A stretch of DNA of 64,000 nucleotides from Stenotrophobium rhamnosiphilum (lineage in GTDB: Bacteria; Pseudomonadota; Gammaproteobacteria; Nevskiales; Nevskiaceae), in the NCBI RefSeq assembly GCF_003052265.1, contig NZ_QANS01000001.1, forward strand, positions 372,001 through 436,000, read 5' to 3'. This document shows, piece by piece, positions 1 to 64,000 of this stretch. The number at the start of each line of letters is the position of its first letter. The first letter of the stretch is position 1. The position numbers were made by a program, and so were the translations under genes. The notes below the pieces were generated by a model. It was given only the letters and a program-made list of their open reading frames with translations. It did no database searches and had not been told where the DNA came from.

Positions 1-2
1 CT

Positions 3-533
3 GCGTTGCTCTTTCCCAGACACCGGCAGTCCGTGTCGGCGCTACTTGCGAATGGCGAGGCTGATCTCAGCGCATCTGCTTCGCTGCGCTCGGATTCATG
101 GGATGGTTACCCGGACAGCTGCTATGAGCTGTTGAGCTTCATCGCGGATCAGCAGATCACGCAAACCATCTTTCTCTCAGGCGATGAGCATCTGGGAATA
201 TTCTCCAGTGCAACTCTTCATGGCCCCAATGCAAAAGCACCAGTCACAATCTGGACTATCCACGCGCCAGGCTTGTACACCCCATATCCGTTTGCGAACG
301 CAACGAGTTCAGATTTCATGGCAAATGAGACATTTGAATTTAAGCGCGGCGACAACGCTGGAAAATATCAGTGCAAGGTTGAATCGAAGTTTTTCGATGC
401 ATCCGCTTTTGCAATGATTGCGCTGGAGCAAGAGCCTGAGAGCAAGTTGTGGCAGCTCACATGCGAAATCGATGGGCCCGTCGGCAAAGCGACAGAGCGG
501 GTTATCGTCAAGATCGGAACAACGCGCTTATAG
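3..533 (+). CDS. PhoD-like metallophosphatase, C-terminal part (5' end outside window)
   Basis: The reading frame is open from the left edge, so this is the C-terminal 175 or so residues of a longer protein. The segment around residues 45-66 has a buried strand followed by SGDEHLGIF, which matches the metal-binding SGDxH motif near the end of PhoD-like alkaline phosphatase/phosphodiesterase domains. It is followed by strand-rich sequence like the C-terminal sandwich of that fold. Family members are usually exported and hydrolyse phosphate esters. The signal peptide and the other metal ligands would lie upstream and cannot be checked. The last six bases overlap the end of the convergent response-regulator gene. 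Confidence 0.65.
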   Translation, partial: ALLFPRHRQSVSALLANGEADLSASASLRSDSWDGYPDSCYELLSFIADQQITQTIFLSGDEHLGIFSSATLHGPNAKAPVTIWTIHAPGLYTPYPFANATSSDFMANETFEFKRGDNAGKYQCKVESKFFDASAFAMIALEQEPESKLWQLTCEIDGPVGKATERVIVKIGTTRL

Positions 534-1166
534 ATACAGTCCGATTTTGGCTGCTGCGAAGACCGCTTCGGTGCGGTTCCTTACGCCAAGCACACGGAAC
601 ACGGATGACAGGTGTGCTTTGACGGTTGCTTCCGAAATGTTCAGTTCGCGTGCAATGACTTTGTTGGCCTTGCCCTGCATTGCGATTCGTAGCGTTGCGA
701 TTTGGCGTTCAGTCAGATTCTTGATTGCGGTCTGATGGCTGTTCTCAGTGCTGGACTCCTGCGATGGCAACTTCGCGGCAATTGTGTGTGCAGGTAGATA
801 AACGCCACCCGCAAGAACCAGACGCAGGGCCGCCATCATGATGGCGTGAGACGATGCCTTTGGAATGTATCCAGCCGCACCCGCTTCGATGATCTGGTGA
901 ATCACGCCACGATCTTCTTCGGCGGAAACAACAACGATGATGGCTTCTTCGATGCGCTCTCTCAGTAAAGCCAAAGCATCGAGGCCGGAAACTCCTGGCA
1001 GGTGAAGGTCGAGTAAAACGATATCGAATTTGGACTTTGCGGCAAGCTCAATCGCCACCGCACAGCTGGGCGCCTCGAAGAAGGAAATATTCTCGACAAG
1101 ATCCGCCAGCAAAAATTTGAGACCAGACCTGAATAGCTCGTGATCATCGACGAGCAGCACGTTCAC
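528..1166 (-). CDS. NarL/FixJ-type two-component response regulator
   Basis: Receiver domain plus LuxR-type helix-turn-helix. The receiver begins NVLLVDDHELFRSG, with acidic pair DD, phospho-acceptor Asp at about residue 53 in LLDLHLPG, and the conserved Lys at about 103 in GYIPKAS. A linker is followed by the HTH at about 150-212, starting LTERQIATLRIA with recognition helix SEATVKAHLSSV. I chose the GTG start at 1166, which gives the usual N-terminus a few residues before the first strand and has GGGG about eight bases upstream. An in-frame TTG at 1187 would add seven residues. No histidine kinase is adjacent, so the partner is unknown. It ends in a six-base convergent overlap with the phosphatase gene. 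Confidence 0.9.
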   Translation of the reverse strand: MNVLLVDDHELFRSGLKFLLADLVENISFFEAPSCAVAIELAAKSKFDIVLLDLHLPGVSGLDALALLRERIEEAIIVVVSAEEDRGVIHQIIEAGAAGYIPKASSHAIMMAALRLVLAGGVYLPAHTIAAKLPSQESSTENSHQTAIKNLTERQIATLRIAMQGKANKVIARELNISEATVKAHLSSVFRVLGVRNRTEAVFAAAKIGLYL

Positions 1167-1291
1167 GAACGATGCCCCATTGCACAACTCCCAAGGTTTT
1201 TCTATCGGGCGCTTACGTGAGCGGTCCCTTGTCCCTTCATCCTAATGAAGCGGTCCGCTAAATAGCAACCGCCCACTAGGGGGATAAAACG

Positions 1292-3259
1292 CTAAGGCGG
1301 AATGCTGGCCTGTTTGGAGCCATCTACTGGCTTGAACGACCAATCCATTTTTACATCCAATTTACCGGTGAAACTGCCCAGCACCGTTGAGTCGCCATCA
1401 AACGGGGAGTTGGCGGGCAGTGTGGCGGCAAAGCTCGCGCTTTCTTTGGTGCGGCTCACACGCTCAGCGGACCAGATCAGCATTTCTGCGGCGACCGGCA
1501 ATTCGATATCGCTGCGCTCAGTCGTCTTATTGCGGCGCATCACGCTAGTACCCATTGGTGATGGGATGAACAGATTCTCGACGTAGATATCGCCGGTGCG
1601 GATATCCACCGTAACGGTGTAGCGCTGACAAAGTTTTGCGCGATCTTCAGCGCTGCCATCGCTCGCCGCACTGCGATCCAATGACCACGGCACCAGTTTG
1701 GTTTTGCCGCTGTTGTAAGCACGCTCACCGGCGATATGCGTTTCGTTGGTGATGCGTATGCGATTGGGGCAGCCGGTATAACCGAAGAAATACAACCAGC
1801 GGGCGGCATCGCCGGTGGCGGGCGCAATGATCAGTGCTTCGAGATCTTCAATCGCGTTGTTCTGCAACGCTGAAACCGCCGCCATGCGTTCTACCGATTC
1901 GCCAATGCAGCGATCATCCAGCATGCAGTTTTTTGTTTTGGCTTCTAGCGCTGCGAGTTCTTGTGCGGTGCGAGGGAGTCTTCCGCCGTTCTGTGCCTTG
2001 AGTCGCATCAAGCCGCGACGTGCGAGGAATTGCTGTTTGATCGACAATCGCTTTGCAGTATTGGGATCGAGCAAGTTGTCGCCATACAGCACGCCATCTG
2101 AGCGCAAGCGTGTGCTCAAGGCATAGTCTTGTTGAGTGGTCGCTTGCGAGTGTTGCAAAACATTTTTCCAAGCCTGATCGCCTTTAACGCTGATGCGCAC
2201 GTCGAGTTGGCGTTCTAAGGCGAGTGAGGTTGCGACTGCTAAAGATGAAGTTGCAGGCGAGAGCGATTTCTCAGCGGCAGCTTCTAGCTTCTTACGCTGC
2301 GCCTTGGTGAGCAGTGTGGGGCCGACTGTTTCTACACGTTTGTCCGGTGTGGCATTCGCCATCTGCGCGGCTTCATTGCTACTCAGCGCACGCGCCACGC
2401 GAAAGCCGAGGCCATCGCTGGTCGTATCGCTAGGATCTGCATCGCGACTGGAGAGTCGCAGTGCGTTGGCGTTGTTGCCCCAGCCACCGCCGCGATTCAC
2501 GCGTTTGCGACAAGAATCTGCGAGCCACACGCTGCCATCGCTTGGCGCATTGCTGTAATCGGCATGCCAACAATCACCGACCCATTCCCAAACATTGCCG
2601 AGCATGTCGTACAAGCCCCAAGTGTTGGGTGGAAAGCTGCCGACGGGCGCGGCTTCTGCAAAACTGTCATCGCACTTTTCCGCCCAGTAACGTTCGGGTG
2701 CTGCGCGTTTGCCGCTGACGTCCATCAGATTGGTGTAGTTGCAGGGGCTGGGATCAAAGCTGCCCCAGTAATAACGACCTTCGTTGCCACCACGCGCGGC
2801 GTATTCCCACTCGGCTTCGCTCAGCAGTCGATACGGTTTGCCGCTGCGCGCTGCAAGCCAGGCGGTATAGGCCTTGGCTTGCGTCCAGGTAATGCCGGTG
2901 ACCGGATAGCGCGCAAATTGTTCTTTGCTCGGTGTGCGTGATGCCGTGCAGCCACCGTCTTTCACGCAGGCTTGCCACTCGGCATTGGTGACTTCAAAGC
3001 GACCGACAGCGAGTGGCGTAATCTGCACATCATGCGCAGGGCGTTCATAAGGCTGACCATCACCGACTAGATCTCCCATGCGATAACGACCGCCGCTGAG
3101 CGCGATCATCTCGGGTGCATCACTGCAATCGCGCAAGACGTTAAGGCCAGAGGGCAGACGTTTGGTATCGCTAACGCAGGATGCAGATTTATCTGCAGCC
3201 GTCGCGGTGTTCGCCGTCATGGCAAACGCCAAAAGAAAAAAAAGACTGCGAATATTCAT
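1292..3259 (-). CDS. Exported SUMF1/FGE-sulfatase-domain protein with unknown C-terminal region
   Basis: A signal peptide (about residues 1-21, ending TATAAD) is followed by a SUMF1-type domain at about 45-292, with GGRYRMGD, YRLLSEAEWEYAARGG, GLYDMLGNVWEWVGDCW and GLGFRVAR in the expected order. True formylglycine-generating enzymes carry two cysteines late in the domain. Here the matching stretch RGGGWGNNANALRLSSRD has none, so sulfatase activation is unlikely. Related cysteine-less domains serve in binding or other oxygenase roles. The remaining 360 residues have no family I recognise. They include a mixed helical part and a beta-rich tail with a few cysteines (NCMLDDRC, TGCPNR). The ATG overlaps the end of the TonB-like gene by four bases (ATGA), so the two are probably cotranscribed and translationally coupled. 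Confidence 0.8.
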   Translation of the reverse strand: MNIRSLFFLLAFAMTANTATAADKSASCVSDTKRLPSGLNVLRDCSDAPEMIALSGGRYRMGDLVGDGQPYERPAHDVQITPLAVGRFEVTNAEWQACVKDGGCTASRTPSKEQFARYPVTGITWTQAKAYTAWLAARSGKPYRLLSEAEWEYAARGGNEGRYYWGSFDPSPCNYTNLMDVSGKRAAPERYWAEKCDDSFAEAAPVGSFPPNTWGLYDMLGNVWEWVGDCWHADYSNAPSDGSVWLADSCRKRVNRGGGWGNNANALRLSSRDADPSDTTSDGLGFRVARALSSNEAAQMANATPDKRVETVGPTLLTKAQRKKLEAAAEKSLSPATSSLAVATSLALERQLDVRISVKGDQAWKNVLQHSQATTQQDYALSTRLRSDGVLYGDNLLDPNTAKRLSIKQQFLARRGLMRLKAQNGGRLPRTAQELAALEAKTKNCMLDDRCIGESVERMAAVSALQNNAIEDLEALIIAPATGDAARWLYFFGYTGCPNRIRITNETHIAGERAYNSGKTKLVPWSLDRSAASDGSAEDRAKLCQRYTVTVDIRTGDIYVENLFIPSPMGTSVMRRNKTTERSDIELPVAAEMLIWSAERVSRTKESASFAATLPANSPFDGDSTVLGSFTGKLDVKMDWSFKPVDGSKQASIPP

Positions 3260-3924
3260 GGAGTGAAATCTATTTCCAAACTACCGGATTCGCGCTTGGC
3301 GCCGAGTAAGGGTAGTGATTGAGTTTTCCAGATCGCGCGCTTCACCGAATCATCCAACGCCAATCCGCCGCATCCTTGCAGAAAATGTACTGCCGTAATC
3401 TTGCCGCCAACCACGTAATCAATCCGCAGGCGGCAGCGAAAAGTTTTGCTAATGCCCGGAGGCTCTAGCCAGTTGTCGCGGATGCGGCCGATCACATCTT
3501 CGATTTCTTCGCTGTCATTGCTGGTTTTGCTCGTAGGCGCTGCGGTGCTGCTGGTAGTTGCAGACTTCGCGGCAGATTTTGTTGGAGCAGATTGGGTCGC
3601 AGGCTTGGGAACTGGCAACGGAGTTGGCACTGGCGCCAAAGGGCTCAGCTCTTTCGGAGGTTCAACAGGCTGCGGCGGGGTGATCTCCGTAGCTTGCTGC
3701 TCATTGATCAAACTCACCTGTATGGCTTGTGTTTGCGATGAGGCATGCGCGCGGCTGCGGCTCTCCATTGCAGAACTCAACATCAGCGCCAACAAGGAAA
3801 CATGCAGCAGCACCGTAACCGTTGCCCCAATCGCATTCAGCCGCCGATCTGCATCAACACGAGGCAGTGCGGTGAAGAAAACTGGAGAGGTCTCAGAATT
3901 CAAGCGCGTGTGGTTATGGGGCAT
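3256..3924 (-). CDS. TonB/TolA-like periplasm-spanning protein
   Basis: Bitopic inner-membrane protein of 222 residues. A cytoplasmic N-terminus of about 30 residues precedes one membrane helix (about 32-50, IGATVTVLLHVSLLALMLSS). A Pro/Ala/Lys-rich linker follows (about 80-130, with PPQPVEPPKEL and PVPTPLPVPKPATQ). The C-terminal 85 residues, beginning EEIEDVIGRIRDNW, resemble the TolA/TonB C-terminal domain, including paired cysteines (FRCRLRI and LQGCGG). Proteins of this plan couple the inner-membrane proton-motive force to outer-membrane proteins, but no ExbB/ExbD or TolQ/R lies nearby. It is the upstream gene of a two-gene unit with the SUMF1-domain protein. A periplasmic structural role is also possible. 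Confidence 0.7.
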   Translation of the reverse strand: MPHNHTRLNSETSPVFFTALPRVDADRRLNAIGATVTVLLHVSLLALMLSSAMESRSRAHASSQTQAIQVSLINEQQATEITPPQPVEPPKELSPLAPVPTPLPVPKPATQSAPTKSAAKSATTSSTAAPTSKTSNDSEEIEDVIGRIRDNWLEPPGISKTFRCRLRIDYVVGGKITAVHFLQGCGGLALDDSVKRAIWKTQSLPLLGAKRESGSLEIDFTP

Positions 3925-3996
3925 TCAGTCGCTAGTTTAGCGTCCCATTGCGCGGCGATCCCCACCTCGAAAGGTGGGCGAATTTGTTATGGATTG

Positions 3997-4413
3997 TTAA
4001 GCGCGACGGTTCTTGCGAGGAACCGTACTGAGCCTGCGGGCCTCAACCTCAAAATGGTTGTCCCAGTATGGGTTTTTACCTACAAACCATTGCCACAGAC
4101 TGGAGGCGGGGTAGGCGAGGAAGAACAGCAGGCCCCAGCGCTCGTATTGCCGCACATGCACAAACTCATGAGTGCGAAGTTGAGTGAGGAGCTGTTCGTT
4201 CAGGCCCAGCACCACATGGCCGAACGTAATTGCACTGATGGGGAAGTGCAGCTGGCGTGTGCCTCGCCGCAAAGCCACCTCCAGCACGCCACCCCGTACA
4301 CGCATGGAGCCGCCGAGGAGGAGCAATATGATCGCTAGAGAAAGCCCAACTGCTGTGCAGGGCGCGGCCCAAACATAGCGCAAGATTTTCAGTAGCAAGG
4401 CGAGAGGCTCCAT
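3997..4413 (-). CDS. Small membrane protein with HExxH zinc-protease-like motif
   Basis: About 138 residues from the ATG at 4413; the frame also has a TTG 24 bases upstream. A hydrophobic N-terminus (about 8-35) is followed by strand-rich sequence, then HEFVHVRQYERWG at about residues 83-95. HEFVH fits HExxH, and the following HxxQ resembles a motif common in small M48/M56-like proteins. A second hydrophobic stretch LLFFLAYPASSLWQW and then NHFEVEA, which could supply a third acidic ligand, complete it. The pattern recurs in short unnamed bacterial proteins. No substrate is known and proteolysis is unproven. It stands alone on this strand, about 70 bases from the TonB-like gene. Confidence 0.55.
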   Translation of the reverse strand: MEPLALLLKILRYVWAAPCTAVGLSLAIILLLLGGSMRVRGGVLEVALRRGTRQLHFPISAITFGHVVLGLNEQLLTQLRTHEFVHVRQYERWGLLFFLAYPASSLWQWFVGKNPYWDNHFEVEARRLSTVPRKNRRA

Positions 4414-4482
4414 GGCTGGATTATCACCCCAGCGCAAGCCCGGCTCCAGAGAGATTTAATCTCCGAGCGATTTTATGGATTT

Positions 4483-4836
4483 TTACTTCTTTGCAGGCTT
4501 CACCGGTACGGGTGCTAAAACACGCTGCTGCGCTCTGATGCCTGCTTCTGCCTCGGCAACGAGTTTCTTGCCTTTCGTGATGAGCTGTCTGCCTTCATCA
4601 ATATTGTCATTGCCGTCTTCGATTTGGTCTTTGCCTTTCTCGATCAAGTCCTGGCCGTCCTCAACCATTTCAGTGCCACGGTTCCATTTCTTGCCGAGAT
4701 CAGCGGCTTCTTTGCCTTGAGCAAGCGCTATATCACCCATGGTGGGTGGATTGCTGCCACAAGCGGCAGCAAGGCTCAGTGCTGCAACGGGTAAAAAGCG
4801 TAAGCAGCTCAGGCGAAATATTGCAGTGGCAGACAT
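4483..4836 (-). CDS. Small lipoprotein with glycine-containing heptad repeats
   Basis: A 117-residue protein with a lipoprotein signal ending LAAAC (Cys26). After processing, the mature part is about 90 residues. Between about 55 and 95 it shows a seven-residue repeat of the kind VEDGQDL-IEKGKDQ-IEDGNDN-IDEGRQL-ITKGKKL. A hydrophobic residue and a glycine hold fixed places, which predicts a long amphipathic helix or coiled coil. This resembles small outer-membrane lipoproteins that pack as helices, but I cannot assign a family. The end is Pro/Lys-rich. It is monocistronic, with gaps on both sides. Confidence 0.6.
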   Translation of the reverse strand: MSATAIFRLSCLRFLPVAALSLAAACGSNPPTMGDIALAQGKEAADLGKKWNRGTEMVEDGQDLIEKGKDQIEDGNDNIDEGRQLITKGKKLVAEAEAGIRAQQRVLAPVPVKPAKK

Positions 4837-4961
4837 GTCTTGCTCGCACGATGGAGAAGACCTGAGTGTAGTGGCAGCAGTTAGAGGAGTGACTCTATGT
4901 TCTGTAGATAAAACACTTCATTCTTTGTGCAATAAAGGAGAAAAGCCTAGGTAAATTTGAA

Positions 4962-5351
4962 TTATCTACTGCCTCTGCATGTATCGCCTTCTTCAGCGTT
5001 GAGCCAAGCACTCAACTGTTGGATGCGTTGATTCACCAGGGCCGCCTGCTCGGTGCAGTTGCACATCGGATATGTGGAGCCGTATTCAATTTGCTTGTTG
5101 GCCGCTGGATAGATCGCAGCAAGTTCAGCGTCTCTAAAAGCGAGCCACGCTCGTTGAGCCTTTTTCATTTTGCGAATGAAAACAGCATCCCCTTTGTGCT
5201 GCTGAAGAATCTGCTGGTACGTCGCGTTCAGTTTCTGATCTGCTTTTTGATAGTCAGCACACGCTTCGCTATTCAGTTGCAATTGAGTTTGTGCAATCGC
5301 AGAGCTGCTTGCCAGCAGTAGCAATGAGCAGACGACGAGGCGAGTGAGCAT
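4962..5351 (-). CDS. LprI-like (DUF1311) periplasmic protein
   Basis: A signal peptide from the ATG at 5351 (MLTRLVVCSLLLLASSSAIAQ) is followed by about 108 residues typical of the DUF1311/LprI domain: CADYQKADQKLNATYQQIL, then LRKMKKAQRAWL-like helical sequence (KKAQRAWLAFRDAE) and a C-terminal cysteine pair (MCNCTEQ). The spaced cysteines probably form disulfides in the periplasm. Mycobacterial LprI inhibits lysozyme; that role is not shown for most Proteobacterial members. An in-frame TTG twelve bases upstream is the alternative start. It is a single gene flanked by 45-125 base gaps. Confidence 0.75.
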   Translation of the reverse strand: MLTRLVVCSLLLLASSSAIAQTQLQLNSEACADYQKADQKLNATYQQILQQHKGDAVFIRKMKKAQRAWLAFRDAELAAIYPAANKQIEYGSTYPMCNCTEQAALVNQRIQQLSAWLNAEEGDTCRGSR

Positions 5352-5405
5352 ATTTGTTCTCAAGCTTGAATAAATTTAGTCGCCCGCCAACACCTATGTG
5401 GCTGC

Positions 5406-6428
5406 CTACTTGTAAGCCACACCGATGCTTGCTGGGCCGCCCAGAGGAATGATCTCTGTTTTGCTAAAGCCCGCTTCGCGACACCAGCGAGAAAAATCAG
5501 CGCCTGTGTAATCGAAAGCGTCGCCAAACTCGATCAACATATTGAGCGACATCATCAGTCCGAAAGCATTTTCGCGTCTTGCGTCGTCAATCAGATTTTC
5601 AATGACAACGAATGCGCCGCCCTTGGGTAGAGCTTCGTAAGCTGCACGGATGAGGTGCATTTTCTTCTCAAGATTCCAGTCGTGCAGAATCAGGCCCATC
5701 GTGATCACATCGGCTTTGGGTATCGACTCTGCAAAGAAATCTAGTGGCTTGGCGGTGATGCGATCAGACAGTCCAGCGGCTGCAATTTTTTTCAGCGCGA
5801 TGTTTGTTGCGCCCGGAAGATCAGCAGACGTGAATCGAAGATGTGGATGCTTGCTAGCCACAATCATCGACAACTGGCCCGTCGCGCCGCCTACGTCGCA
5901 GACAGTTTGATAGCGAGAGAAATCGAACTTGTCTGCAAAGGCGTGAAAATTGCCCGCGGAAATTCCGCTCATCGCATCCATGAATTGCTCAAGTCGCTCT
6001 GGCTTGCTGTAGAGCTCAGCGAACATTGATGCGCCGGTGGATTTGATCTCGTTCTGTGGTCGACCCGTTCGGAGTGCATCCGTCAGATCACCCCAAAATG
6101 GATAGAGGCGGGCGTTAGCCATTTCCAAGAATCCGCCCAAGAACTGCGGATTGCGCCGATCAAGAAACAAAGCCGTTTCCGCCGTATTGCGATATCGCGC
6201 CTGAGGTCCATCGCCATCACGCTCTAAAAATTTCAGCGCCACCAAGGTGTCAAAGAAATCGGGATTGGCTCGCTGATGCAAACCAAGAGAGCTTTGCAAC
6301 TCATCAGCAGTTTTGGCATTGCTGCCAAGCTCCGTGAAAAGTCCCACTTCTACTGCAGAGAGCAAAACCTTGGCAGGCCAAAAGGCCATACCAACTTCCA
6401 TGATTCGAGCCGGGGACAGTGTATTCAT
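5406..6428 (-). CDS. SAM-dependent O-methyltransferase, COMT/acetylserotonin type
   Basis: 340 residues in the layout of the methyltransferase-2 family. An N-terminal dimerisation/winged-helix region (about 1-95, with VGLFTELG and TADELQSSLG) is followed by a Rossmann SAM-binding domain. Motif I is VCDVGGATGQLS at about 178-189, with an acidic residue after the next strand (SADLP). The catalytic-base motif GLILHDW at about 247-253 is present, and ENLIDD follows. Members methylate hydroxyl groups of small, often polyketide or phenolic, metabolites. The substrate cannot be predicted and there is no biosynthetic cluster around it. The start ATG is preceded by AAGGAACG. Confidence 0.85.
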   Translation of the reverse strand: MNTLSPARIMEVGMAFWPAKVLLSAVEVGLFTELGSNAKTADELQSSLGLHQRANPDFFDTLVALKFLERDGDGPQARYRNTAETALFLDRRNPQFLGGFLEMANARLYPFWGDLTDALRTGRPQNEIKSTGASMFAELYSKPERLEQFMDAMSGISAGNFHAFADKFDFSRYQTVCDVGGATGQLSMIVASKHPHLRFTSADLPGATNIALKKIAAAGLSDRITAKPLDFFAESIPKADVITMGLILHDWNLEKKMHLIRAAYEALPKGGAFVVIENLIDDARRENAFGLMMSLNMLIEFGDAFDYTGADFSRWCREAGFSKTEIIPLGGPASIGVAYK

Positions 6429-6530
6429 GACTGACGTTCCTTGTCTGTGATGGATCTGGAGTGCCGAGTATAGGGATGACTTTAAGGTGGGCCAATGCCC
6501 TTAAATAAATCTGACCTGATCTCTGGATGA

Positions 6531-7277
6531 TCAGTGCCGAGTGACGACGATAGGCTCACCCTTGGTAATAATCATCGTGTGCTCGTATTGGGCGAACAAG
6601 CTTCCGCGCGCACCAAGCAGCGTCCAGCCATCTGGCGCGTCGGTCACCATGCGAGTCTTTGTTGAGAGGAAGGGCTCAATGGTGATCACCATGCCTTCTT
6701 TCAAAATGCGCTTGTCCTTCGGATCAAAGTGGCCGGGGATGTATTCAGGGGCTTCATGCAGTGCACGACCAACGCCGTGGCTGCCAAGGTTGTGGAGAGT
6801 CTTGAATCCGAACGCTTTCGCAGTTCGCTCAATGGCAGCGCCAATACCATTCATGGGTTGGCCAGCGCGGACGTTCTTCATCGCTTCATCAAGTGCCGTG
6901 CGAGTGGCGTGACACAGGCGCGTCTTTTCTGGCGTGGTCGGAGGCACAACGATGGTGCCGCCGGTATCAGCGAAATAGCCGTCCAGTTCAGCGGAAACAT
7001 CGACGTTCAATACGTCACCAGCTTTAATCACTCGATCACCGGGGATGCCGTGCGCAGCTTCCTCGTTGATGCTGATGCAGGTTGAGCCGGGGAAGTTGTA
7101 AGTGAGGATAGGTGCTGATCGCGCGCCGTGTTTCTCAAGCAACTTCGCGCCAACTGAATCCAGTTCGCGCGTCGTCATGCCGGGTTCGGCAGCATCGAGC
7201 ATTTTCTGCAGAACATAGGAAACGATTTTGCCGATGCGCTTAAGTGCAGCGATATCCTCTTCGGATTCAATGGTCAT
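6531..7277 (-). CDS. map: Type I methionine aminopeptidase
   Basis: Removes the N-terminal methionine from new proteins. All five metal ligands are visible: Asp in NVDVSAELDG, Asp in YFADTGG, His in LGSHGVG, Glu in TIEPF, and Glu in QYEHTM. The length of 248 residues suits a bacterial type I enzyme without an extra zinc domain. I use the ATG at 7277 (MTIESEED); an in-frame TTG at 7295 would add six residues. It is not next to rpsB/tsf, where map often sits in Gammaproteobacteria, so it may be a second, accessory copy. Confidence 0.92.
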   Translation of the reverse strand: MTIESEEDIAALKRIGKIVSYVLQKMLDAAEPGMTTRELDSVGAKLLEKHGARSAPILTYNFPGSTCISINEEAAHGIPGDRVIKAGDVLNVDVSAELDGYFADTGGTIVVPPTTPEKTRLCHATRTALDEAMKNVRAGQPMNGIGAAIERTAKAFGFKTLHNLGSHGVGRALHEAPEYIPGHFDPKDKRILKEGMVITIEPFLSTKTRMVTDAPDGWTLLGARGSLFAQYEHTMIITKGEPIVVTRH

Positions 7278-7357
7278 GTCATCTCTTGATATCAAACAAA
7301 TCTAGGATTGCAGCTTAGCGGCAAATCGCTATGCAGTGCTGAATGCTCGATCATGTT

Positions 7358-8149
7358 CTACGCTGCGACAAAGTCTTCGATTTTCTTCTGCACTTGTTCC
7401 GTAACTTCAATGGCTGGGAAGTGCGAACGTGCATCAAGTCTGTGGACAGTAAACCACGGATGTTCAGCAGCGAATGATTCCTGCGCGCCGAGGTACCCGG
7501 GATCAGTAGGCTGTCCGTAGAGATGCAATGTTGGAGGAGGAGTCACGAACGCGGCGAGCGCCTTCAGTGGATTGCCCTCACGCGTGTATGCGCCAGCAAT
7601 CTCGCGACCAGCGCGCGACCACATACTTGCTGCGTAAGTGCCCATGTCCTCGCGTACAAAGCGCAGCACGCCCGGGTGCTCAACGCCTTCCGTCCACATG
7701 GCGAAAAGCCCGTCGCGCACTTGGATCGCCTGTGCGGGGTCTTGCATCGCCGCCAGTGCGCCTAGGAACGGCGGTGGTGCATCAGTCACGATCCAGTCGA
7801 TCGCAACGAGTTTTGGAATGCGCGCTCCCAGTCGGCGACGCAACTCGATGGCGACCCATCCTGCATGCGACATTGCGACGGGGATGATTTGCTTCGCGCC
7901 GCTGGCGGCTATCACCGCCAACGCATCAGCAAGGAGTTCTGCAGCGCCGAAATCAGATTCGTTTGAACTGGAATCGCCATGACCTCGCCAGTCCATCGCC
8001 AACACACGATGACGCGGCGCGAGACGCGAAGCCAGTTCGCCAAAGATCGCGCGGCTAGAGCACCAGCCCGGCAAAAAGAGAAACGCGGTCTCGCCAGCGC
8101 CCGAGTCTTCGTAGCTAATCGATACGTCTCCACTGCTAGTTGTGTGCAT
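7358..8149 (-). CDS. Alpha/beta-hydrolase-fold protein resembling cofactor-free quinaldine dioxygenase (HOD-like)
   Basis: 263 residues with an alpha/beta-hydrolase fold. Recognisable positions are LPGWC at 26-30, MDWRGHG at 52-58, the nucleophile elbow AMSHAGW with Ser94, AIDW with Asp118, MWSRAGR with Trp177, QPTDPGY at 213-219, EHPWF, and the late His243 in SHFPAI. These stretches match, by memory of the family, the Arthrobacter 3-hydroxy-4-oxoquinaldine 2,4-dioxygenase. In that enzyme a His/Asp dyad splits the ring with oxygen and no cofactor. Hydrolase activity is the alternative. The gene has a good GGAG site before its ATG and stands alone between map and a MOSC protein. Confidence 0.7.
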   Translation of the reverse strand: MHTTSSGDVSISYEDSGAGETAFLFLPGWCSSRAIFGELASRLAPRHRVLAMDWRGHGDSSSNESDFGAAELLADALAVIAASGAKQIIPVAMSHAGWVAIELRRRLGARIPKLVAIDWIVTDAPPPFLGALAAMQDPAQAIQVRDGLFAMWTEGVEHPGVLRFVREDMGTYAASMWSRAGREIAGAYTREGNPLKALAAFVTPPPTLHLYGQPTDPGYLGAQESFAAEHPWFTVHRLDARSHFPAIEVTEQVQKKIEDFVAA

Positions 8150-8218
8150 CGTTCATCTCCTTATGAAGCGAGCCAGTTCTGTCAGATGCAGCGCATTTTA
8201 GGCTACACGCTTTTCACA

Positions 8219-8674
8219 TTAGCCGATATCGGCGAAGTTCATACCAACGCGAAGAATGCCGTTCGTCATGACATTGGCTCGAAGCCCTGCCTTGCGAATC
8301 CATGCATTGACCACGGCGTGTGATTGCATCTCACGCGTAGCCAGAAGATCGCCAAGTTTTTTGCAAGGCTCACAAAGCTCGACGCCGTAGAACTCAACTT
8401 CGCCGATTTGGAACGACTTGCCCACGAGATCATTAAGCCTAACTGAGCGAGTGATGATGTTGCGGCGCGTTTCGCCGACGCTCAGTGATCGCTTGTACTT
8501 CGCGTTGAAGGCCTCGATTTCCTCAGCCTCTATGAACGTGATGTTCTGTCCCGGCCATCTAGAGCGATTGAAATTGCGATCGCCCACAATACCTTTGCCC
8601 GCAACCAACGCGATCTCACTCACCTCAATCTGAGGCGAGGCCTTTTCGCTGGCAACGAAGATTGTTTCAATCAT
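8219..8674 (-). CDS. MOSC domain protein
   Basis: A 151-residue stand-alone MOSC domain. GIVGDRNFNRSRWPGQNITFIEAE-like sequence in the middle and the conserved cysteine in ELCEPCKKLG at about 102 match the family, which binds the molybdenum cofactor or its sulfurated form through that cysteine. Stand-alone members such as YiiM act on N-hydroxylated compounds; short ones like this are often unassigned. No partner ferredoxin or molybdenum gene lies beside it. It ends 70 bases before the alpha/beta protein on the same strand, so they could share a transcript. Confidence 0.85.
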   Translation of the reverse strand: MIETIFVASEKASPQIEVSEIALVAGKGIVGDRNFNRSRWPGQNITFIEAEEIEAFNAKYKRSLSVGETRRNIITRSVRLNDLVGKSFQIGEVEFYGVELCEPCKKLGDLLATREMQSHAVVNAWIRKAGLRANVMTNGILRVGMNFADIG

Positions 8675-8702
8675 GTTTGTGCATCACGCCCGAATGAATT
8701 GT

Positions 8703-9110
8703 TTATCCGGATGGCATCGCAGACATGTCCATCCACTGCGCTCCCCAAATGTGGCCATCTGGATCAGTGAAGTCACGGCCATACATAAAGTCGTGGTCTT
8801 CAATGGGATTAATGTCGCCGATTCCACCGTGTTCGACAGCGGCTTTGTTCATCGCATCAACTTCTGCGCGTGATACGCAGGAGATATTGAGTCCCATCTC
8901 ACTGGATGTTTTTGGCGGAATCGGGCGGGTCGTAAATGTGCGCCACTTTTCGTGAGTCAAAAGCATCACGCTAATGGTTTCGCTCCAAACCATATACGCC
9001 GAGTCGTCGCCTGAGAACTTTGGATTACTTTTAAAGCCAAGTGCAGTGTAAAAAGCCTTCGACGCTTTCAGATCGGTTACGGGCAGGCTGATGATAATTG
9101 TTCGGGACAT
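8703..9110 (-). CDS. VOC-family (glyoxalase/bleomycin-resistance-like) protein
   Basis: 135 residues forming the paired beta-alpha-beta-beta-beta units of the vicinal oxygen chelate fold. It begins with SLPVTDLKASKAFYTALGF and ends with the typical FTDPDGHIWGAQWMD. It resembles the PhnB-like/glyoxalase subset without an obvious complete set of metal ligands. The role is unknown; family members include isomerases, dioxygenases and antibiotic-binding proteins. A clear GGAG ribosome site precedes the ATG. It lies 28 bases upstream of the MOSC gene on the same strand, so it probably shares a transcript with it. Confidence 0.8.
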   Translation of the reverse strand: MSRTIIISLPVTDLKASKAFYTALGFKSNPKFSGDDSAYMVWSETISVMLLTHEKWRTFTTRPIPPKTSSEMGLNISCVSRAEVDAMNKAAVEHGGIGDINPIEDHDFMYGRDFTDPDGHIWGAQWMDMSAMPSG

Positions 9111-9216
9111 TGATGGTCTCCTAGAATGCCTTTGAAGCCAGCCAATACTTTATTCAGTCCTGTGGCCAGCGCCTAGCTTAAGCCGTGTCGCAAGGCAACT
9201 CGGCTTAAACGAATAT

Positions 9217-9438
9217 TCAGTCGGATGACCTGCTACGCCCCTTACGCGTATAGGGCAGCACAAACAGGTAGAGGCCAGTAAACAACAGCAGAAAGAGCGG
9301 CGGCAGCGGCGAGTAGGTAAGCCATGGTGGAGGCTCGCCTGGATTTATTGCTCTGGCTGCGAAATTGGCAATGACGGTCGCCGTGAAGATGATGGACAGC
9401 CAGCGGTGTGTCTGCCGAATCCAGAGAGGTGCGTTCAT
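9217..9438 (-). CDS. Small two-helix membrane protein of the AraC-VOC operon
   Basis: 73 residues from the ATG at 9438, which overlaps the stop of the upstream VOC gene as ATGA. This coupling is why I prefer it to the longer frame that starts at 9486. There are two probable membrane helices (about 13-32, LSIIFTATVIANFAARAI, and about 44-62, LPPLFLLLFTGLYLFVLPY), joined by a Pro-rich loop, with a basic tail RKGRSRSS. The sequence WIRQTHRWLSIIFTATV recalls small proteins with a conserved Arg-x-x-His-Arg start found beside VOC proteins. No function is known to me. Confidence 0.6.
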   Translation of the reverse strand: MNAPLWIRQTHRWLSIIFTATVIANFAARAINPGEPPPWLTYSPLPPLFLLLFTGLYLFVLPYTRKGRSRSSD

Positions 9439-9866
9439 TGCGATTTCTGCGAGTGCGGTTTGGTAGTTGCTTCGATCATTTTCCATCCGTTGCCTGATGG
9501 GTCGCGAAAGCCCGCGTCCACGGCACCGTAACGATCCACAGGCTCTTGCGTGAACTCCACTCCAAGTGCGCTTAGCTTTGCGTAGGCAGCGCGGCAGTTG
9601 TTAACCACGAGCACTAGAGGCGGCATCGCACCCTTGGCCACGACCTCATTCAATGTTTGCGCGGTCGCGACGTCATGTACTGGCGGTCCCGGCTTAAACA
9701 AACCGAGTTGGAATGAGAGCTGCTCCGGATGCTGGACAGTGAGCCAACGATAACTGCCGTTCTTAACGTCTGTGTGAACGTGAAAACCCAGTTTCTCGAC
9801 GTAGAAGGCAAGCGCCTCATCCTGATCCCGAACGTATAGACCGACCACATTTACACCTTGAGTCAT
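9435..9866 (-). CDS. VOC-family protein of the AraC-VOC operon
   Basis: 143 residues with a glyoxalase fold. It starts MTQGVNVVGLYVRDQDEALA and has FYVEKLGFHVHTD, then the second half ending with RDPSGNGWKMIEA. This closing motif is typical of VOC proteins from small stress operons. It overlaps the AraC-type regulator upstream and the small membrane protein downstream by four bases each, so all three are translated from one message. It may bind or modify a small electrophile sensed by the regulator, but this is inference from context only. Confidence 0.82.
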   Translation of the reverse strand: MTQGVNVVGLYVRDQDEALAFYVEKLGFHVHTDVKNGSYRWLTVQHPEQLSFQLGLFKPGPPVHDVATAQTLNEVVAKGAMPPLVLVVNNCRAAYAKLSALGVEFTQEPVDRYGAVDAGFRDPSGNGWKMIEATTKPHSQKSQ

Positions 9867-10339
9867 AGAGCCTCCGTTGATTGGAGTTCTGTTTTACCGG
9901 CTGCCTTCTTCCGGCGCTTCTCCGAAACTGCGATTTTGAGATCTGGTCGATGTGCCGCACGTGTGACGCACTCGGGGACGCGTTGATGTTTGTGCGGAGT
10001 CAACTGCTCACGCACTCGAAGAGCACCCGGGCTTTGTCCCGTAATGTCGTGGAAGATTCGGCCAAAGGTGCCGAGACTTTTCCAGCCAGTTTGAAAAGCG
10101 ACTTCCGTGATTGGTAGATCGGTATCGCGGAGTAGTGCAGTGGCTCGCTCGATACGACGTGTGAGCAGATAGCGGTGCGGAGGTACGCCGAAGGCTTCTT
10201 TAAATGAGCGTGCGAAGTGCGCCGCAGAGACGGCGCTCACTTGCGCCAATCGGCGTATCGGCCACGCTTCATTAGACGCGCCATCCATTCGATCCTTTGC
10301 GCGCAGCAGACGTCGCAATAACTCAGGGCTCTGGCTCAC
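9863..10339 (-). CDS. Short AraC/XylS-family transcriptional regulator
   Basis: 158 residues made almost entirely of the AraC double helix-turn-helix. The first helix-turn-helix is RRLAQVSAVSAAHFARSFKEAF, followed by the linking VPPHRYLLTRRIERA. The second is ITEVAFQTGWKSLGTFGRIFHDITGQSP. There is no ligand-binding domain, and a basic tail of about 50 residues follows. The start is GTG at 10339, preceded by GAGG. It is the first gene of an overlapping operon with a VOC protein and a membrane protein, and it probably controls that operon. Confidence 0.88.
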   Translation of the reverse strand: MSQSPELLRRLLRAKDRMDGASNEAWPIRRLAQVSAVSAAHFARSFKEAFGVPPHRYLLTRRIERATALLRDTDLPITEVAFQTGWKSLGTFGRIFHDITGQSPGALRVREQLTPHKHQRVPECVTRAAHRPDLKIAVSEKRRKKAAGKTELQSTEAL

Positions 10340-10353
10340 ATGACCTCGCTTAC

Positions 10354-10827
10354 TTAGCCGCCAGCTTTCTTGATATAGAGATCAAGCCCACCAAGCGCCG
10401 TCTTACGAATTTTGTTCTGCATAAACGATGTGCCGCCGAGCAGCTTCCCGCTCAGGCCTAGCGCTTGTCCGGCCCAGCGGTGGAGGTCGAAGGTGTCGAT
10501 GTGTTTGCGGATCAGGCCGTCTTGGAACTCGAAGCGTGCATCGATGATGTTGTGAACGGTGCGGCCGGTGGCGCTGAATAAATACCAGGCGTCCCAATGG
10601 GCTTGGCCAACGGTGTTATCGGCGTGAACTTTGCTGAACTCGATGCTCAGATCTTTGGCGCGCTCGCACAGCATTAGCCACATGGCTTTGGCGCGGTTGC
10701 CTTGGAGTTCTTGAAAAACCGGATCGTAGAATTCCACCTGTGGGTGATAGCAGGCGGTCATGCCTTTGCCATCGCGCTGCTGAAAGGCGGTGTAAAAGCG
10801 TGCAATCAGTTCTTCGTTGGCATGCAT
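10354..10827 (-). CDS. SnoaL/NTF2-like protein
   Basis: 157 residues with an NTF2-like cone fold. The N-terminal helices carry EELIARFYTAFQQRDGKGMTACYHPQVEFYDPVF, and the strands include VGQAHWDAWYLFSATGRTV and HNIIDARFEFQDGLIRKHIDTFD. This pattern is that of the SnoaL-like/nuclear transport factor 2 family, which includes isomerases, cyclases and many proteins without known activity. The ATG has GGAG eight bases upstream. It lies 14 bases upstream of the AraC regulator on the same strand and may head that transcript. Confidence 0.8.
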   Translation of the reverse strand: MHANEELIARFYTAFQQRDGKGMTACYHPQVEFYDPVFQELQGNRAKAMWLMLCERAKDLSIEFSKVHADNTVGQAHWDAWYLFSATGRTVHNIIDARFEFQDGLIRKHIDTFDLHRWAGQALGLSGKLLGGTSFMQNKIRKTALGGLDLYIKKAGG

Positions 10828-10892
10828 GTGCCGCTCCTTAAACGATATGTCCTTTGGCCTATGTTGGCACAGCTTGCCGATGCGAGCTGGCC

Positions 10893-11678
10893 TTACTCTG
10901 GGGCCACTTCCTTGACCTCACCAATGCTGATGCGGGTACCGCTGTTTTGATGCGCGTAGTTCACGGCGTTGACGACTTCATCCACCGTGGGATTGGCGCG
11001 AATCTTCAGCGTTTGTCCGGCGCGTACGCTGCCGGGACTCTTCAGTGATTCGCGATTGGCCTGCCAGATCAATGGCCATAGCCATGGGTTGGCGTAGATG
11101 TCATCGCGTGCGGAGATGGTCCACAGCGATTCGCCACTATTCACTTTGTGGCTCTTCACTTTGTTCTTTAGCTCATCGCTCAAACGGCTGGCGATCTCGT
11201 AAGCCTCGCGCGGCTGATTGTTGGACAGCGCAGTCTCCGCCGTTTTGATGCGTGCGAGTTGAGTATCAGAAAGGCCCGTGGTGCCGTTGAGCTCTTGCAC
11301 CAGTGCGCTGGCGCGGCCTTGGTATTGGCCCAGCATCACCAGATCCGCACGCGACAAAGCTTGTTTGGAGAGGCTAATGACACTCGCGCTATTGCCTTGC
11401 GCAGCGGCGGCGCGGGCTTGTGCTAGCAGGCTATCGGCATCGGCGAATTTGGGCTGTCCTTTCTTGGCGTCAGCCACACGGGCTGTTGCCAACTTCAGGG
11501 CGGCACGGGCTTCAGCGCTCAGTGTTAAAGCCGACGGTTTTATCGCCATGCGCGGCAGGGGCGCGGACGTATTATTCGCAACCGGGCTACGCGGCGTGAT
11601 GCGCATGGCGGGGTTGCAGGCGCTCAGCAGCAGGGCCGTGAGCGGCAGAAAAATCATCAGTTGGGCGTAACGAGGCAT
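10893..11678 (-). CDS. LysM-domain lipoprotein
   Basis: 261 residues from the ATG at 11678. The signal ends LLLSAC, so it is probably a lipoprotein. The middle (about 50-165) is helical and Ala-rich with repeated LAQARAAAAQGNSASVISL-like sequence, similar to DUF4398-type helical hairpins. A LysM module follows at about 178-228 (HKVNSGESLWTISARDDIY, ending RAGQTLKI), which binds the glycan chain of peptidoglycan. It probably anchors between the outer membrane and the cell wall. It is transcribed away from wrbA; the 80-base gap between them holds both promoters. Confidence 0.8.
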   Translation of the reverse strand: MPRYAQLMIFLPLTALLLSACNPAMRITPRSPVANNTSAPLPRMAIKPSALTLSAEARAALKLATARVADAKKGQPKFADADSLLAQARAAAAQGNSASVISLSKQALSRADLVMLGQYQGRASALVQELNGTTGLSDTQLARIKTAETALSNNQPREAYEIASRLSDELKNKVKSHKVNSGESLWTISARDDIYANPWLWPLIWQANRESLKSPGSVRAGQTLKIRANPTVDEVVNAVNYAHQNSGTRISIGEVKEVAPE

Positions 11679-11716
11679 GAGCAAACCAAATCAGAACTGC
11701 ACACAGACTAGAATAG

Positions 11717-12361
<645 letters not shown>

Positions 12362-12383
12362 AGCGGCGCTATAACGTATTTAT

Positions 12384-12409
12384 GGTGGGTTACGCTTCGC
12401 TAACCCACC
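12384..12409. repeat. Perfect hairpin of the GGTGGGTTA class between wrbA and peroxiredoxin
   Basis: A nine-base inverted repeat, GGTGGGTTA at 12384-12392 and TAACCCACC at 12401-12409, flanks an eight-base loop CGCTTCGC. Closely similar GGGTGGGTTAGCGAAGCG palindromes are scattered through many bacterial genomes as small repetitive elements. There is no T-run after it, so it is not a standard terminator, though it could stabilise the wrbA 3' end. Confidence 0.6.
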
Positions 12410-12428
12410 CTACGGTTAAGGTGATGAC

Positions 12429-12953
12429 ATGAAACTGATTCGAATTCTTTTACTGCTGTCTTTGTCTTTTGCGCTGCCAGCATTTGCTGATGTGCCGGCC
12501 AATGGCACCGTTGCGCCTGAGTTCAAACTGCAAGATCAAAAAGGCCAGTGGCACACCTTGGCTGATCACAGGGGTAAGTGGGTGGTGTTGTATTTCTATC
12601 CCAAAGATCAAACGCCGGGCTGCACCACGCAGGCCTGCACCTTCCGTGATCACGTATTCAAGCTGCGCGATGCGGGCGCTGATGTCATCGGCGTGAGCCT
12701 CGATGATGTGAAGTCGCACGCGGAGTTTGCTGAGAAGTACAAGCTGCCGTTTCCATTGCTGGCAGATGTCGATAAGAAAGCGTCCAAGGCTTACGGCGTC
12801 TTGAATTCGATCATCGGGTTTCAATATGCCAAGCGCGATACTTTTTTGATTGACCCTAAAGGCATCATCGCCAAGCATTACGCAGGCGTTGATCCAAAAG
12901 AGAATGCAGCAGAAGTGTTGGCAGATCTTGAAGCGTTGAAGGCAAAGAAATAA
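12429..12953 (+). CDS. Exported BCP/PrxQ-type peroxiredoxin
   Basis: Thiol peroxidase of 174 residues. An N-terminal signal peptide (MKLIRILLLLSLSFALPAFA) marks it as periplasmic, unlike cytoplasmic Bcp. The active site TPGCTTQACTFRD has the peroxidatic Cys and the resolving Cys five residues later, the PrxQ pattern. The fold continues with GVSLDDVKSHAEFAEKYKLPFPLLAD and ends with FLIDPKGIIAKHY. A periplasmic reductant would be needed; none is adjacent. Its stop shares one base with the ATG of the DUF2069 gene, so the two are coupled. Confidence 0.9.
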   Translation: MKLIRILLLLSLSFALPAFADVPANGTVAPEFKLQDQKGQWHTLADHRGKWVVLYFYPKDQTPGCTTQACTFRDHVFKLRDAGADVIGVSLDDVKSHAEFAEKYKLPFPLLADVDKKASKAYGVLNSIIGFQYAKRDTFLIDPKGIIAKHYAGVDPKENAAEVLADLEALKAKK

Positions 12954-13327
12954 TGCAGCTGAGTCTCTGGGCGCGTCGCGTCACTTTGTTGAGTCACTTT
13001 GCTTTGATCGCAGTGATTGTTGCGCGTAATGGTTTTGGCGTGCCGATGTGGCTGTTAGTGGTGCCGCTGTTGTTTCCATTGCCGGGTTTGTTGCGTGGAC
13101 GCGATTACACCTTTGCTTGGGCGACGATGTTGTTGGTGTTTTATGTCGGCGGTTATCTGGCTGCCGGGCAAGCGAATCCAGCAGAGAAGTGGATCTGCTT
13201 TGGCATTGCTGCAATCGCCGCTTTGGAATTTGTGAGCTTGAGTGTTTACGTCAAAGCACGTTCGAAAGAACGTGCTTATTTCAAAGCTGTGTCTGAGCTA
13301 GAACAGTCTGCACAAAAGGCACCGTAA
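12953..13327 (+). CDS. DUF2069 inner-membrane protein
   Basis: 124 residues with about four hydrophobic segments, including FALIAVIVARNGF, LLVVPLLFPLPGLLRGRDYTFAW and MLLVFYVGGYLAAG. PLPGLLRGRDYTFAW is typical of DUF2069, which is conserved beside hda and wrbA in many Gammaproteobacteria. Function is unknown. Start and stop of the neighbouring peroxiredoxin overlap as TAATG. Its last 47 bases overlap the end of hda on the other strand. Confidence 0.85.
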   Translation: MQLSLWARRVTLLSHFALIAVIVARNGFGVPMWLLVVPLLFPLPGLLRGRDYTFAWATMLLVFYVGGYLAAGQANPAEKWICFGIAAIAALEFVSLSVYVKARSKERAYFKAVSELEQSAQKAP

Positions 13328-13955
13328 GACGGCGCTTGGCGCTCAGTGCTGCGCGATCAAGTTGATCGAGTGCGCTGAGCAAACTGCCCGCATCGCGCGG
13401 CAGGTGTTTCATCAACCACGCAGAAACTTCTACTGGCATCTCCAGCCCGCGAGCACGTGCACGCTCGCGTAAAAGTGTTTCGCGATCGTTGTCATCCAAT
13501 GGTTTGAGACCGAACACTGCGCAGAGCGTTAAGCGTGTGCGTAAATCGGGCAGGGCGATGTTGGCGCGATCAGGTGCGGCATTGGCTGAGAGCACGGTCA
13601 CTTTGTTAGCGCTGCGACGCGCATCAAGCAAACGTAGCAAAGCCATCGACCAATCGCGGTCATCGCTCACAGCGTCGAGATCATCAAGGCAAAGCACGGC
13701 GGATTGATCAAGGCCTTCGAGTGCATCCGGCCCCATCTCGCGTAAATCTTGCAGCGGCAGATACGGGCAGCGACGTTCGCGTGCAACTGCTTGCAGCAAA
13801 TGCGTGCGGCCACTGGCAAGGGCGCCATAAATCAGCACTGCACTGCCGAGTTCACGCAGCGCATTCACCGCCAGCTCATTCGGCCCGACGTAAAAAGTAT
13901 CGAAGCTGGCCGACTCTCGTAGTTGTACGGAGAGTGGGAGTTGCTGGCCCTTCAT
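13281..13955 (-). CDS. hda: DnaA regulatory inactivator Hda
   Basis: AAA+ protein of 224 residues related to the DnaA ATPase domain. With the DNA-loaded sliding clamp it promotes hydrolysis of DnaA-bound ATP after replication starts. The N-terminus MKGQQLPLSVQLRE contains QLPLSV, close to the QLSLPL-type clamp-binding motif. The phosphate loop is degenerate (YGALASGRTHLLQA), as known for Hda, followed by LCLDDLDAV and the sensor stretch PDLRTRL. I use the ATG at 13955; the upstream extension has no family match. It follows the permease gene with a one-base gap and is probably cotranscribed with it. Confidence 0.93.
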   Translation of the reverse strand: MKGQQLPLSVQLRESASFDTFYVGPNELAVNALRELGSAVLIYGALASGRTHLLQAVARERRCPYLPLQDLREMGPDALEGLDQSAVLCLDDLDAVSDDRDWSMALLRLLDARRSANKVTVLSANAAPDRANIALPDLRTRLTLCAVFGLKPLDDNDRETLLRERARARGLEMPVEVSAWLMKHLPRDAGSLLSALDQLDRAALSAKRRLTVPFVQTVLAQTQL

Positions 13956-13956
13956 G

Positions 13957-15042
13957 CTATTCCGGTGTTTGTTCTGGTGAGGGCAAAGCGGGACTACCGA
14001 GATACAAGCGGCTCTTGCGCCATTGCTCAAGCAGATGACGTGCGGCGACTGCGAGCACGGCCGCTGCGGGTAGCGCCAGTAACACGCCGACGAAACCAAA
14101 TAGTGTGCCGCCAGCCATCACTGCAAAAATCACGGTGACGGGATGCAGACCGATGCGATCGCCCACGAGATTCGGCGTGAGGAAACTGCCTTCTGCCATC
14201 TGGCCGATAAAAAATACCAACCCAACCCAACCGCACTGCCATGGATCGCCGGTCTGTACGAGGATGGCAACGATGGCTGCGACAAAGCCGCTGATGGCGC
14301 CCAAGTACGGCACAAAGCTGACGAGGCCCGCACCGATACCAATGACCAAAGCGAGTTTGAGGCCGACAATTGAAAGACCAATGCTGTAGATCGCAGCAAG
14401 TGAAGCCATGACCATCAGCTGGCCGCGGAAGAATGCGGCGAGCACGGCGTCAGCTTCATTCATAAAGCCATTCACGCGCGTGTGCAGACGTGGCGGAATC
14501 AGATCGTTGATCGCGCCGACAAAAAGATTCCAGTCACGCATCATGTAGAAGCCAACGACGGGGATCAGCGTCAAATTTGCGATGAGCGTGAACGCCGCCA
14601 TGCCAGAGGTGGAAACCTTGTGCCAGACCTGCATCGCCATATCGCTGGCGGTGCCCCAATTGGCGGCGATGAGTTTTCGCACGCCGTCGGCATCCAACTG
14701 CACGCCGCGTGGCAAGCGAATGCCAAGCGCGGGCAGAGCGGTGTCTTGTATCCAGTGCAGCGCGTCGGGGATGTTGGTGATCAGTGTGTAGAGCTGTTCT
14801 TCAAGTGGTGGAATCACCAGCACAAAGAACAAAGCGGTGAGGAGGGTGATGACGATGAACACCACGCTCACACCGAGCCCGCGCGACATGCCGCGGCGCT
14901 GCAGGTTGTTGATCACCGGATTGCCGATGTAGGCCAAGCTGATGCCGACCACAAAAGGCATCAGTATCGGTGACAGCAGCCACAACAGACCCAGCGCAAG
15001 CGCGCCGAAAATCCACCAAGGCATATGTTCTTTGAAATTCAT
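13957..15042 (-). CDS. AI-2E family (PerM-type) membrane transporter
   Basis: 361 residues with about eight membrane helices, in the plan of the AI-2E/PerM exporter family: paired N-terminal helices (WWIFGALALGLLWLLSPILMPFVVGISLAYI), a soluble coil region, then FFRGQLMVMASLAAIYSIGLSIVGLKLALVIG and FLTPNLVGDRIGLHPVTVIFAVMAGGTLFG. The conserved PNLVGDRIGLHP supports the call. Transported substrate is unknown; E. coli TqsA exports autoinducer-2, and others are Na+/H+ antiporters. The start is ATG 15042 (MNFKEH); the frame also opens with TTG at 15063. The gene order permease-hda is conserved in Gammaproteobacteria. Confidence 0.9.
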   Translation of the reverse strand: MNFKEHMPWWIFGALALGLLWLLSPILMPFVVGISLAYIGNPVINNLQRRGMSRGLGVSVVFIVITLLTALFFVLVIPPLEEQLYTLITNIPDALHWIQDTALPALGIRLPRGVQLDADGVRKLIAANWGTASDMAMQVWHKVSTSGMAAFTLIANLTLIPVVGFYMMRDWNLFVGAINDLIPPRLHTRVNGFMNEADAVLAAFFRGQLMVMASLAAIYSIGLSIVGLKLALVIGIGAGLVSFVPYLGAISGFVAAIVAILVQTGDPWQCGWVGLVFFIGQMAEGSFLTPNLVGDRIGLHPVTVIFAVMAGGTLFGFVGVLLALPAAAVLAVAARHLLEQWRKSRLYLGSPALPSPEQTPE

Positions 15043-15170
15043 TTTTGTTCCACTCACTCGCAATAGCTTGCTGCGTAGGGAAGATTGTTTAAGTTAATTT
15101 ACTTATTAAATATTAGTCTATATTTAATAACAATGTTTGATCGGCACGATGATGACGCGATGTTTTGCGT

Positions 15171-15785
15171 TTAACGCTGCAAAGCGTAGGCCAATTCCCG
15201 GGTGTCGCCCTTATCCAAGCGCTTTAACACGCCGCCAACACTCAAAGCGCCGGTCAGACGTGCTGCACCACCTTCACTACGGAGGCGCAGATACACAACG
15301 TCGCCCGCTAGTACGAGGACAGAGACATTCTTCATGCCCGGCAGTGCGCGCAGATAGTTCAAAGCGCGAGCGTAAGCGCGAGGGTTGGTGATGCCGCTAA
15401 TGCTGAGGGCGACGTCGTCGACTGGGCTGGTGTTGATGCCCCAAACGGCAAAGCCCAGTGATTTGAGGGCGGCGTCTACTGCGGGCTGGTCAAAGGTGGC
15501 GATGATCAACAACTCGCCCTTGTCGTTATTGTTGTAGTCGAATTGCTGGACGAACGCGTCCGCTCTGGCGAGCAGCAGGGCAACTTTCGCACCCGTGGCT
15601 TTTGCCCCGCCAACGCGAGTAAGCACGATGCTGAGGGAGTCACGCAGGCCTTTGTCGCGGGATGCCGGGCTCTGATCGGTCACCACTGCGCTGGAAATAT
15701 AGTCGTCAGCCGTCTGCGCCTGAGCGCCAAAAGTGGCACTGCCAAGAAGAATTGCGGCCAGTAATGACAATGATTTTGCGTGCAT
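15171..15785 (-). CDS. DUF2066 exported protein (short form)
   Basis: 204 residues with a signal peptide (about 1-24, ending GAQAQ). The next part, YISSAVVTDQSPASRDKGLRDSLSIVLTRVGG, matches the start of DUF2066, which is usual between purM and the hda-permease pair. Other members are commonly 350 residues or longer; this one lacks much of the C-terminal part yet ends cleanly, so it seems a short form and not a broken gene. It is divergent from purM, with an 88-base shared promoter gap. Function unknown. Confidence 0.8.
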   Translation of the reverse strand: MHAKSLSLLAAILLGSATFGAQAQTADDYISSAVVTDQSPASRDKGLRDSLSIVLTRVGGAKATGAKVALLLARADAFVQQFDYNNNDKGELLIIATFDQPAVDAALKSLGFAVWGINTSPVDDVALSISGITNPRAYARALNYLRALPGMKNVSVLVLAGDVVYLRLRSEGGAARLTGALSVGGVLKRLDKGDTRELAYALQR

Positions 15786-15873
15786 GGGCGAATTATCGGC
15801 CGCTCCCCTGTAAAATGCGACCCGCCGGCGCCGACGCGCGCAGATCGCCTCCTCAAAGCAGACCTCTTAAGAC

Positions 15874-16896
15874 ATGGCCACCAAAAAATCCCTGACCTAT
15901 GCCGCCGCTGGCGTTGATATCGATGCTGGCGACGCGCTGGTCGATGACATCAAAAAAATCGTCAAATCCACTCGCCGTCCGGAAGTGTTGGCGGGTGTGG
16001 GTGGTTTCGGCGCGCTGGTAAACCTGCCGAAGAAGTACAAGAAGCCAGTGCTGGTTTCGGGCACCGACGGCGTTGGCACCAAGCTGCGCTTGGGCATCGA
16101 CACCGGTCGCGTTGAAGGTCTGGGCATCGACCTCGTCGCCATGTGCGTTAACGATGTGTTGGTCAACGGCGCCGAGCCGCTGTTCTTCCTCGACTACTAC
16201 GCCACCGGCAAGCTGGACAAAAAAGTAGCAGCCCAAGTCATCAAGGGCATCGCCAACGGTTGTAAGCAGGCTGGTTGCGCATTGGTCGGCGGCGAGACCG
16301 CCGAAATGCCGGGCATGTACCACGATGGCGATTTCGACCTCGCTGGTTTCTGCGTCGCAGTGGCAGAGCAGAGCAAGCTGATCGATGGCACAAAGATCAA
16401 ACCGGGCGACGTGCTGGTGGCGCTGCCTTCATCGGGCCCGCATTCGAATGGCTACTCGCTGATTCGCAAGATTCTCGCGGTCAATCGTTACAAGCTCGCT
16501 CCGAAGAGCGAACTGGCCGATGCGCTGCTCGCGCCGACCAACATCTACGTGAAGCCCGTGCTCAAGCTGATTGAGAGCGGCGTCACCGTGAAGGGCATGG
16601 CCCACATCACCGGCGGCGGCATCACCGGCAACCTCACGCGCTGCTTCCCTAAGGGCACGGCCGCTGTTGTTGATATGCAGAGCTGGAAGCGCCCAGAAGT
16701 ATTTAGCTGGTTGCAGAAAGAAGGCGGCGTTGAAGAAGACGAAATGCTGCGCGTGTTCAACTGCGGCGTTGGCTTCGTGATGGTAGTGCCACGTCTCCAA
16801 GCTGATCGCGCGATTGCTGAACTGAAGAAAGCCAAGCTCAAGCCTTGGATTCTCGGCCAGGTGGTCAAGGGCAAGCAGGACGTTCGTTACGCGTAG
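15874..16896 (+). CDS. purM: Phosphoribosylformylglycinamidine cyclo-ligase (AIR synthetase)
   Basis: Fifth step of purine synthesis: ATP-driven ring closure of FGAM to AIR. 340 residues of the PurM/SelD fold. Family stretches in order are [80 protein letters not shown] and [14 protein letters not shown]. The catalytic and ATP-binding positions all appear intact. purN follows after a 128-base gap that holds a long palindrome, so the two may be one unit. Confidence 0.96.
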
Positions 16897-16928
16897 AAGA
16901 TTCCTTAGGGCAATCTATTTGATCAAGT

Positions 16929-16984
16929 TGTAGGAGCGCCTCTTAGGCGCGATAGCGCTATCGCGCCTAAGAGGCGCTCCTACA
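16929..16984. repeat. 56-base perfect palindrome of the REP/REPIN class
   Basis: Two 28-base arms, 16929-16956 and 16957-16984, are exact reverse complements with no loop. The outer ends read TGTAGGAGCG on both strands. That is the hallmark of REP sequences of Pseudomonas and Xanthomonadaceae, so this is two REPs in opposite orientation, a REPIN. Such elements are spread by RAYT transposases, none of which is in this window. In RNA it would form a very stable hairpin between purM and purN and could shield the purM message or dampen purN. Confidence 0.85.
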
Positions 16985-17024
16985 TAAGAATTATTTTGTG
17001 CCGTATTGTTGGGGCTCGGTCGTA

Positions 17025-17690
17025 GTGAAAAACATCGTCGTCCTCATTTCTGGCCAAGGCCGCAATCTACAAGCGCTCATCGAAGCGCAAGAGGCAGGAC
17101 GCCTCCACGGCCGTATCGCGGCCGTGGCGTCCAACAAGGCAGATGCCGGTGGTTTAGCGCGTGCGCGCGAAGCCGGCATCCTCACCGAAGTTGTTCCGCA
17201 TATCGATTACGCAGAGCGCAGCGTGTTTGACGCTGCACTGGCTGCAACAATTGAGCGTCATCATCCCGATATCGTTGTTATGGCTGGCTTTATGCGAGTG
17301 GTTGGCGACGAGTTCACGCGCCAGTTTCGCGGCCGCATGCTCAACATTCATCCTTCGCTATTGCCGAAATATCCCGGCCTCAAGACGCACCAGCGTGCGC
17401 TGGAAGCGGGCGATGCCGAACACGGCGCGACGGTGCACTTTGTGACCGAAGAGTTGGATGGCGGCGCGCCGGTGATTCAGGGCCGGTTAAGCGTAGAAGC
17501 GCAAGATACAGCGCAGACCTTGGGTGAGCGCGTGATGCGCGACATCGAACTCAAAATATACCCGCAGGCCGTGGCTTGGATGGCGCGAGGCGAGTTGAAG
17601 CTGGAAAACGAGCAGGTCTGGTTTCGTGGTCAACGGCGCACAACGCCATTGAACTTGAATGATCTCGACGTGGAGTTTGCTAATGCGTAA
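17025..17690 (+). CDS. purN: Phosphoribosylglycinamide formyltransferase
   Basis: Transfers formyl from 10-formyltetrahydrofolate to GAR in purine synthesis. 221 residues. The phosphate loop is VLISGQGRNLQALI (GQGRN in place of the commoner GNGSN), and the folate/catalytic region is LNIHPSLLPKYPGLKTHQRA with Asn and His. The late catalytic Asp is in TEELDGGAPVIQ. I start at GTG 17025, where GGGG lies upstream and the first strand follows directly. A GTG at 16998 would add nine residues. It overlaps the next gene by eight bases. Confidence 0.94.
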   Translation: MKNIVVLISGQGRNLQALIEAQEAGRLHGRIAAVASNKADAGGLARAREAGILTEVVPHIDYAERSVFDAALAATIERHHPDIVVMAGFMRVVGDEFTRQFRGRMLNIHPSLLPKYPGLKTHQRALEAGDAEHGATVHFVTEELDGGAPVIQGRLSVEAQDTAQTLGERVMRDIELKIYPQAVAWMARGELKLENEQVWFRGQRRTTPLNLNDLDVEFANA

Positions 17691-18426
17691 GTTGCTTTGG
17701 ATCTCGCTGTTCGTTGCTGGTGCAGCCAGTGCTGCCGATGCCGTCGCGCCTACGCCTGCACCACAGTCGAACGACGCTGTGATCAACATGCTCAAGTCCG
17801 CCAATCTGAGTTTTGATGTGGACTGGAATGGCATCCCGCTGGGTGATGCGATCATCAATTTGATCCCTCAGGGGAAAGGCTGCTATCGCTACGAATCGCA
17901 AACGCGTCCTGTCGGTGCCGTGCGTTGGCTCTACGGTTCTCCGCAAGAAGTGAGCGAATTCTGCGTTAAGGATGGCGTGATTCGTCCAAGCCGCTACGAA
18001 TACAACATTGATAAGCGTCCCAAAGATGAATTCACTTTGAGTTTTGATTGGGCCGCAAAAAAGGTCACTACCGTGAAGGGCGGCAAGACCACCGTGCGTG
18101 ATCTGCCGGATGTGGCGTATGACCGATTTGGCATGCAGCAGGCGATTCGCCTGTGGGTGATGTCGGTGCCTGACACCACTAAACGCACAGAGGCAGAGTT
18201 TGTTTCGGTGGATGCCAAAGACATCAATCACTACCGCTTCGCCATTCTCGGCCACGAGAAAGTAGAGACCTCGGTTGGCACTATCGATGCAATTCGCATT
18301 GATCGCATCGACAGCAAAACCCGCAGCACGCATAGCTGGGTTGCTCCGTCACGCGATTTCCAGGTGATCAAACTGGAGTCGGTCAATCGTGGCGATGTTG
18401 AATTGAAGATGCTGACCAACAAGTAA
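17683..18426 (+). CDS. DUF3108 periplasmic protein
   Basis: 247 residues with a signal peptide (MRKLLWISLFVAGAASAAD). The mature protein is beta-rich and matches DUF3108, with VDWNGIPLGDAI, CYRYESQTRPVG, KRPKDEFTLSFDW and ILGHEKVETSVGTIDAIRI. The family often follows purN in Gammaproteobacteria and resembles periplasmic lipid- or LPS-handling proteins, but no activity is established. The ATG lies inside the end of purN (ATGCGTAA), so it is coupled to it. A strong terminator follows. Confidence 0.85.
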   Translation: MRKLLWISLFVAGAASAADAVAPTPAPQSNDAVINMLKSANLSFDVDWNGIPLGDAIINLIPQGKGCYRYESQTRPVGAVRWLYGSPQEVSEFCVKDGVIRPSRYEYNIDKRPKDEFTLSFDWAAKKVTTVKGGKTTVRDLPDVAYDRFGMQQAIRLWVMSVPDTTKRTEAEFVSVDAKDINHYRFAILGHEKVETSVGTIDAIRIDRIDSKTRSTHSWVAPSRDFQVIKLESVNRGDVELKMLTNK

Positions 18427-18441
18427 GCGCTCATGTTGTAG

Positions 18442-18468
18442 GCGCAGGGATCAGTCCCTGCGCTTTTT
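18442..18468 (+). terminator. Rho-independent terminator of the pur operon
   Basis: Nine-base perfect stem GCGCAGGGA (18442-18450) and TCCCTGCGC (18455-18463) with loop TCAG, followed by TTTTT. It lies 16 bases after the DUF3108 stop and closes the purM-purN-DUF3108 unit. Confidence 0.85.
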
Positions 18469-18520
18469 CCTCAACTCGGTGTATGTTTGGCGCAGGATTT
18501 TTACCTTAAGAGGTGATGTC

Positions 18521-18763
18521 ATGCGCCATATTCTTACGCCCGTCTTTATCGCCAGCAGCTTGTTGTTCGCCGCTTGTGATCGCACCCCTCCTGTCACACC
18601 CATCGCGCAAGAGCCACAAGGCCGCGAAGAAACCCAAGGCATTCGTAAAACCGATTCGATCGGCTATGCCGGCAGCGCCATTGCTGACAAAGTCGATGGT
18701 GCTTTGAACGCCAACGACAATCAAAAAGCAAAAACCGATCAGGCTCTGCAAAACGCTGAGTAA
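18521..18763 (+). CDS. Small lipoprotein
   Basis: 80 residues from the ATG at 18521, preceded by AAGAGGTGAT. A lipoprotein signal ends LLFAAC, leaving about 60 residues that are hydrophilic (GREETQGIRKTD, ALNANDNQKAKTDQALQ) and probably helical. No family recognised. It lies 28 bases upstream of the metallopeptidase start and is probably cotranscribed with it. Confidence 0.6.
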   Translation: MRHILTPVFIASSLLFAACDRTPPVTPIAQEPQGREETQGIRKTDSIGYAGSAIADKVDGALNANDNQKAKTDQALQNAE

Positions 18764-18790
18764 GTGCTGCGTTATTTGTCGGAGAGATTG

Positions 18791-20863
18791 ATGTCGATCA
18801 GAGTCGAGTTTATTGCTGCATTGCTGTGCCTCAGCTTCACATTGCCAACGCAGGCTGCCAGCAAAGTTGTAGTCAATGCGAAATTATCTGCTCAGCTTGA
18901 GCAGGAGTTGGTCAGTAAGTATGGCGAAGCGCAGCTTGAACGCGCACATCGCGGTATCGAACAGGTTGCTACGGTCTGGCGTGCGCAAGATGGCGACGCC
19001 TTGGCCTTCAGCACTTTTGTGCGCGATAACTTTGCAGGCACGCAGTCTGCTGTCGATGCCATGTTCAATCGCTACGAATACAACCTTGAACAATTGGATG
19101 GCCATCTTCACGAGATCAACCGCGAGTTCCGCACGCCGTCTGATCTAGATGTTGGACCGATTGCATCCTATGACGACATCTTTAGTGCCTACGATCCTTC
19201 AGCGCATGTGCTGGATGATTTCTTCTCAAACAAACTGGCGCAGATCGCGCTGCTGAATTTTCCTCTGACGACGCTGCAACAGCGTCTCAGCGACGGACAG
19301 CATTGGACGCGTCGCCAGTGGGCAGAGGCACGGTTAGCTGAGCGCTATTCCAAACGCATTCCGGCGGCCGTGAATCAGGCGATGGCTAACGCTGCCTCAG
19401 ATGCCGATCGCTATATCTCTGAATACAACATCTGGATGCATCACTTGCTGGATGCACAAGGCAAGCGTTTGTTTGCGCCAAAGTTGCGCTTGTTGTCGCA
19501 CTGGAATCTGCGCGATCAGATCAAGGCGGATTACTCCGACGCTGAAAATGGTTTGGCGAAACAGCGCACGATTCAGAAAGTGATGGAGCGCATCGTGACG
19601 CAAGAGATTCCAGCGTCGGTGATCGACAATCCGGGCGTCGATTGGAATCCAGTTAACAATGCCGTTTTTCCAAGTCCTGCTCGTGATGGCGAGCCGCGCG
19701 CGAAAGCCTCTAGCAGCAACGCTCGCGAACCTGATACGCGCTACGCCGTGTTGCTGGCCGACTACAAAGCCATGCGTCAGGCTGATCCGTATTCGCCAAC
19801 CGCGCCGACCTATATTCAGCGCGTGTTTGATGAAGACATGCAGATTCCAGAAGCACGCGTTCAAGCGATGCTTGAACAGGTCTTGTCATCGCCGCTAGTG
19901 GCGCAGACCGCCAAGTTGATTGAATCGCGTCTCGGTCGACCGCTGGAGCCTTTTGATGTTTGGTACAACGGCTTCCGTCCACGCGGCGCATATTCTGAAG
20001 CGCAGCTGGACGCCATCGTCGCAAAACAATATCCAACGGCTGATGCGTATAAGCAGGACATGCCTAACATCCTGCGCAAGTTGGGTTTCTCTGCGGAGCG
20101 TGCCAAATATCTCGCGAGCAATATTGCTGTTGATGCAGCACGCGGCTCCGGCCACGCCATGGGCGCTGAGATGCGTGGCGCACAGGCGCATCTGCGTACC
20201 CGTGTTGAAGCGGGCGGTATGAATTACAAGGGCTACAACATCGCCGTTCACGAGATGGGCCACAACGTTGAGCAGACATTCTCGCTCAACGATATTGATC
20301 ACACGCTACTGCAGGGCGTTCCCAATACGGCGTTCACGGAAGCCTTGGCTTTCACGTTCCAGAATCGTGATCTGGAACTGCTGGGCTTGACCAAACCGGA
20401 CGCGCAAAGTGCATCACTCAAGACGCTGAATGACTTTTGGGCAACGTATGAAATTGCGGGTGTCGCGCTGGTGGATATGAATGTCTGGCGCTGGATGTAT
20501 GCACATCCACAAACCACGCCAGCGCAGCTACGTGAAGCGACGGTAAAAATCAGCAAGGATGTCTGGAACCAGTATTACGCGCCAATCTTTGGTCAGAAAG
20601 ATGTCGTGCTGCTCGGCATCTATTCGCACACGATCAACAGCTTTCTATATCTGCCTAACTATCCACTGGGTCACATGATCGCGTTTCAGATTGAAGCGCA
20701 GGTGGATAAGGCAGGGGATTTTGGCGGCGAGTTTGAACGTGTCGCCAAGATTGGTCGCGTCACTCCGGATCAATGGATGATCGCTGCGACCGGTGCGCCT
20801 GTGGGGCCTGAGGCTTTGTTGGCTGCGACAGAGAAAGCGCTGTCGCAGCTCAATTCAAAATAG
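18791..20863 (+). CDS. Exported M3-like zinc metallopeptidase
   Basis: 690 residues with a signal peptide (about 1-23, ending PTQAAS). The zinc site is HEMGHNVEQTF (His487, Glu488, His491) with a Glu 26 residues later in FTEALAFTFQ (Glu517). This is the gluzincin arrangement seen in thimet-oligopeptidase-like M3 enzymes. The rest is long helical sequence, also as in M3, but the overall match is distant, so I do not name a subfamily. It would act in the periplasm, perhaps on peptides. The ATG at 18791 follows GGAGA. Its stop lies three bases from the convergent DUF2339 gene. Confidence 0.65.
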   Translation: MSIRVEFIAALLCLSFTLPTQAASKVVVNAKLSAQLEQELVSKYGEAQLERAHRGIEQVATVWRAQDGDALAFSTFVRDNFAGTQSAVDAMFNRYEYNLEQLDGHLHEINREFRTPSDLDVGPIASYDDIFSAYDPSAHVLDDFFSNKLAQIALLNFPLTTLQQRLSDGQHWTRRQWAEARLAERYSKRIPAAVNQAMANAASDADRYISEYNIWMHHLLDAQGKRLFAPKLRLLSHWNLRDQIKADYSDAENGLAKQRTIQKVMERIVTQEIPASVIDNPGVDWNPVNNAVFPSPARDGEPRAKASSSNAREPDTRYAVLLADYKAMRQADPYSPTAPTYIQRVFDEDMQIPEARVQAMLEQVLSSPLVAQTAKLIESRLGRPLEPFDVWYNGFRPRGAYSEAQLDAIVAKQYPTADAYKQDMPNILRKLGFSAERAKYLASNIAVDAARGSGHAMGAEMRGAQAHLRTRVEAGGMNYKGYNIAVHEMGHNVEQTFSLNDIDHTLLQGVPNTAFTEALAFTFQNRDLELLGLTKPDAQSASLKTLNDFWATYEIAGVALVDMNVWRWMYAHPQTTPAQLREATVKISKDVWNQYYAPIFGQKDVVLLGIYSHTINSFLYLPNYPLGHMIAFQIEAQVDKAGDFGGEFERVAKIGRVTPDQWMIAATGAPVGPEALLAATEKALSQLNSK

Positions 20864-20866
20864 ATA

Positions 20867-23560
20867 TCACTCCGGCGCTGGTTCTTCTTCAGCGCGACGT
20901 GGTGGCAGCGGCGACAGATAACCTGTGAGCAACAGCAGCGCGCCAACACTCAAGAAGGCAACGATACGTGCGAGTGTGCCGCTGCCTGAGGTGTCGACTA
21001 CAAACAGCTTGATCACAACGACTGCCATTAGCGCTGCGCCAACCATCCAGACTTCGCGCTGACTGCGGCGCGCTGACCAGATCATGGCGATGAAGCCGAG
21101 AAGACCCCAGAAGATTGAGAGCGCTGCTTGAACGATGATGGAATTTGAGATGCCATCAAACGTCAGCGGCGTGCCCATGCCGTAGTGCAGTGCGCGAATC
21201 AATGCGGCATTGAGCCAGATAAAAACGAGGCCTGCGAAAGCGGCACGCGGCCACAGTGATGCACCTGTTTGGCGACGCAGTGCTGATTCAGGTGAAAGTT
21301 GTTTCCACCACAGGTTGAGGCAAAGCAAGATCAAGACGCTGGCGATATCCAGCGGATTGAGCAGCGGCATGTAAATCAAATTGCCTGAGTTGCCATCGCT
21401 GTTGAGATTGGTGCCGGCCAACCAGAACGCCATCCACAGTGCGAGCGGCGGCGCGACGAATTCTTGATAGACCTTGGCATGCGACTGCAAAGGCCAGCCG
21501 GGCCAATCACTCGCACGAGCGCAGAGGAATAGCAGCAGGGCAGGTGTCAGGCCCCACGGCAGCACGCTCCACACGCCATACATCTGCAAGTCCACTTGCC
21601 AATGCAATTCCCAAGCACTGACGACTGCCAATAGCCAAAACGCAGCAGCGTGTTGCCACGGCAACAGACGTTGAGTTGTTTTGTCTTCATCAGCGTCGCT
21701 GAAATACAGCAGCAAGTAATGAATAACGAACAGCACAGGCCAGGCGACTGCAGCACTTTCAATAAATGGATGTGCTGGTCCGCTGAGGATGCCAATACAT
21801 GCGGCAGCAGGCAGTAAGGCAACGGTGAGATGACGTGCGAATGGCCAGCGCAAACGCGAGCCATAGAGCCACAACAGTTGTGCTGTAATCGTTAGCAAGA
21901 TCAGATCAGCGCCGCGTTCATATTGCGGTAGCGTGCGAACGATCTCGGAGAAGCCACCGTAAAACCACCAGGCCAGTCCCCACAAGGTTGCGATAATGGA
22001 CCAGCCCGCTTCCCATGGTCTTGCAGTCTCACGATTGCGCTGTAGCCAATAACCACTGAGCACACCTGCAATCGCCAGCATCGCGCAGCCGATGGTTAGG
22101 CGGTTGAATACAGCGGGCCCTAAAACTTCGTGATTGATATCCAACAAGAATGCCGCACCGCCGAGTGCCTGTAGCAACACGCCAAAAGCACGTGCCATCC
22201 AACGTTGCTGACGCATGCCAATCCACAACAAGCCAGCGCCTTCTACGGCCCAGCTTGCGGCAGTAGTTTGATGATCGAACGCGAGTGGGATCGCCAAGCT
22301 GCCGAAGATCACGCCGAGTGCGGCGAACGCTTCGGATAGAAGACTGAAATTATCGCGACGCGTCAGGTGCAGAACGCCTGCTAACAACAGATAGAACACG
22401 CCAAAACCTAGAGCGCTCCACGCAAGTCCGTATTGGTAAGGCTCGATCATGCTGCCGTGAATCGCGAAGGTCGCCAGTGGTAAGCCAAACACTAGTGAGC
22501 CAGAGACATAACCTTTGAGATCGGGCTTCTGACGCAGCGCAAACAGAATGGTGATGCCGATATAAAGCAGGAAGAACAGCAGCAGAAAGCCGTCAGCACT
22601 CAGCAGTTTTTCAGGCGAGTACGACGTGGCGCGGAATGCGCCAACAATGCCAAAGGTGAAAATGAATCCGACCAGATTCAACACGCGCCAAGCGCGGAAC
22701 CATGCGATCGCGAAGACGCCGAGATTGAGGATGGTGTAGTAACTGAACAATGCAATGTGATTGCTGCTGCCAGTGGAAAGCAGAATCGGCGCCATGAAAC
22801 CGCCTGCTGTGCCAAAGACTGCTAGTGCTAATGCGTTCTGCACAACAGCGAGTATCGCGGCGACGACGGCAATCAGCACCAACAGCGCTAATGCGGCGCT
22901 AGGCAGCAGCAGGTCATAGAGACGCGTTGCTGCGAACACCGTTAGATAGAGTCCCGCAATGCCACCGCCTTGCAGCGTTTGCGCATAAACCGCACGCGAG
23001 TTGCGCAGGCCCCAGCCTACGGCCAGCAGAACCAGTGCGCCGATTGCGAGTGCAATCATGCGCAGGCCAATCGGGAAGTAGCTGTGTTCCGCTGCGTATT
23101 TAGCGAGGAATGCGCCGCCAAAAAACAGAATGACAATGCCGACGCGTGCCAGAGGATTGCCGCCGCGAATCCAATCGATTGCGTTTGATATCAGGGAAGG
23201 TGATGAAGGTGCGAGAACAGGAGCTGGAACTGGCGTGCGTGGAATTGGTGGTGGTTGTGCTGTTGGACGGCTGATCGTTTCTGGCGTCTGCTCAGCAGCA
23301 ACGCTCCACGAAGGTGGGGGCACAACTTGTAGCGGCTCCACTTTTTCTGCGGGCGCTTCTGGCACTTTGGGCTTCGCGGCAGTCGCCGCATTCACCGCGC
23401 GCTGTATGCGCAATTCTTCGCGCAATGCTTGCAAATCCGTATCCAGCTTGAGCACGCGCCCCAGCAAATAGCCGAGCGCGGCGCCGACGGCGGTGCCACC
23501 CGCGTGATGCATAAACGAAGCGCCAATAAGTGCGCCGACCAGTGCGAGCGTCCAGATCAT
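20867..23560 (-). CDS. DUF2339 large polytopic membrane protein
   Basis: 897 residues. A Pro-rich soluble linker (about 60-125, with PPIPRTPVPAPVLAPSSP) follows a short N-terminal hydrophobic and helical region. The rest has 20 or more membrane segments. The stretch GGNPLARVGIVILFFGGAFLAKYAAEH is the strongest family mark for DUF2339, conserved across Proteobacteria. Function is not established; it has been linked with cell-envelope processes. A GGAG site precedes the ATG. It stands alone. Confidence 0.88.
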   Translation of the reverse strand: MIWTLALVGALIGASFMHHAGGTAVGAALGYLLGRVLKLDTDLQALREELRIQRAVNAATAAKPKVPEAPAEKVEPLQVVPPPSWSVAAEQTPETISRPTAQPPPIPRTPVPAPVLAPSSPSLISNAIDWIRGGNPLARVGIVILFFGGAFLAKYAAEHSYFPIGLRMIALAIGALVLLAVGWGLRNSRAVYAQTLQGGGIAGLYLTVFAATRLYDLLLPSAALALLVLIAVVAAILAVVQNALALAVFGTAGGFMAPILLSTGSSNHIALFSYYTILNLGVFAIAWFRAWRVLNLVGFIFTFGIVGAFRATSYSPEKLLSADGFLLLFFLLYIGITILFALRQKPDLKGYVSGSLVFGLPLATFAIHGSMIEPYQYGLAWSALGFGVFYLLLAGVLHLTRRDNFSLLSEAFAALGVIFGSLAIPLAFDHQTTAASWAVEGAGLLWIGMRQQRWMARAFGVLLQALGGAAFLLDINHEVLGPAVFNRLTIGCAMLAIAGVLSGYWLQRNRETARPWEAGWSIIATLWGLAWWFYGGFSEIVRTLPQYERGADLILLTITAQLLWLYGSRLRWPFARHLTVALLPAAACIGILSGPAHPFIESAAVAWPVLFVIHYLLLYFSDADEDKTTQRLLPWQHAAAFWLLAVVSAWELHWQVDLQMYGVWSVLPWGLTPALLLFLCARASDWPGWPLQSHAKVYQEFVAPPLALWMAFWLAGTNLNSDGNSGNLIYMPLLNPLDIASVLILLCLNLWWKQLSPESALRRQTGASLWPRAAFAGLVFIWLNAALIRALHYGMGTPLTFDGISNSIIVQAALSIFWGLLGFIAMIWSARRSQREVWMVGAALMAVVVIKLFVVDTSGSGTLARIVAFLSVGALLLLTGYLSPLPPRRAEEEPAPE

Positions 23561-23599
23561 GTTCTAAATCTCCGTCGACGCAAACAAACTTAATGGATG

Positions 23600-24952
23600 T
23601 TAACTAATGCGGTTTTCTTCGCGCAGCTTTTGCAGGTGGCTCATGATGTTGACCAGCGCCAGCGGTGCCAAGCGTGGATCAAGACCGACATAGATTTCCG
23701 GCAACATTTCTTGCGGTGTTTTGCCGCCAACATGCAAGGCAGCGATTTGTTCTTCGCGAACTTGGCGATGCTTGAGCGTTTCTTTGATGCGATATGTCGT
23801 GCCGAGCGCAATACCGTGCGAGGGAATAATGACATCCGGATCCCAGTCAATCACGCGCTGTAGCGAGTCAAAGTATTTGCGCATATTGCCTTCAGGGCCG
23901 CCGACCACAACCGTGCCGACACCTTGAATCAAATCACTGACCAAGCACCACAGTTTTGAATCAGGCATCAGCGCGAGCTGGCCTTCATCGTGGCCCGGTA
24001 CGGCATAGATGTTGATGTTCTCGCCTTGCCACTGCGTGAGCACATCGCCCTCGCGATAGATTTTTGTTTCGATGCCTTCAAAGAAAGCAGGTTTGCGCTT
24101 GGCAATGCGTGCGTATGTGTCTTCGCTCATGCCCATCGGAATGCCTAGGCGGCGCGCAATAGCATCAGCGTGTTCGCGATGGTCGGGATGATGATGCGTG
24201 AAAAAAATCTCATCGACCTTCAGTGTGTCGATCAACGCATTCAGACGTGCGAGTTCTTCTAGTGAGCCAGGCGAGGGATCAACCAATACTTTGCGCGAGC
24301 CCTCATCGCCCAACAGAAATGCATTGGTGCGATCCGCAGGTGGGATCGTGTTCGATTGCACGGCAAACATATGGATGCCCGCCATCGGCTCCATCCACGG
24401 AATTTCCAAGTCGGGATTAAAGCGAAATTCAAATCCACGAATGGTGCCGGTGTCGCTCGGTTGTTCTGCAACGTGCGTAACGGCAATGCGTGTTGGTGGC
24501 GCAGCCAGCAAACGACCGCTGTCCATTTTTTCGCGCAGTGTTTGCGCGGGCATCCACGCCCACTCAGCGGTTTCACCAAGATGCGCTTCGATCTTTGGTC
24601 GCGTGCTCAGCTCGATGCGATAGAAGTGTGTGCGAAAACGCACCGGTACGATTGATGGCGTGGTGGCTTCACCGACTTCATGAAAGCTGATGACTTCACC
24701 GCGATCCATTGCAGCGAATAGATCGAACTCCAGTTCTTCGCGCAGCTCACGATCAAGCGCACGCATTTTTTTGGGATCGTGACCCTGCAACAGCGGATAG
24801 GGCAGAGGTTCTTCGCTATCTGTCTTGTCGACCTTGCCGCCGGGGAAGGCCCAATAACCCGGAAACGAGGGCATGTGCACTTGGCGGCGGGTGATGAACA
24901 GATCCGGGCCGTGCAGAAGGATGGCGGTAACAGCGTCGATGATTCGAGACAT
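23600..24952 (-). CDS. Nudix hydrolase fused to metallo-beta-lactamase-fold hydrolase
   Basis: 450 residues in two domains. The N-terminal 185 resemble an NUDT19-like Nudix domain: PGYWAFPGGKVDKTDSEEP, then, after an insert of about 20 residues, RALDRELREELEFDL supplying the RExxEE metal site. The second part (about 190-450) is a metallo-beta-lactamase fold with FFTHHHPDHREHADAI (HxHxDH), VPGHDEGQLAL and the late PSHGIAL. Its arrangement resembles LACTB2-like enzymes. Together they suggest hydrolysis of a CoA or nucleotide derivative, followed or complemented by a thioester or phosphodiester cleavage; this pairing is inference. It stands alone before a 298-base gap. Confidence 0.8.
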   Translation of the reverse strand: MSRIIDAVTAILLHGPDLFITRRQVHMPSFPGYWAFPGGKVDKTDSEEPLPYPLLQGHDPKKMRALDRELREELEFDLFAAMDRGEVISFHEVGEATTPSIVPVRFRTHFYRIELSTRPKIEAHLGETAEWAWMPAQTLREKMDSGRLLAAPPTRIAVTHVAEQPSDTGTIRGFEFRFNPDLEIPWMEPMAGIHMFAVQSNTIPPADRTNAFLLGDEGSRKVLVDPSPGSLEELARLNALIDTLKVDEIFFTHHHPDHREHADAIARRLGIPMGMSEDTYARIAKRKPAFFEGIETKIYREGDVLTQWQGENINIYAVPGHDEGQLALMPDSKLWCLVSDLIQGVGTVVVGGPEGNMRKYFDSLQRVIDWDPDVIIPSHGIALGTTYRIKETLKHRQVREEQIAALHVGGKTPQEMLPEIYVGLDPRLAPLALVNIMSHLQKLREENRIS

Positions 24953-25250
24953 TTATCTGGTTTCACTCGCACTCACGGTGAGCGTTATGCGGGCGTTATT
25001 TAATGTATGACTAATAAACAATTGTAATATAAAATAGAACAATTCCTCGGGGAAAAACGCCTTGCGCTGATGTGACATCAACGCACCCCCGACATCCTTC
25101 CGATAACTGACCTTATCACGGCGGCAGCGGTAATCGGCCTTCGCCAGACTGGTGTGTGCCACAGGCGGTATCATCGCGATCAAAGTAAATGTCAGATGGC
25201 GCTTCGATCATTCTGGCGTACTAAAAACATTAGGAGCGTTCTGCGAAATC
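24953..25250. promoter_or_regulatory. Divergent intergenic region between Nudix-MBL and pncC
   Basis: Holds promoters for both sides. The first 90 bases are A/T-rich (24996-25046), suiting the minus-strand promoter. A 13-base palindrome TGATGTGACATCA lies at 25068-25080 and could be an operator. AGGAG at 25232-25236 is the likely, rather distant, ribosome site for pncC. No gene is seen. Confidence 0.35.
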
Positions 25251-25730
25251 ATGAGCACTTTAGCCGCCGAAATCGGAACGTTGTTAGTCGCTCGTGGTGA
25301 ATTTGTCGCCACCGCTGAATCCTGCACGGGCGGACTTATCGCCAAACTGATGACCGACGTTGCCGGCAGCTCTGGCTGGTTTGAGCGCGGTGTCATCACG
25401 TATTCCAATCTCGCCAAGCAAGAATTGCTGGATGTGCCAGAAGACGTCATCGCAACAGAAGGCGCGGTGAGTGATGGCACTGCAATGTGCATGGTGGAAG
25501 GCTTGCTTATGTCGAGCCCGGCGGATTGGGGCATTGCCGTCACCGGCGTTGCGGGGCCCACGGGCGGCACTAAAACTAAACCGGTTGGCACGGTGTGGAT
25601 CAGCTGGCTACACCGCGGTAGTGATCCACTCGTACGTTGTTACCACTTCAGCGGTGATCGCGAACAAGTCCGCGAACAAACCGCACACACCGCATTAACC
25701 GAACTACTCAAATTCCTGCGGAATGACTGA
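25251..25730 (+). CDS. pncC: Nicotinamide-nucleotide amidohydrolase (CinA C-terminal type)
   Basis: Deamidates NMN to nicotinate mononucleotide for NAD salvage. 159 residues, the stand-alone CinA C-terminal domain. The signature FVATAESCTGGLIAKLMTDV holds the active-site Ser-Cys region, and VITYSNLAKQELLDV and AVTGVAGPTGGTKTKPVGTV follow. Length suits the stand-alone form. The frame opens 33 codons earlier but without family match. In many Proteobacteria it stands just before recA, as here. It overlaps the next gene by eight bases. Confidence 0.92.
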   Translation: MSTLAAEIGTLLVARGEFVATAESCTGGLIAKLMTDVAGSSGWFERGVITYSNLAKQELLDVPEDVIATEGAVSDGTAMCMVEGLLMSSPADWGIAVTGVAGPTGGTKTKPVGTVWISWLHRGSDPLVRCYHFSGDREQVREQTAHTALTELLKFLRND

Positions 25731-26316
25731 CTCCAAGTTTCCACACAACCGGCTCTTCTTCGCACTGTGGCCGGATGACGAGACGCGTGCGTCTTGCGCA
25801 GAAGCTGCGCGCGATCTGAAAACGCGCATGCAGCCCGATGGCTATCTACTCAAGCCAGAGCGCTATCACATCACTTTGCCTTACCTCGGCGGCTACGTTC
25901 CGCCCGATCAAGAAGCGGCCGCAAAACAGGTGGCTCAGCTAGTGAGCTTGCCGCCGTTTATTCTCACTCTCGATCAGGCCAATAGTTTCAAGAACCGCGA
26001 AGTGCCTTGGTATCTCGCGCCGCTGGAAACTCCGCCTGAACTGACCTTGCTACACGATCACTTACGCGATGCGTTGCGTAACTCGGGTGTCTCGGTTGAG
26101 CGAATGAGATTTACGCCACATCTGACCGTGGTGAGGAATGCCACTGTGCAGATCCCGCCAACGCGGATTAAGCCGGTGGTGTGGCAGGTCAAGGAATTCG
26201 TACTGATCCGCAGCGTTTTGCACGATCAGCCGGCCGAGTACCAGATTTTGGGACGCTGGCCTTTGAATGGTGTTTGGCAGCCGAAACAGCCGCCGCCGCA
26301 AATGGCGCTGTTCTGA
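25723..26316 (+). CDS. thpR: RNA 2',3'-cyclic phosphodiesterase ThpR
   Basis: 197 residues of the 2H phosphoesterase fold, opening cyclic 2',3'-phosphates on RNA ends and, in vitro, joining tRNA halves with a 2'-5' bond. The two HxT motifs are HITLPYLG and HLTVVRNA, in FFALWPDDETR-type context. It overlaps pncC by eight bases (ATGACTGA), so they are coupled. A common place for it is between pncC and recA. Confidence 0.92.
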   Translation: MTDSKFPHNRLFFALWPDDETRASCAEAARDLKTRMQPDGYLLKPERYHITLPYLGGYVPPDQEAAAKQVAQLVSLPPFILTLDQANSFKNREVPWYLAPLETPPELTLLHDHLRDALRNSGVSVERMRFTPHLTVVRNATVQIPPTRIKPVVWQVKEFVLIRSVLHDQPAEYQILGRWPLNGVWQPKQPPPQMALF

Positions 26317-26347
26317 GCCTAGCCGGTGCAGCGGTTTGCAGTGACAG

Positions 26348-26363
26348 GTGTATGTTTATACAC
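26348..26363. promoter_or_regulatory. Candidate SOS operator upstream of recA
   Basis: Perfect inverted repeat GTGTAT-GTTT-ATACAC, 80 bases before the recA start. It is the right size for a LexA-type site and sits in the right place, but it is not the exact E. coli consensus (CTG...CAG), and LexA boxes vary between gammaproteobacterial groups. Confidence 0.4.
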
Positions 26364-26442
26364 TAGTCATGCCGGCGCCCCTCATATGAGGCCTCGCCGT
26401 AGCCCTAATAACAATAGTTTCATTATTTTCGAGGTCAACACG

Positions 26443-27451
<1,009 letters not shown>

Positions 27452-27465
<14 letters not shown>

Positions 27466-27925
27466 GAAGCCACCCGAGCCATCCAGTGCCCGCGATTCTG
27501 CAATGCGGGCACTGGGTCGGCGCGAGCACAGCGCGGAGCAACTCCGTCGCAAATTAGAATCCCGCGGATATGACGAAAGCACCGCCGCAGAAGCGGTTGG
27601 TGAACTCTCCGAACGCGGTTGGCAATCCGATTCACGCTTCGCAGAAATGCTAATCCGCAGCCGCGTTGGTCAAGGCTACGGACGCATGTATATCGAAGGC
27701 GATCTGCGCGTCGCCGGCGTGCCAGACGCCGAAGCATCAGCAGCACTAGAAGCCGCTGACTGCGACTGGACCCAAGCCGCCCTTGATCTTCACGCCAGAA
27801 AATTTGGCGCAGCACCAAAGACAATGGATGAGCGCAATAAACAATATCGCTATCTTGCTGGGCGTGGATTTACTTCAGATCAAATTCGTAAGGCAATGAA
27901 GGGTGTTGCGCCAGACGAAGATTAA
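27452..27925 (+). CDS. recX: RecA regulator RecX
   Basis: 157 residues of three-helix repeats, modulating RecA filaments. [28 protein letters not shown] and [27 protein letters not shown] match the RecX family. The start is a GTG inside the end of recA. Translation is therefore coupled and low, as usual for recX. alaS, a common next gene, is absent; the type VI secretion locus lies there instead. Confidence 0.93.
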
Positions 27926-27996
27926 AAACTTTATCTGAATCTATGATGTTGCTCTAAGCGTTGCGCAGTTCCTGAAAAATATTCAGACAGACTGAG

Positions 27997-28425
27997 TTAA
28001 GCATCTCTATCGCCAGTGCGTCGCCATTCCAATCGGGTACGCCCTTCGGGTTCGTAGTGAGTGCCAAAGCGAACAAGCCCGCGCTTTTTTAAGTGGCAAG
28101 TCATTTCATAGCTGATCATCATGCCGGGTTCGGTTGGCGTCACTTCGACATCGATAGCTCGGATGCGTGGCTCATATACCAATAACGTTGCTTCGATCTG
28201 TGCCTTTAATTGGTGGATGGACGCGGGCAAGTTTCTATAGACCATGGTCAAGTCCGGCAAGCCGTAGTTCGGCAGATGCTTTAGCGTGCCAGCGCGAGTA
28301 TTGAGAATGCGCCTTAGGTTTTCGAGCACACTCATGATTTCCAATGTATTGCTGTCATGGTCGTCCAGCGATACTCCATCTATGTGGCCGAGTAACATGT
28401 CGTAGAGAGAGGGGCCTGTGCTCAT
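27997..28425 (-). CDS. tssE: Type VI secretion baseplate wedge protein TssE (gp25-like)
   Basis: 142 residues of the gp25-like family, which links the sheath to the baseplate. SLYDMLLG near the start, then VLENLRRILNTRAGTLKHLPNYGLPDL and LVYEPRIRAIDVEV are typical. It is the last gene of the minus arm, eight bases after tssH, and converges on recX. Confidence 0.92.
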   Translation of the reverse strand: MSTGPSLYDMLLGHIDGVSLDDHDSNTLEIMSVLENLRRILNTRAGTLKHLPNYGLPDLTMVYRNLPASIHQLKAQIEATLLVYEPRIRAIDVEVTPTEPGMMISYEMTCHLKKRGLVRFGTHYEPEGRTRLEWRRTGDRDA

Positions 28426-28433
28426 GTTGTGGC

Positions 28434-31169
28434 CTAGGCTGCGAGAGTCGATTGATCTGATGTGGCTTCATCAAAATCGACGGTGATGCCATTTTCTTCA
28501 GAATGCGAAAGTCGAATGGCCTTTGGCATTTGATTGCCGGTGATGCGCACCAAAAGCTCTCGTGATAGTACCGGCAGAATTTGCTGATCCAACAAGCTGT
28601 CGATGTTGCGCGCGCCAGAGTCGGGTAGCTGACATGCACGTACCAATTCGTCGACAAGGGCATCGTTACAGATCAGTGGAACGCCAAACCGACGCTCGAT
28701 GCGCTGCGCTACTTTATCGAGCTTCATCTTCACAATTGAAGTCAGTGCTTCGGCTGACAATGGCCGATAGACCAGCGTTTGAAAGCGTGCGAGTAGCGCG
28801 GCTTGAAAGTGATCTAGGAGAAGTGGGCGAATGGCATCCATCAGCATGCTATTGGCGGCGACGCTATTGGTTTCTGCTGCAGTGTCTGTCACTGCCATGA
28901 TCTGATCGCTGCCCAGATTCGAGGTCATCAGAATCACGGTATTGCGGAAATCGATGACGCGACCTTCACCATCGCGCATGAATCCGCGATCAAAAACCTG
29001 ATAGAAAATATTGAGTACGTCGCGGTGCGCCTTTTCAACTTCGTCCAGCAAGATAACGCTGTATGGGCGTTGACGAACGGCCTCCGTGAGCACGCCACCT
29101 TGGCCATAACCCACGTAACCCGGCGGTGAGCCTTTGAGTTGCGATACGGTATGGGCTTCTTGGTATTCGGAAAGATTGATGGTGACCAATGAACGTTCGC
29201 CGCCAAACATCAAGTCTGCGAGGGTTCGTGCCGTTTCAGTTTTGCCGACGCCCGATGGTCCGACGAGAAGGAACACGCCGAGCGGGGCTTCGTCGGACTT
29301 CAAGCCAGCTTTGGCTGTGCGTAGGCTTTTGCCGAGCCCGCTTATTGCATCTTCCTGACCTACAACAATCTTGTTGAAACGAGCTTCCAGGTCGAGCAGT
29401 GTTGCTAGTTCATCCTCGAGCAGGCTGCCGACGGGTACGCCAGTCCAGTCGGCAATAACGTGAGCGATGGAGGCTTCATCAACCTCTACCTGAATCAGGG
29501 CATCGTGATCTAGCTTGTCCATCAAGCCATGTGCACTCTGGATCGATTTTTGCAATTCTGCGCGAATGGCTTCGTTGGGTTCAGTCTGCCATTGCTGGCG
29601 CAAACCAATCAGCGCTGTTGCGGCTAGTTGCTGTTCTTTAAATGCCAGATTGAATGCATCCAGCTCTGTTGTTAATGACGAGAGACGCTTATCGATGGCA
29701 TCTATTTTTTCGCTTGCATCCGTTGATGTGGCGACTTGATCATCTAATAGCGCACTGCGCTCCACGGAAAGGGCGGCTTGTTCAGCGGTACGTGTTGAGA
29801 TCTGAATCGGTGTCGCTTCGATGCTCATACGAACGCGCGCTGCTGCGGTGTCGAGAAGATCGACAGCCTTATCCGGCAACTGACGGCCCGTGAGATAGCG
29901 GCGCGAAAGTCTTACGGCAGCGACAACAGCTGCATCGGTAATGTGAACGTTATGGTGTTGTGCGTAACGATCCTTCAGCCCGCGCAGCATGAGGCAGGCG
30001 TTCTCATCATTGGGCTCATCAACCTTAACCATTTGAAAGCGACGTTCGAGCGCTGCGTCATGCTCGAAGTACTGTTTGTATTCTGACCACGTGGTCGCAG
30101 CAATCGTGCGAAGTTCTCCGCGGGCGAGTGCAGGTTTGAGTAGATTGGCAGCGTCTGCGCCGCCTGCGGTATTGCCTGCGCCAATGAGTGTATGGGCTTC
30201 GTCGATGAAGAGCAGAACAGGGGTCACTGATTGTTGAACGGCTTCAATGACGCTTTTCAGGCGCTGTTCAAATTCACCTTTAACACCTGCGCCTGCTTGG
30301 AGAAGCCCGAGGTCCAACGTGAGCACGCTCACGTCTCGTATCACAGCGGGGACATCGCCATCTGCAATCTTGAGCGCGAGACCTTCAACCAGTGCTGTTT
30401 TTCCGACGCCAGGTTCGCCGACGAGGATGGGATTATTCTTTCGACGACGCGCAAGGATATCGATCATCTGTCGAATTTCGACGTCACGCCCAAAGACGGG
30501 GTCGATCTTTCCATCACGTGCTTTCTGGGTGATGTCGATCGTAAAGCGACGTAGGGCTTCGGATTCTCTTGTTTCTGTGCCTTTGGATTTAGCGGGCGCG
30601 GCAGTTGAAGAATCCTTGCTTTGAATATTGATCGTCTCAGGTACTGCTTCTGAGATTGCGCTTGCTTGAGTGTGAACCGCACTTGGCGCTTCAATTGAAA
30701 TGCGGTCGAGCTCTGCTCGTAGATGTTCGATCTGCGTGGGTGAAATCGAAAGTAAGGCCCAAGCATCAGGTGCACGAAGCAGCTGTGGCGCTTCCGCAAG
30801 TGCTGTAAGCAGGTGCGCGGAGCGAATAGAAGGAGCGCCAGCTCCAGTATCTTCTAGTGACGCTTTGACCCACGCGGCTTCCATCAGTTGTCCAATCCGA
30901 TGCGACAAACTGGGTTTGCCTCGTAACTCATGTGGAAGTCGGTTGATGGCACTGAGCAGGCCGTTCCAGATGCCATCGACGTCGAGTTCATAGCGGCGTG
31001 TGATTCCGACAATATCGCCATCGCCAAGCTCAAGCAGCTTGATTAACCAGTGTTCCACTTCGATTTCGCGATGTGCTCTGGTTTCGCAAAGGCTCACTGC
31101 ATTGGTGAGCGCCCGTGCGCAATGATCGTTGAGACGGCGTAGGAACGGCGAAAGGTCACGATGGGTCAT
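28434..31169 (-). CDS. tssH: Type VI secretion sheath-disassembly ATPase TssH/ClpV
   Basis: 911-residue Clp/Hsp100 protein that extracts contracted sheath subunits. It has an N-terminal double helical domain (about 1-160), AAA1 with LVGEPGVGKTALVEGLA and FIDEAHTLIGAGN, a coiled middle domain, then AAA2 with LLVGPSGVGKTETARTLAD and LLDEVEKAH. The linker (about 165-210) is Ser/Thr/Ala-rich. It follows hcp after a terminator-like hairpin and sits eight bases before tssE. Confidence 0.95.
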   Translation of the reverse strand: MTHRDLSPFLRRLNDHCARALTNAVSLCETRAHREIEVEHWLIKLLELGDGDIVGITRRYELDVDGIWNGLLSAINRLPHELRGKPSLSHRIGQLMEAAWVKASLEDTGAGAPSIRSAHLLTALAEAPQLLRAPDAWALLSISPTQIEHLRAELDRISIEAPSAVHTQASAISEAVPETINIQSKDSSTAAPAKSKGTETRESEALRRFTIDITQKARDGKIDPVFGRDVEIRQMIDILARRRKNNPILVGEPGVGKTALVEGLALKIADGDVPAVIRDVSVLTLDLGLLQAGAGVKGEFEQRLKSVIEAVQQSVTPVLLFIDEAHTLIGAGNTAGGADAANLLKPALARGELRTIAATTWSEYKQYFEHDAALERRFQMVKVDEPNDENACLMLRGLKDRYAQHHNVHITDAAVVAAVRLSRRYLTGRQLPDKAVDLLDTAAARVRMSIEATPIQISTRTAEQAALSVERSALLDDQVATSTDASEKIDAIDKRLSSLTTELDAFNLAFKEQQLAATALIGLRQQWQTEPNEAIRAELQKSIQSAHGLMDKLDHDALIQVEVDEASIAHVIADWTGVPVGSLLEDELATLLDLEARFNKIVVGQEDAISGLGKSLRTAKAGLKSDEAPLGVFLLVGPSGVGKTETARTLADLMFGGERSLVTINLSEYQEAHTVSQLKGSPPGYVGYGQGGVLTEAVRQRPYSVILLDEVEKAHRDVLNIFYQVFDRGFMRDGEGRVIDFRNTVILMTSNLGSDQIMAVTDTAAETNSVAANSMLMDAIRPLLLDHFQAALLARFQTLVYRPLSAEALTSIVKMKLDKVAQRIERRFGVPLICNDALVDELVRACQLPDSGARNIDSLLDQQILPVLSRELLVRITGNQMPKAIRLSHSEENGITVDFDEATSDQSTLAA

Positions 31170-31207
31170 GGCTGGAGTTCAAGCGTTCCGGTCGAGCAGA
31201 GACGGGT

Positions 31208-31257
31208 AAAAAAGAGCACTGGCACATGCCTGATGAAAATCAGGCAATCTGTGCCAG
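31208..31257 (-). terminator. Intrinsic terminator or attenuator after hcp
   Basis: Read on the minus strand: a stem CTGGCACA/TGTGCCAG (outer, 8 pairs) with inner GCCTGAT/ATCAGGC (7 pairs) and a four-base loop, then six T (complement of 31208-31213). It lies 20 bases after the hcp stop and before tssH, so it should end or weaken transcription inside the secretion operon. Confidence 0.75.
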
Positions 31258-31276
31258 CTCTCAAGTGGGCGCTGAT

Positions 31277-31762
31277 TTAAGAGCGCTCGTTCCAGCTATC
31301 GGCGTGGATGATGTTGCCGTCTTTGTAAGACCATGTGATCTTTTCGTAGCGCAGTTCGACTTCTTCAAGATGGTTGTGCTTTTCAAACGTTGGATTCTTG
31401 ATGTCGTGCATTTTAGGGCGTACGGCAACCACTTTTACGTTGTCTAGTTTGGTGTTGAAGTATTCTTTTTCTTTGCCAGCGTCATCAATCTTGTACCACT
31501 TCATTTCGATTGATTTGAGCGTCTGTCCGCTGGTGACGGCCTTGTAGAGATATGGCGTCGATGCGTCAGTTTCTTTGGTAAATGTGATTGGCTTGTGAAC
31601 ACGCGTGCCAGTCAATTTTCCGGTATTTGAATCGGTGGGAATGTTAACGCTATGGTCGAGTGCGACAACTTCAACGCTACCTTCGCGACCTTGAACCGTG
31701 ACGGAACCTTTGATGTCGGCGCCGCCGTCATCTTTGATCCACATATATGCAGGAATTGCCAT
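31277..31762 (-). CDS. hcp: Type VI secretion tube protein Hcp (TssD)
   Basis: 161 residues. It forms the hexameric inner tube that is expelled on firing. Starts MAIPAYMWIKDDGGADIKGS, then VALDHSVNIPTD, HKPITFTKETDASTPYLYKA and LEEVELRYEKITWSYKDG, all typical of Hcp1-type proteins. I take the ATG at 31762, which has a strong GGAGGAG site; the frame opens nine codons earlier. A terminator-like hairpin follows, and no C-terminal effector extension is present. Confidence 0.95.
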   Translation of the reverse strand: MAIPAYMWIKDDGGADIKGSVTVQGREGSVEVVALDHSVNIPTDSNTGKLTGTRVHKPITFTKETDASTPYLYKAVTSGQTLKSIEMKWYKIDDAGKEKEYFNTKLDNVKVVAVRPKMHDIKNPTFEKHNHLEEVELRYEKITWSYKDGNIIHADSWNERS

Positions 31763-31818
31763 TTGAATCTCCTCCGTTAAGTACATCAAAAATCCCGTTG
31801 CTCATGCTTCGGGCGTTA

Positions 31819-33498
31819 TTAAGTTCCGGTTGTTTCCGGAATCAAAGTAATTTCTACGCGACGGTTGCGCGCACGACCTTCTGCTGTTGTGTTGTCGGTA
31901 ATTGGACGACCGCCGCCATAGCCCTGAATGGCAAAGGTAGATACAGGTAGGCCAGAGGTTTCCATCAGCCAGTGACGTACGGCGCCAGCCCGTTCTTCAG
32001 AAAGACGCTGATTCTTCTCAGCATCGCCTGAACTATCGGTGTGTCCAGCGATAAGAATCCGTTTGCCTGGATGCGCTTTGATAACGTCAAGTACGCTAAT
32101 CAGGGCGCGAGTTGATCCAGATTTGAGTTCTGCGCTACTGCTCTCAAACAGCGAAAGGCCATCCAGCGTAATGACTGCGGGAGGTTGTGCTGGGGGTTGG
32201 TAAGAGGCAATGGCCCGATTGAGTTCCGGAACAAGTGCATCACCGCGATACATGCCAAGGTCTAATCGTATTGGCGTGCCTATGCGTTGATAGCGATCGA
32301 GACGATCGCGCTCTTTAGTTAAAGCCGCCAGAGCATCACGTCGTGCGCTGTCTTGATCAACAGGCGTTGCGTAGAAGCGGTTGATATCTTCACTGACAGA
32401 GGTCATCAAGGCATCATTGTTTTTCACGGCTCCCCATGTTGCGAGCACGCCTAGACAGGCGAGAATCACGATGGCGTGTGTAAGAGCTCGTATGCGAGGC
32501 GATACCCATTGCTGCTGTGGCAAGGTTTCCAGAAACGGCTCGGGTAATGGCCATGGCTGTGTCGTGGCTGTAAATAGCGCTGGCGACAAACAGGTTTGCG
32601 ATTGCAGATGAAGATTCCATGGTGAGTCAGCTTTGGTGGCTGGCCCGCAATCGATCCATGCGATGCCGTGCAATGGCCAAGGCATCGAAGTTTGTCGACG
32701 GTCTAATAAGCTTGAAATAATATTTTTCTGAGTCCAGCGGACTAACGATGTCATGCCGGCGGCGCGCCAAGCAGAAGGACGCGCATCTACATCAGACTTT
32801 ATGTTTTGATCCGGCGCTTCAGCCACGCTTAAAAACGTACTTATCGAATCTAAGTTATCAATCTGATTGGCTGATGAGAGACCGACCCACTGATAAGCGC
32901 CTTCGTCTGTGCGAGTGAGTTTCTGATAGACCGCTAGATAAGCAGATAAATGCTTGCCAAGTAACCTACTGCTATCGCTCAGTACTTGACGTGCTAAATG
33001 CAGCGTATTGTCCAGGCTTTCTTGGGTATGAAGGTCTGGAGTGATTGTAAGAATGACGCCATTAGGAGCGCGGCTATCACGCCATGTGTAAACGGCGCTG
33101 CACAGCTTAGGTAAATCGACGGTGCGATTGACGCGTAACCAGATGGCTCCGCCCTTTACGCGAGCGATATGTTCGCTGCTGTTAGGGTCAGTAGAGAAAA
33201 TACTTTCTAGGGAATCGCCTATCATCATGATCAGTGGCATGTGATTGCGTAGGGCTGCAGGAATATTGACTGTGCTTGCGCCCAAAGCCGCCAGAACAGA
33301 ATTGCTTTGATGTTGTGCGCGCCGCTGCCTTTGAGTACGCAAAAAAATGAGTATTAAGGCGCTCCCAAATACTGTTAGCGCTAGTGCCATCGATACGCTG
33401 CTGCGCAAAGGTAGAATGCAGGTGACGATGACGATCGTGAGAAATGCGCCGAGCGCGACCAGCGTTCGTTCGGGATATCCCAGACGAAAATCGCTCAT
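31819..33498 (-). CDS. tagL: Type VI secretion peptidoglycan-anchor protein, TagL-like (OmpA domain)
   Basis: 559 residues. Two membrane helices near the N-terminus (about 12-53), a cytoplasmic region of about 280 residues, a third helix at about 336-358 (THAIVILACLGVLATWGA), then a periplasmic part ending in an OmpA-C domain (about 445-555). The peptidoglycan-binding residues Asp in GHTDSSG and Arg in RARNRRVEI are present. Three helices with a periplasmic OmpA domain is the plan of TagL, which tethers the secretion membrane complex to the wall. It shares TAATG with tssL. It has no NTPase domain and is not TssM. Confidence 0.82.
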   Translation of the reverse strand: MSDFRLGYPERTLVALGAFLTIVIVTCILPLRSSVSMALALTVFGSALILIFLRTQRQRRAQHQSNSVLAALGASTVNIPAALRNHMPLIMMIGDSLESIFSTDPNSSEHIARVKGGAIWLRVNRTVDLPKLCSAVYTWRDSRAPNGVILTITPDLHTQESLDNTLHLARQVLSDSSRLLGKHLSAYLAVYQKLTRTDEGAYQWVGLSSANQIDNLDSISTFLSVAEAPDQNIKSDVDARPSAWRAAGMTSLVRWTQKNIISSLLDRRQTSMPWPLHGIAWIDCGPATKADSPWNLHLQSQTCLSPALFTATTQPWPLPEPFLETLPQQQWVSPRIRALTHAIVILACLGVLATWGAVKNNDALMTSVSEDINRFYATPVDQDSARRDALAALTKERDRLDRYQRIGTPIRLDLGMYRGDALVPELNRAIASYQPPAQPPAVITLDGLSLFESSSAELKSGSTRALISVLDVIKAHPGKRILIAGHTDSSGDAEKNQRLSEERAGAVRHWLMETSGLPVSTFAIQGYGGGRPITDNTTAEGRARNRRVEITLIPETTGT

Positions 33499-34160
33499 TA
33501 CGCTTTAGCTCGAAGAAGTTGGGCTAGCTGCTCGTCAAGTGATTGCCCCCATGCAATCCAGATCAATGCAGCGGCAGCGCACGCAATTGCAGCGATTGCC
33601 CACGGCGAGAGTTGACGCAGCCAAGCGAATCGAGGAGGGCGCGTACTGTCAACGATAAATCCTTCATGCGGGACCCTCGTGCTGGCTAGGCGCTCATTGA
33701 GTGCAACTACAATTGCTGCACGTTGGGGTTCTCCTGCGCGTGCATAGCGTCCGCGAAAACCTAATCCAAGAATCGTGGAATAACACTCGAGCAATTCGAT
33801 ATTGGCATGCGGTTCGAGCATGCGAGCCGACAGGCGTTGATAAATCCTCTCGCCAGCATCGTGGTTGCTAAAACGCTCAACTTGTAGGGGGTTGGAATCC
33901 CACTCGTAACGCTTATCAATTGGAAGATATGTCAGCGCAAATTCGTCCAATAGTCCGCATTGCGCATAAACCGCATCCTCGCGAACGTCGGCTGGAATAC
34001 GGCGCGACTCCAGTGCTTTCTCAAAGTCACGAACCAATTGTTGGCAGCGTTCACGTAGCTGTGGCACTGATGTGGTAGTTGCACCTTGTGCAAGTAGGGA
34101 AACTTCTAACGCCGTATCGCGGAGCATGGCGCGCACAGAAAGTTTGTCGGATGGGTTCAT
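33498..34160 (-). CDS. tssL: Type VI secretion membrane-complex protein TssL (IcmH/DotU family)
   Basis: 220 residues. A cytoplasmic hook of about 185 residues with LRERCQQLVRDFEKAL, YAQCGLLDEF and CYSTILGLGFRGRYA is followed by one membrane helix near the C-terminus (about 190-207, PWAIAAIACAAAALIWIAW). This is the DotU family. It has no fused OmpA domain; the separate TagL-like gene immediately downstream supplies it. TssM, its usual partner, is not in the window. Confidence 0.93.
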   Translation of the reverse strand: MNPSDKLSVRAMLRDTALEVSLLAQGATTTSVPQLRERCQQLVRDFEKALESRRIPADVREDAVYAQCGLLDEFALTYLPIDKRYEWDSNPLQVERFSNHDAGERIYQRLSARMLEPHANIELLECYSTILGLGFRGRYARAGEPQRAAIVVALNERLASTRVPHEGFIVDSTRPPRFAWLRQLSPWAIAAIACAAAALIWIAWGQSLDEQLAQLLRAKA

Positions 34161-34173
34161 GGGATGAGGGTCT

Positions 34174-35523
34174 TCATGAAGTCAGCACCGCATAGAGTTC
34201 TAGCGAGGCATCGGGGATTGCTGTCGGCAAATAAAGTTGGCAAGCGCGTGCAGCCAACATTCGCGCATGAGCCGGGTTACTGGCATCAAGTGCAAAGTAT
34301 TGGTTCTCCAATCGAACAGGGATTGCCGCTGGAACGCGTTGTACTGGCTTCAAGGGAATGCCTGCCAATGCAGAATTGACGATATGGTCGATATCGTCAG
34401 GCGCGCCTATCTTGCAAAGCTTGGGAATATGATCAATAAGCTGGAACGATGGCATGGCGGCATTTACTGACAGGTAGTAATCCGCGCCTGCGAGCAGTCT
34501 TTCATCGTTGAATTGACCGGTCCAAGTTGTTGGACTCTTGCGTGTCAGGCCAATAGGGATGACACGTGACGGGATAATGGCATCAAGCAATTCACGAATG
34601 AGTCCTTCGAGTGTTGCAAAGACTTCCTCTTGCTTCGCGTGCTCGTAAGGCGGAATCGCGGTTAGAGCTATCCGTGTTGAAAATGTCATTAAAGCGCCAG
34701 CTAGCCCGGCCATTAATTCGTAAAGGCGCTCTGGTGGTTGATTGATATGTGTATTGAAGAACAAAAGCCGTGGCCAATGCGTGTTGATGCAATGCAGTAA
34801 CCAAAACAAAGAAACATCTGATACGCCGAACTCTGCAATTTGATCAATGCGCTCACTTCGGCGTGCGGAGAGCACAGTACTCTTGGCGAGAAGGATTTCT
34901 GATAATCGTGTGATGCGCTCTGTGTGGCGCGGATGTGCTGCCAAGGACAGGCATGGCGGCACAAAAGTACGGTCGACTTCAAACTGTCCGCGCGTGCCGC
35001 GAACCAAGCGGGCGACTACGCAGACGATGTTTTCTGCATGTGGTTCGAAGTCGAATAGCAAATGCACAGCGTGTCTCTCTACAGACATTTCCTCTGCGCC
35101 AGTGCCATGAAGATCAGAGACCTCAATAAACTCTCTGATGTATCGACGTGGGTGCGATATGGCTTGTTCGTCAAATCGACAATTACTGCCGTTGGCATTC
35201 ATCAAAGGAAGGGCGGCAAAAATGCGCACGCTTTGTACGTCTGCTGGAACATCACGCAAAAGATCGCGAGAGCGTGGAAGAACATCCGTTGCGGCAGTGT
35301 TGATGAGAGTGCCGTCTGAAAAGCGCAACTTCAGACGAGTGAGTGTTAAACGATTAGCGACAAGAAGTTCTTCTTCAAGCTGTACATCAATTACGCCCCA
35401 CGGTTCTGCAATTGCAAGCGATGCAAATTGATGCTGATTGAAATGAAGCCACTGCTCCTGCTGCTGAAAATGTTGCGGCGTAAGAATTAGGCCCTCATGC
35501 CAGAGTGGTTTGAAAATCTGCAT
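34174..35523 (-). CDS. tssK: Type VI secretion baseplate protein TssK
   Basis: 449 residues. TssK connects the baseplate to the membrane complex. It begins MQIFKPLWHEGLILTPQHFQQQEQWLHFNQHQ, whose WHEGLILTPQHFQQQ is the strongest family mark, and ends with a receptor-binding-like domain (about 325-449). It heads the minus arm, 13 bases before tssL. Confidence 0.95.
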   Translation of the reverse strand: MQIFKPLWHEGLILTPQHFQQQEQWLHFNQHQFASLAIAEPWGVIDVQLEEELLVANRLTLTRLKLRFSDGTLINTAATDVLPRSRDLLRDVPADVQSVRIFAALPLMNANGSNCRFDEQAISHPRRYIREFIEVSDLHGTGAEEMSVERHAVHLLFDFEPHAENIVCVVARLVRGTRGQFEVDRTFVPPCLSLAAHPRHTERITRLSEILLAKSTVLSARRSERIDQIAEFGVSDVSLFWLLHCINTHWPRLLFFNTHINQPPERLYELMAGLAGALMTFSTRIALTAIPPYEHAKQEEVFATLEGLIRELLDAIIPSRVIPIGLTRKSPTTWTGQFNDERLLAGADYYLSVNAAMPSFQLIDHIPKLCKIGAPDDIDHIVNSALAGIPLKPVQRVPAAIPVRLENQYFALDASNPAHARMLAARACQLYLPTAIPDASLELYAVLTS

Positions 35524-35861
35524 GGCTTCCCGTTTTTATTTGTAGGAATTATGTTTGAGTTCGATCCTAACTTACGGAAAGTCGTTTGATGATCGATAAA
35601 GTGTGATGTGCGTCTCGCGAAAAATTTATTAGTGATGTCGGTCACATGTATCCCTTTGACGTTATCAATGTTTCAACGATCTAATCGATCGCCCTTAAAA
35701 ATCGACTCATATCCGAAAGTAAACGGGTCGCTTAAATATCCGATAAGCAAATCGTGGCTCGTCCGATTTTTATAAGCGGGTGGTGTTCAGGTCGACGTTG
35801 ATAAGCCGAATCACTTCATTCGGATTCACCGTCAGTAGTTCAACTTTCTGGGGATACGAAA
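35524..35861. promoter_or_regulatory. Divergent promoter region of the type VI locus
   Basis: 338 bases between tssK and tssB. A/T-rich, with no gene. A hairpin CCGAAT-CACTTC-ATTCGG lies at 35806-35823 in the tssB leader, and GGGGA at 35850-35854 is the tssB ribosome site. I see no clear sigma-54 or Fur box by eye. Both secretion arms must start here. Confidence 0.5.
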
Positions 35862-36377
35862 ATGACAGATAGCTTCCAGCGGGAAATTCCAAAAGCCCGG
35901 GTAAATATTTCACTGGATTTGCACACCGGCGGCGCGCAGAAGCGCGTAGAGCTTCCACTCAAGATGTTGGTAATGGGTGATTACAGCTCGGGCCAAGCGA
36001 AGGGCTCGCTGGCTGAACGTAAAAAAGTCGACATCAATAAAAACAACTTTGATGCGGTTCTAGGTGAATTTAATCCGAAGTCGAAAATCACAATCCAGAA
36101 TACGTTGTTAGACGATGGCTCTGAAGCGAACGTCGATCTGGACTTCAAGTCGATGAAGGATTTTGAGCCAGAGCAAGTGGCGCGTCAGATTCCTGAGTTG
36201 CAGGCCTTGATGGCCATGCGAAATCTTTTGCGCGATCTCAAATCAAATCTTCTCGATAACGGAACCTTCCGTCGCGAGTTGGAAAAGATTGTCAAAAACC
36301 CATCGTTGTCAGCGAGTCTGCGTACAGATTTAGAAAAAATTGCAACCTCAAGCATGTTGCCTGAAGGCAATGCTTGA
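35862..36377 (+). CDS. tssB: Type VI secretion sheath small subunit TssB (VipA)
   Basis: 171 residues. With TssC it forms the contractile sheath. SFQREIPKARVNISLDLHTGG, KVDINKNNFDAVLGEFNPK and RNLLRDLKSNLLDNGTFRRELE are family stretches. It heads the plus arm, with tssC 46 bases downstream. Confidence 0.95.
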   Translation: MTDSFQREIPKARVNISLDLHTGGAQKRVELPLKMLVMGDYSSGQAKGSLAERKKVDINKNNFDAVLGEFNPKSKITIQNTLLDDGSEANVDLDFKSMKDFEPEQVARQIPELQALMAMRNLLRDLKSNLLDNGTFRRELEKIVKNPSLSASLRTDLEKIATSSMLPEGNA

Positions 36378-36423
36378 TCTTGTCTCTTCTAATGCTGAAC
36401 GAATAATTACAACGGGAGAAAAC

Positions 36424-37962
36424 ATGTCACAGAATGAAAATCAGTCGGTTGGCTCAAGTGCCACCAAGACTATCGAACATGAGAGCAGTGTCTATGCCTC
36501 GCTCTTTGAGAAAATTAACCTCAAGCCTGTTTCGCGTGCGCGCCCTATAGAAGCGTTCCAAGACAATGATGCTTTGTCTGACGCACCGACTGATGAGCGC
36601 TTATCTCGCGCCGTTAGCGTATTTCTTAAAATGGTCGGCGAGTCGAGCCGACCTGTAGATCGTCTCGATAAGTCACTTCTCGATTTTCATATCGATGCGC
36701 TGGACCAAAAAATCAGCCGCCATCTGGATGCGGTGATGCACGCGCCAGAATTTCAGCAGATTGAATCTGCTTGGCGCGGGCTGAAATTCTTGGTCGACCG
36801 TACTGACTTTCGCAAGAACGTCCGCATCGAAGTGCTCGATTGTTCTAAGGAAGGCTTGCAACAAGATTTCGAAGATACGCCAGAAGTGGTACAGAGCGGC
36901 CTGTATCGCCATGCCTACACGCAGGAGTACGACACGCCGGGTGGTCAGCCCATTGGCTCAATCATTTCAAATTATGAATTCACCAATTCGCCACAAGACA
37001 TCGCCCTGTTGCGGAATGTTTCCAAGGTTGCAGCCTCCGCACACATGCCGTTCATTGGTTCGGTTGGGCCGAAGTTCTTTGGCAAGGAGACAATGGAAGA
37101 GGTCGCCGCCATCCAGGACATCGGCAACTATTTTGATCGTGCTGAATACATCAAGTGGAAAGGTTTCCGCGAAACGGACGACGCGCGTTACATCGGCCTG
37201 ACTATGCCGCGCGTGCTTGGTCGTTTGCCGTATGGCCCGGATACAACTCCGGTGCGTAGCTTCAATTATCAGGAGGCCGTCAAAGGCCCTGATCATGATC
37301 GTTACTTGTGGGTCAATGCCGCGTTCGCATTTGGCGCTAACGTGGTTCAAAGCTTTATCCGCAATGGTTGGTGTGTTCAGATCCGCGGCCCACAGGCTGG
37401 CGGCAAGGTAGATGATCTTCCGGTGCATTTGTATGACTTAGGCACGGGGCATCAACCCAAGATTCCTACCGAAGTACTGATTCCCGAAACGCGCGAGTTT
37501 GAATTTGCCAACCTTGGCTTCATTCCCTTGTCGTTTTACAAGAATCACGACTTTGCCTGTTTCTTCTCAGCCAACTCGTCACAGAAGCCGGCCTTGTATG
37601 ACACCAAAGAAGCGACAGCCAATAGCCGTATTAACGCGCGACTGCCTTATATCTTTCTGCTGTCCCGTATCGCGCACTATCTCAAGCTGATTCAGCGCGA
37701 GAACATTGGCACGACAAAAGATCGGCGACTGTTGGAGCTTGAACTCAACAACTGGATTAAAACGCTCGTTACTGAGATGACAGATCCGGGTGATGACTTG
37801 CAAGCTTCACATCCGCTGCGTGAAGCGAAAGTGACGGTAGAAGATATCGACGATAACCCGGGCTTCTTCCGCATCAAGCTCTTCATCATCCCTCACTTCC
37901 AAGTGGAAGGAATGGATATTGGCCTGTCGTTGGTGTCGCAGATGCCGAAGGCTAAAAACTAA
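36424..37962 (+). CDS. tssC: Type VI secretion sheath large subunit TssC (VipB)
   Basis: 512 residues from the ATG at 36424, preceded by GGGAGA. Family stretches include VHAPEFQQIESAWRGLKFL-like sequence (MHAPEFQQIESAWRGLKFL), GSIISNYEFTNSPQDIALL, MPFIGSVGPKFFG and LGFIPLSFYKNHDFACFF. The frame opens 28 codons earlier inside tssB but without family match. The sheath C-terminus is RIKLFIIPHFQVEGMDI plus a short tail. A terminator follows 36 bases on. Confidence 0.96.
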   Translation: MSQNENQSVGSSATKTIEHESSVYASLFEKINLKPVSRARPIEAFQDNDALSDAPTDERLSRAVSVFLKMVGESSRPVDRLDKSLLDFHIDALDQKISRHLDAVMHAPEFQQIESAWRGLKFLVDRTDFRKNVRIEVLDCSKEGLQQDFEDTPEVVQSGLYRHAYTQEYDTPGGQPIGSIISNYEFTNSPQDIALLRNVSKVAASAHMPFIGSVGPKFFGKETMEEVAAIQDIGNYFDRAEYIKWKGFRETDDARYIGLTMPRVLGRLPYGPDTTPVRSFNYQEAVKGPDHDRYLWVNAAFAFGANVVQSFIRNGWCVQIRGPQAGGKVDDLPVHLYDLGTGHQPKIPTEVLIPETREFEFANLGFIPLSFYKNHDFACFFSANSSQKPALYDTKEATANSRINARLPYIFLLSRIAHYLKLIQRENIGTTKDRRLLELELNNWIKTLVTEMTDPGDDLQASHPLREAKVTVEDIDDNPGFFRIKLFIIPHFQVEGMDIGLSLVSQMPKAKN

Positions 37963-37998
37963 GGTCGGCGGGCTGTAGGTACAAGATGGTCATGTAAT

Positions 37999-38025
37999 AA
38001 AAGCCCCCGATTTTCGGGGGCTTTT
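37999..38025. terminator. Bidirectional terminator between tssC and dusC
   Basis: Twelve-pair stem AAAAGCCCCCGA (37999-38010) and TCGGGGGCTTTT (38014-38025) with a TTT loop. T-runs on both strands let it serve both convergent genes. Confidence 0.9.
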
Positions 38026-38048
38026 GTTATGTGCAAGATGGGTGAAGC

Positions 38049-39023
38049 TCAAGCAGCTAAACGCGGTGCTCGAGTAAGCGATGGCAATTGCAAAAGTGCG
38101 TCCAGCTTTTCGCAATCCGTTTCGCGCCGCGCGGCATCAAACATAACTCCTGCTTCCGCGTAGCTGCGACTCAGCCACACCAGCCATTGTTTGAGACGGC
38201 CTGGTGCATAACCCGGTGCGAGTTTGATGCGTTCTTGTCGCCAGAAATCCTGTACGAGCGGAAATAATTCTGCCCACGTCATTGGTACAACTTCTTCGCC
38301 ATTTTTTTCTGCAGCGATTTGTAGTGCCAGATCAGGCTTGGCAACAAGGCCGCGGCCGAGCATGAAATTCTCTGCGCCGCTGATTTCGCGACAGCGACGC
38401 CAGTCTTCCAGTGTCCAGATTTCGCCGTTGGCAAATACAGGTACTGAGACGACTTCTTGCACACGTGGAATCCAGTCCCAGTGTGCAGGTGGACGATAGC
38501 CATCGACCTTGGTGCGTGCGTGAACCACGATTTGTGATGCGCCACCCGTGGCGAGTGCGCGTGCACAGTCGAGCGCAACATCTGGTGTCTCGAAGCCCAA
38601 GCGCATTTTTGCAGTGACGGGAATATGGGTGGGGACAGCGCGACGCACTTCGCGGACGATGGCGTGGAGTAGTTCTGGCTCTTTCAGCAGTACTGCACCA
38701 CCACGTGATTTATTGACGGTTTTTGCCGGGCAACCAAAGTTGAGGTCAATGACGGGCGCCCCTAACGTGCAGGCGAGAGCGGCGTTGTCGGCAAGACATA
38801 CCGGGTCTGAGCCGAGCAATTGCACTCGCATGGGGGTTCCGGCTCGGGTTTGTGCGCCGTGATCCAGTTCTGGAGCGAGTCTGCGAAAGTAGTGCTCGGG
38901 TAGTAAGCGATCATTAACTCTAATGAATTCAGTAACACACCAATCGATGCCGCCGACGCGGGTTAGCACGTCACGCAGGATCTCGTCGACCAGACCCTCC
39001 ATTGGTGCCAAAGCGAGTTGCAT
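38049..39023 (-). CDS. dusC: tRNA-dihydrouridine synthase, DusC type
   Basis: FMN enzyme reducing uridine in the tRNA D-loop; E. coli DusC acts on U16. 324 residues from the ATG at 39023 ([13 protein letters not shown]). The TIM barrel shows [19 protein letters not shown] with the catalytic Cys, [28 protein letters not shown] and [11 protein letters not shown]. The start APMEGLVD and the WD(W) stretch suit the DusC group. The frame opens 28 codons further upstream without match. It stands alone. Confidence 0.92.
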
Positions 39024-39215
39024 GTACAGGTTCCTGAATTCAGGAAGGTATTTTAGTCTTTTCGCTGCACTGCGGCATAAATACTGTGCCCATGTAGACA
39101 AATACATGCCTATACTCAGAATTAACCACGGATGGTAAAAAGAACCTAATAGTCATCCGTACCTGCTTGCGATGGAGTTTTCGCTCGCAGTATCAGTGCG
39201 AGGAGAGCATCAACA

Positions 39216-41945
39216 GTGAGTAGTGAACGAACCAGCCAGCGTTCGCCCCAAGAGGCGTATGGCCACAAGCTGTTCGCGCCGACTATGCGCAGCGAGGCCA
39301 TTGTCCGTGCCTCGATTATTCAGCGGATCTTTGAAAATGAATCCGCGCGCGTCGTTGTTTTGCAGGGGCCCGCCGGGCACGGCAAATCAACGACCATGCA
39401 GCAGATCAAGAGCCTCTGCGAAGAGCGCGGCTATCTAACGGGTTGGCTGACGCTGGACGAAGCAGATAACGATCAACGTCGCCTTGCAATTCACCTGCAA
39501 GCTTTGCTGAATTCGATCACCGCGGCATTTAAAAAAATGGCGTCAGAAGACGCTGAATCTGGCACGCCAGAAAAGCGCCGTGAAAAAACAGATTGGATGA
39601 TTGATCAGTTGATCAAGATAGGGCGGCCGGTTGCGTTGTTCTTTGATGATTTTCAGGTGCTCAATAATAAGTCCGTGATGACCTGCTTCCGTGATTTGGT
39701 GGAGCGTGTGCCTGCAAATGCACGGTTCTTCATCGGTTCACGATCAGTACCCGATCTCGGTTTGGCGCGTTTGGTTGTAAATCAAAAAGCATTGATCTTG
39801 CGTGCTGATGATCTGCGCTTTTCACCTTCTGAAGTCGAAGAATTCTTTGCCAGCTCTGATGATCTTTTGGTTAACGAAACCGAGAGAAGTGCGATCTATC
39901 GTCGCACTGAAGGCTGGCCGGCTGCTTTGCAGCTATTCAAACTCACGCTGAACAATCCTGCGGTACGTAAGTCGCTAGGCGATCTTGGTAATTATCGTCC
40001 GCGCGAGCTTGCAGAATATCTTGCAGACAATGTGCTGACCTTGCAGAAACCCAAGGTGCAGGAATTTTTGCTACGCACGTCCTTGTTGCAAAGACTTTCA
40101 GGGCCGCTGTGTGATGCGGTGACTGGCTGGAATAACTCGCGAGAAATATTGCTGGAGCTGGAGCGTTCAGGCTTGTTCCTGCGCAGCCTCGATAGCGATC
40201 TGCATTGGTTTAAGTATCACGCCTTGTTCTCGTCGTTCTTGGCTGAGCAGTTGCGTAGTCAATCGAGTGACATCGCACGTGAAGTCCATGAGCGCGCTGC
40301 CGATTGGCACTTAAGCCAGGGCATGTACGAAGAAACAGTGCATCACGCCATTGCTGCAAAGAAGTTCTCGATGGCAGCAGATGTAATGAATATCTGGATG
40401 ACGCAGCTGGTGGTGAGTGCGCAGCTCATTACGGTTGAGCGTTGGTATGACCGCCTGCCTTTCGAAGAAATTGCGAAGCGTCCAGACCTCGCAATCAAGT
40501 TTGCATGGCCACTCATTTTCCTTAGACGTACGCAAAAACTGAAGCCTTTGCTTGAGTTGCTTGAAACCTTTAAGGGCAGTGGTGATTACGCCAACACCAA
40601 AGACTCTGCTGTCGCGCTAGCGATGGCGGCAATTTGTGCTGATGATTTGCCCAAGTCTTTTGAAATTATCAGTAGTGTCGAATTAGAGGGACGTGACCCG
40701 CAGGGATTCAGTGCTTTCGAACTCAGTGCGGGTGCAAACCTAGTTGGTTATCACTATTTTGCTTCGAGCAATTTTGAAAGTGCGCGAAAATACTTAGCGC
40801 TGGCTCGTGCTTATGGTGAACGCGGCGACGCAGCGTTTAGCAGTGGCTACACGGTTGGCGTGCGCGGTGTCTCACTGATGGCGCAAGGCCAATTGCGTGA
40901 AGCGCTTGACTGCTTCCGTCAGGCATTCGCTGAGCAGCGCATGCATATCGACAAATCTTTTGCGTCTGCAGCGTTGGTGTCTTGCTATGTCTGGGCACTT
41001 TACGAGGCAGGCGAGTTGGATCAGGTCGAGTCCTTGTTTGTTCAGTATCACGACGTCATTACCAGCACGGTACTTCTGGATTTTCTCGCTGTTGCTTATA
41101 TGGCGATGGCGCGTACGCATGATGCGCGTGGCCGTCCGAATAAAGCGCTCGAAATTCTGGATGAGGCGGAGCACATTGCTTATGCCAATGGCTGGCAGCG
41201 TCTGCTTAGAATTGTGAACTGGGAGCGCGTACGTCGCGGTCTCTTGTTGAGTGGCATTGAAAAAGGCCGCGCGATAGCAGCAACCATTACTCCGCCTGCT
41301 TCGCCACTATCAGAAGATAGGATATTTTTTGCAGATGAATTCGAGGGCGAAGCCTTTGGACGAATTCGTTTAGCCATTCATGAAACAGATGCATCTGTGG
41401 CGACTGCGTTGCTGACGGATGATATGGCTAAGCATCGTCACCGTAGTTATCGCCTAATCAAATTGTATTTGCTGGATGCGCAGTTGCAGGTCAAGCGCGG
41501 TGCTAGCAATGCGGCTCATCGTAGCTTGAGAAAAGCTTTGCAGCTCGGCGCGCCTGGTGGCTTTGTGCGCTGTTATTTGGATGAAGGCAATACGATTCTG
41601 CACTTGCTCAAAGAAGAGTATCAGGCGGTATTGGATGCAGGCTCGCAAGACGTTCCGTTCGGAACAGATCGCGAACACTTGGAAAAACTTTTGCATGCTT
41701 CAGGAACCGATCTGACGCGCACATCGAATCCCTTGAGCCCAGAGCCGCTGGAGCCTCTAACCGATCGTGAAAAGGAAATTCTGATCTTCTTGGCAAATGG
41801 TGTTTCAAATAAAGAAATGGCGGGTCGCATTTTTGTTTCTGAAAACACCGTTAAATTTCATTTAAAAAATATCTATTCAAAGCTTTCAGTAGGCAGCCGC
41901 TTGCAAGCGATCACTGCTGCGCGACAGTTGGGGCTGTTGCATTAA
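39216..41945 (+). CDS. MalT-type (LAL) LuxR-family transcriptional regulator
   Basis: 909 residues. A STAND/NTPase part begins near residue 20 with Walker A QGPAGHGKSTT (about 50-60) and Walker B VALFFDDFQVL (about 139-149). Winged-helix and long TPR-like helical repeats follow (about 340-800). The end is a LuxR HTH, LTDREKEILIFLANGVSNKE with ENTVKFHLKNIYSKLSVGSR. Such activators bind an inducer and ATP, multimerise and turn on nearby transport and catabolic genes. The start is GTG at 39216, with AGGAGAG upstream. It is the likely activator of the RND-DUF1329-YCF48-DUF1302 and downstream operons. Confidence 0.9.
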   Translation: MSSERTSQRSPQEAYGHKLFAPTMRSEAIVRASIIQRIFENESARVVVLQGPAGHGKSTTMQQIKSLCEERGYLTGWLTLDEADNDQRRLAIHLQALLNSITAAFKKMASEDAESGTPEKRREKTDWMIDQLIKIGRPVALFFDDFQVLNNKSVMTCFRDLVERVPANARFFIGSRSVPDLGLARLVVNQKALILRADDLRFSPSEVEEFFASSDDLLVNETERSAIYRRTEGWPAALQLFKLTLNNPAVRKSLGDLGNYRPRELAEYLADNVLTLQKPKVQEFLLRTSLLQRLSGPLCDAVTGWNNSREILLELERSGLFLRSLDSDLHWFKYHALFSSFLAEQLRSQSSDIAREVHERAADWHLSQGMYEETVHHAIAAKKFSMAADVMNIWMTQLVVSAQLITVERWYDRLPFEEIAKRPDLAIKFAWPLIFLRRTQKLKPLLELLETFKGSGDYANTKDSAVALAMAAICADDLPKSFEIISSVELEGRDPQGFSAFELSAGANLVGYHYFASSNFESARKYLALARAYGERGDAAFSSGYTVGVRGVSLMAQGQLREALDCFRQAFAEQRMHIDKSFASAALVSCYVWALYEAGELDQVESLFVQYHDVITSTVLLDFLAVAYMAMARTHDARGRPNKALEILDEAEHIAYANGWQRLLRIVNWERVRRGLLLSGIEKGRAIAATITPPASPLSEDRIFFADEFEGEAFGRIRLAIHETDASVATALLTDDMAKHRHRSYRLIKLYLLDAQLQVKRGASNAAHRSLRKALQLGAPGGFVRCYLDEGNTILHLLKEEYQAVLDAGSQDVPFGTDREHLEKLLHASGTDLTRTSNPLSPEPLEPLTDREKEILIFLANGVSNKEMAGRIFVSENTVKFHLKNIYSKLSVGSRLQAITAARQLGLLH

Positions 41946-41978
41946 ATTGAGTTAAGCGTTCTCGTGGGACTTGTTGTT

Positions 41979-42031
41979 ACGGACGGGTAGGGCTAGGTAA
42001 GAAATATCTGGCACAAAAACTACCCGTCCGT
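41979..42031. promoter_or_regulatory. Twelve-base inverted repeat upstream of the RND gene
   Basis: ACGGACGGGTAG (41979-41990) and CTACCCGTCCGT (42020-42031) are exact reverse complements 29 bases apart. Within them is CGGGTA, also found upstream of three other units in this cluster. It sits about 250-300 bases before the RND start in the 331-base gap after the regulator and may be the operator for it. Confidence 0.5.
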
Positions 42032-42150
42032 GTAGTGCGGCAATGTCGTGCAAGCTTCAAATTGCATCGCATAAACCACTCAAGCTGGTTGTACGTTGGC
42101 GATGTTTTATGCCGCAGTGCAACAAAGACTTGATACAACAGGAGGAGAGC

Positions 42151-42270
42151 ATGCTGAAGAGCACTGCTATTTTTGTCGGTAGTCATCCGACGCTTGGTAT
42201 CTGTTTGATCCCCGCGCTGCCGCGTCCCAATTTCTGCGAGCGCCGCGTGGCGCGCGCTGCTTACGAGTAA
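42151..42270 (+). CDS. Possible 39-residue upstream leader ORF
   Basis: ATG at 42151 follows a near-perfect GGAGGAG site (42141-42147), while the RND ATG six bases after this frame's stop has no visible site of its own. The product (MLKSTAIFVG..., with SHPTLGICLIP) is a short hydrophobic-to-basic peptide with no known match. Its main role may be translational coupling or control of the transporter. It could also be chance. Confidence 0.35.
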   Translation: MLKSTAIFVGSHPTLGICLIPALPRPNFCERRVARAAYE

Positions 42271-42276
42271 GCGTCC

Positions 42277-44715
42277 ATGCTCTCCTTGCGTTTCCGCATT
42301 GCTGCATGGGTGATGGCCCATCGCAAATTCACTTGGGCCGTTTTCACACTGATCACCTTGGGCTTTGCTGCCGGTATTCCGCAAGTTCAGCTCAAGACGA
42401 TCTTCTCCGACCTGCTGCCTAAGGATGACCCTTACGTTAAGGTTTATAAGGATCACCCGAACTTCGGCAATCCTTTAACCGTCACCATCGTTGTCAAGCG
42501 TAAGAACGGCGATATCTACAACGCCGAAACGCTGAACAAGGTTTGGAACCTCACTCGCGATATCGATCTTTCGCCTGGCGTTGATCACGATCAGATTCTC
42601 TCGATCGCAACCGAAAAGGCTCGTTACGCCGAAGCCACTCCGTTCGGCATTGACGTTCGCCCGTTGATGGAAGATCACGTTCCAGCGACTGCTGAAGAAA
42701 TTCAGGAATTCAAAGGTCGTGTTGATAAATCACCCGGCGCTAGAACGTTCCTGATCTCGAACGACGCAACGGCAACGCTGATCAACGCAACGTTTATTGA
42801 ATCGCGCTTGGATTACGGCGTCGCATTCAAATACGTGCATGACCTCGTTAAGAAGGCACACGATAAAGATCACGACATTTATCTTGCTGGTCAGCCAGTT
42901 CTGACGGGCTGGGTGTATCAATACAATTCGCAGACGAACTGGATCTTCGCAGTCACGCTCGGCATGTTGGTATTGGCACTGGTTCTGTACATGCGTAACG
43001 TTGTTGGCGTAGTCACGCCAATCTTTACGAGTGCGGTTGCTGCGATTTGGGGTTTTGGTTTTGTCGGCTGGCTGAAGTCGCCGATTGAGCCCCTGTTGAT
43101 GATTGTGCCGCTGTTGCTCGTAGCGCGTACGTTCTCACATTGCGTGCAGTTTACTGAGCGCTACTACGAAATTTACTGGCACGTGAAAGATCGCGTTAAG
43201 GCTGCTGAAATCACCATGGGTGTGATGATGGCGCCGTCAGTACTCGGTATCTTCACGGACATCGTCGGTATCTTCCTCATCGCCGTAGCGCCAATTCCTG
43301 CAATGGAACGCTTTGCACTGTTCTGCGGCTTCTGGTGCATTTGGTTGATTCCTACCGGTGTGGTCCTGATCTCGCTGCAGTTGGCGGCACTTCCAGCACC
43401 TCGCAACGTTGCAGACCTTATTGGTCATGGCAAGGTCACCAAATTCCAGACTGGGTTTCAAGGCCTGTTGCGCTTTTTGGCGAGCCTATCCTTTGGTAAG
43501 CGCGCACGCGTGACCACGATTTTTATGGCGGTGATTGCAGTCGTTGCGGTGATTACCGCATTGCAAATCCGCATTGGTAACCCGGTTGAAGGAAGTAACT
43601 TGCTGTGGGACGACTCAGAGTTCAACGAGTCTGTTCGCCAAATCAATCGCTTGTTCCCAGGTGTGAACACGCTTGAAATTGTGTTTGAAGGTAAAGACCA
43701 GAAAAATCCGCGTCGTTTGATGCAGCAAGCTGACACCATCATGACGATGCAGAAGATTCAGGCCTTGATTGAACGTGGAGATCATCCGCCACGTGCAACG
43801 CTGTCCTTCGGCGACTATCTGATGGAGGGCAACCGTTTGTTCTCTGGTGGTGATACTCGCTGGATGCCGCTCGACCCAACCAATATGGCGGTCAACGCAG
43901 CGGTAGCTTCGGTACTCATGGGTAGCAGCCCCAAGGCCTATTCAAATGTGATCGACTTCGAGTTGCAGAACGGCACGGTGTCACTCTGGTACAAAGACAA
44001 CAAGCAGGACACGGTGGACTCAGCGCTGGAACAGGCTAAGAAAGCGATTGCGGTTGTTGGCGCGGATCACAAAGATTTCTTGATTCGCCTCGGCACGGGC
44101 ACCATCGCATTGCAGCAAGCAATGAACGATGTTGTGCATCGCTTCCACTGGGTCATCATCGGTTTGCTGAACATCGTGATCTTGATCGGTTGTAGCTTGG
44201 CTTATCGCTCGATCGTTGCAGGTTTGATCCTGCTGATTCCAGTGAACATGGCCAACTTCATCCTCAATGCTTCGATGCACATGATCGGCATTGGTCTGGA
44301 TATCAACTCGCTGCTCGTCGCGGCCATCGGTGTAGGTGTCGGCATCGACTACGGCATCTATCTGTTGTCACGTATCTGCGAGGAATACCACGCGCATGAT
44401 CACGATTGGGGCCGCACGATCACTGCATCGCTGACGACTACCGGTAAGGCGATCATGTTCACGGCATCCATCATGTTCGTCGGCATTCTACCTTGGTACT
44501 TCCTGTCAGGCCTGAAGTTCATGGCGGACATGGGCTTGCTCCTCGTGCTGACGATGTTGATCAACATGATTCTGGCGCTGGTTGCACTGCCGTTGCTGGT
44601 GTATCTGGTCAAGCCAAAGTTTGTAGCACGTAAAGATTTGCTGGTTGGCGAAGGTGTGGATCTGTCGCAGTTCACCTCGGCTGATTCAGATATGCAAAGT
44701 GGAAAGTCGGTCTGA
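42277..44715 (+). CDS. RND/MMPL-family inner-membrane transporter
   Basis: 812 residues with the doubled MMPL plan: one membrane helix, a periplasmic loop, five helices, then the same again. The second half repeats the pattern with VGIDYGIYLLSRICEEYH and FMADMGLLLVLTMLINMILALVALPLL. FSDLLPKDDPYVKVYKDHPNFG after helix 1 recalls hopanoid-transporter HpnN and other lipid-moving members. It is too short for a tripartite HAE-type drug pump and no membrane-fusion protein is near. With DUF1329, YCF48 and DUF1302 it is a recurrent set beside catabolic genes for hydrophobic compounds. The role is inferred to be movement of a lipid-like substrate. Confidence 0.85.
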   Translation: MLSLRFRIAAWVMAHRKFTWAVFTLITLGFAAGIPQVQLKTIFSDLLPKDDPYVKVYKDHPNFGNPLTVTIVVKRKNGDIYNAETLNKVWNLTRDIDLSPGVDHDQILSIATEKARYAEATPFGIDVRPLMEDHVPATAEEIQEFKGRVDKSPGARTFLISNDATATLINATFIESRLDYGVAFKYVHDLVKKAHDKDHDIYLAGQPVLTGWVYQYNSQTNWIFAVTLGMLVLALVLYMRNVVGVVTPIFTSAVAAIWGFGFVGWLKSPIEPLLMIVPLLLVARTFSHCVQFTERYYEIYWHVKDRVKAAEITMGVMMAPSVLGIFTDIVGIFLIAVAPIPAMERFALFCGFWCIWLIPTGVVLISLQLAALPAPRNVADLIGHGKVTKFQTGFQGLLRFLASLSFGKRARVTTIFMAVIAVVAVITALQIRIGNPVEGSNLLWDDSEFNESVRQINRLFPGVNTLEIVFEGKDQKNPRRLMQQADTIMTMQKIQALIERGDHPPRATLSFGDYLMEGNRLFSGGDTRWMPLDPTNMAVNAAVASVLMGSSPKAYSNVIDFELQNGTVSLWYKDNKQDTVDSALEQAKKAIAVVGADHKDFLIRLGTGTIALQQAMNDVVHRFHWVIIGLLNIVILIGCSLAYRSIVAGLILLIPVNMANFILNASMHMIGIGLDINSLLVAAIGVGVGIDYGIYLLSRICEEYHAHDHDWGRTITASLTTTGKAIMFTASIMFVGILPWYFLSGLKFMADMGLLLVLTMLINMILALVALPLLVYLVKPKFVARKDLLVGEGVDLSQFTSADSDMQSGKSV

Positions 44716-44792
44716 TTGAAGGATGGATATGAGCATCCAAACGGACATTTATAACGTTTTAGTGTGTATACGCCTGCATCGTGCGGTGTAGG

Positions 44793-44802
44793 CGGGTACC
44801 CG
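44793..44802. promoter_or_regulatory. CGGGTACCCG palindrome upstream of DUF1329
   Basis: Ten-base perfect palindrome, 47 bases before the gene start. It contains the half-site CGGGTA in both directions, the same as found upstream of the RND, SDR and acyl-CoA-ligase genes. The gap is 133 bases and also carries the ribosome site GAGGAGAG. Confidence 0.45.
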
Positions 44803-44848
44803 TGTGCAACCTGCGGGACTAAAGGTTGTTGCGTAGAGGAGAGTAGTG

Positions 44849-46231
44849 ATGCGTATTAAAAAATATGACTTTGATTACGGCCGCCGTATGTTGCTTCAAA
44901 AGGCTGCAGTTGGTGCCAGCGCAGGTGTTCTGGCTCCTCTATGGCCAATGATTGGCAATACTGGTGATACCAGTAAGGCTTATCCAGATGAACTTCTGTC
45001 GATTTCGATGTACACCAAAGGCAAGATCAAGCCTGGTGATGTTGTAGACGCAAACAATGTTGAAGCGGTTAAGGATCTGCTTGATCCAATCGCTTATCAG
45101 CAGGTTAAGACCATGGGTCGTCGCATCAACATCGTTGAGTCCACCAAGGACGCAACGAAGTTGTTCCCGGCTCCGTATCTTGCTGCCACGCTGAAGAACA
45201 AGGGCAAGGCCAAGCTTGATGCCAACAACAACGTTGTCACGCAAGATGGCCAGCCTTGGATCGGTGGTAACCCGTTTCCTGATTTCAAAAACGCTATCGA
45301 AGCCACGGCTAACCTGACCTTGGCTTGGGGCCGTCACGATTACTCGCAGTATGCGGTTCGTGACTGGGACATCGCGCCGGATGGCACGCTGGCCTACACC
45401 TACGATTTCGTTTGGGCTGAACTCAACACCACCGCGCGTTCCGATGGCAAGGTGTGGGGCGGCAAGAAAGATCTGCTTCGTTATCAGTCGGTGTGGTTCA
45501 CTGCACCACAAGACGTTGCCGGTACTTCGTTCCTCAACACTTGGTATTACGACCAGCGCAAGTTCCCGGATCTTCAGGGTTACCTGCCTGCGTTTAAGCG
45601 CGTTCGTCAGTTCCCGACCAACCAGCGTTTTGAACCGTTGGTTCCAGGCGTCACCATCTTCCTGTCCGACGCATGGGCGGCAGGTGATCCGATGCTGACG
45701 TGGGGCAACTACAAGATTGTTGGCCGTAAGCCAATGCTCGGTTTCGTTGGTGGTCGCAACTTTAACGGCGGCTACAACGCTAACTACGAACGTAAAGTGC
45801 ATGGCGGACCGAAGGGCCAAACCTTCTTCGAAACCTATGCAGAGCTGATTCCAGAAACCGTGATTGTAGAAGCCGAGCCAACGGGTTATCCGCGCGCTCC
45901 GCTGAGCAAGAAGCGTACTTGGATCGACGTTCGTAACGGTATGTACGTTGCGTACAACACCTACGATCGCCGCGGCGAAATGTGGAAATCGTTCGAGCCT
46001 GCTTATGCGCAGTACTCCAATGACAAGATGACGGTTAAAGATGAAAGCGGTAATCCGTCATGGTCGTGGGTGTATGTGCACAGTCATGACATCCAGGCCA
46101 ACCGCATGAGTCGCTTCGTGCAGGCTAAGGAAATCACTGGTGGTTACAAGAGCAGCTACTCCACCAACGGTGTCGACGTTTACAACAAGTACCTGACGGT
46201 TCAGGCGATCCAGCGTTTGGGTTCAGCCTAA
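44849..46231 (+). CDS. DUF1329 protein with probable Tat signal
   Basis: 460 residues from the ATG at 44849; a GTG directly before it would add one. DUF1329 has a LolA/LolB-like lipid-binding fold and is seen with DUF1302, YCF48 and RND proteins. The N-terminus YGRRMLLQKAAVGASAG, with Arg-Arg at 12-13 and a moderately hydrophobic stretch, looks like a twin-arginine export signal. That would mean it is folded before export. LDPIAYQQVKTMGRRINIVES, KKRTWIDVRNGMYVAYNTYDRRGEMWK-like sequence and SRFVQAKEITGGYKSSY follow. Its stop shares one base with the YCF48 ATG. Confidence 0.87.
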   Translation: MRIKKYDFDYGRRMLLQKAAVGASAGVLAPLWPMIGNTGDTSKAYPDELLSISMYTKGKIKPGDVVDANNVEAVKDLLDPIAYQQVKTMGRRINIVESTKDATKLFPAPYLAATLKNKGKAKLDANNNVVTQDGQPWIGGNPFPDFKNAIEATANLTLAWGRHDYSQYAVRDWDIAPDGTLAYTYDFVWAELNTTARSDGKVWGGKKDLLRYQSVWFTAPQDVAGTSFLNTWYYDQRKFPDLQGYLPAFKRVRQFPTNQRFEPLVPGVTIFLSDAWAAGDPMLTWGNYKIVGRKPMLGFVGGRNFNGGYNANYERKVHGGPKGQTFFETYAELIPETVIVEAEPTGYPRAPLSKKRTWIDVRNGMYVAYNTYDRRGEMWKSFEPAYAQYSNDKMTVKDESGNPSWSWVYVHSHDIQANRMSRFVQAKEITGGYKSSYSTNGVDVYNKYLTVQAIQRLGSA

Positions 46232-47199
46232 TGCGTGCTGTAAAACCAGTCGTTTCACTTTTTGCGTTTGCCGCAATCACATTGGGGGCTTATGCCCCCA
46301 ATGTGGTCGCAGCGGGCACCATGCAACTGAAGCCTATTGTTACGGGGACGGTGCACCAAGCACTTTTCTCGATTGCACTTGATGGCAACACTGGCGTTGC
46401 AGTCGGTGCTGGCGGGCAGATCATGGAAAGTGCAGATGCTGGCAAGACTTGGAAACAGTCTGCAGCTAGCGTCGGTGAGCTTTCTTTTCTTGGCGTAGCC
46501 GTCAACAAAGATCATGCGATTGCGGTTGGACAGCAGGGCCAGGTTTTTGTCCGCGCACAAGGCAAGACTTGGAGTAAAGCCGAAACCGGCACCGACAATC
46601 GTTTGCTCTCAGTATCAGTGAACAGCAGTGGCGTCGCCGTTGCTGTTGGCGCTTTCGGTACGGTTTTAACTTCTACTGATGGCGGTTTGAACTGGCAGAA
46701 GAGTTCGCCAGAGTGGATCAACATCATGCCGCAAGGAGAAGAGCCGCATCTTTACGTCGCAAGCGCTGATGAGAAGGGCGTGCTGACGATCGCTGGTGAA
46801 TTCGGCTTGATTCTTCGCAGTGCTGATGGTGGCGCTACCTGGAAGACTTTGAACAAGGGTGATGCTTCAGTTTTTGCAATGCACGTTCGTGCAGATGGCG
46901 TTGGCTACGCAGTAGGTCAGGCGGGCTCGATGCTGCGCACAACCGATGGCGGTGCAACTTGGAAGCCGCTGACGACCAGTACTCCAGCAATTTTGTTGGG
47001 TGTGACTTCAAGTGCAGATGGAAAGGTTTACATCACCGGCATGCATGACATGTTGATCAGCACCGATGATGGCAGCACATGGAATCATGCAACGAATCCA
47101 GAAATTACAACCGCGTGGTATCAGGGTATCACCGGTTCCGACGCGCAGATTCTGGCGGTTGGAAATAGAGGGCAAATCGTCAGGGTCAAGATTAACTAA
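46231..47199 (+). CDS. YCF48-like periplasmic beta-propeller protein
   Basis: 322 residues with a signal peptide (about 1-28). The mature protein is built of BNR/YCF48 blades, each with a SxDxGxTW turn: SADAGKTW, STDGGLNW, SADGGATW, TTDGGATW and STDDGSTW. YCF48/HCF136 proteins help assemble photosystem II in plants and cyanobacteria. In Proteobacteria they occur beside RND and DUF1302 genes and may act as a periplasmic adaptor. It is translationally coupled to DUF1329 (TAATG). A 12-pair hairpin lies in its signal-peptide coding region. Confidence 0.85.
   Translation: MRAVKPVVSLFAFAAITLGAYAPNVVAAGTMQLKPIVTGTVHQALFSIALDGNTGVAVGAGGQIMESADAGKTWKQSAASVGELSFLGVAVNKDHAIAVGQQGQVFVRAQGKTWSKAETGTDNRLLSVSVNSSGVAVAVGAFGTVLTSTDGGLNWQKSSPEWINIMPQGEEPHLYVASADEKGVLTIAGEFGLILRSADGGATWKTLNKGDASVFAMHVRADGVGYAVGQAGSMLRTTDGGATWKPLTTSTPAILLGVTSSADGKVYITGMHDMLISTDDGSTWNHATNPEITTAWYQGITGSDAQILAVGNRGQIVRVKIN
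46278..46305 (+). other. Strong hairpin inside the YCF48 signal-peptide coding region
   Basis: CACATTGGGGGC (46278-46289) and GCCCCCAATGTG (46294-46305) pair perfectly across a TTAT loop. It begins 47 bases into the gene, lacks a T-run, and is not needed by the protein code. It could slow ribosomes or lower downstream expression. Confidence 0.6.
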
Positions 47200-47260
47200 T
47201 TAGCGTAGAGATCTTGTTCGTTCAGTCGTTTGTTGATCCCATAGGGGAGAGGTCAATCTA

Positions 47261-49627
47261 ATGAATACCGTTTATAAAAAGATTGCGTTAGCAGGATTCT
47301 GCTTCGCATTGTCCACATCAGCGTTTGCTGGTGGAGAAGAAGACACAACTGCGATGCCTGAAGAGGCTGCGCCTGCTGCGGATGCAGCAGCGCCTGCTCC
47401 TGAAGCTGTGGCAGCAGCACCAGATGAAGCAGCTGTACCTGCTGACGCTGCACCGGTTGAAGCCGCTGCGGTAGAAGCTGCGCCTGTAGATGCAGCGCCA
47501 GTTGAAGAAGCACCTGCAGAAGCTGTTGCTGTTGAAGCGACTGCATCGGAAGAAGTGGTTGCTGATGCAGCGCCATCAGATGAAGCGCCGGCTGAAGGAT
47601 CTGAGGGTTGGTTTAGTCATTTTGATGTCAGCTTCGGCGGCTTTATCCGTCCAGAAATTGCATTCTCGACCGGCTCGGCTAACCCCAATAACCAAACGGG
47701 CAATCCATTCAATCGCAAGAGCGTGCCAATTCAGGGTGCACTGCCTCCTTCCGCGATTCAGACCACGGTTGGCAATACGCTAGGTATTCTGGGTGTTCCC
47801 GCAAGCGTTATTAACACTTTGGATCCTGTCTTTACGGGTCTGACCGGTGCGACAGGTTGGGGCACGATTGCAGTTCCAGCTCCTCTGCAAGCATTGCTGC
47901 CGAATACAGGTGGCAACGTTCAGCGTCCAATTGATTACGAACACAACCTTTTCAATTTGCACATGCTGCGTGCTGAAATGGAAATGGGCATGACGCTCAC
48001 CAATGATCTCAAGTTCATTGCTCGTGTTCGTGCAACCTATGATCCAGGCAAGTACAAAGATTTCAACGAGAACTCGGTCAACGGCATCTATGGTGGTATT
48101 TCTGGTGGCGACCCGGCGCTGTATCAGGGCCGTCCGAATTACTTCCAGTATCGCGTCGAAGGCAATTCCAAACCGAATCCTTTGGAGTGGTCTGGCAAGA
48201 ACTACCTGGTTTACTTCCCAACGCTGTTGTTTGATTACAACCACGGTCCTTTGAACGTTCGTTTGGGTAACCAGCAGATTGCTTGGGGCCAGGCGCTGTT
48301 CTTCCGCGTCCTTGACGTCGTTGACGGTCTCGACCTGCGCCGCCACTCGGTACTCGATTACGCTCAGGAAGAATTTGCTGATGAACGCGTTCCAGCACTC
48401 GCATTGCGTGTTGGTTATCAATTCAGCGACGAACTACTGGCAGACGCTTACTTCCAGAAGTTCCAGCCAACGATCTACGGCAACCCCAACACGCAGTACA
48501 ACGTTATTCCGGCGCAGTTCACCGTGCATGACATGTACTCGGAAGGTGGCTACGACAATAAGTACAGCTACGGCATGCGTGTCAAAGGCAACTTTGGCCA
48601 ATGGGGCTTCCAAGCGATGGCAGTTCGTCGCTACAACCCTGATGGCGCGTTCCGTTGGACCAAGAGCGGTGTAAACAAGGCCCTGCCTAACACGTTTTCA
48701 AACGGCACTTTGAATACCTTTGGTGCGGTTGTGAACGCAGCTAACGGGGGCAACTCGGGTCCTGCGCTTGCTGAAACGGCATTCGAAGCTTCGCCAGGTG
48801 GCGTTTACTCCTCACAGGAGTGGTTCCACTACGCTGCAATGGTGCGTCTCAATGGTCTTGATGGTTTGAATGCAGCGATTGCTGATCCGAAAGTCAACGA
48901 TCCGCTTACGGGCAAGCCCTATTTCCAAGACGCTACGCAGAAAGTATTTGCTTCGACAGTTGACAACATCACTGATGCTAGACGCGAGCTGGATACCTTC
49001 TTCCTCGCTGGCGGTGGCAGTTTGCGCGGTCATATCGAGCGCAGATACTTTGTTGAAAATAACTTCGGCGTCGGCGTGAGCTATGTTACAGAAGGCGAAC
49101 CGGGCTCCATTTTTGATCAGTTGATCATCAACCTCGAAAATACCTACACGCCGAAGCGCGTATTCACGTCGCCAGATCTTGGTCAGAGCTTCTTGACGGA
49201 TAAAAGCAACGTAACTGCACTGGTGATGGAAAAGTACCATCGCTTTACGCAGTCTTTCCCAGCAACGTATGTCGTGTTGCAGTACATGCACCGTACAACG
49301 GACGACATCTTCGGCCGTTCGCTTAAAGGCTACGGCGGCGACGACAACGGTCCTGGTAAAGGCATTGGAAGCGCCAACTACGTTGCTCTGGCATTCCAGC
49401 AGCCGTTCCCACAGGACATCTATCGCATCGGCTTTGCGACGCTTTACGATCCTAAGGGCGGCATCTTGGTGCAGCCAGGCATCGTGTGGAAACCACGCGG
49501 CTACCTGTCGGTTGATTTCTTCTACACCTACATCAACGGCAAGTTGGGCGGAAACCCCAACAACAATGCACTCTCGACTGCAGACTTTGCAGACGAAGCA
49601 ACCGTTCGTGTGAGTTATCAGTTCTAA
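47261..49627 (+). CDS. DUF1302 outer-membrane beta-barrel protein
   Basis: 788 residues with a signal peptide (about 1-23, ending SAFAG). Residues 24-115 are a low-complexity Ala/Pro/Glu/Val segment with repeated EAAPVDAAPVEEAPAEA-like units and strong net negative charge. From about 118 the barrel begins (FDVSFGGFIRPEIAFSTG), with many amphipathic strands and the terminal VRVSYQF ending in Phe, as required for outer-membrane insertion. DUF1302 proteins accompany DUF1329 and are inferred to let hydrophobic compounds cross the outer membrane. The acidic linker could reach into the periplasm or bind cell wall. GGGAGAGG precedes the ATG. Confidence 0.88.
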   Translation: MNTVYKKIALAGFCFALSTSAFAGGEEDTTAMPEEAAPAADAAAPAPEAVAAAPDEAAVPADAAPVEAAAVEAAPVDAAPVEEAPAEAVAVEATASEEVVADAAPSDEAPAEGSEGWFSHFDVSFGGFIRPEIAFSTGSANPNNQTGNPFNRKSVPIQGALPPSAIQTTVGNTLGILGVPASVINTLDPVFTGLTGATGWGTIAVPAPLQALLPNTGGNVQRPIDYEHNLFNLHMLRAEMEMGMTLTNDLKFIARVRATYDPGKYKDFNENSVNGIYGGISGGDPALYQGRPNYFQYRVEGNSKPNPLEWSGKNYLVYFPTLLFDYNHGPLNVRLGNQQIAWGQALFFRVLDVVDGLDLRRHSVLDYAQEEFADERVPALALRVGYQFSDELLADAYFQKFQPTIYGNPNTQYNVIPAQFTVHDMYSEGGYDNKYSYGMRVKGNFGQWGFQAMAVRRYNPDGAFRWTKSGVNKALPNTFSNGTLNTFGAVVNAANGGNSGPALAETAFEASPGGVYSSQEWFHYAAMVRLNGLDGLNAAIADPKVNDPLTGKPYFQDATQKVFASTVDNITDARRELDTFFLAGGGSLRGHIERRYFVENNFGVGVSYVTEGEPGSIFDQLIINLENTYTPKRVFTSPDLGQSFLTDKSNVTALVMEKYHRFTQSFPATYVVLQYMHRTTDDIFGRSLKGYGGDDNGPGKGIGSANYVALAFQQPFPQDIYRIGFATLYDPKGGILVQPGIVWKPRGYLSVDFFYTYINGKLGGNPNNNALSTADFADEATVRVSYQF

Positions 49628-49680
49628 AGCGGAGTTTCTCCGCTGACGGCCCCCGACTCCTCCCCGCACATGGAGTCATT

Positions 49681-49716
49681 AAGGCGACCACTACGGTGGT
49701 CGCCTTTTTCTTTTTG
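49681..49716 (+). terminator. Rho-independent terminator after DUF1302
   Basis: AAGGCGACCAC (49681-49691) and GTGGTCGCCTT (49696-49706) form an 11-pair stem with loop TACG, followed by TTTCTTTTT. A shorter AGCGGAG/CTCCGCT hairpin (49628-49644) lies directly after the DUF1302 stop. Confidence 0.92.
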
Positions 49717-50113
49717 TGGGGTAGTGAAATTCATGGCGTTCTCCATTCGCTGGAAAATCACCATGAAAAGTGTCGCTTGAGTCGATGCTGTTTCGTGTCT
49801 GCATGAGAAATAATCTCATCAGAAATTGGCGCTAAATTTGAGCCAAAAAATTCGTTAAATCTGAAACGTCTACACGCAGAAAAAATGCTGCGCTGCAGCG
49901 ATGTTTCATGCCAAATCTCCTACGTTAAAACTACCCTTGCGGGTAGCGGTAAGAGGGTTATCACGGCGTAGCCTCCTACGTACACAGGGCGGTTTGTGCG
50001 TGTTCGAAAAGAGAGATTCCGACGCGCAAATGGAAGCAAAAAATGCCAGCAGAAAAAGCTAGCAACAAATTGCCGGAAAAAATTAAATACTAAAAATTAT
50101 CAGGAGAACAACG
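49717..50113 (+). promoter_or_regulatory. Promoter and long leader of the SDR operon
   Basis: 397 bases with no gene. The palindrome CTACCC-TTGC-GGGTAG at 49931-49946 includes the half-site CGGGTA shared with three other promoters here. A/T-rich sequence precedes it (49800-49880). CAGGAGAAC just before 50114 is the ribosome site. About 165 bases separate the palindrome from the gene, so the message may have a long untranslated leader. Confidence 0.5.
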
Positions 50114-50929
50114 ATGCACGATTACGCAAAATCTCAGCGACTTGAAGGTAAGGTTGCACTGGTGACTGGCGGTGGTGGTGGCATTGGCGCTGAGTCTGCT
50201 CGCGCGCTTGCTCAGATGGGTGCCGCAGTGCTCGTCACTGATGTTGCCGAAGCAGCAGGCAAGGCTACCGTTGATGGAATCGTCAAAGCTGGCGGTCGCG
50301 CCGCTTTCTTCAAGCATGACGTCACCAATGAAGCGCAGTGGGAAGCCGCTGTTGCTGAAGCGATCAAACAGTTTGGCGGCTACGACATTCTGCTGAACAA
50401 CGCTGGTATTGAAACTGCAGCCTTCATTACGCAGTGCACCAATGAAGATTTCAGTCGCGTGATGAACGTCAACGTCAACGGCGTCTTCCTCGGCATTAAG
50501 CACACGATCCGTGCGATGGCCCCAGGCGGCGCAGCAGGCAAGGGTGGCAGCATCATCAATCTCTCTTCTGTTGCAGGATTGATTGGCACGACGGGTCACA
50601 TCGCGTATCACACCAGCAAAGGCGCTGTGCGCTTGATGAGCAAGGCCGCTGCTGTTGAATGCGCGCAGCTCGGCACCGGTGTTCGCGTTAACTCTGTACA
50701 CCCAGCAATTGTTCGCACCGAGATGGGCGACAACTTCATGAAGCATTTTGTTGATCTCGGCTTGGCACCTGATGTGGCTACTGCTGAAGCAGCTGTCGGA
50801 GCAGGTCATTTGCTGGGCTTTGGCAAGCCATCCGATGTTGCGGGTGCTGTGGTGTATCTGGCTTCGGATGCTTCGCGCTGGATGACGGGCACTGAATTCA
50901 CCATCGACGGCGGCTACACGGCGATCTAA
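50114..50929 (+). CDS. Short-chain dehydrogenase/reductase
   Basis: 271 residues of a classical SDR. It has the cofactor loop TGGGGGIGAE, NNAGIE, the catalytic Ser in NLSSVAG, and YHTSK with Tyr and Lys. An Asp after strand two (VTDVAE) favours NAD+. The stretch AIVRTEMGDN and the ending WMTGTEFTIDGGYTAI resemble alicyclic-alcohol and hydroxysteroid dehydrogenases, but subfamily cannot set a substrate. First gene of the second transcriptional unit of the cluster. Confidence 0.88.
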   Translation: MHDYAKSQRLEGKVALVTGGGGGIGAESARALAQMGAAVLVTDVAEAAGKATVDGIVKAGGRAAFFKHDVTNEAQWEAAVAEAIKQFGGYDILLNNAGIETAAFITQCTNEDFSRVMNVNVNGVFLGIKHTIRAMAPGGAAGKGGSIINLSSVAGLIGTTGHIAYHTSKGAVRLMSKAAAVECAQLGTGVRVNSVHPAIVRTEMGDNFMKHFVDLGLAPDVATAEAAVGAGHLLGFGKPSDVAGAVVYLASDASRWMTGTEFTIDGGYTAI

Positions 50930-51028
50930 TCGCTGGCATGGCCAAACTCCCAGACCTATTGGCTAGTGCTAAGCGTCCAGCTCTGTGGCTGGGCGCTGCT
51001 GGCTTTGTTGCTTGCTGGAGGTATCGCG

Positions 51029-51508
51029 ATGAGTGAGCAACCCCAAGCGCATCCATATCAGATGGATCGCCTGTTTTCCTACACCGGAACTTTGCAGGCG
51101 CCACCAGAGGTGATTGGGCCAGTGCCAGAAGGTATTCGCGCAACGTTCTACATCACTGGTGGTGATGTCGATGGACCGAAGATCAAAGGTCATCTGCGTC
51201 ATGCCGGTGGTGATTGGTTCACCGTGCGACCAGATGGCATTGGCGTGCTTGATGTACGCACCACGATAGAAACCAACGACGGCGCGCTGATTTATCTCAG
51301 CTACCTCGGTTATGGAGATCTTGGTGTTGATGGATATGAAAAGTTTCTACGCGGCGATTTGCCCAAACGCTTGACGCTGCGTACTTCCCCTCAGTTTCGC
51401 ACCGCGCATCCGGATTATCTCTGGCTGCAGCGCGTGATGTGCGTTGGTGTGGGTGATGTCGATTTAGAGAAGTTTGTGGCTTCTTACGATGTATACGCGG
51501 TGCGCTGA
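51029..51508 (+). CDS. DUF3237 protein
   Basis: 159 residues from the ATG at 51029, which has GGAGG eight bases upstream. The frame opens 21 codons earlier with a GTG and a hydrophobic stretch that could be read as a signal, but family members usually start near this ATG. LFSYTGTLQAPPEVIGPVPEG, then DWFTVRPDGIGVLDVRTTIETNDGALIY and FRTAHPDYLWLQR are typical DUF3237. A lipocalin-like barrel is expected; it often sits among aromatic or terpenoid degradation genes. Activity unknown. Confidence 0.83.
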   Translation: MSEQPQAHPYQMDRLFSYTGTLQAPPEVIGPVPEGIRATFYITGGDVDGPKIKGHLRHAGGDWFTVRPDGIGVLDVRTTIETNDGALIYLSYLGYGDLGVDGYEKFLRGDLPKRLTLRTSPQFRTAHPDYLWLQRVMCVGVGDVDLEKFVASYDVYAVR

Positions 51509-51553
51509 AGGATTCAGCTGCCTAATAAAAAGTTGTGCTGAGGAGATCAGCAC

Positions 51554-51590
51554 CGAGTAAGTGGAATACGTACTCGCCGTAGTGCGGGTA
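51554..51590. promoter_or_regulatory. Half-site cluster upstream of the acyl-CoA ligase
   Basis: CGAGTA (51554-51559) and TACTCG (51571-51576) form an inverted repeat with an 11-base spacer, and CGGGTA follows at 51585-51590. GTAGTGCGG at 51579-51587 also occurs at 42032-42040 upstream of the RND gene. The nearby ribosome site AGGAGG (51601-51606) belongs to the ligase. Confidence 0.4.
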
Positions 51591-51612
51591 TGACAACAAG
51601 AGGAGGATGGTT

Positions 51613-53673
51613 ATGGGTGAAGCTCCCAAGGAGAAAGTAATCGAAGGACAATTGTTGTGGACTCCTAGAGAAGAGTTCAAAAACAATTCCAACGTTACTC
51701 AATACATGGAATGGCTGCGCATTAATCGCGGCAAAGATTTTGCTGATTACGATGCGCTTTGGCAGTGGTCCGTCACCGATATCGAAGATTTCTGGGCATC
51801 GATCTGGGACTACTTCAAGATTGAGTCATCAACACCTTACAAGCAGGTGCTGGACCGCCGCATCATGCCAAATGCCAAGTGGTTTGAAGGCTCGCTCGTC
51901 AATTATACCGAGCACCTGTTGCGCCATGAGCGCACAGCAAAGGCGGACGAACAAGTATTCCACCATCTCACTGAGACGACGCCGCTAGCGCATATGACGT
52001 GGCATGAGTTGGCACGGCAGGTGCGAATTCTGGCGACGCAGATGCGCACACTCGGTGTTAAGCCAGGCGATCGCGTCGTGTCGTATATGCCTAACGTGCC
52101 GGAGACGGCCATTGCCATGATGGCGACCACCGCCATTGGCGCGGTGTGGTCATCCGCTGCGCCGGAGTTCGGCGTCAAGACGGTGATCGAGCGCTTTTCG
52201 CAGATTGAGCCGAAGCTGATGTTTGCAGCTGACGGTTATCGCTTTGGCGGCAAAGTGTTCCGCCGTGAAGCTGAAGTGCGTCGTATCGCAAGCGAGTTGC
52301 CGACGCTGGAGCGCATTGTCTGGCTGCCGTTTATCGAAGCCGGCAATATGGTGCCGGACATCCCGCATACGATTAGCTGGTCGCAATTGATGAGTCACGC
52401 TGATGTTTCGCGTGAGAGCTTCAAGTTCGAGCGCGTGCCTTATGACCATCCGCTGTGGGTGGTGTTCTCCTCAGGCACCACCGGTCTACCTAAGGCCATC
52501 GTGCACAGCCATGTCGGTGTGTTGCTTGAGCATCAGAAGCTGATGCATTTCCAGCTCGATCTGAAACCAAACTCAGTGTTCTTCTTCTACACCACTACAG
52601 GCTGGATGATGTGGAATCTGGTGATGGCCTCACTGATTACCGGCAGCTCTGCGGTGCTCTATGACGGCAGCCCGGCGTTTCCGTCTGATTTGCTGTGGAA
52701 AGTCGCCGCCGAAACCGGCGCTACCAGTTTTGGTGCCAGCCCGACCTTTGTGCAGATGATGGAGAAAGAGGGTCTGGTTCCGAGTCAGAAATACGATCTG
52801 TCGAAGATGGAGACCATGATGGTTGCTGGCGCTCCTTCAACGCCGGAAACATTCAACTGGTGCTATCGCAGCGTCAAGAAAGATCTGTGGGTGACTTCGC
52901 AGTCGGGCGGCACTGAAATTTGCTCTGGTTTCGTCGGCGCCACGCCAACCAAATCGGTCCACGCCGGTGAAATCCAGACGCGCATGCTCGGCATGGACGT
53001 GCACAGCTGGAGCGACGACGGGAAAGAATTGGTTGATGAAGTTGGCGAACTGGTTGTGACTAAACCTTTCCCTTCGATGCCGGTGTATTTTTGGAAAGAC
53101 ACCGACGGCAAGCGCTATCACGATGCTTACTTCGATACCTTCAAAGACGCAGACGGTAATCCGATCTGGCGTCACGGCGATTTCATCAAGATCAACAAGC
53201 GCGGTGGTTGCTATATCTATGGTCGTTCCGACTCCACGCTCAATCGTTATGGCGTACGTATCGGTACTGCTGAAATCTATCGTGCGGTTGAGCAGGTTGA
53301 AGGCGTTGCCGACAGCCTGATCGTTTGTGTTGAGCTGCCAGGCGGCCACTTCTTCATGCCACTGTTCTTACGTCTGAAACCCGACGTTGTGTTCGACGAC
53401 GTTCTGCAGAAAAAGATCTCTGCAAAATTGCGCGAAGACTGCAGCCCTCGACATGTGCCTGATCGCATGTACGCCATCGAACAGATTCCATACACGCTCA
53501 CGGGCAAGAAGATGGAAGTTCCCATCCGCAAGCTGCTAATGGGCTGGCCTTTGGAAAAATCTGCGAGCCGTGACGCGATGATGAATCCGACGTCGATTGA
53601 CTACTTCGTGACGTTCGCGCAGGAATCGATTGATTACCAGTGGCGTCCATCTGATGCGAGCGCTAACGCTTAA
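51613..53673 (+). CDS. Acetoacetate-CoA ligase-like acyl-CoA synthetase
   Basis: 686 residues of the ANL superfamily, AACS group. It begins GEAPKEKVIEGQLLWTPREEF and has the long N-terminal extension typical of acetoacetyl- and acetyl-CoA synthetases. VVFSSGTTGLPKAIVHSHVG is the AMP-binding loop, followed by TTTGWMMWNLVMASL. The catalytic Lys lies in YTLTGKKMEVPIRKLLMG near the end. It activates a short acid with ATP and CoA. Acetoacetate is the usual substrate of close relatives, but other short or branched acids are possible. ATG 51613 is best spaced from the AGGAGG site; ATG 51607 lies directly upstream in frame. Confidence 0.85.
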   Translation: MGEAPKEKVIEGQLLWTPREEFKNNSNVTQYMEWLRINRGKDFADYDALWQWSVTDIEDFWASIWDYFKIESSTPYKQVLDRRIMPNAKWFEGSLVNYTEHLLRHERTAKADEQVFHHLTETTPLAHMTWHELARQVRILATQMRTLGVKPGDRVVSYMPNVPETAIAMMATTAIGAVWSSAAPEFGVKTVIERFSQIEPKLMFAADGYRFGGKVFRREAEVRRIASELPTLERIVWLPFIEAGNMVPDIPHTISWSQLMSHADVSRESFKFERVPYDHPLWVVFSSGTTGLPKAIVHSHVGVLLEHQKLMHFQLDLKPNSVFFFYTTTGWMMWNLVMASLITGSSAVLYDGSPAFPSDLLWKVAAETGATSFGASPTFVQMMEKEGLVPSQKYDLSKMETMMVAGAPSTPETFNWCYRSVKKDLWVTSQSGGTEICSGFVGATPTKSVHAGEIQTRMLGMDVHSWSDDGKELVDEVGELVVTKPFPSMPVYFWKDTDGKRYHDAYFDTFKDADGNPIWRHGDFIKINKRGGCYIYGRSDSTLNRYGVRIGTAEIYRAVEQVEGVADSLIVCVELPGGHFFMPLFLRLKPDVVFDDVLQKKISAKLREDCSPRHVPDRMYAIEQIPYTLTGKKMEVPIRKLLMGWPLEKSASRDAMMNPTSIDYFVTFAQESIDYQWRPSDASANA

Positions 53674-53730
53674 TTCCTCAATGAAATGCAAGGTCGATGA
53701 GTACTGCTCGGCTTTGTGGAGAGCGAAACA

Positions 53731-54492
53731 ATGAAACGAGTTCAGGACAAAGTTTGCGTTGTAACCGGTGGAGCACGTGGCCTTGGCCTTGCCGCGGCAG
53801 AAGCGCTGCTCGCAGAAGGCGCAAAGGTATTGATTACAGACGTTGATGTTGCTGCGGGTGAAGCAGAAGCAAAGCGCCTCGGCGCCAATGCTGCGTTCCG
53901 CGTTCAAGACGTCACCAATCGTGCAGATTGGGATGCCACGCTTGATGCGGCTATCGCCAAGTGGGGCCGCCTTGATGTCGTCGTCAATAACGCGGGCGTT
54001 GGTAGCTTTTCAACCGTTGAAGATATTTCTCTGAAAGATTGGCAACGCACGATTGATATCAATCTCAGCGCCGTATTTTTTGGCACACAGGCTGCAATTG
54101 TGCGCATGAAGGAGAAAGGCGGTTCCATCGTCAATATTGCTTCGATTGAAGGAATGATTGGCGAGCCACTGATCCCTGCATACAACGCCAGCAAGGGCGG
54201 TGTTCGCATCTTCACCAAGTCTGCTGCGATTCATTGCGCACGCTCTGGCTACAACATTCGCATCAACAATGTTTGCCCTGGCTTTGCCGAGACGCAGATG
54301 GTGGCGGGTGCGCTCGCGGCATTAAAGCCTGAAGACGCACAAGCTTTTGCAGTTAAAACGTTAGGCCGTATTCCCATGGGCCGTTTTGCGCGCCCAGAAG
54401 AAATTGGTAAAGCGGTGTTGTTCCTGGCTTCAGATGATTCCAGCTACATGACGGGCTCCGACCTCGTCGTGGATGGAGGCATGACCGCGTGA
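53731..54492 (+). CDS. Short-chain dehydrogenase/reductase
   Basis: 253 residues. TGGARGLGLA is the cofactor loop, ITDVD follows strand two with Asp (NAD+), NNAGVGSF, NIASIEG with catalytic Ser, YNASK with Tyr/Lys. It ends SSYMTGSDLVVDGGMTA. A close relative in plan of the first SDR but not a recent copy. Its TGA overlaps the GTG of the PHA-synthase-like gene by four bases (GTGA). Confidence 0.87.
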   Translation: MKRVQDKVCVVTGGARGLGLAAAEALLAEGAKVLITDVDVAAGEAEAKRLGANAAFRVQDVTNRADWDATLDAAIAKWGRLDVVVNNAGVGSFSTVEDISLKDWQRTIDINLSAVFFGTQAAIVRMKEKGGSIVNIASIEGMIGEPLIPAYNASKGGVRIFTKSAAIHCARSGYNIRINNVCPGFAETQMVAGALAALKPEDAQAFAVKTLGRIPMGRFARPEEIGKAVLFLASDDSSYMTGSDLVVDGGMTA

Positions 54493-56198
54493 GCGCTAGG
54501 CGCAAAAAGACACAAGGATCGGGTTCGACGCAAGAGCCCAGTGTCGATAATGTCTTTGGCCAATATGTTCTCGGTGATTTTCGCCCCAGCGATTTGATCG
54601 ATGTTGCAGGTGAGTTAGCCAAGCAAGCGAGACGTCAGCCGGGTGCAGTGATTAATGCAGGCCTTGGATTTTTAAAAGGCATCCGCAGCGTTGTGACCGG
54701 TCAATCTACGCAAGCACCAGATCCCAGCGATCGGCGCTTTTCTGATCCTGCTTGGAAGGACAGCAAGTTGTTCAATGGTGTTCTACAAGGTTATCTGGAA
54801 CTTCGTGACGCCCTGCAAGCCTACGCCAAGGAATCAGGTCTCAACGAGAATCAGGTTGAGCGCGCTGAATTTCTGATGACGCAGATTGCCGACGCTTTGG
54901 CGCCGACCAATTTCTTGCCGACCAATCCTGCTGCCCTGCGCAAGGCGCGTGAAACTCGCGGTGCGAGTTTGTGGGCTGGCTTGAAGATGTTTGTGGACGA
55001 TGTTTCCAAAGGTCGCCCGATTCCTTCACAGGTCGATGAGAGCGCATTCAAGGTCGGTGAAAATCTGGCTGCGACGCCAGGCTCGGTCGTGTTTCGTCAT
55101 GACATGTTTGAACTGCTGCAATACACCGCGCAGACCGCACAGGTTCGTGAGCGTCCGATCTTTGTCGTGCCGTCGATTGTTAACAAGTACTACGCTTTTG
55201 ATATCGCGCCCAAGCGCAGCGTGATGGAATATTTTGTGCAGCAGGGCTTCACCGTTTATGTGATGGCTTGGAGAAATCCAAAGCCCGAGCATGATTTCTG
55301 GGGCATGCCGGATTACATCGATGCGATTGATGAAGGTCTCGATGTCGCGCTCAATATTTCGAAGAGCGATTCCGTCAATATGTGGGCAGTGTGCGGGGCA
55401 GGACCTCTGGCAACGTCACTGGTGGCACATCATCAGTCGGTAGGTCAGCGCAAGGTCAATAGTCTTTTGCTGTTTGTATCGCCCCTGGATATGGCCGCGA
55501 TGTCGAATGCGCCAGCCATTGGTGCTTTTGTCGATAAACAAGCGATGCCGATGGTGCGCAAAGAAATGCGCAAGAAACGCATGAGCGCGCGCCAGTTCAC
55601 GCTGCTGTTCGCAATGCTGCGCGCCAATGATCTGATCTGGAATTATTGGGTCAGCAACTATCTGATGGGCATCAAGCCGACCGCTTTCGACATTCTTTAC
55701 TGGAATGGCGATGGCACCGGCATGACCGCTCAGTACAACTACGACTTCACCGCCTTTGTAGAAAACAATCCGCTGGTTTCGGATGGCGAAATGCTGGTGC
55801 GCGGTAAGCCTGTCGCACCATTGGCGGATTTGGATATCGATAGTTATGTGCTGGGCGCCGCCAATGATCATCTCTGCATTTGGCAGGGCGTTTATCGCAG
55901 CGCGCAGATGCTCGGCAAGCGCAGCCAATTTGTTTTGGGTAATAGCGGACACATCCAGACCATCGTCTGCCCGCCAAGTAATCCCAAGGCGAGTTACTTC
56001 CTCAATGATCATCTCCCTGCGACCGCTGGTGAGTGGCACAAAACAGCGACCAAGCATCAAGGTAGCTGGTGGGATCATTGCGTAGCGTGGACACATGAAC
56101 GCGGCGGCAAGTTGATTAATGCGCCGAAGGCAGAAGGCAACGCGAAATACCCACCGATTGGCGCTGCGCCGGGAACATATATCCATGACCGCGTCTAG
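54489..56198 (+). CDS. PhaC-like polyhydroxyalkanoate synthase
   Basis: 569 residues. Family stretches are SDPAWKDSKLFNGVLQGY, PIFVVPSIVNKYYAFDIAP, WRNPKPEHDFWGMPDYI and WNYWVSNYLMGIKPTAFDIL. The triad is present as Cys302 (WAVCGAGP), Asp460 (GAANDHLCIW) and His488 (GNSGHIQT). The lipase-like box AVCGAG differs from the usual GxCxGG. Class I/II synthases polymerise 3-hydroxyacyl-CoA. No phaA or phasin gene is near, so another acyl-transfer role is possible. GTG start overlaps the SDR, and its end overlaps the PhaZ-like gene by 14 bases. Confidence 0.85.
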   Translation: MSARRKKTQGSGSTQEPSVDNVFGQYVLGDFRPSDLIDVAGELAKQARRQPGAVINAGLGFLKGIRSVVTGQSTQAPDPSDRRFSDPAWKDSKLFNGVLQGYLELRDALQAYAKESGLNENQVERAEFLMTQIADALAPTNFLPTNPAALRKARETRGASLWAGLKMFVDDVSKGRPIPSQVDESAFKVGENLAATPGSVVFRHDMFELLQYTAQTAQVRERPIFVVPSIVNKYYAFDIAPKRSVMEYFVQQGFTVYVMAWRNPKPEHDFWGMPDYIDAIDEGLDVALNISKSDSVNMWAVCGAGPLATSLVAHHQSVGQRKVNSLLLFVSPLDMAAMSNAPAIGAFVDKQAMPMVRKEMRKKRMSARQFTLLFAMLRANDLIWNYWVSNYLMGIKPTAFDILYWNGDGTGMTAQYNYDFTAFVENNPLVSDGEMLVRGKPVAPLADLDIDSYVLGAANDHLCIWQGVYRSAQMLGKRSQFVLGNSGHIQTIVCPPSNPKASYFLNDHLPATAGEWHKTATKHQGSWWDHCVAWTHERGGKLINAPKAEGNAKYPPIGAAPGTYIHDRV

Positions 56199-57108
56199 CG
56201 TATACGCGGGCAACAAGGCTCACTTCGATCCTAATCGGACTTACGCCGAACTGCGCGTGGGTGCCAAGCGCAGCATGCGTCTGCGCCGCGTAAAAGTGAT
56301 GGGCTATTCCCTTCGTGTGGCGATTTGGCCTGGACGTGCAGAAGCGCACACGCCCTTGGTTTTGTTTAACGGCATTGGCGCTCGTCTTGAATTGCTGGAG
56401 CCATTTGCTGATGAGCTAGGTGATCTGGAAACGATTGCGATTGATGTGCCGGGCACTGGCAAATCGTCGCTACCGATGCATCCGTACCGCATGTGGATGT
56501 TAGTGATCCTGATGCAGCGCGTGCTCACCAAACTCGGCTATGAGCAAGTTGATGTACTTGGCGTGTCATGGGGCGGAACGTTGGCGCAGCAGTTTGCATT
56601 GCAAAACCCCAAGCGCTGCCGTCGTCTGATTCTCTGCGCAACAGGGCAGGGCATGCCGATGATTCTGGATCCGCGCATCCTGCTCAAGTTCATCACACCG
56701 CGTCGATTCAATGATCCGGTTTATCGCCGCAAGATTGCAGGTGAGATTTACGGTGGGGCTGCGCGCAATCAGCCGGGACTGATACGAGAGATTGGCCCGC
56801 GCATGATGCCTACCAGCAAGTTCGGTTATCTGATGCAACAGCTCGCGATTAGCGGTTGGACGAGCCTGCCTTGGCTGCCCTTGCTCAAACAACCGGTGTT
56901 GATCATGGCTGGCAACGATGATCCGGTGATTCCGCTGATCAACGCTCAAATCATGTCCAAGCTCATTCGCAATTGTCGTCTGCATGAAGTCAACGACGGG
57001 CATTTGTTCCTGGTCTCCGATCCTGTTGGTTCTAGCCAAGTAATTCGCGAGTTCTTGGATTCTCCACAAAATAAAGTTTCAAAGGCGGCATTAGGAAATA
57101 AAGCATGA
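56185..57108 (+). CDS. PhaZ-like intracellular polyhydroxyalkanoate depolymerase
   Basis: 307 residues of an alpha/beta hydrolase close in pattern to medium-chain-length PhaZ of Pseudomonas. LVLFNGIGARLELLEPFADEL, IDVPGTGKSSLPMHPYR, the nucleophile in GVSWGGTLAQQFA, and MAGNDDPVIPLINAQI with NDGHLFLVSDP match it. Ser, Asp and His are intact. It would break down stored polyester or a hydroxyacyl ester made by its neighbour. The ATG at 56185 lies inside the end of the PhaC-like gene, and its stop overlaps the next SDR as ATGA. Confidence 0.82.
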   Translation: MTASSVYAGNKAHFDPNRTYAELRVGAKRSMRLRRVKVMGYSLRVAIWPGRAEAHTPLVLFNGIGARLELLEPFADELGDLETIAIDVPGTGKSSLPMHPYRMWMLVILMQRVLTKLGYEQVDVLGVSWGGTLAQQFALQNPKRCRRLILCATGQGMPMILDPRILLKFITPRRFNDPVYRRKIAGEIYGGAARNQPGLIREIGPRMMPTSKFGYLMQQLAISGWTSLPWLPLLKQPVLIMAGNDDPVIPLINAQIMSKLIRNCRLHEVNDGHLFLVSDPVGSSQVIREFLDSPQNKVSKAALGNKA

Positions 57109-57932
57109 AAAAACTCCAAGGTAAGGTTGCATTGGTAACAGGATCTGGCCGAGGGATCGGCCGTGAAATTGCGTTAAAGCTAGCGCGTGATGGAGCACGC
57201 GTAGTGGTCAATGATCTTGATGAATCATTTGCTACAGAAACAGTAGAAGCGATTCGTGCGGTGGGCTCGGATGCCATTGCGGTCATTGGCAGTGTTGTTG
57301 AAAAAGATTTTGGTGATCGTTTTGTGCGCGCTGCGATTGATGTGTTTGGCGGCGTTGACATCATCGTCAACAACGCGGGTTACACCTGGGACAGCGTGGT
57401 GCAGAAGACCACCGACGAACAGTGGCAGGCCATGATTGATGTACACATGACTGCACCGTTTCGAATTCTGCGCGCGGCGGCGGATTTCATCCGCACGAAG
57501 TCGAAAGAAGAAGCAGATCAGGGTCGCGAAGTTTTTCGCAAGGTCGTCAATATTTCTTCGCTTGCTGGTGTCGGCGGCAATGCCGGGCAAATTGGTTATG
57601 GCGCTGCCAAGGCGGGCGTCAACGGCATCACTAAAACCATGTGCAAGGAATGGGGCCGTTTCAAGGTCAACGTCAACAGCGTGGCATTTGGTTTGATTCG
57701 TACGCGTTTAACTGAAGCTGCAGCGGGCGCAGGTTCAGCAATTGCGGTCGATGGAAAAAACATCAAGGTCGGCGTGAATCCAGAAGTGCTCAAGACGATG
57801 GAGCAGGGTATCCCGCTCGGCCGTGCAGGCACACCTGAAGAAGCAGCTGGTGCGGTGTATCTCTTATGTCTGCCCGAGTCTGACTACATCAGTGGTCAGG
57901 TCATCGTGTGCAGCGGCGGTTTCATGTTCTAA
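57105..57932 (+). CDS. FabG-like short-chain dehydrogenase
   Basis: 275 residues. TGSGRGIGRE, VVNDLDE after strand two, NNAGYTWD, NISSLAG with catalytic Ser, YGAAK with Tyr/Lys. A loop insert RTKSKEEADQGREVFRK before the catalytic strand and the ending ISGQVIVCSGGFMF set it apart from the two other SDRs here. The plan fits 3-oxoacyl/3-hydroxyacyl dehydrogenases. Coupled by ATGA to the PhaZ-like gene, so likely supplies or uses the hydroxyacyl units. Confidence 0.86.
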   Translation: MKKLQGKVALVTGSGRGIGREIALKLARDGARVVVNDLDESFATETVEAIRAVGSDAIAVIGSVVEKDFGDRFVRAAIDVFGGVDIIVNNAGYTWDSVVQKTTDEQWQAMIDVHMTAPFRILRAAADFIRTKSKEEADQGREVFRKVVNISSLAGVGGNAGQIGYGAAKAGVNGITKTMCKEWGRFKVNVNSVAFGLIRTRLTEAAAGAGSAIAVDGKNIKVGVNPEVLKTMEQGIPLGRAGTPEEAAGAVYLLCLPESDYISGQVIVCSGGFMF

Positions 57933-57991
57933 GTATTTATTCACCACAATTTCTTAAATCACAAATCACAAGATCAAGCAGGAGAAACAAC

Positions 57992-59131
57992 ATGAGTGCT
58001 AAAAAACCAGTCGTCATTTACGGTGTTACCGGATACACGGGCCGTCTCGTTGCAGAATATTGCCGCGAGTTCAATATCCCTTTCATTGCTGCTGGCCGTA
58101 ATGGCGCCAGCATCAAAGAAGTTCTCAGCAAGGTTCCTGGCATCGAGACGGCCGATTACGAAATCGTCGAAGTTAAGGAACACACAGTTGCAGCTTTGCG
58201 TGCAGTGCTGAAAGGCGCCAAGGTCATGCTCAACATGGTCGGCCCGTTTGCCAAGCTGGGTAATGAAGCCGTAGAAGCTTGCCTTGCAGAAGGCGTGCAT
58301 TACACTGATACCAACGGTGAGCAGAACTGGATGATTGAGTGCGATGAGAAGTGGGGCCAGAAATTTGCTGACAAGCAACTCTGTCTCTCGCCCGGTATCG
58401 CGCAGATGTACACCACCGGCGAAATCGCCGCACAGATCGCACTGGAGACCCCAGGCCTCACTACGCTGGATATGTTGGTGTTGTGGAAGGGCTTCCCGAC
58501 CTACGCTTCGGTGCAGACAATCTTCAGCATCCTCACGTCTGACTTCTTCTATCTTGAGAACAACAAGTACGTGATGTGGCCTGCTGGTGCCAAGGCTGAT
58601 GCCATCGTCCCGGGCCAGCACGAAACCGCGTTGGTTCTGCCTTGGGGCGGCACCGCACATCCGGTTTGGTTCAAGAACGATCCACGCGTGCTTAATTGCA
58701 AAGTTATGGGCGGCGTCTTTGCGCGCGCCGTGATGGACAACGTGGTTGCGATGAACGCCAAGATCGATGCGGATATCCGTCCGCTGCCACCTGCTGAGCA
58801 GGAGAAGGCATTGTCGGCAATGGCCGCGAGCGTACAAGCTGGTATGCCGCCACGTGAAAATCCGCTGGTCAATATTTCGATTGACTCCGTCATGGCTAGC
58901 GGCCCGCTGGGCTTCAAGCACGTGATCATCCGTGGCAACCAGAACTACAAGCAAACCGGTTTGCTGCAGGCCTACTTTGCGCACCACCTGCTCCAAGCGC
59001 CGCCTAAGCGTTATGGTTTTGCTTCCGGCTGTCAGGCGTTGGGTCATCGCGAGTTGCTCGGTGTTCTGCAGAACTTCGGCTTCGTCAGAGCGCCAGAAGT
59101 TACGCTCAACGGCTTGCCAGTTCCGCAGTAA
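57992..59131 (+). CDS. DUF5938 saccharopine-dehydrogenase-like oxidoreductase
   Basis: 379 residues from the ATG at 57992 after AGGAGA. An N-terminal Rossmann domain starts VVIYGVTGYTGRLVAEYC, then AGRNGASIKEVLSKV, and a NMVGPFAKLGNEAVEACLAEGVHYTDTNGE stretch as in trans-acting enoyl reductases and saccharopine-dehydrogenase-like proteins. The C-terminal part, with GYGFASGCQALGH-like sequence, fits DUF5938. It probably reduces or isomerises a lipid-like substrate with NAD(P)H. A 59-base gap separates it from the SDR. A strong hairpin follows. Confidence 0.8.
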   Translation: MSAKKPVVIYGVTGYTGRLVAEYCREFNIPFIAAGRNGASIKEVLSKVPGIETADYEIVEVKEHTVAALRAVLKGAKVMLNMVGPFAKLGNEAVEACLAEGVHYTDTNGEQNWMIECDEKWGQKFADKQLCLSPGIAQMYTTGEIAAQIALETPGLTTLDMLVLWKGFPTYASVQTIFSILTSDFFYLENNKYVMWPAGAKADAIVPGQHETALVLPWGGTAHPVWFKNDPRVLNCKVMGGVFARAVMDNVVAMNAKIDADIRPLPPAEQEKALSAMAASVQAGMPPRENPLVNISIDSVMASGPLGFKHVIIRGNQNYKQTGLLQAYFAHHLLQAPPKRYGFASGCQALGHRELLGVLQNFGFVRAPEVTLNGLPVPQ

Positions 59132-59150
59132 GCAGCACAACGGCGGTAAA

Positions 59151-59188
59151 TACGACGGGGCGGTCCTTCGCAGGGCCGCCCCGTCGTA
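59151..59188. terminator. Strong hairpin after DUF5938
   Basis: TACGACGGGGCGGTCC (59151-59166) and GGGCCGCCCCGTCGTA (59173-59188) make a 16-pair stem with one G-T pair and a six-base loop. No T-run follows on the plus strand, so termination is not certain; it may protect the 3' end. Confidence 0.5.
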
Positions 59189-59225
59189 CGTTATGCTTTC
59201 GAAAATATTTCGATGACATTCAACA

Positions 59226-60266
59226 ATGACTACTGAAGCACCTCTCAATCGCCGAATTGTTTTGGCGCAACGTCCGATTGGTTCGCCGACCGCTGCTGAT
59301 TTTCGTTTGGAAGAAGTGCCACTGCCTGAACTCGCAGATGGGCAGGTTCTTCTGCGCACTTTATATCTGTCGATTGATCCCTACATGCGTGCGCGCATGA
59401 GCGATGCGCCTTCGTATGCGCAGCCAGTCGCGATTGACGCAGTGATGGTGGGCGCTACGGTGTGTCGCGTTGAAGCTTCGCGTTCGTCATCGCTTGCCGT
59501 TGGTGATGTGGTGCTTTCGATGAATGGTTGGCAGGACTATGCGGCGGTATCAACCAAAGGGCTGATGAAGATTGATGCATCGCTCGCGCCACCATCGTAT
59601 TCACTCGGTGTGCTCGGTATGACTGGCTTCACTGCCTATGTCGGTTTGCTCGACATCGGTCAGGCCAAAGAAGGCGATACAGTTTTGGTGTCTGCCGCGA
59701 CCGGCGCGGTCGGTGGCACTGTGGGTCAGATCGCCAAGCTCAAAGGCTGTCGTGCGGTGGGTATTGCTGGCGGCGACGACAAATGCGAATACGCAGTCAA
59801 CACGCTCGGCTATGACGCCTGCATCAATCACTATGACGAGGACTTTGCCGAACAGCTTGCTGCGGCTTGTCCGAATGGTGTCGATGTCTACTTTGAAAAC
59901 GTCGGTGGCAATCCGCTGATGGCGGCAATTCCGCTACTCAACGTCGGCGCACGCGTAGCGCTTTGCGGAATCATCGCTTGGCTCAACGGCCCGGCACCTG
60001 GCCCTATCGATACCGCGCCGCAAATCATGCGTGCCTTGCTCAATAAACGTGCAAGCGTGCAGGGGTTTGTGATCACCGACCACTACGCCACGCGCCATGC
60101 CGACTTCCGTCGCGACATGAGTCAGTGGGTCAAGGAAGGCAAGATCCACTACCGCGAAGACGTGATCGAAGGATTGGAGCGTGCGCCGTTCGCGTTGATG
60201 GGTCTGCTGCGTGGCGACAACTTTGGGAAGGTCGTCGTGCGTGTTGAGAAAACCGAAGCTACATGA
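59226..60266 (+). CDS. CurA/PTGR-like NADP-dependent enoyl reductase (MDR family)
   Basis: 346 residues of the zinc-free medium-chain reductase family. RRIVLAQRPIGSPTAADF at the start, SIDPYMRARMS, the cofactor loop VSAATGAVGGTVGQIAKLKG and FENVGGNPLMAAIPLL place it with CurA, prostaglandin and leukotriene reductases. These reduce the double bond of alpha,beta-unsaturated ketones. No zinc-binding cysteine set is present. It lies after the hairpin and may have its own promoter, but strand and context link it to the cluster. Confidence 0.9.
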   Translation: MTTEAPLNRRIVLAQRPIGSPTAADFRLEEVPLPELADGQVLLRTLYLSIDPYMRARMSDAPSYAQPVAIDAVMVGATVCRVEASRSSSLAVGDVVLSMNGWQDYAAVSTKGLMKIDASLAPPSYSLGVLGMTGFTAYVGLLDIGQAKEGDTVLVSAATGAVGGTVGQIAKLKGCRAVGIAGGDDKCEYAVNTLGYDACINHYDEDFAEQLAAACPNGVDVYFENVGGNPLMAAIPLLNVGARVALCGIIAWLNGPAPGPIDTAPQIMRALLNKRASVQGFVITDHYATRHADFRRDMSQWVKEGKIHYREDVIEGLERAPFALMGLLRGDNFGKVVVRVEKTEAT

Positions 60267-60297
60267 AGCGGTGAATCTTTACTCGTGCCCGCGCATT

Positions 60298-61002
60298 TTA
60301 TTTTTGGCGCGCGGTAACGAGAATCATGCCTTGAGAGAATTGCGGCAGTAGTCGCGATACGGCACCTGATAGTGACTGCAGGATAAATTGCAGCACTCCG
60401 CGCTTGCCCGATTTTGGCCAGCGATACCAAGACATTTCGACGAGTTTCAGATCGTTCATGTCGAGTAAGCGCTTGGCAGTCAGATACGAGTAGTGGCAGG
60501 TATGTTCTGGGTGCGTGTTTTCAACACTAAAGAACATTTTCACGATGCCGCTGAGTGAAAACGCGTTTGGAACGGTGATGATGAACTTGCCCTGTTCTGT
60601 CAGAAGCTGGGACAGATTGCGCAACGCGGCGCCTGGATTATCCAGATGCTCCATCACCTCGCCCAAGATGACCACATCAAATTTCTGTGCCTGTATTGCG
60701 GAAGGCCAACTTTTGAAGTCGGAGGTGATGTCCAACTCGTGATAGGAGGCATTAACTTTTGTTTTAAAGGCCTCAAGTGCGTCGCGGCTGAGATCAACAA
60801 ATGTTGCTGTTGATGCGGCGGCTGCAAGCCTGCCCGAGATGGTCTTGGTTAAATCAGCGGAATGAAGGTGAAACGAATAAGGTCGTGGGTCGCTAAAACC
60901 GCCCAGGCCGACGCTGAGGATGTTCTTGCCGCGCACGGCATCAAGCAAGAAAACCTCACGATCAAAAACCGCGAGTTTAGGTACAGCCAAGCCATTGAGC
61001 AT
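60298..61002 (-). CDS. Class I SAM-dependent methyltransferase
   Basis: 234 residues. NILSVGLGGFSDPR is an unusual glycine loop at motif I, FVDLSRDALE carries the acidic residue, and DVVILGEVMEHLDNPGAALR is typical of UbiE/Methyltransf_11-like enzymes. The end is helical with a hydrophobic stretch near VLQFILQSLSGAV. No substrate is evident. It converges on the enoyl reductase gene 31 bases away. Confidence 0.72.
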   Translation of the reverse strand: MLNGLAVPKLAVFDREVFLLDAVRGKNILSVGLGGFSDPRPYSFHLHSADLTKTISGRLAAAASTATFVDLSRDALEAFKTKVNASYHELDITSDFKSWPSAIQAQKFDVVILGEVMEHLDNPGAALRNLSQLLTEQGKFIITVPNAFSLSGIVKMFFSVENTHPEHTCHYSYLTAKRLLDMNDLKLVEMSWYRWPKSGKRGVLQFILQSLSGAVSRLLPQFSQGMILVTARQK

Positions 61003-61169
61003 TATTATTCCCCTTAGGCCGAAAATTGTAATCTAAGATCAATAAGGGCGGTAATTTCCCTCTTTTTTCTTCAGGGAACTAGAAACCGCTCCAAGTGTCA
61101 CAAGACGGTCGCGCTTAGTCAGCTTAGAATAAGCCGGTCATCCCTGAAGTCGCTAAACGGAACTGAACA

Positions 61170-61895
61170 ATGAATTACGACAGAAAGCTGCAGCCTATCC
61201 CCGTGCGTAACCAGCCGGGCGTGTATGTCGAGCCACGCAGTGAATCCCTGCTGGTAACGAACAAGGTTCTGCGCAACACCTATCTGCTGCTCTCCGTGAC
61301 GCTGTTGTTCAGCGCCGCGATGGCCGGTCTGTCGATGATGCTGAACGTCCCTTATGGCGTCAGTCTGGCCTGTTCGCTGATCTCCATGGGCCTTCTCTGG
61401 TTTGTGGTGCCACGCACCGCAAATTCGGTTAATGGCATCTACACCGTGTTTGCAGTCACTGGCTTGCTGGGCTTCGGCCTTGGCCCGGTAATCAATATGT
61501 ACCTCAAAGGCTTTGCCAACGGCCCGCAAATCGTGACGATGGCGCTTGGCCTGACCGGTTCAATTTTTGTTGGCCTGTCGGTTTACGCGATCCGCTCGCG
61601 TCGTGATTTCAGCTTCATGGGCGGCTTCTTGGCTGGCGGCATCATGCTGGCTTTCGTATTGAGCCTCGGTCTGTTGGTTGCCTCGTTCTTCGGCATTCAG
61701 TTGCAGCCGCTGGCGCTGGCTATTTCTGCCATGTTTGCACTCCTGATGTGCGGCTTGATCCTGTATCAGACCGGTGAAATCGTGAATGGCGGTGAGACCA
61801 ACTACATCCTCGCGACTGTTACGCTGTATGTCTCGATCTACAACTTGTTTACCAGCCTGCTGCATCTATTGGGCTTTGCGTCTAACAACGATTAA
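61170..61895 (+). CDS. Bax inhibitor-1/YccA family membrane protein
   Basis: 241 residues with about seven membrane helices. TNKVLRNTYLLLSVTLLFSAAMAGLSM, FAVTGLLGFGLGPVINMYLKG, YAIRSRRDFSFMGGFLAGGIM and LYQTGEIVNGGETNYILATVTLYVSIYNLFTSLLHLLG match YccA. E. coli YccA limits FtsH proteolysis, and others pass calcium. A terminator follows. Confidence 0.92.
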   Translation: MNYDRKLQPIPVRNQPGVYVEPRSESLLVTNKVLRNTYLLLSVTLLFSAAMAGLSMMLNVPYGVSLACSLISMGLLWFVVPRTANSVNGIYTVFAVTGLLGFGLGPVINMYLKGFANGPQIVTMALGLTGSIFVGLSVYAIRSRRDFSFMGGFLAGGIMLAFVLSLGLLVASFFGIQLQPLALAISAMFALLMCGLILYQTGEIVNGGETNYILATVTLYVSIYNLFTSLLHLLGFASNND

Positions 61896-61905
61896 TTCGA
61901 CGCTT

Positions 61906-61942
61906 CAACAAAAAAGCCCCGTTCTGCGGGGCTTTTTTGTTG
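61906..61942 (+). terminator. Terminator after the BI-1 gene
   Basis: CAACAAAAAAGCCCCG (61906-61921) and CGGGGCTTTTTTGTTG (61927-61942) form a 16-pair stem with a five-base loop. The T-run lies within the right arm. Confidence 0.92.
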
Positions 61943-62067
61943 CCTGTCCCTAATGCAACGATTTTAGGGGGAGAATTCGGGTGCATTGGGCCTAATTCAG
62001 GCCTGATAGTAACGTTTTTAAGCTAGCATTACCCACTACTAGAATTGATGATGACCAGCCACATTCG

Positions 62068-63147
62068 ATGAAGCAAAACGAAAAAATAGTAAAAGAATCT
62101 GAAAGATTCTTTTATATCGACAGCCTTCGTGGAATTGCAGCTTTATTGGTTGTTTTTCAACATGACTTTGTGCCTCTGCTTGGTGGCGACTCCGATCATT
62201 TTTTCTGGCGCTACGTTCTTGACGCAGGAAAGATGGGCGTCATCTGGTTTTTCATCATCAGCGGTTTTGTGATCCCGTATAGCCTTAAAGAAGGCGAAGG
62301 CGCGCTTAGAAATTTTGCGATTTCAAGATTTTTAAGACTGTATCCCGCGTATTGGTTGTCGATGGGATGTGCGCTGTTGGCGATGAGCATTGCTGGTGCT
62401 GTAATGCCACCAACACGACTCATACTTGCCAATATCACCATGTTCCAGACAGCGCTCGGCATTGCCGATCTCAGTCCTGTTTACTGGACATTATTTATTG
62501 AATTAGTTTTTTACATTATTTGTGCAAGTGCATTCGCAGTCGGACTGCTGGGAAAAATAAAGTTCAGATTGACGATGGTCATCGGCATGATGGTTCTGGC
62601 CATGTTGATGGGGGTTGCTAGAGATGTATTCAACATGAGGTTTCCGGTTGCCTTGCCGTTGGCATTGTCGTTGATGTTTTTTGGTTCTATCTGGCGTGAT
62701 GCCTTGGTTGATCATTGCGCCGTAGCAAAAAAATATGCGACTTGGGTGCTGGCTTTATATTGTTTTGCCATGCCACTGACGTTCTACATGGCCTATCGCA
62801 CCGATATGGGCTATGGGGAAACCTGGACGCGGTATGCCTGTACTTATGCTTTCTCAATCGCAACTTTCATTTTCTTTACTCAGAAGTTTCGTATCACTGG
62901 ACGATTCTGGGTTTGGACCGGCGCGATCAGCTACTCGGTTTATCTATTCCATCCGCTCGTGATTAGGATGGTCGCTTATTGGCTCACGCCGTTCGACTTT
63001 CCTGTCTTGCTGGTCGCGGTTATTGCCGTTGCTAGTACCTTGTTGGTGGCGCATTTGGTATACACGCTAGTTGAGAAGAGATTTATCAATCTAGGTCGGA
63101 CTTTGCAGAGAAGGCCGGTGAAGCCTGTTGCCGTTACGGGCCCGTAG
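62068..63147 (+). CDS. Acyltransferase-3 (OafA/YrhL-type) membrane protein
   Basis: 359 residues, ten or so membrane helices. FFYIDSLRGIAALLVVFQHDF is the first-helix family motif with the His, and FAISRFLRLYPAYWLSM holds the RxxR-type positions. AISYSVYLFHPLVIRMV is also typical. Members add acetyl or other acyl groups to surface glycans, peptidoglycan or antibiotics. No fused SGNH domain is present. No glycan cluster is beside it, so the target is unknown. Confidence 0.88.
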   Translation: MKQNEKIVKESERFFYIDSLRGIAALLVVFQHDFVPLLGGDSDHFFWRYVLDAGKMGVIWFFIISGFVIPYSLKEGEGALRNFAISRFLRLYPAYWLSMGCALLAMSIAGAVMPPTRLILANITMFQTALGIADLSPVYWTLFIELVFYIICASAFAVGLLGKIKFRLTMVIGMMVLAMLMGVARDVFNMRFPVALPLALSLMFFGSIWRDALVDHCAVAKKYATWVLALYCFAMPLTFYMAYRTDMGYGETWTRYACTYAFSIATFIFFTQKFRITGRFWVWTGAISYSVYLFHPLVIRMVAYWLTPFDFPVLLVAVIAVASTLLVAHLVYTLVEKRFINLGRTLQRRPVKPVAVTGP

Positions 63148-63202
63148 AATTTTTTCGCTTTCAGAATTCGCTTTGTAATTCGCAGACAGATTGACCTTGA
63201 AT

Positions 63203-64000
63203 ATGACGCGTCCTCGCTTTCTACCTGACAATTTCACGCTAGCGCTGCTTATTGTGATTGCGCTGGCCAGCGTTTTGCCCTGCCGCGGTGAAACGGCGCA
63301 GGTTTTTGATCATGTGACGAATGTCGGTGTCGCGCTGTTGTTTTTTTTGCACGGCGCCAAGTTATCGCGTGACGCGGTGATTGCGGGCCTTACGCATTGG
63401 CGCCTGCATCTGGTGGTGTTGCTATGCACCTTCGCGCTATTTCCCGTGTTGGGTTTGGTGTTGAAACCGGCGTTGCTGACGGTGATCACGCCGGACCTTT
63501 ATCTGGGCGTGTTGTTTCTTTGCACCTTGCCTTCGACCGTGCAGTCGTCCATCGCCTTCACTTCAATGGCGCGAGGCAATGTGCCGGCAGCGGTGTGCAG
63601 TGCTTCGGCTTCCAATATGGCGGGCATCTTCCTGACGCCGATGTTGGTCGGCTTGATGGTGATGCCGCATACCGGCGCAGCAATTTCTTTTGATTCCTTT
63701 GGCAAGATCGTGCTGCAACTTTTACTGCCCTTTGTATTGGGACAGATTGCGCGGCGATGGATTGGTGGCTGGGTGAGCAGTCACCCACAACTGGTGCGGC
63801 CGGTGGATCAGGGCTCGATTCTGTTGGTGGTCTATACCGCGTTTAGTCAGGCCGTGGTGGAGGGCATCTGGCAACAGGTGCCATTGTCGGCTTTGATTTA
63901 TTTGCTGCTGATTAGCTCGGGTCTTTTGGCCCTGATTTTAGTCTTGACGACGGTGCTGAGCCGACGCCTCGGGTTCAACAAGGAAGACGAAATTACGATT
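63203..64000 (+). CDS. SBF-like (YfeH-type) bile acid:sodium symporter family protein, 5' part
   Basis: 266 codons are open from the ATG at 63203 to the right edge; the end lies outside. My translation begins MTRPRFLPDNFTLALLIVIA and contains ALLFFLHGAKLSRDAV, LCTLPSTVQSSIAFTSMA, NVPAAVCSASASNMAGIF and LPFVLGQIARRW. These fit the SBF-like CPA family close to YfeH, with about eight membrane segments seen so far. These proteins are thought to be sodium-coupled transporters of organic anions. The substrate is unknown. Confidence 0.85.
   Translation, partial: MTRPRFLPDNFTLALLIVIALASVLPCRGETAQVFDHVTNVGVALLFFLHGAKLSRDAVIAGLTHWRLHLVVLLCTFALFPVLGLVLKPALLTVITPDLYLGVLFLCTLPSTVQSSIAFTSMARGNVPAAVCSASASNMAGIFLTPMLVGLMVMPHTGAAISFDSFGKIVLQLLLPFVLGQIARRWIGGWVSSHPQLVRPVDQGSILLVVYTAFSQAVVEGIWQQVPLSALIYLLLISSGLLALILVLTTVLSRRLGFNKEDEITI

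Follow-up and report, generated by a model that had tools for sequence, protein, structure and literature searches.

Gene content and layout

The window analysed, a stretch of 64,000 nucleotides from Stenotrophobium rhamnosiphilum (contig NZ_QANS01000001.1), carries a regulator gene, four envelope genes and nine enzyme genes (Table 1). Open reading frames and Pfam/NCBIfam matches placed all fourteen genes at the positions given in the initial annotation, on the forward strand, and the start/stop overlaps listed there were also recovered (DUF1329/YCF48, 1 base; SDR2/PhaC and PhaZ/SDR3, 4 bases each). As longest ORFs, PhaC/PhaZ overlap by 80 bases and SDR3/DUF5938 by 25 bases, which later starts at 56185 (PhaZ) and 57992 (DUF5938) reduce to 14 bases or none. 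No thiolase or hydroxylase was found with Pfam/NCBIfam in the cluster itself, no tRNA was found in the window, and an Rfam search of positions 38900-61200 gave no match. Conservation was counted over 33 fetched related loci with short flanks.

Table 1. Genes and hairpins of the locus, with positions in the window
Feature	Position	Strand	Evidence and remarks
MalT/LuxR-type regulator (STAND ATPase, TPR, GerE)	39216..41945	+	Pfam TPR_MalT, GerE
RND/MMPL inner-membrane transporter, HAE3-like (predicted)	42277..44715	+	MMPL 79.1 bits
DUF1329 periplasmic protein (predicted), twin-arginine-type signal GRRMLLQKAAVGASAGVLAPLW	44846..46231	+	DUF1329 209.7 bits, cut-off 23.1; likely start ATG 44849
YCF48/BNR-repeat protein, AmeC-like	46231..47199	+	PSII_BNR 71.4 bits; Sec-type signal by eye
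DUF1302 outer-membrane barrel candidate	47261..49627	+	DUF1302 105.6 bits, cut-off 23.2
Putative intrinsic terminator, envelope/enzyme boundary	49681-49706	+	11-pair stem, T-rich tail, 3' of DUF1302
SDR1, alcohol/3-hydroxyacid dehydrogenase type	50114..50929	+	Pfam SDR; at 16/33 related loci
DUF3237	50966..51508	+	Pfam; at 12/33 related loci
Acetoacetate-CoA-ligase-like enzyme (AACS-like)	51607..53673	+	TIGR01217 788.4 bits, above cut-off 520.9
SDR2	53716..54492	+	Pfam SDR; start may be ATG 53731; at 12/33 related loci
PhaC-like, divergent class II relative	54489..56198	+	PhaC_N 186.8 bits
PhaZ-like alpha/beta hydrolase	56185..57108 (longest ORF from 56119)	+	TIGR02240 251.3 bits, cut-off 250.6, barely passed
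SDR3	57105..57932	+	77-78% identical to Pseudonocardia and Phyllobacterium proteins
Saccharopine-dehydrogenase-like + DUF5938 oxidoreductase	57992..59131 (longest ORF from 57908)	+	Sacchrp_dh; DUF5938 388.9 bits
Hairpin, DUF5938/CurA gap	59151..59188	+	17 pairs, weak T tail
CurA-like ene-reductase	59226..60266	+	NF058644 508.4 bits, above cut-off 440

The fourteen genes are probably not a single transcription unit. The terminator-like hairpin after DUF1302, followed by some 400 bases up to SDR1 in which no ORF reaches 120 aa, suggests separate transcription of the envelope and enzyme parts; its stem ranks second longest among the 23 sites of a terminator scan that was overall close to chance (20.1 expected, sd 5.4). 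A sigma-70 promoter scan was uninformative, as it gave one site against 12.7 expected. The regulator scored 341 bits against a cut-off of 537 for the MalT equivalog (NF003420) and is assigned as MalT-type only. A homologue (at least 45% identity) was found at 18 of the 33 related loci, and the MalT-type regulator probably controls both parts.

Envelope proteins and their known counterparts

The best NCBIfam match of the RND protein was TIGR00921 (HAE3; 126.8 bits, cut-off 351.9). Its hydrophobic stretches lie within residues 219-375, 408-437 and 619-784; the scoring did not pick up the N-terminal one that an RND pump should have. The LolA-like fold of the DUF1329 protein is taken from a Pfam LolA_like match (34.2 bits, cut-off 30) and weak PDB sequence matches (E 0.013 to 0.32), since the model predicted from one sequence (mean pLDDT 31.1) was too poor for structure search; the same applied to a DUF5938 prediction from two sequences (mean pLDDT 33.8). 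An RR-x-hydrophobic-hydrophobic motif is present in 55 of 57 DUF1329 sequences of this type, that of the window included. These twin-arginine-type proteins form a separate deep clade (support 100/100), and the signal sets the window protein apart from all ten other DUF1329 proteins checked in the same genome. Read from its sequence, the DUF1302 protein has an N-terminal signal, an Ala/Glu/Pro-rich linker of about 88 residues and a C-terminal Phe, signs that make it a candidate barrel. In the proposed arrangement, the RND pump sits at the inner membrane, DUF1302 in the outer membrane, and DUF1329 and YCF48 between them in the periplasm.

The initial annotation had proposed that these four proteins form an undescribed relay, and this novelty did not hold: the same four components make up AmeABCD, four such proteins are known from Pseudomonas putida, and the four gene kinds occur in predicted aromatic regulons (PMC6394551, PMC10866462, PMC6449761). 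AmeABCD of Castellaniella defragrans 65Phen is a tetrapartite system within a hydrocarbon-catabolism island, and its composition and organisation are said to recur across the AmeD lineage (PMC6394551). The window likewise encodes DUF1302, DUF1329, COG4447/YCF48 and RND proteins together (the RND of Ame being HAE3), in the order RND-DUF1329-YCF48-DUF1302, whereas ameABC lies directly upstream of ameD (PMC6394551). It also differs in its neighbouring enzymes and in a DUF1329 protein of the twin-arginine clade, in a comparison drawn around sequences other than AmeB itself. In P. putida, a DUF1302, a DUF1329, a periplasmic protein and an efflux transporter (PP_0765, PP_0766, PP_2018, PP_2019) share related fitness phenotypes, and the study puts them forward as a transport system (PMC10866462). 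By their locus tags they occupy two gene places, unlike the window genes, and the available text of that report makes no mention of ketone or PhaC genes.

The envelope proteins might serve in solvent-tolerance efflux only, without feeding a pathway, which we regard as rather unlikely and which would leave the enzyme half of the proposal below intact. In favour of efflux, monoterpene tolerance fell when AmeABCD was deleted, and de-energised mutant cells accumulated more Nile Red (PMC6394551); against it, the P. putida counterparts are described as essential for Tween 20 metabolism (PMC10866462), an effect that does not obviously come from toxicity. In the reading that we favour, the envelope system would move a hydrophobic compound or its toxic intermediates between the inner membrane and the outside, with outward partition control slightly favoured.

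Enzyme genes at related loci

By the initial annotation's own test, recurrence of the four envelope genes and the enzymes together in other genomes, their link held up in part. RND, DUF1329, YCF48 and DUF1302 are all present at 26 of the 33 related loci; at least three of SDR1, DUF3237, AACS, SDR2, DUF5938 and CurA accompany them at 12 of these 26. AACS was found at 16/33 loci, DUF5938 at 12/33 and the CurA-like gene at 11/33 (40% identity threshold). Some four-gene loci (G037, G051) have no enzyme genes in their short fetched flanks; this and the count of only 12 of 26 suggest that other pathways, too, may use the envelope genes. On a plasmid of Methylibium petroleiphilum PM1, MMPL-DUF1329-YCF48-DUF1302 (54, 59, 40 and 38% identity) lie downstream of AlkB, two rubredoxins and a LuxR-type gene (26% identical to that of the window). 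The DUF5938 family occurred in 2 of 369 genomes sampled across the class, this genome included, and a literature search found no paper on it.

Acetophenone-carboxylase-type genes were present at 13 of the 26 four-gene loci; each of ApcA-D was found at 14/33 related loci and all four jointly at 13/33. The best PDB matches of ApcA, B and D are chains of acetophenone carboxylase 5l9w, and ApcA, C and D match acetophenone carboxylase models best in NCBIfam, far below the equivalog cut-offs. Cupriavidus necator pBB1 carries in a row apcA-B-C-D, SDR2 (59%), an ApcE-like gene, AACS (59%) and a MalT-like gene (36%). Within the window cluster, no apcABCD gene was found with Pfam/NCBIfam, and ApcD had no match at E<=1e-40 in the genome (99.7% complete). 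The relatives share the logic of a ketone carboxylase and a CoA ligase with the apc-bal acetophenone operon of Aromatoleum aromaticum (PMC4729919, PMC5214803), having apcABCD and an AACS-like ligase; the window differs in having no carboxylase, and the likeness of the AACS-like enzyme to Bal is one of logic, not of sequence comparison.

We consider it moderately probable that the locus serves the catabolism of a hydrophobic compound and has two parts, an Ame-type envelope system and a cytoplasmic beta-keto-acid pathway. The AACS-like ligase (best PDB match 4wd1) would convert a beta-keto acid to a beta-ketoacyl-CoA, the common node of the pathway. Many relatives would obtain the beta-keto acid through ketone carboxylation (apcABCD and a fifth gene); in this genome an SDR would produce it by oxidising a 3-hydroxy acid that PhaZ/PhaC would release or bank. 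Against the pathway, the AACS may simply act on acetoacetate. Ame-type systems are known from hydrocarbon degraders. The locus links the twin-arginine-type DUF1329 branch to a recurring enzyme set with guessable chemistry (alcohol, ketone, beta-keto acid, CoA ester), which yields concrete candidate substrates for an Ame-type branch, and DUF1329, DUF3237, DUF5938 and the ApcE-like protein gain a shared context. Isoprenoid ketones as the substrate would be a guess; literature searches found nothing on their carboxylation in bacteria and no relevant paper joining acetophenone carboxylase, isoprenoid or methyl ketones and RND.

The PhaC-PhaZ-SDR3 genes

Class II PHA synthases have a Cys/Asp/His triad and a G-x-C-x-G-G nucleophile box. 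The PhaC-like protein scored below the class I and class II models (class II TIGR01839, 522.2 bits, cut-off 855.4); it keeps the triad of class II (Cys302, Asp460 and His488, alignment of 22 rows), and its box, A-V-C-G-A-G, departs from the pattern. Outside the window this box was found only in two of 198 segments (L011 and L124); a non-Gly first residue alone occurs in six further segments, a fifth-place Ala only in these two. As in the Pseudomonas phaC1-phaZ locus (class II PHA), PhaC adjoins a PhaZ of the same type (aligned here with four other PhaZ), but the window PhaC is about 41% identical, with the altered box and the score below the class II cut-off, and is set among other genes. SDR3 adjoins PhaC-PhaZ in all three genera in which this PhaC type was found.

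Scores below both synthase cut-offs and the rarity of the box would suit a pathway CoA-acyltransferase or thioesterase with no polymerase activity; with the catalytic Cys, Asp and His kept and a PhaZ-type gene adjoining PhaC in all three genera, we hold this doubtful, and it would be compatible with the two-part proposal. This atypical PhaC may prove to be a new enzyme for storage or acyl transfer.

The pairing of the envelope system with a polyester synthase and depolymerase, singled out in the initial annotation, is not a constant part of it. PhaC and PhaZ were called at one of the 33 related loci, G006, where a PhaC of 41% identity neighbours a lone DUF1329; SDR3 was called at none (50% identity). 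PhaC-PhaZ-SDR3 with AACS and DUF5938 also occurs in Phyllobacterium and Pseudonocardia, and no envelope genes were found in the fetched stretch beside it there. The polyester link is a local variant. At two loci (G004 and G009) apcABCD is absent, the enzymes are kept and PhaC is absent, which argues that apc loss is not generally coupled to PhaC gain.

The enzymes could instead form an ordinary PHB/acetoacetate cycle (PhaC, PhaZ, a 3-hydroxybutyrate dehydrogenase-type SDR and AACS) with an unrelated Ame-type transporter adjacent by chance. The AACS-like protein scores above the acetoacetate-CoA ligase equivalog cut-off, no other close copy of it turned up in the genome (other matches at most 31% identical), nor did a PHA synthase besides PhaC, one phasin-like match was obtained (33 bits, cut-off 24.9), and the terminator-like site splits the two parts. 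The phasin match is near worthless for granules, since the control archaeon Methanosarcina acetivorans also scored above the cut-off. Moreover, relatives repeatedly have AACS, SDR1, DUF3237, SDR2 and DUF5938 next to this envelope set, in most cases together with an apc-type carboxylase and no PhaC. SDR1 and SDR3 fall short of the 3-hydroxybutyrate dehydrogenase cut-offs (NCBIfam scan of these two SDRs), and the PHB cycle has no known place for DUF5938. We judge this reading unlikely.

PHA-cycle logic leads from hydroxy acid to keto acid to AACS. It fits the PhaZ-SDR-AACS of Phyllobacterium and Pseudonocardia, which is counted for the two-part proposal. Going further, we tentatively suggest, as a possibility on the weaker side, two interchangeable feeds of one beta-keto-acid node. 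A widespread, undescribed hydrophobic-ketone carboxylation pathway (apc-type carboxylase, AACS-like ligase, SDRs, DUF5938 and DUF3237) would be tied to the twin-arginine-type Ame transporter. In this genome, a new PhaC/PhaZ subfamily would stand in for that pathway, either storing the substrate's hydroxyacyl part as an unusual polyester or handling it as a CoA-acyltransfer/hydrolysis pair.

GC and GC3 gave no compositional mark of a foreign origin of PhaC-PhaZ-SDR3. A joint arrival of the window AACS and DUF5938 with the Pha genes was not supported by trees: the window DUF5938 falls inside the family clade (100/99), the window AACS pairs with that of G001 (92/91), and the Phyllobacterium and Pseudonocardia AACS share with it a poorly resolved group of six (87/89).

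Composition and layout of the cluster

The fourteen genes proposed in the initial annotation, running from the regulator through the envelope genes (RND/MMPL, DUF1329, YCF48/BNR and DUF1302) to the enzyme genes (SDR1, DUF3237, an AACS-like ligase, SDR2, PhaC, PhaZ, SDR3, DUF5938 and CurA), are real, each with an open reading frame and family profile matches that agree with its label. Curated cut-offs were passed by AACS (TIGR01217), PhaZ (TIGR02240, by a margin of less than 1 bit) and CurA (NF058644). PhaC scored below the class I and class II cut-offs alike, the regulator was MalT-like and failed the MalT equivalog model, and the RND protein was nearest to HAE3, yet far under the HAE3 model cut-off. 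The terminator-like hairpin and a gap of about 400 bases separate an envelope unit from an enzyme unit.

Features of the window and of two plasmids carrying related genes
Feature	Sequence	Position	Description
Gene cluster	window	39216-60266	fourteen genes, + strand
Terminator-like hairpin	window	49681-49706	between DUF1302 and SDR1
GC-rich hairpin	window	59151-59188	between DUF5938 and CurA; 17 pairs, one G-T pair, weak T tail
Linker of the DUF1302 protein	window	47333-47596	about 88 residues after the signal; Ala/Glu/Pro-rich, Lys/Arg absent
Type VI secretion-like genes	window	28434-37962	5' of the cluster; ClpV-like AAA ATPase, OmpA-domain protein, VasE, VipB
Two MMPL-DUF1329-YCF48-DUF1302 sets	Methylibium PM1 plasmid (L132)	17594-36401	opposite directions
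Carboxylase gene row	Cupriavidus necator pBB1 (L276)	11352-24810	apcABCD, SDR2, ApcE-like, AACS, MalT-like

Envelope genes and known systems

The four envelope proteins had been put forward as an undescribed relay. This was not borne out, because the composition is shared by AmeABCD and by sets in aromatic regulons, and Pseudomonas putida has counterparts, as excerpts of PMC6394551, PMC6449761 and PMC10866462 describe. AmeABCD of Castellaniella defragrans consists of DUF1302, DUF1329, COG4447 and an HAE3 RND protein; its deletion decreased growth on unfunctionalised monoterpenes and increased Nile Red accumulation in de-energised cells, it was interpreted by its authors as a tetrapartite exporter, and the cassette is said to recur across the whole AmeD lineage (PMC6394551, in excerpt). 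For P. putida, PP_0765 (DUF1302) and PP_0766 (DUF1329) were described as essential for Tween20 metabolism and as correlating with PP_2018 and PP_2019, and a novel transport system was proposed by the authors on AlphaFold contacts of which two were weak and one strong (PMC10866462, in excerpt). Aromatic regulons predicted for Betaproteobacteria contain the same four gene kinds (PMC6449761, in excerpt). By analogy, the Ame data would favour export, and the P. putida data may be neutral or favour import.

The window system is Ame-type, with a distinct DUF1329 branch and a recurring partner pathway. Matches to the window DUF1329 at E<=1e-60 were present in 48/146 genomes, its own included, and the locus was fetched from 33 of the 47 others, selected by best match, with uneven flanks often ended by contig ends. 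Within 32 kb and at set identity limits, RND and YCF48 were each counted at 28/33 loci, DUF1302 at 29/33, a second DUF1329 at 22/33 and a MalT-type gene at 18/33. All four envelope genes were found at 26/33. The seven loci short of four were those of G008 (RND truncated at a contig end and so below the length limit), G033 (with disrupted genes), G015 (DUF1329 59.7% identical, barely under the limit), G006, G036, G039 and G056.

An RR-x-hydrophobic-hydrophobic motif was present in 55/57 window-type DUF1329 sequences, the window included; the two without it (one each from G038 and G004) appear to have misassigned or truncated starts. In a tree of 25 DUF1329 proteins, 14 Tat-type rows, of the clade with a twin-arginine-type signal, were split from 10 Sec-type rows by a branch with 100/100 support, and one ungrouped Cupriavidus row fell among the Sec rows. 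Several RND relatives are encoded in the window's own genome; the copy on contig C17 is 63% identical to the window RND and adjoins a DUF1329 that is 53% identical to that of the window and shares its RR motif. This motif was found in none of 10 other DUF1329 proteins checked (of 15 outside the window and C17), all 10 being of Sec-exported appearance as judged by eye. The genome, of less than 4 Mb, has 17 DUF1329 matches over the cut-off and 16 DUF1302 matches, counts that point to many Ame-like systems within one bacterium.

Recurring enzyme genes and a ketone carboxylase

At least three of six enzyme genes (SDR1, DUF3237, AACS, SDR2, DUF5938 and CurA) stood at 12/26 four-gene loci, so the proposed association of envelope and enzyme genes held in part; recurrence of PhaC and PhaZ (1/33 each) did not. 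Over all 33 loci, SDR1 and AACS were each counted at 16, DUF3237, SDR2 and DUF5938 each at 12, CurA at 11 and SDR3 at none. A PhaC relative in G031, about 30% identical and 23 kb off, lay under the identity limit.

The genes of an acetophenone-carboxylase-type ketone carboxylase, ApcA, ApcB, ApcC and ApcD, were each found at 14/33 loci (all four at 13/33), and an ApcE-like gene at 14/33. ApcC and ApcD occurred at 13/26 four-gene loci, 10 of which also have at least three enzyme genes. The enzyme block of the congener (G001) reads apcA, apcB, apcC, apcD, SDR1-like, ApcE-like, DUF3237, AACS, CurA, SDR2, DUF5938, and agrees with the apcABCD(E) order in an excerpt of PMC5214803; such a carboxylase is linked to a CoA ligase in part of PMC4729919. 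The best PDB matches of its ApcA, ApcB and ApcD were acetophenone carboxylase chains of 5l9w, and ApcA, ApcC and ApcD best matched acetophenone carboxylase models of NCBIfam, far below strict cut-offs. The fifth gene, with no Pfam match and no PDB match of note, is called ApcE-like by its position; in Rhodococcus jostii pRHL2 and Neorhizobium petrolearium, too, a relative comes after apcD, and it occurs without apcABCD at the G004 and G009 loci. ApcD relatives at E<=1e-40 were found in 31/146 genomes, the congener among them, and none at this threshold in the window's own genome. Plasmid pBB1 carries apcABCD and the ApcE-like gene at 45-85% identity to G001, with SDR2 and AACS (59%) and the MalT-like gene (36%) related to the window; envelope genes were not found in the 34-kb stretch.

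DUF5938 (PF19362) was present in 2/369 genomes sampled across the class, the window's own included. Four of five plasmid records with DUF1329 matches, those of Burkholderia cenocepacia (CP091013, taken as circular), B. arboris, Cupriavidus oxalaticus and Cupriavidus sp. KK10, also had a DUF5938 match about 6 to 8 kb from DUF1329, the DUF1329 matches being weak (25-27% identity). On the C. oxalaticus plasmid, the interval between these two matches contains RND and YCF48 relatives. The best 40 of 72 DUF5938 matches did not include the fifth record, that of Methylibium. Variovorax and Tsukamurella plasmids carry SDR-DUF5938-AMP-ligase, with PhaC and envelope matches absent from the fetched stretches.

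The PhaC-PhaZ-SDR3 trio and a candidate route

The window PhaC/PhaZ pair is a local variant, and its PhaC belongs to a new subgroup. The order DUF5938-AACS-PhaC-PhaZ-SDR3 was found in Pseudonocardia sp. TRM90224 (61, 67, 59, 57 and 77% identical to the window) and, plasmid-borne, in Phyllobacterium (63, 73, 63, 61 and 78%), and neither fetched stretch had matches to the window envelope proteins. Pseudonocardia, an actinobacterium, lacks an outer membrane of such kind. Upstream of the Phyllobacterium set lies a thiolase-like gene, and downstream of it a gene for a PF13557 transporter. Beyond these two, no close PhaC was seen: among the matches listed, identity reached 42% near full length in the 145 other related genomes, where G033 also has a fragment at 46%, and at most 41% at 79 other loci retained from a contig scan. 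It did not exceed 42% in the remaining 248 Pseudonocardia-family genomes (E<=1e-100) or 41% in 397 other genomes of the phylum (E<=1e-130). For plasmids (143 records), Phyllobacterium alone exceeded 60%, the other 14 listed matches reaching at most 39%. In an alignment of 198 PhaC segments (130 loci), the A-V-C-G-A-G box of the window was shared only by these Pseudonocardia and Phyllobacterium loci; of the remainder, 195 have C-x-G-G and one (L044) lacks a Cys at this place. Cys302, Asp460 and His488 were invariant in a 22-row alignment.

The recurring enzymes fit a route from alcohol through ketone and keto acid to CoA ester. An SDR would oxidise the alcohol to a ketone, which in the relatives Apc would carboxylate to a beta-keto acid; the AACS-like ligase would convert this to a beta-ketoacyl-CoA, and CurA and DUF5938 may act as reductases further along the route or in side reactions. 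The window lacks the Apc step; here an SDR may instead oxidise a 3-hydroxy acid, feeding the same ligase, and PhaZ and PhaC would enter at this 3-hydroxy acid supply. As substrates, long methyl ketones, isoprenoid or other, and the corresponding alcohols can be guessed at.

Flavin monooxygenases were observed near 4/33 related envelope loci (L243, L244, L247 and L206) and near the Methylibium set, where one copy best matched PtlE, Baeyer-Villiger-type, in NCBIfam, below the cut-off. The second DUF1302 match on the same Methylibium plasmid is interrupted by an IS3-like element.
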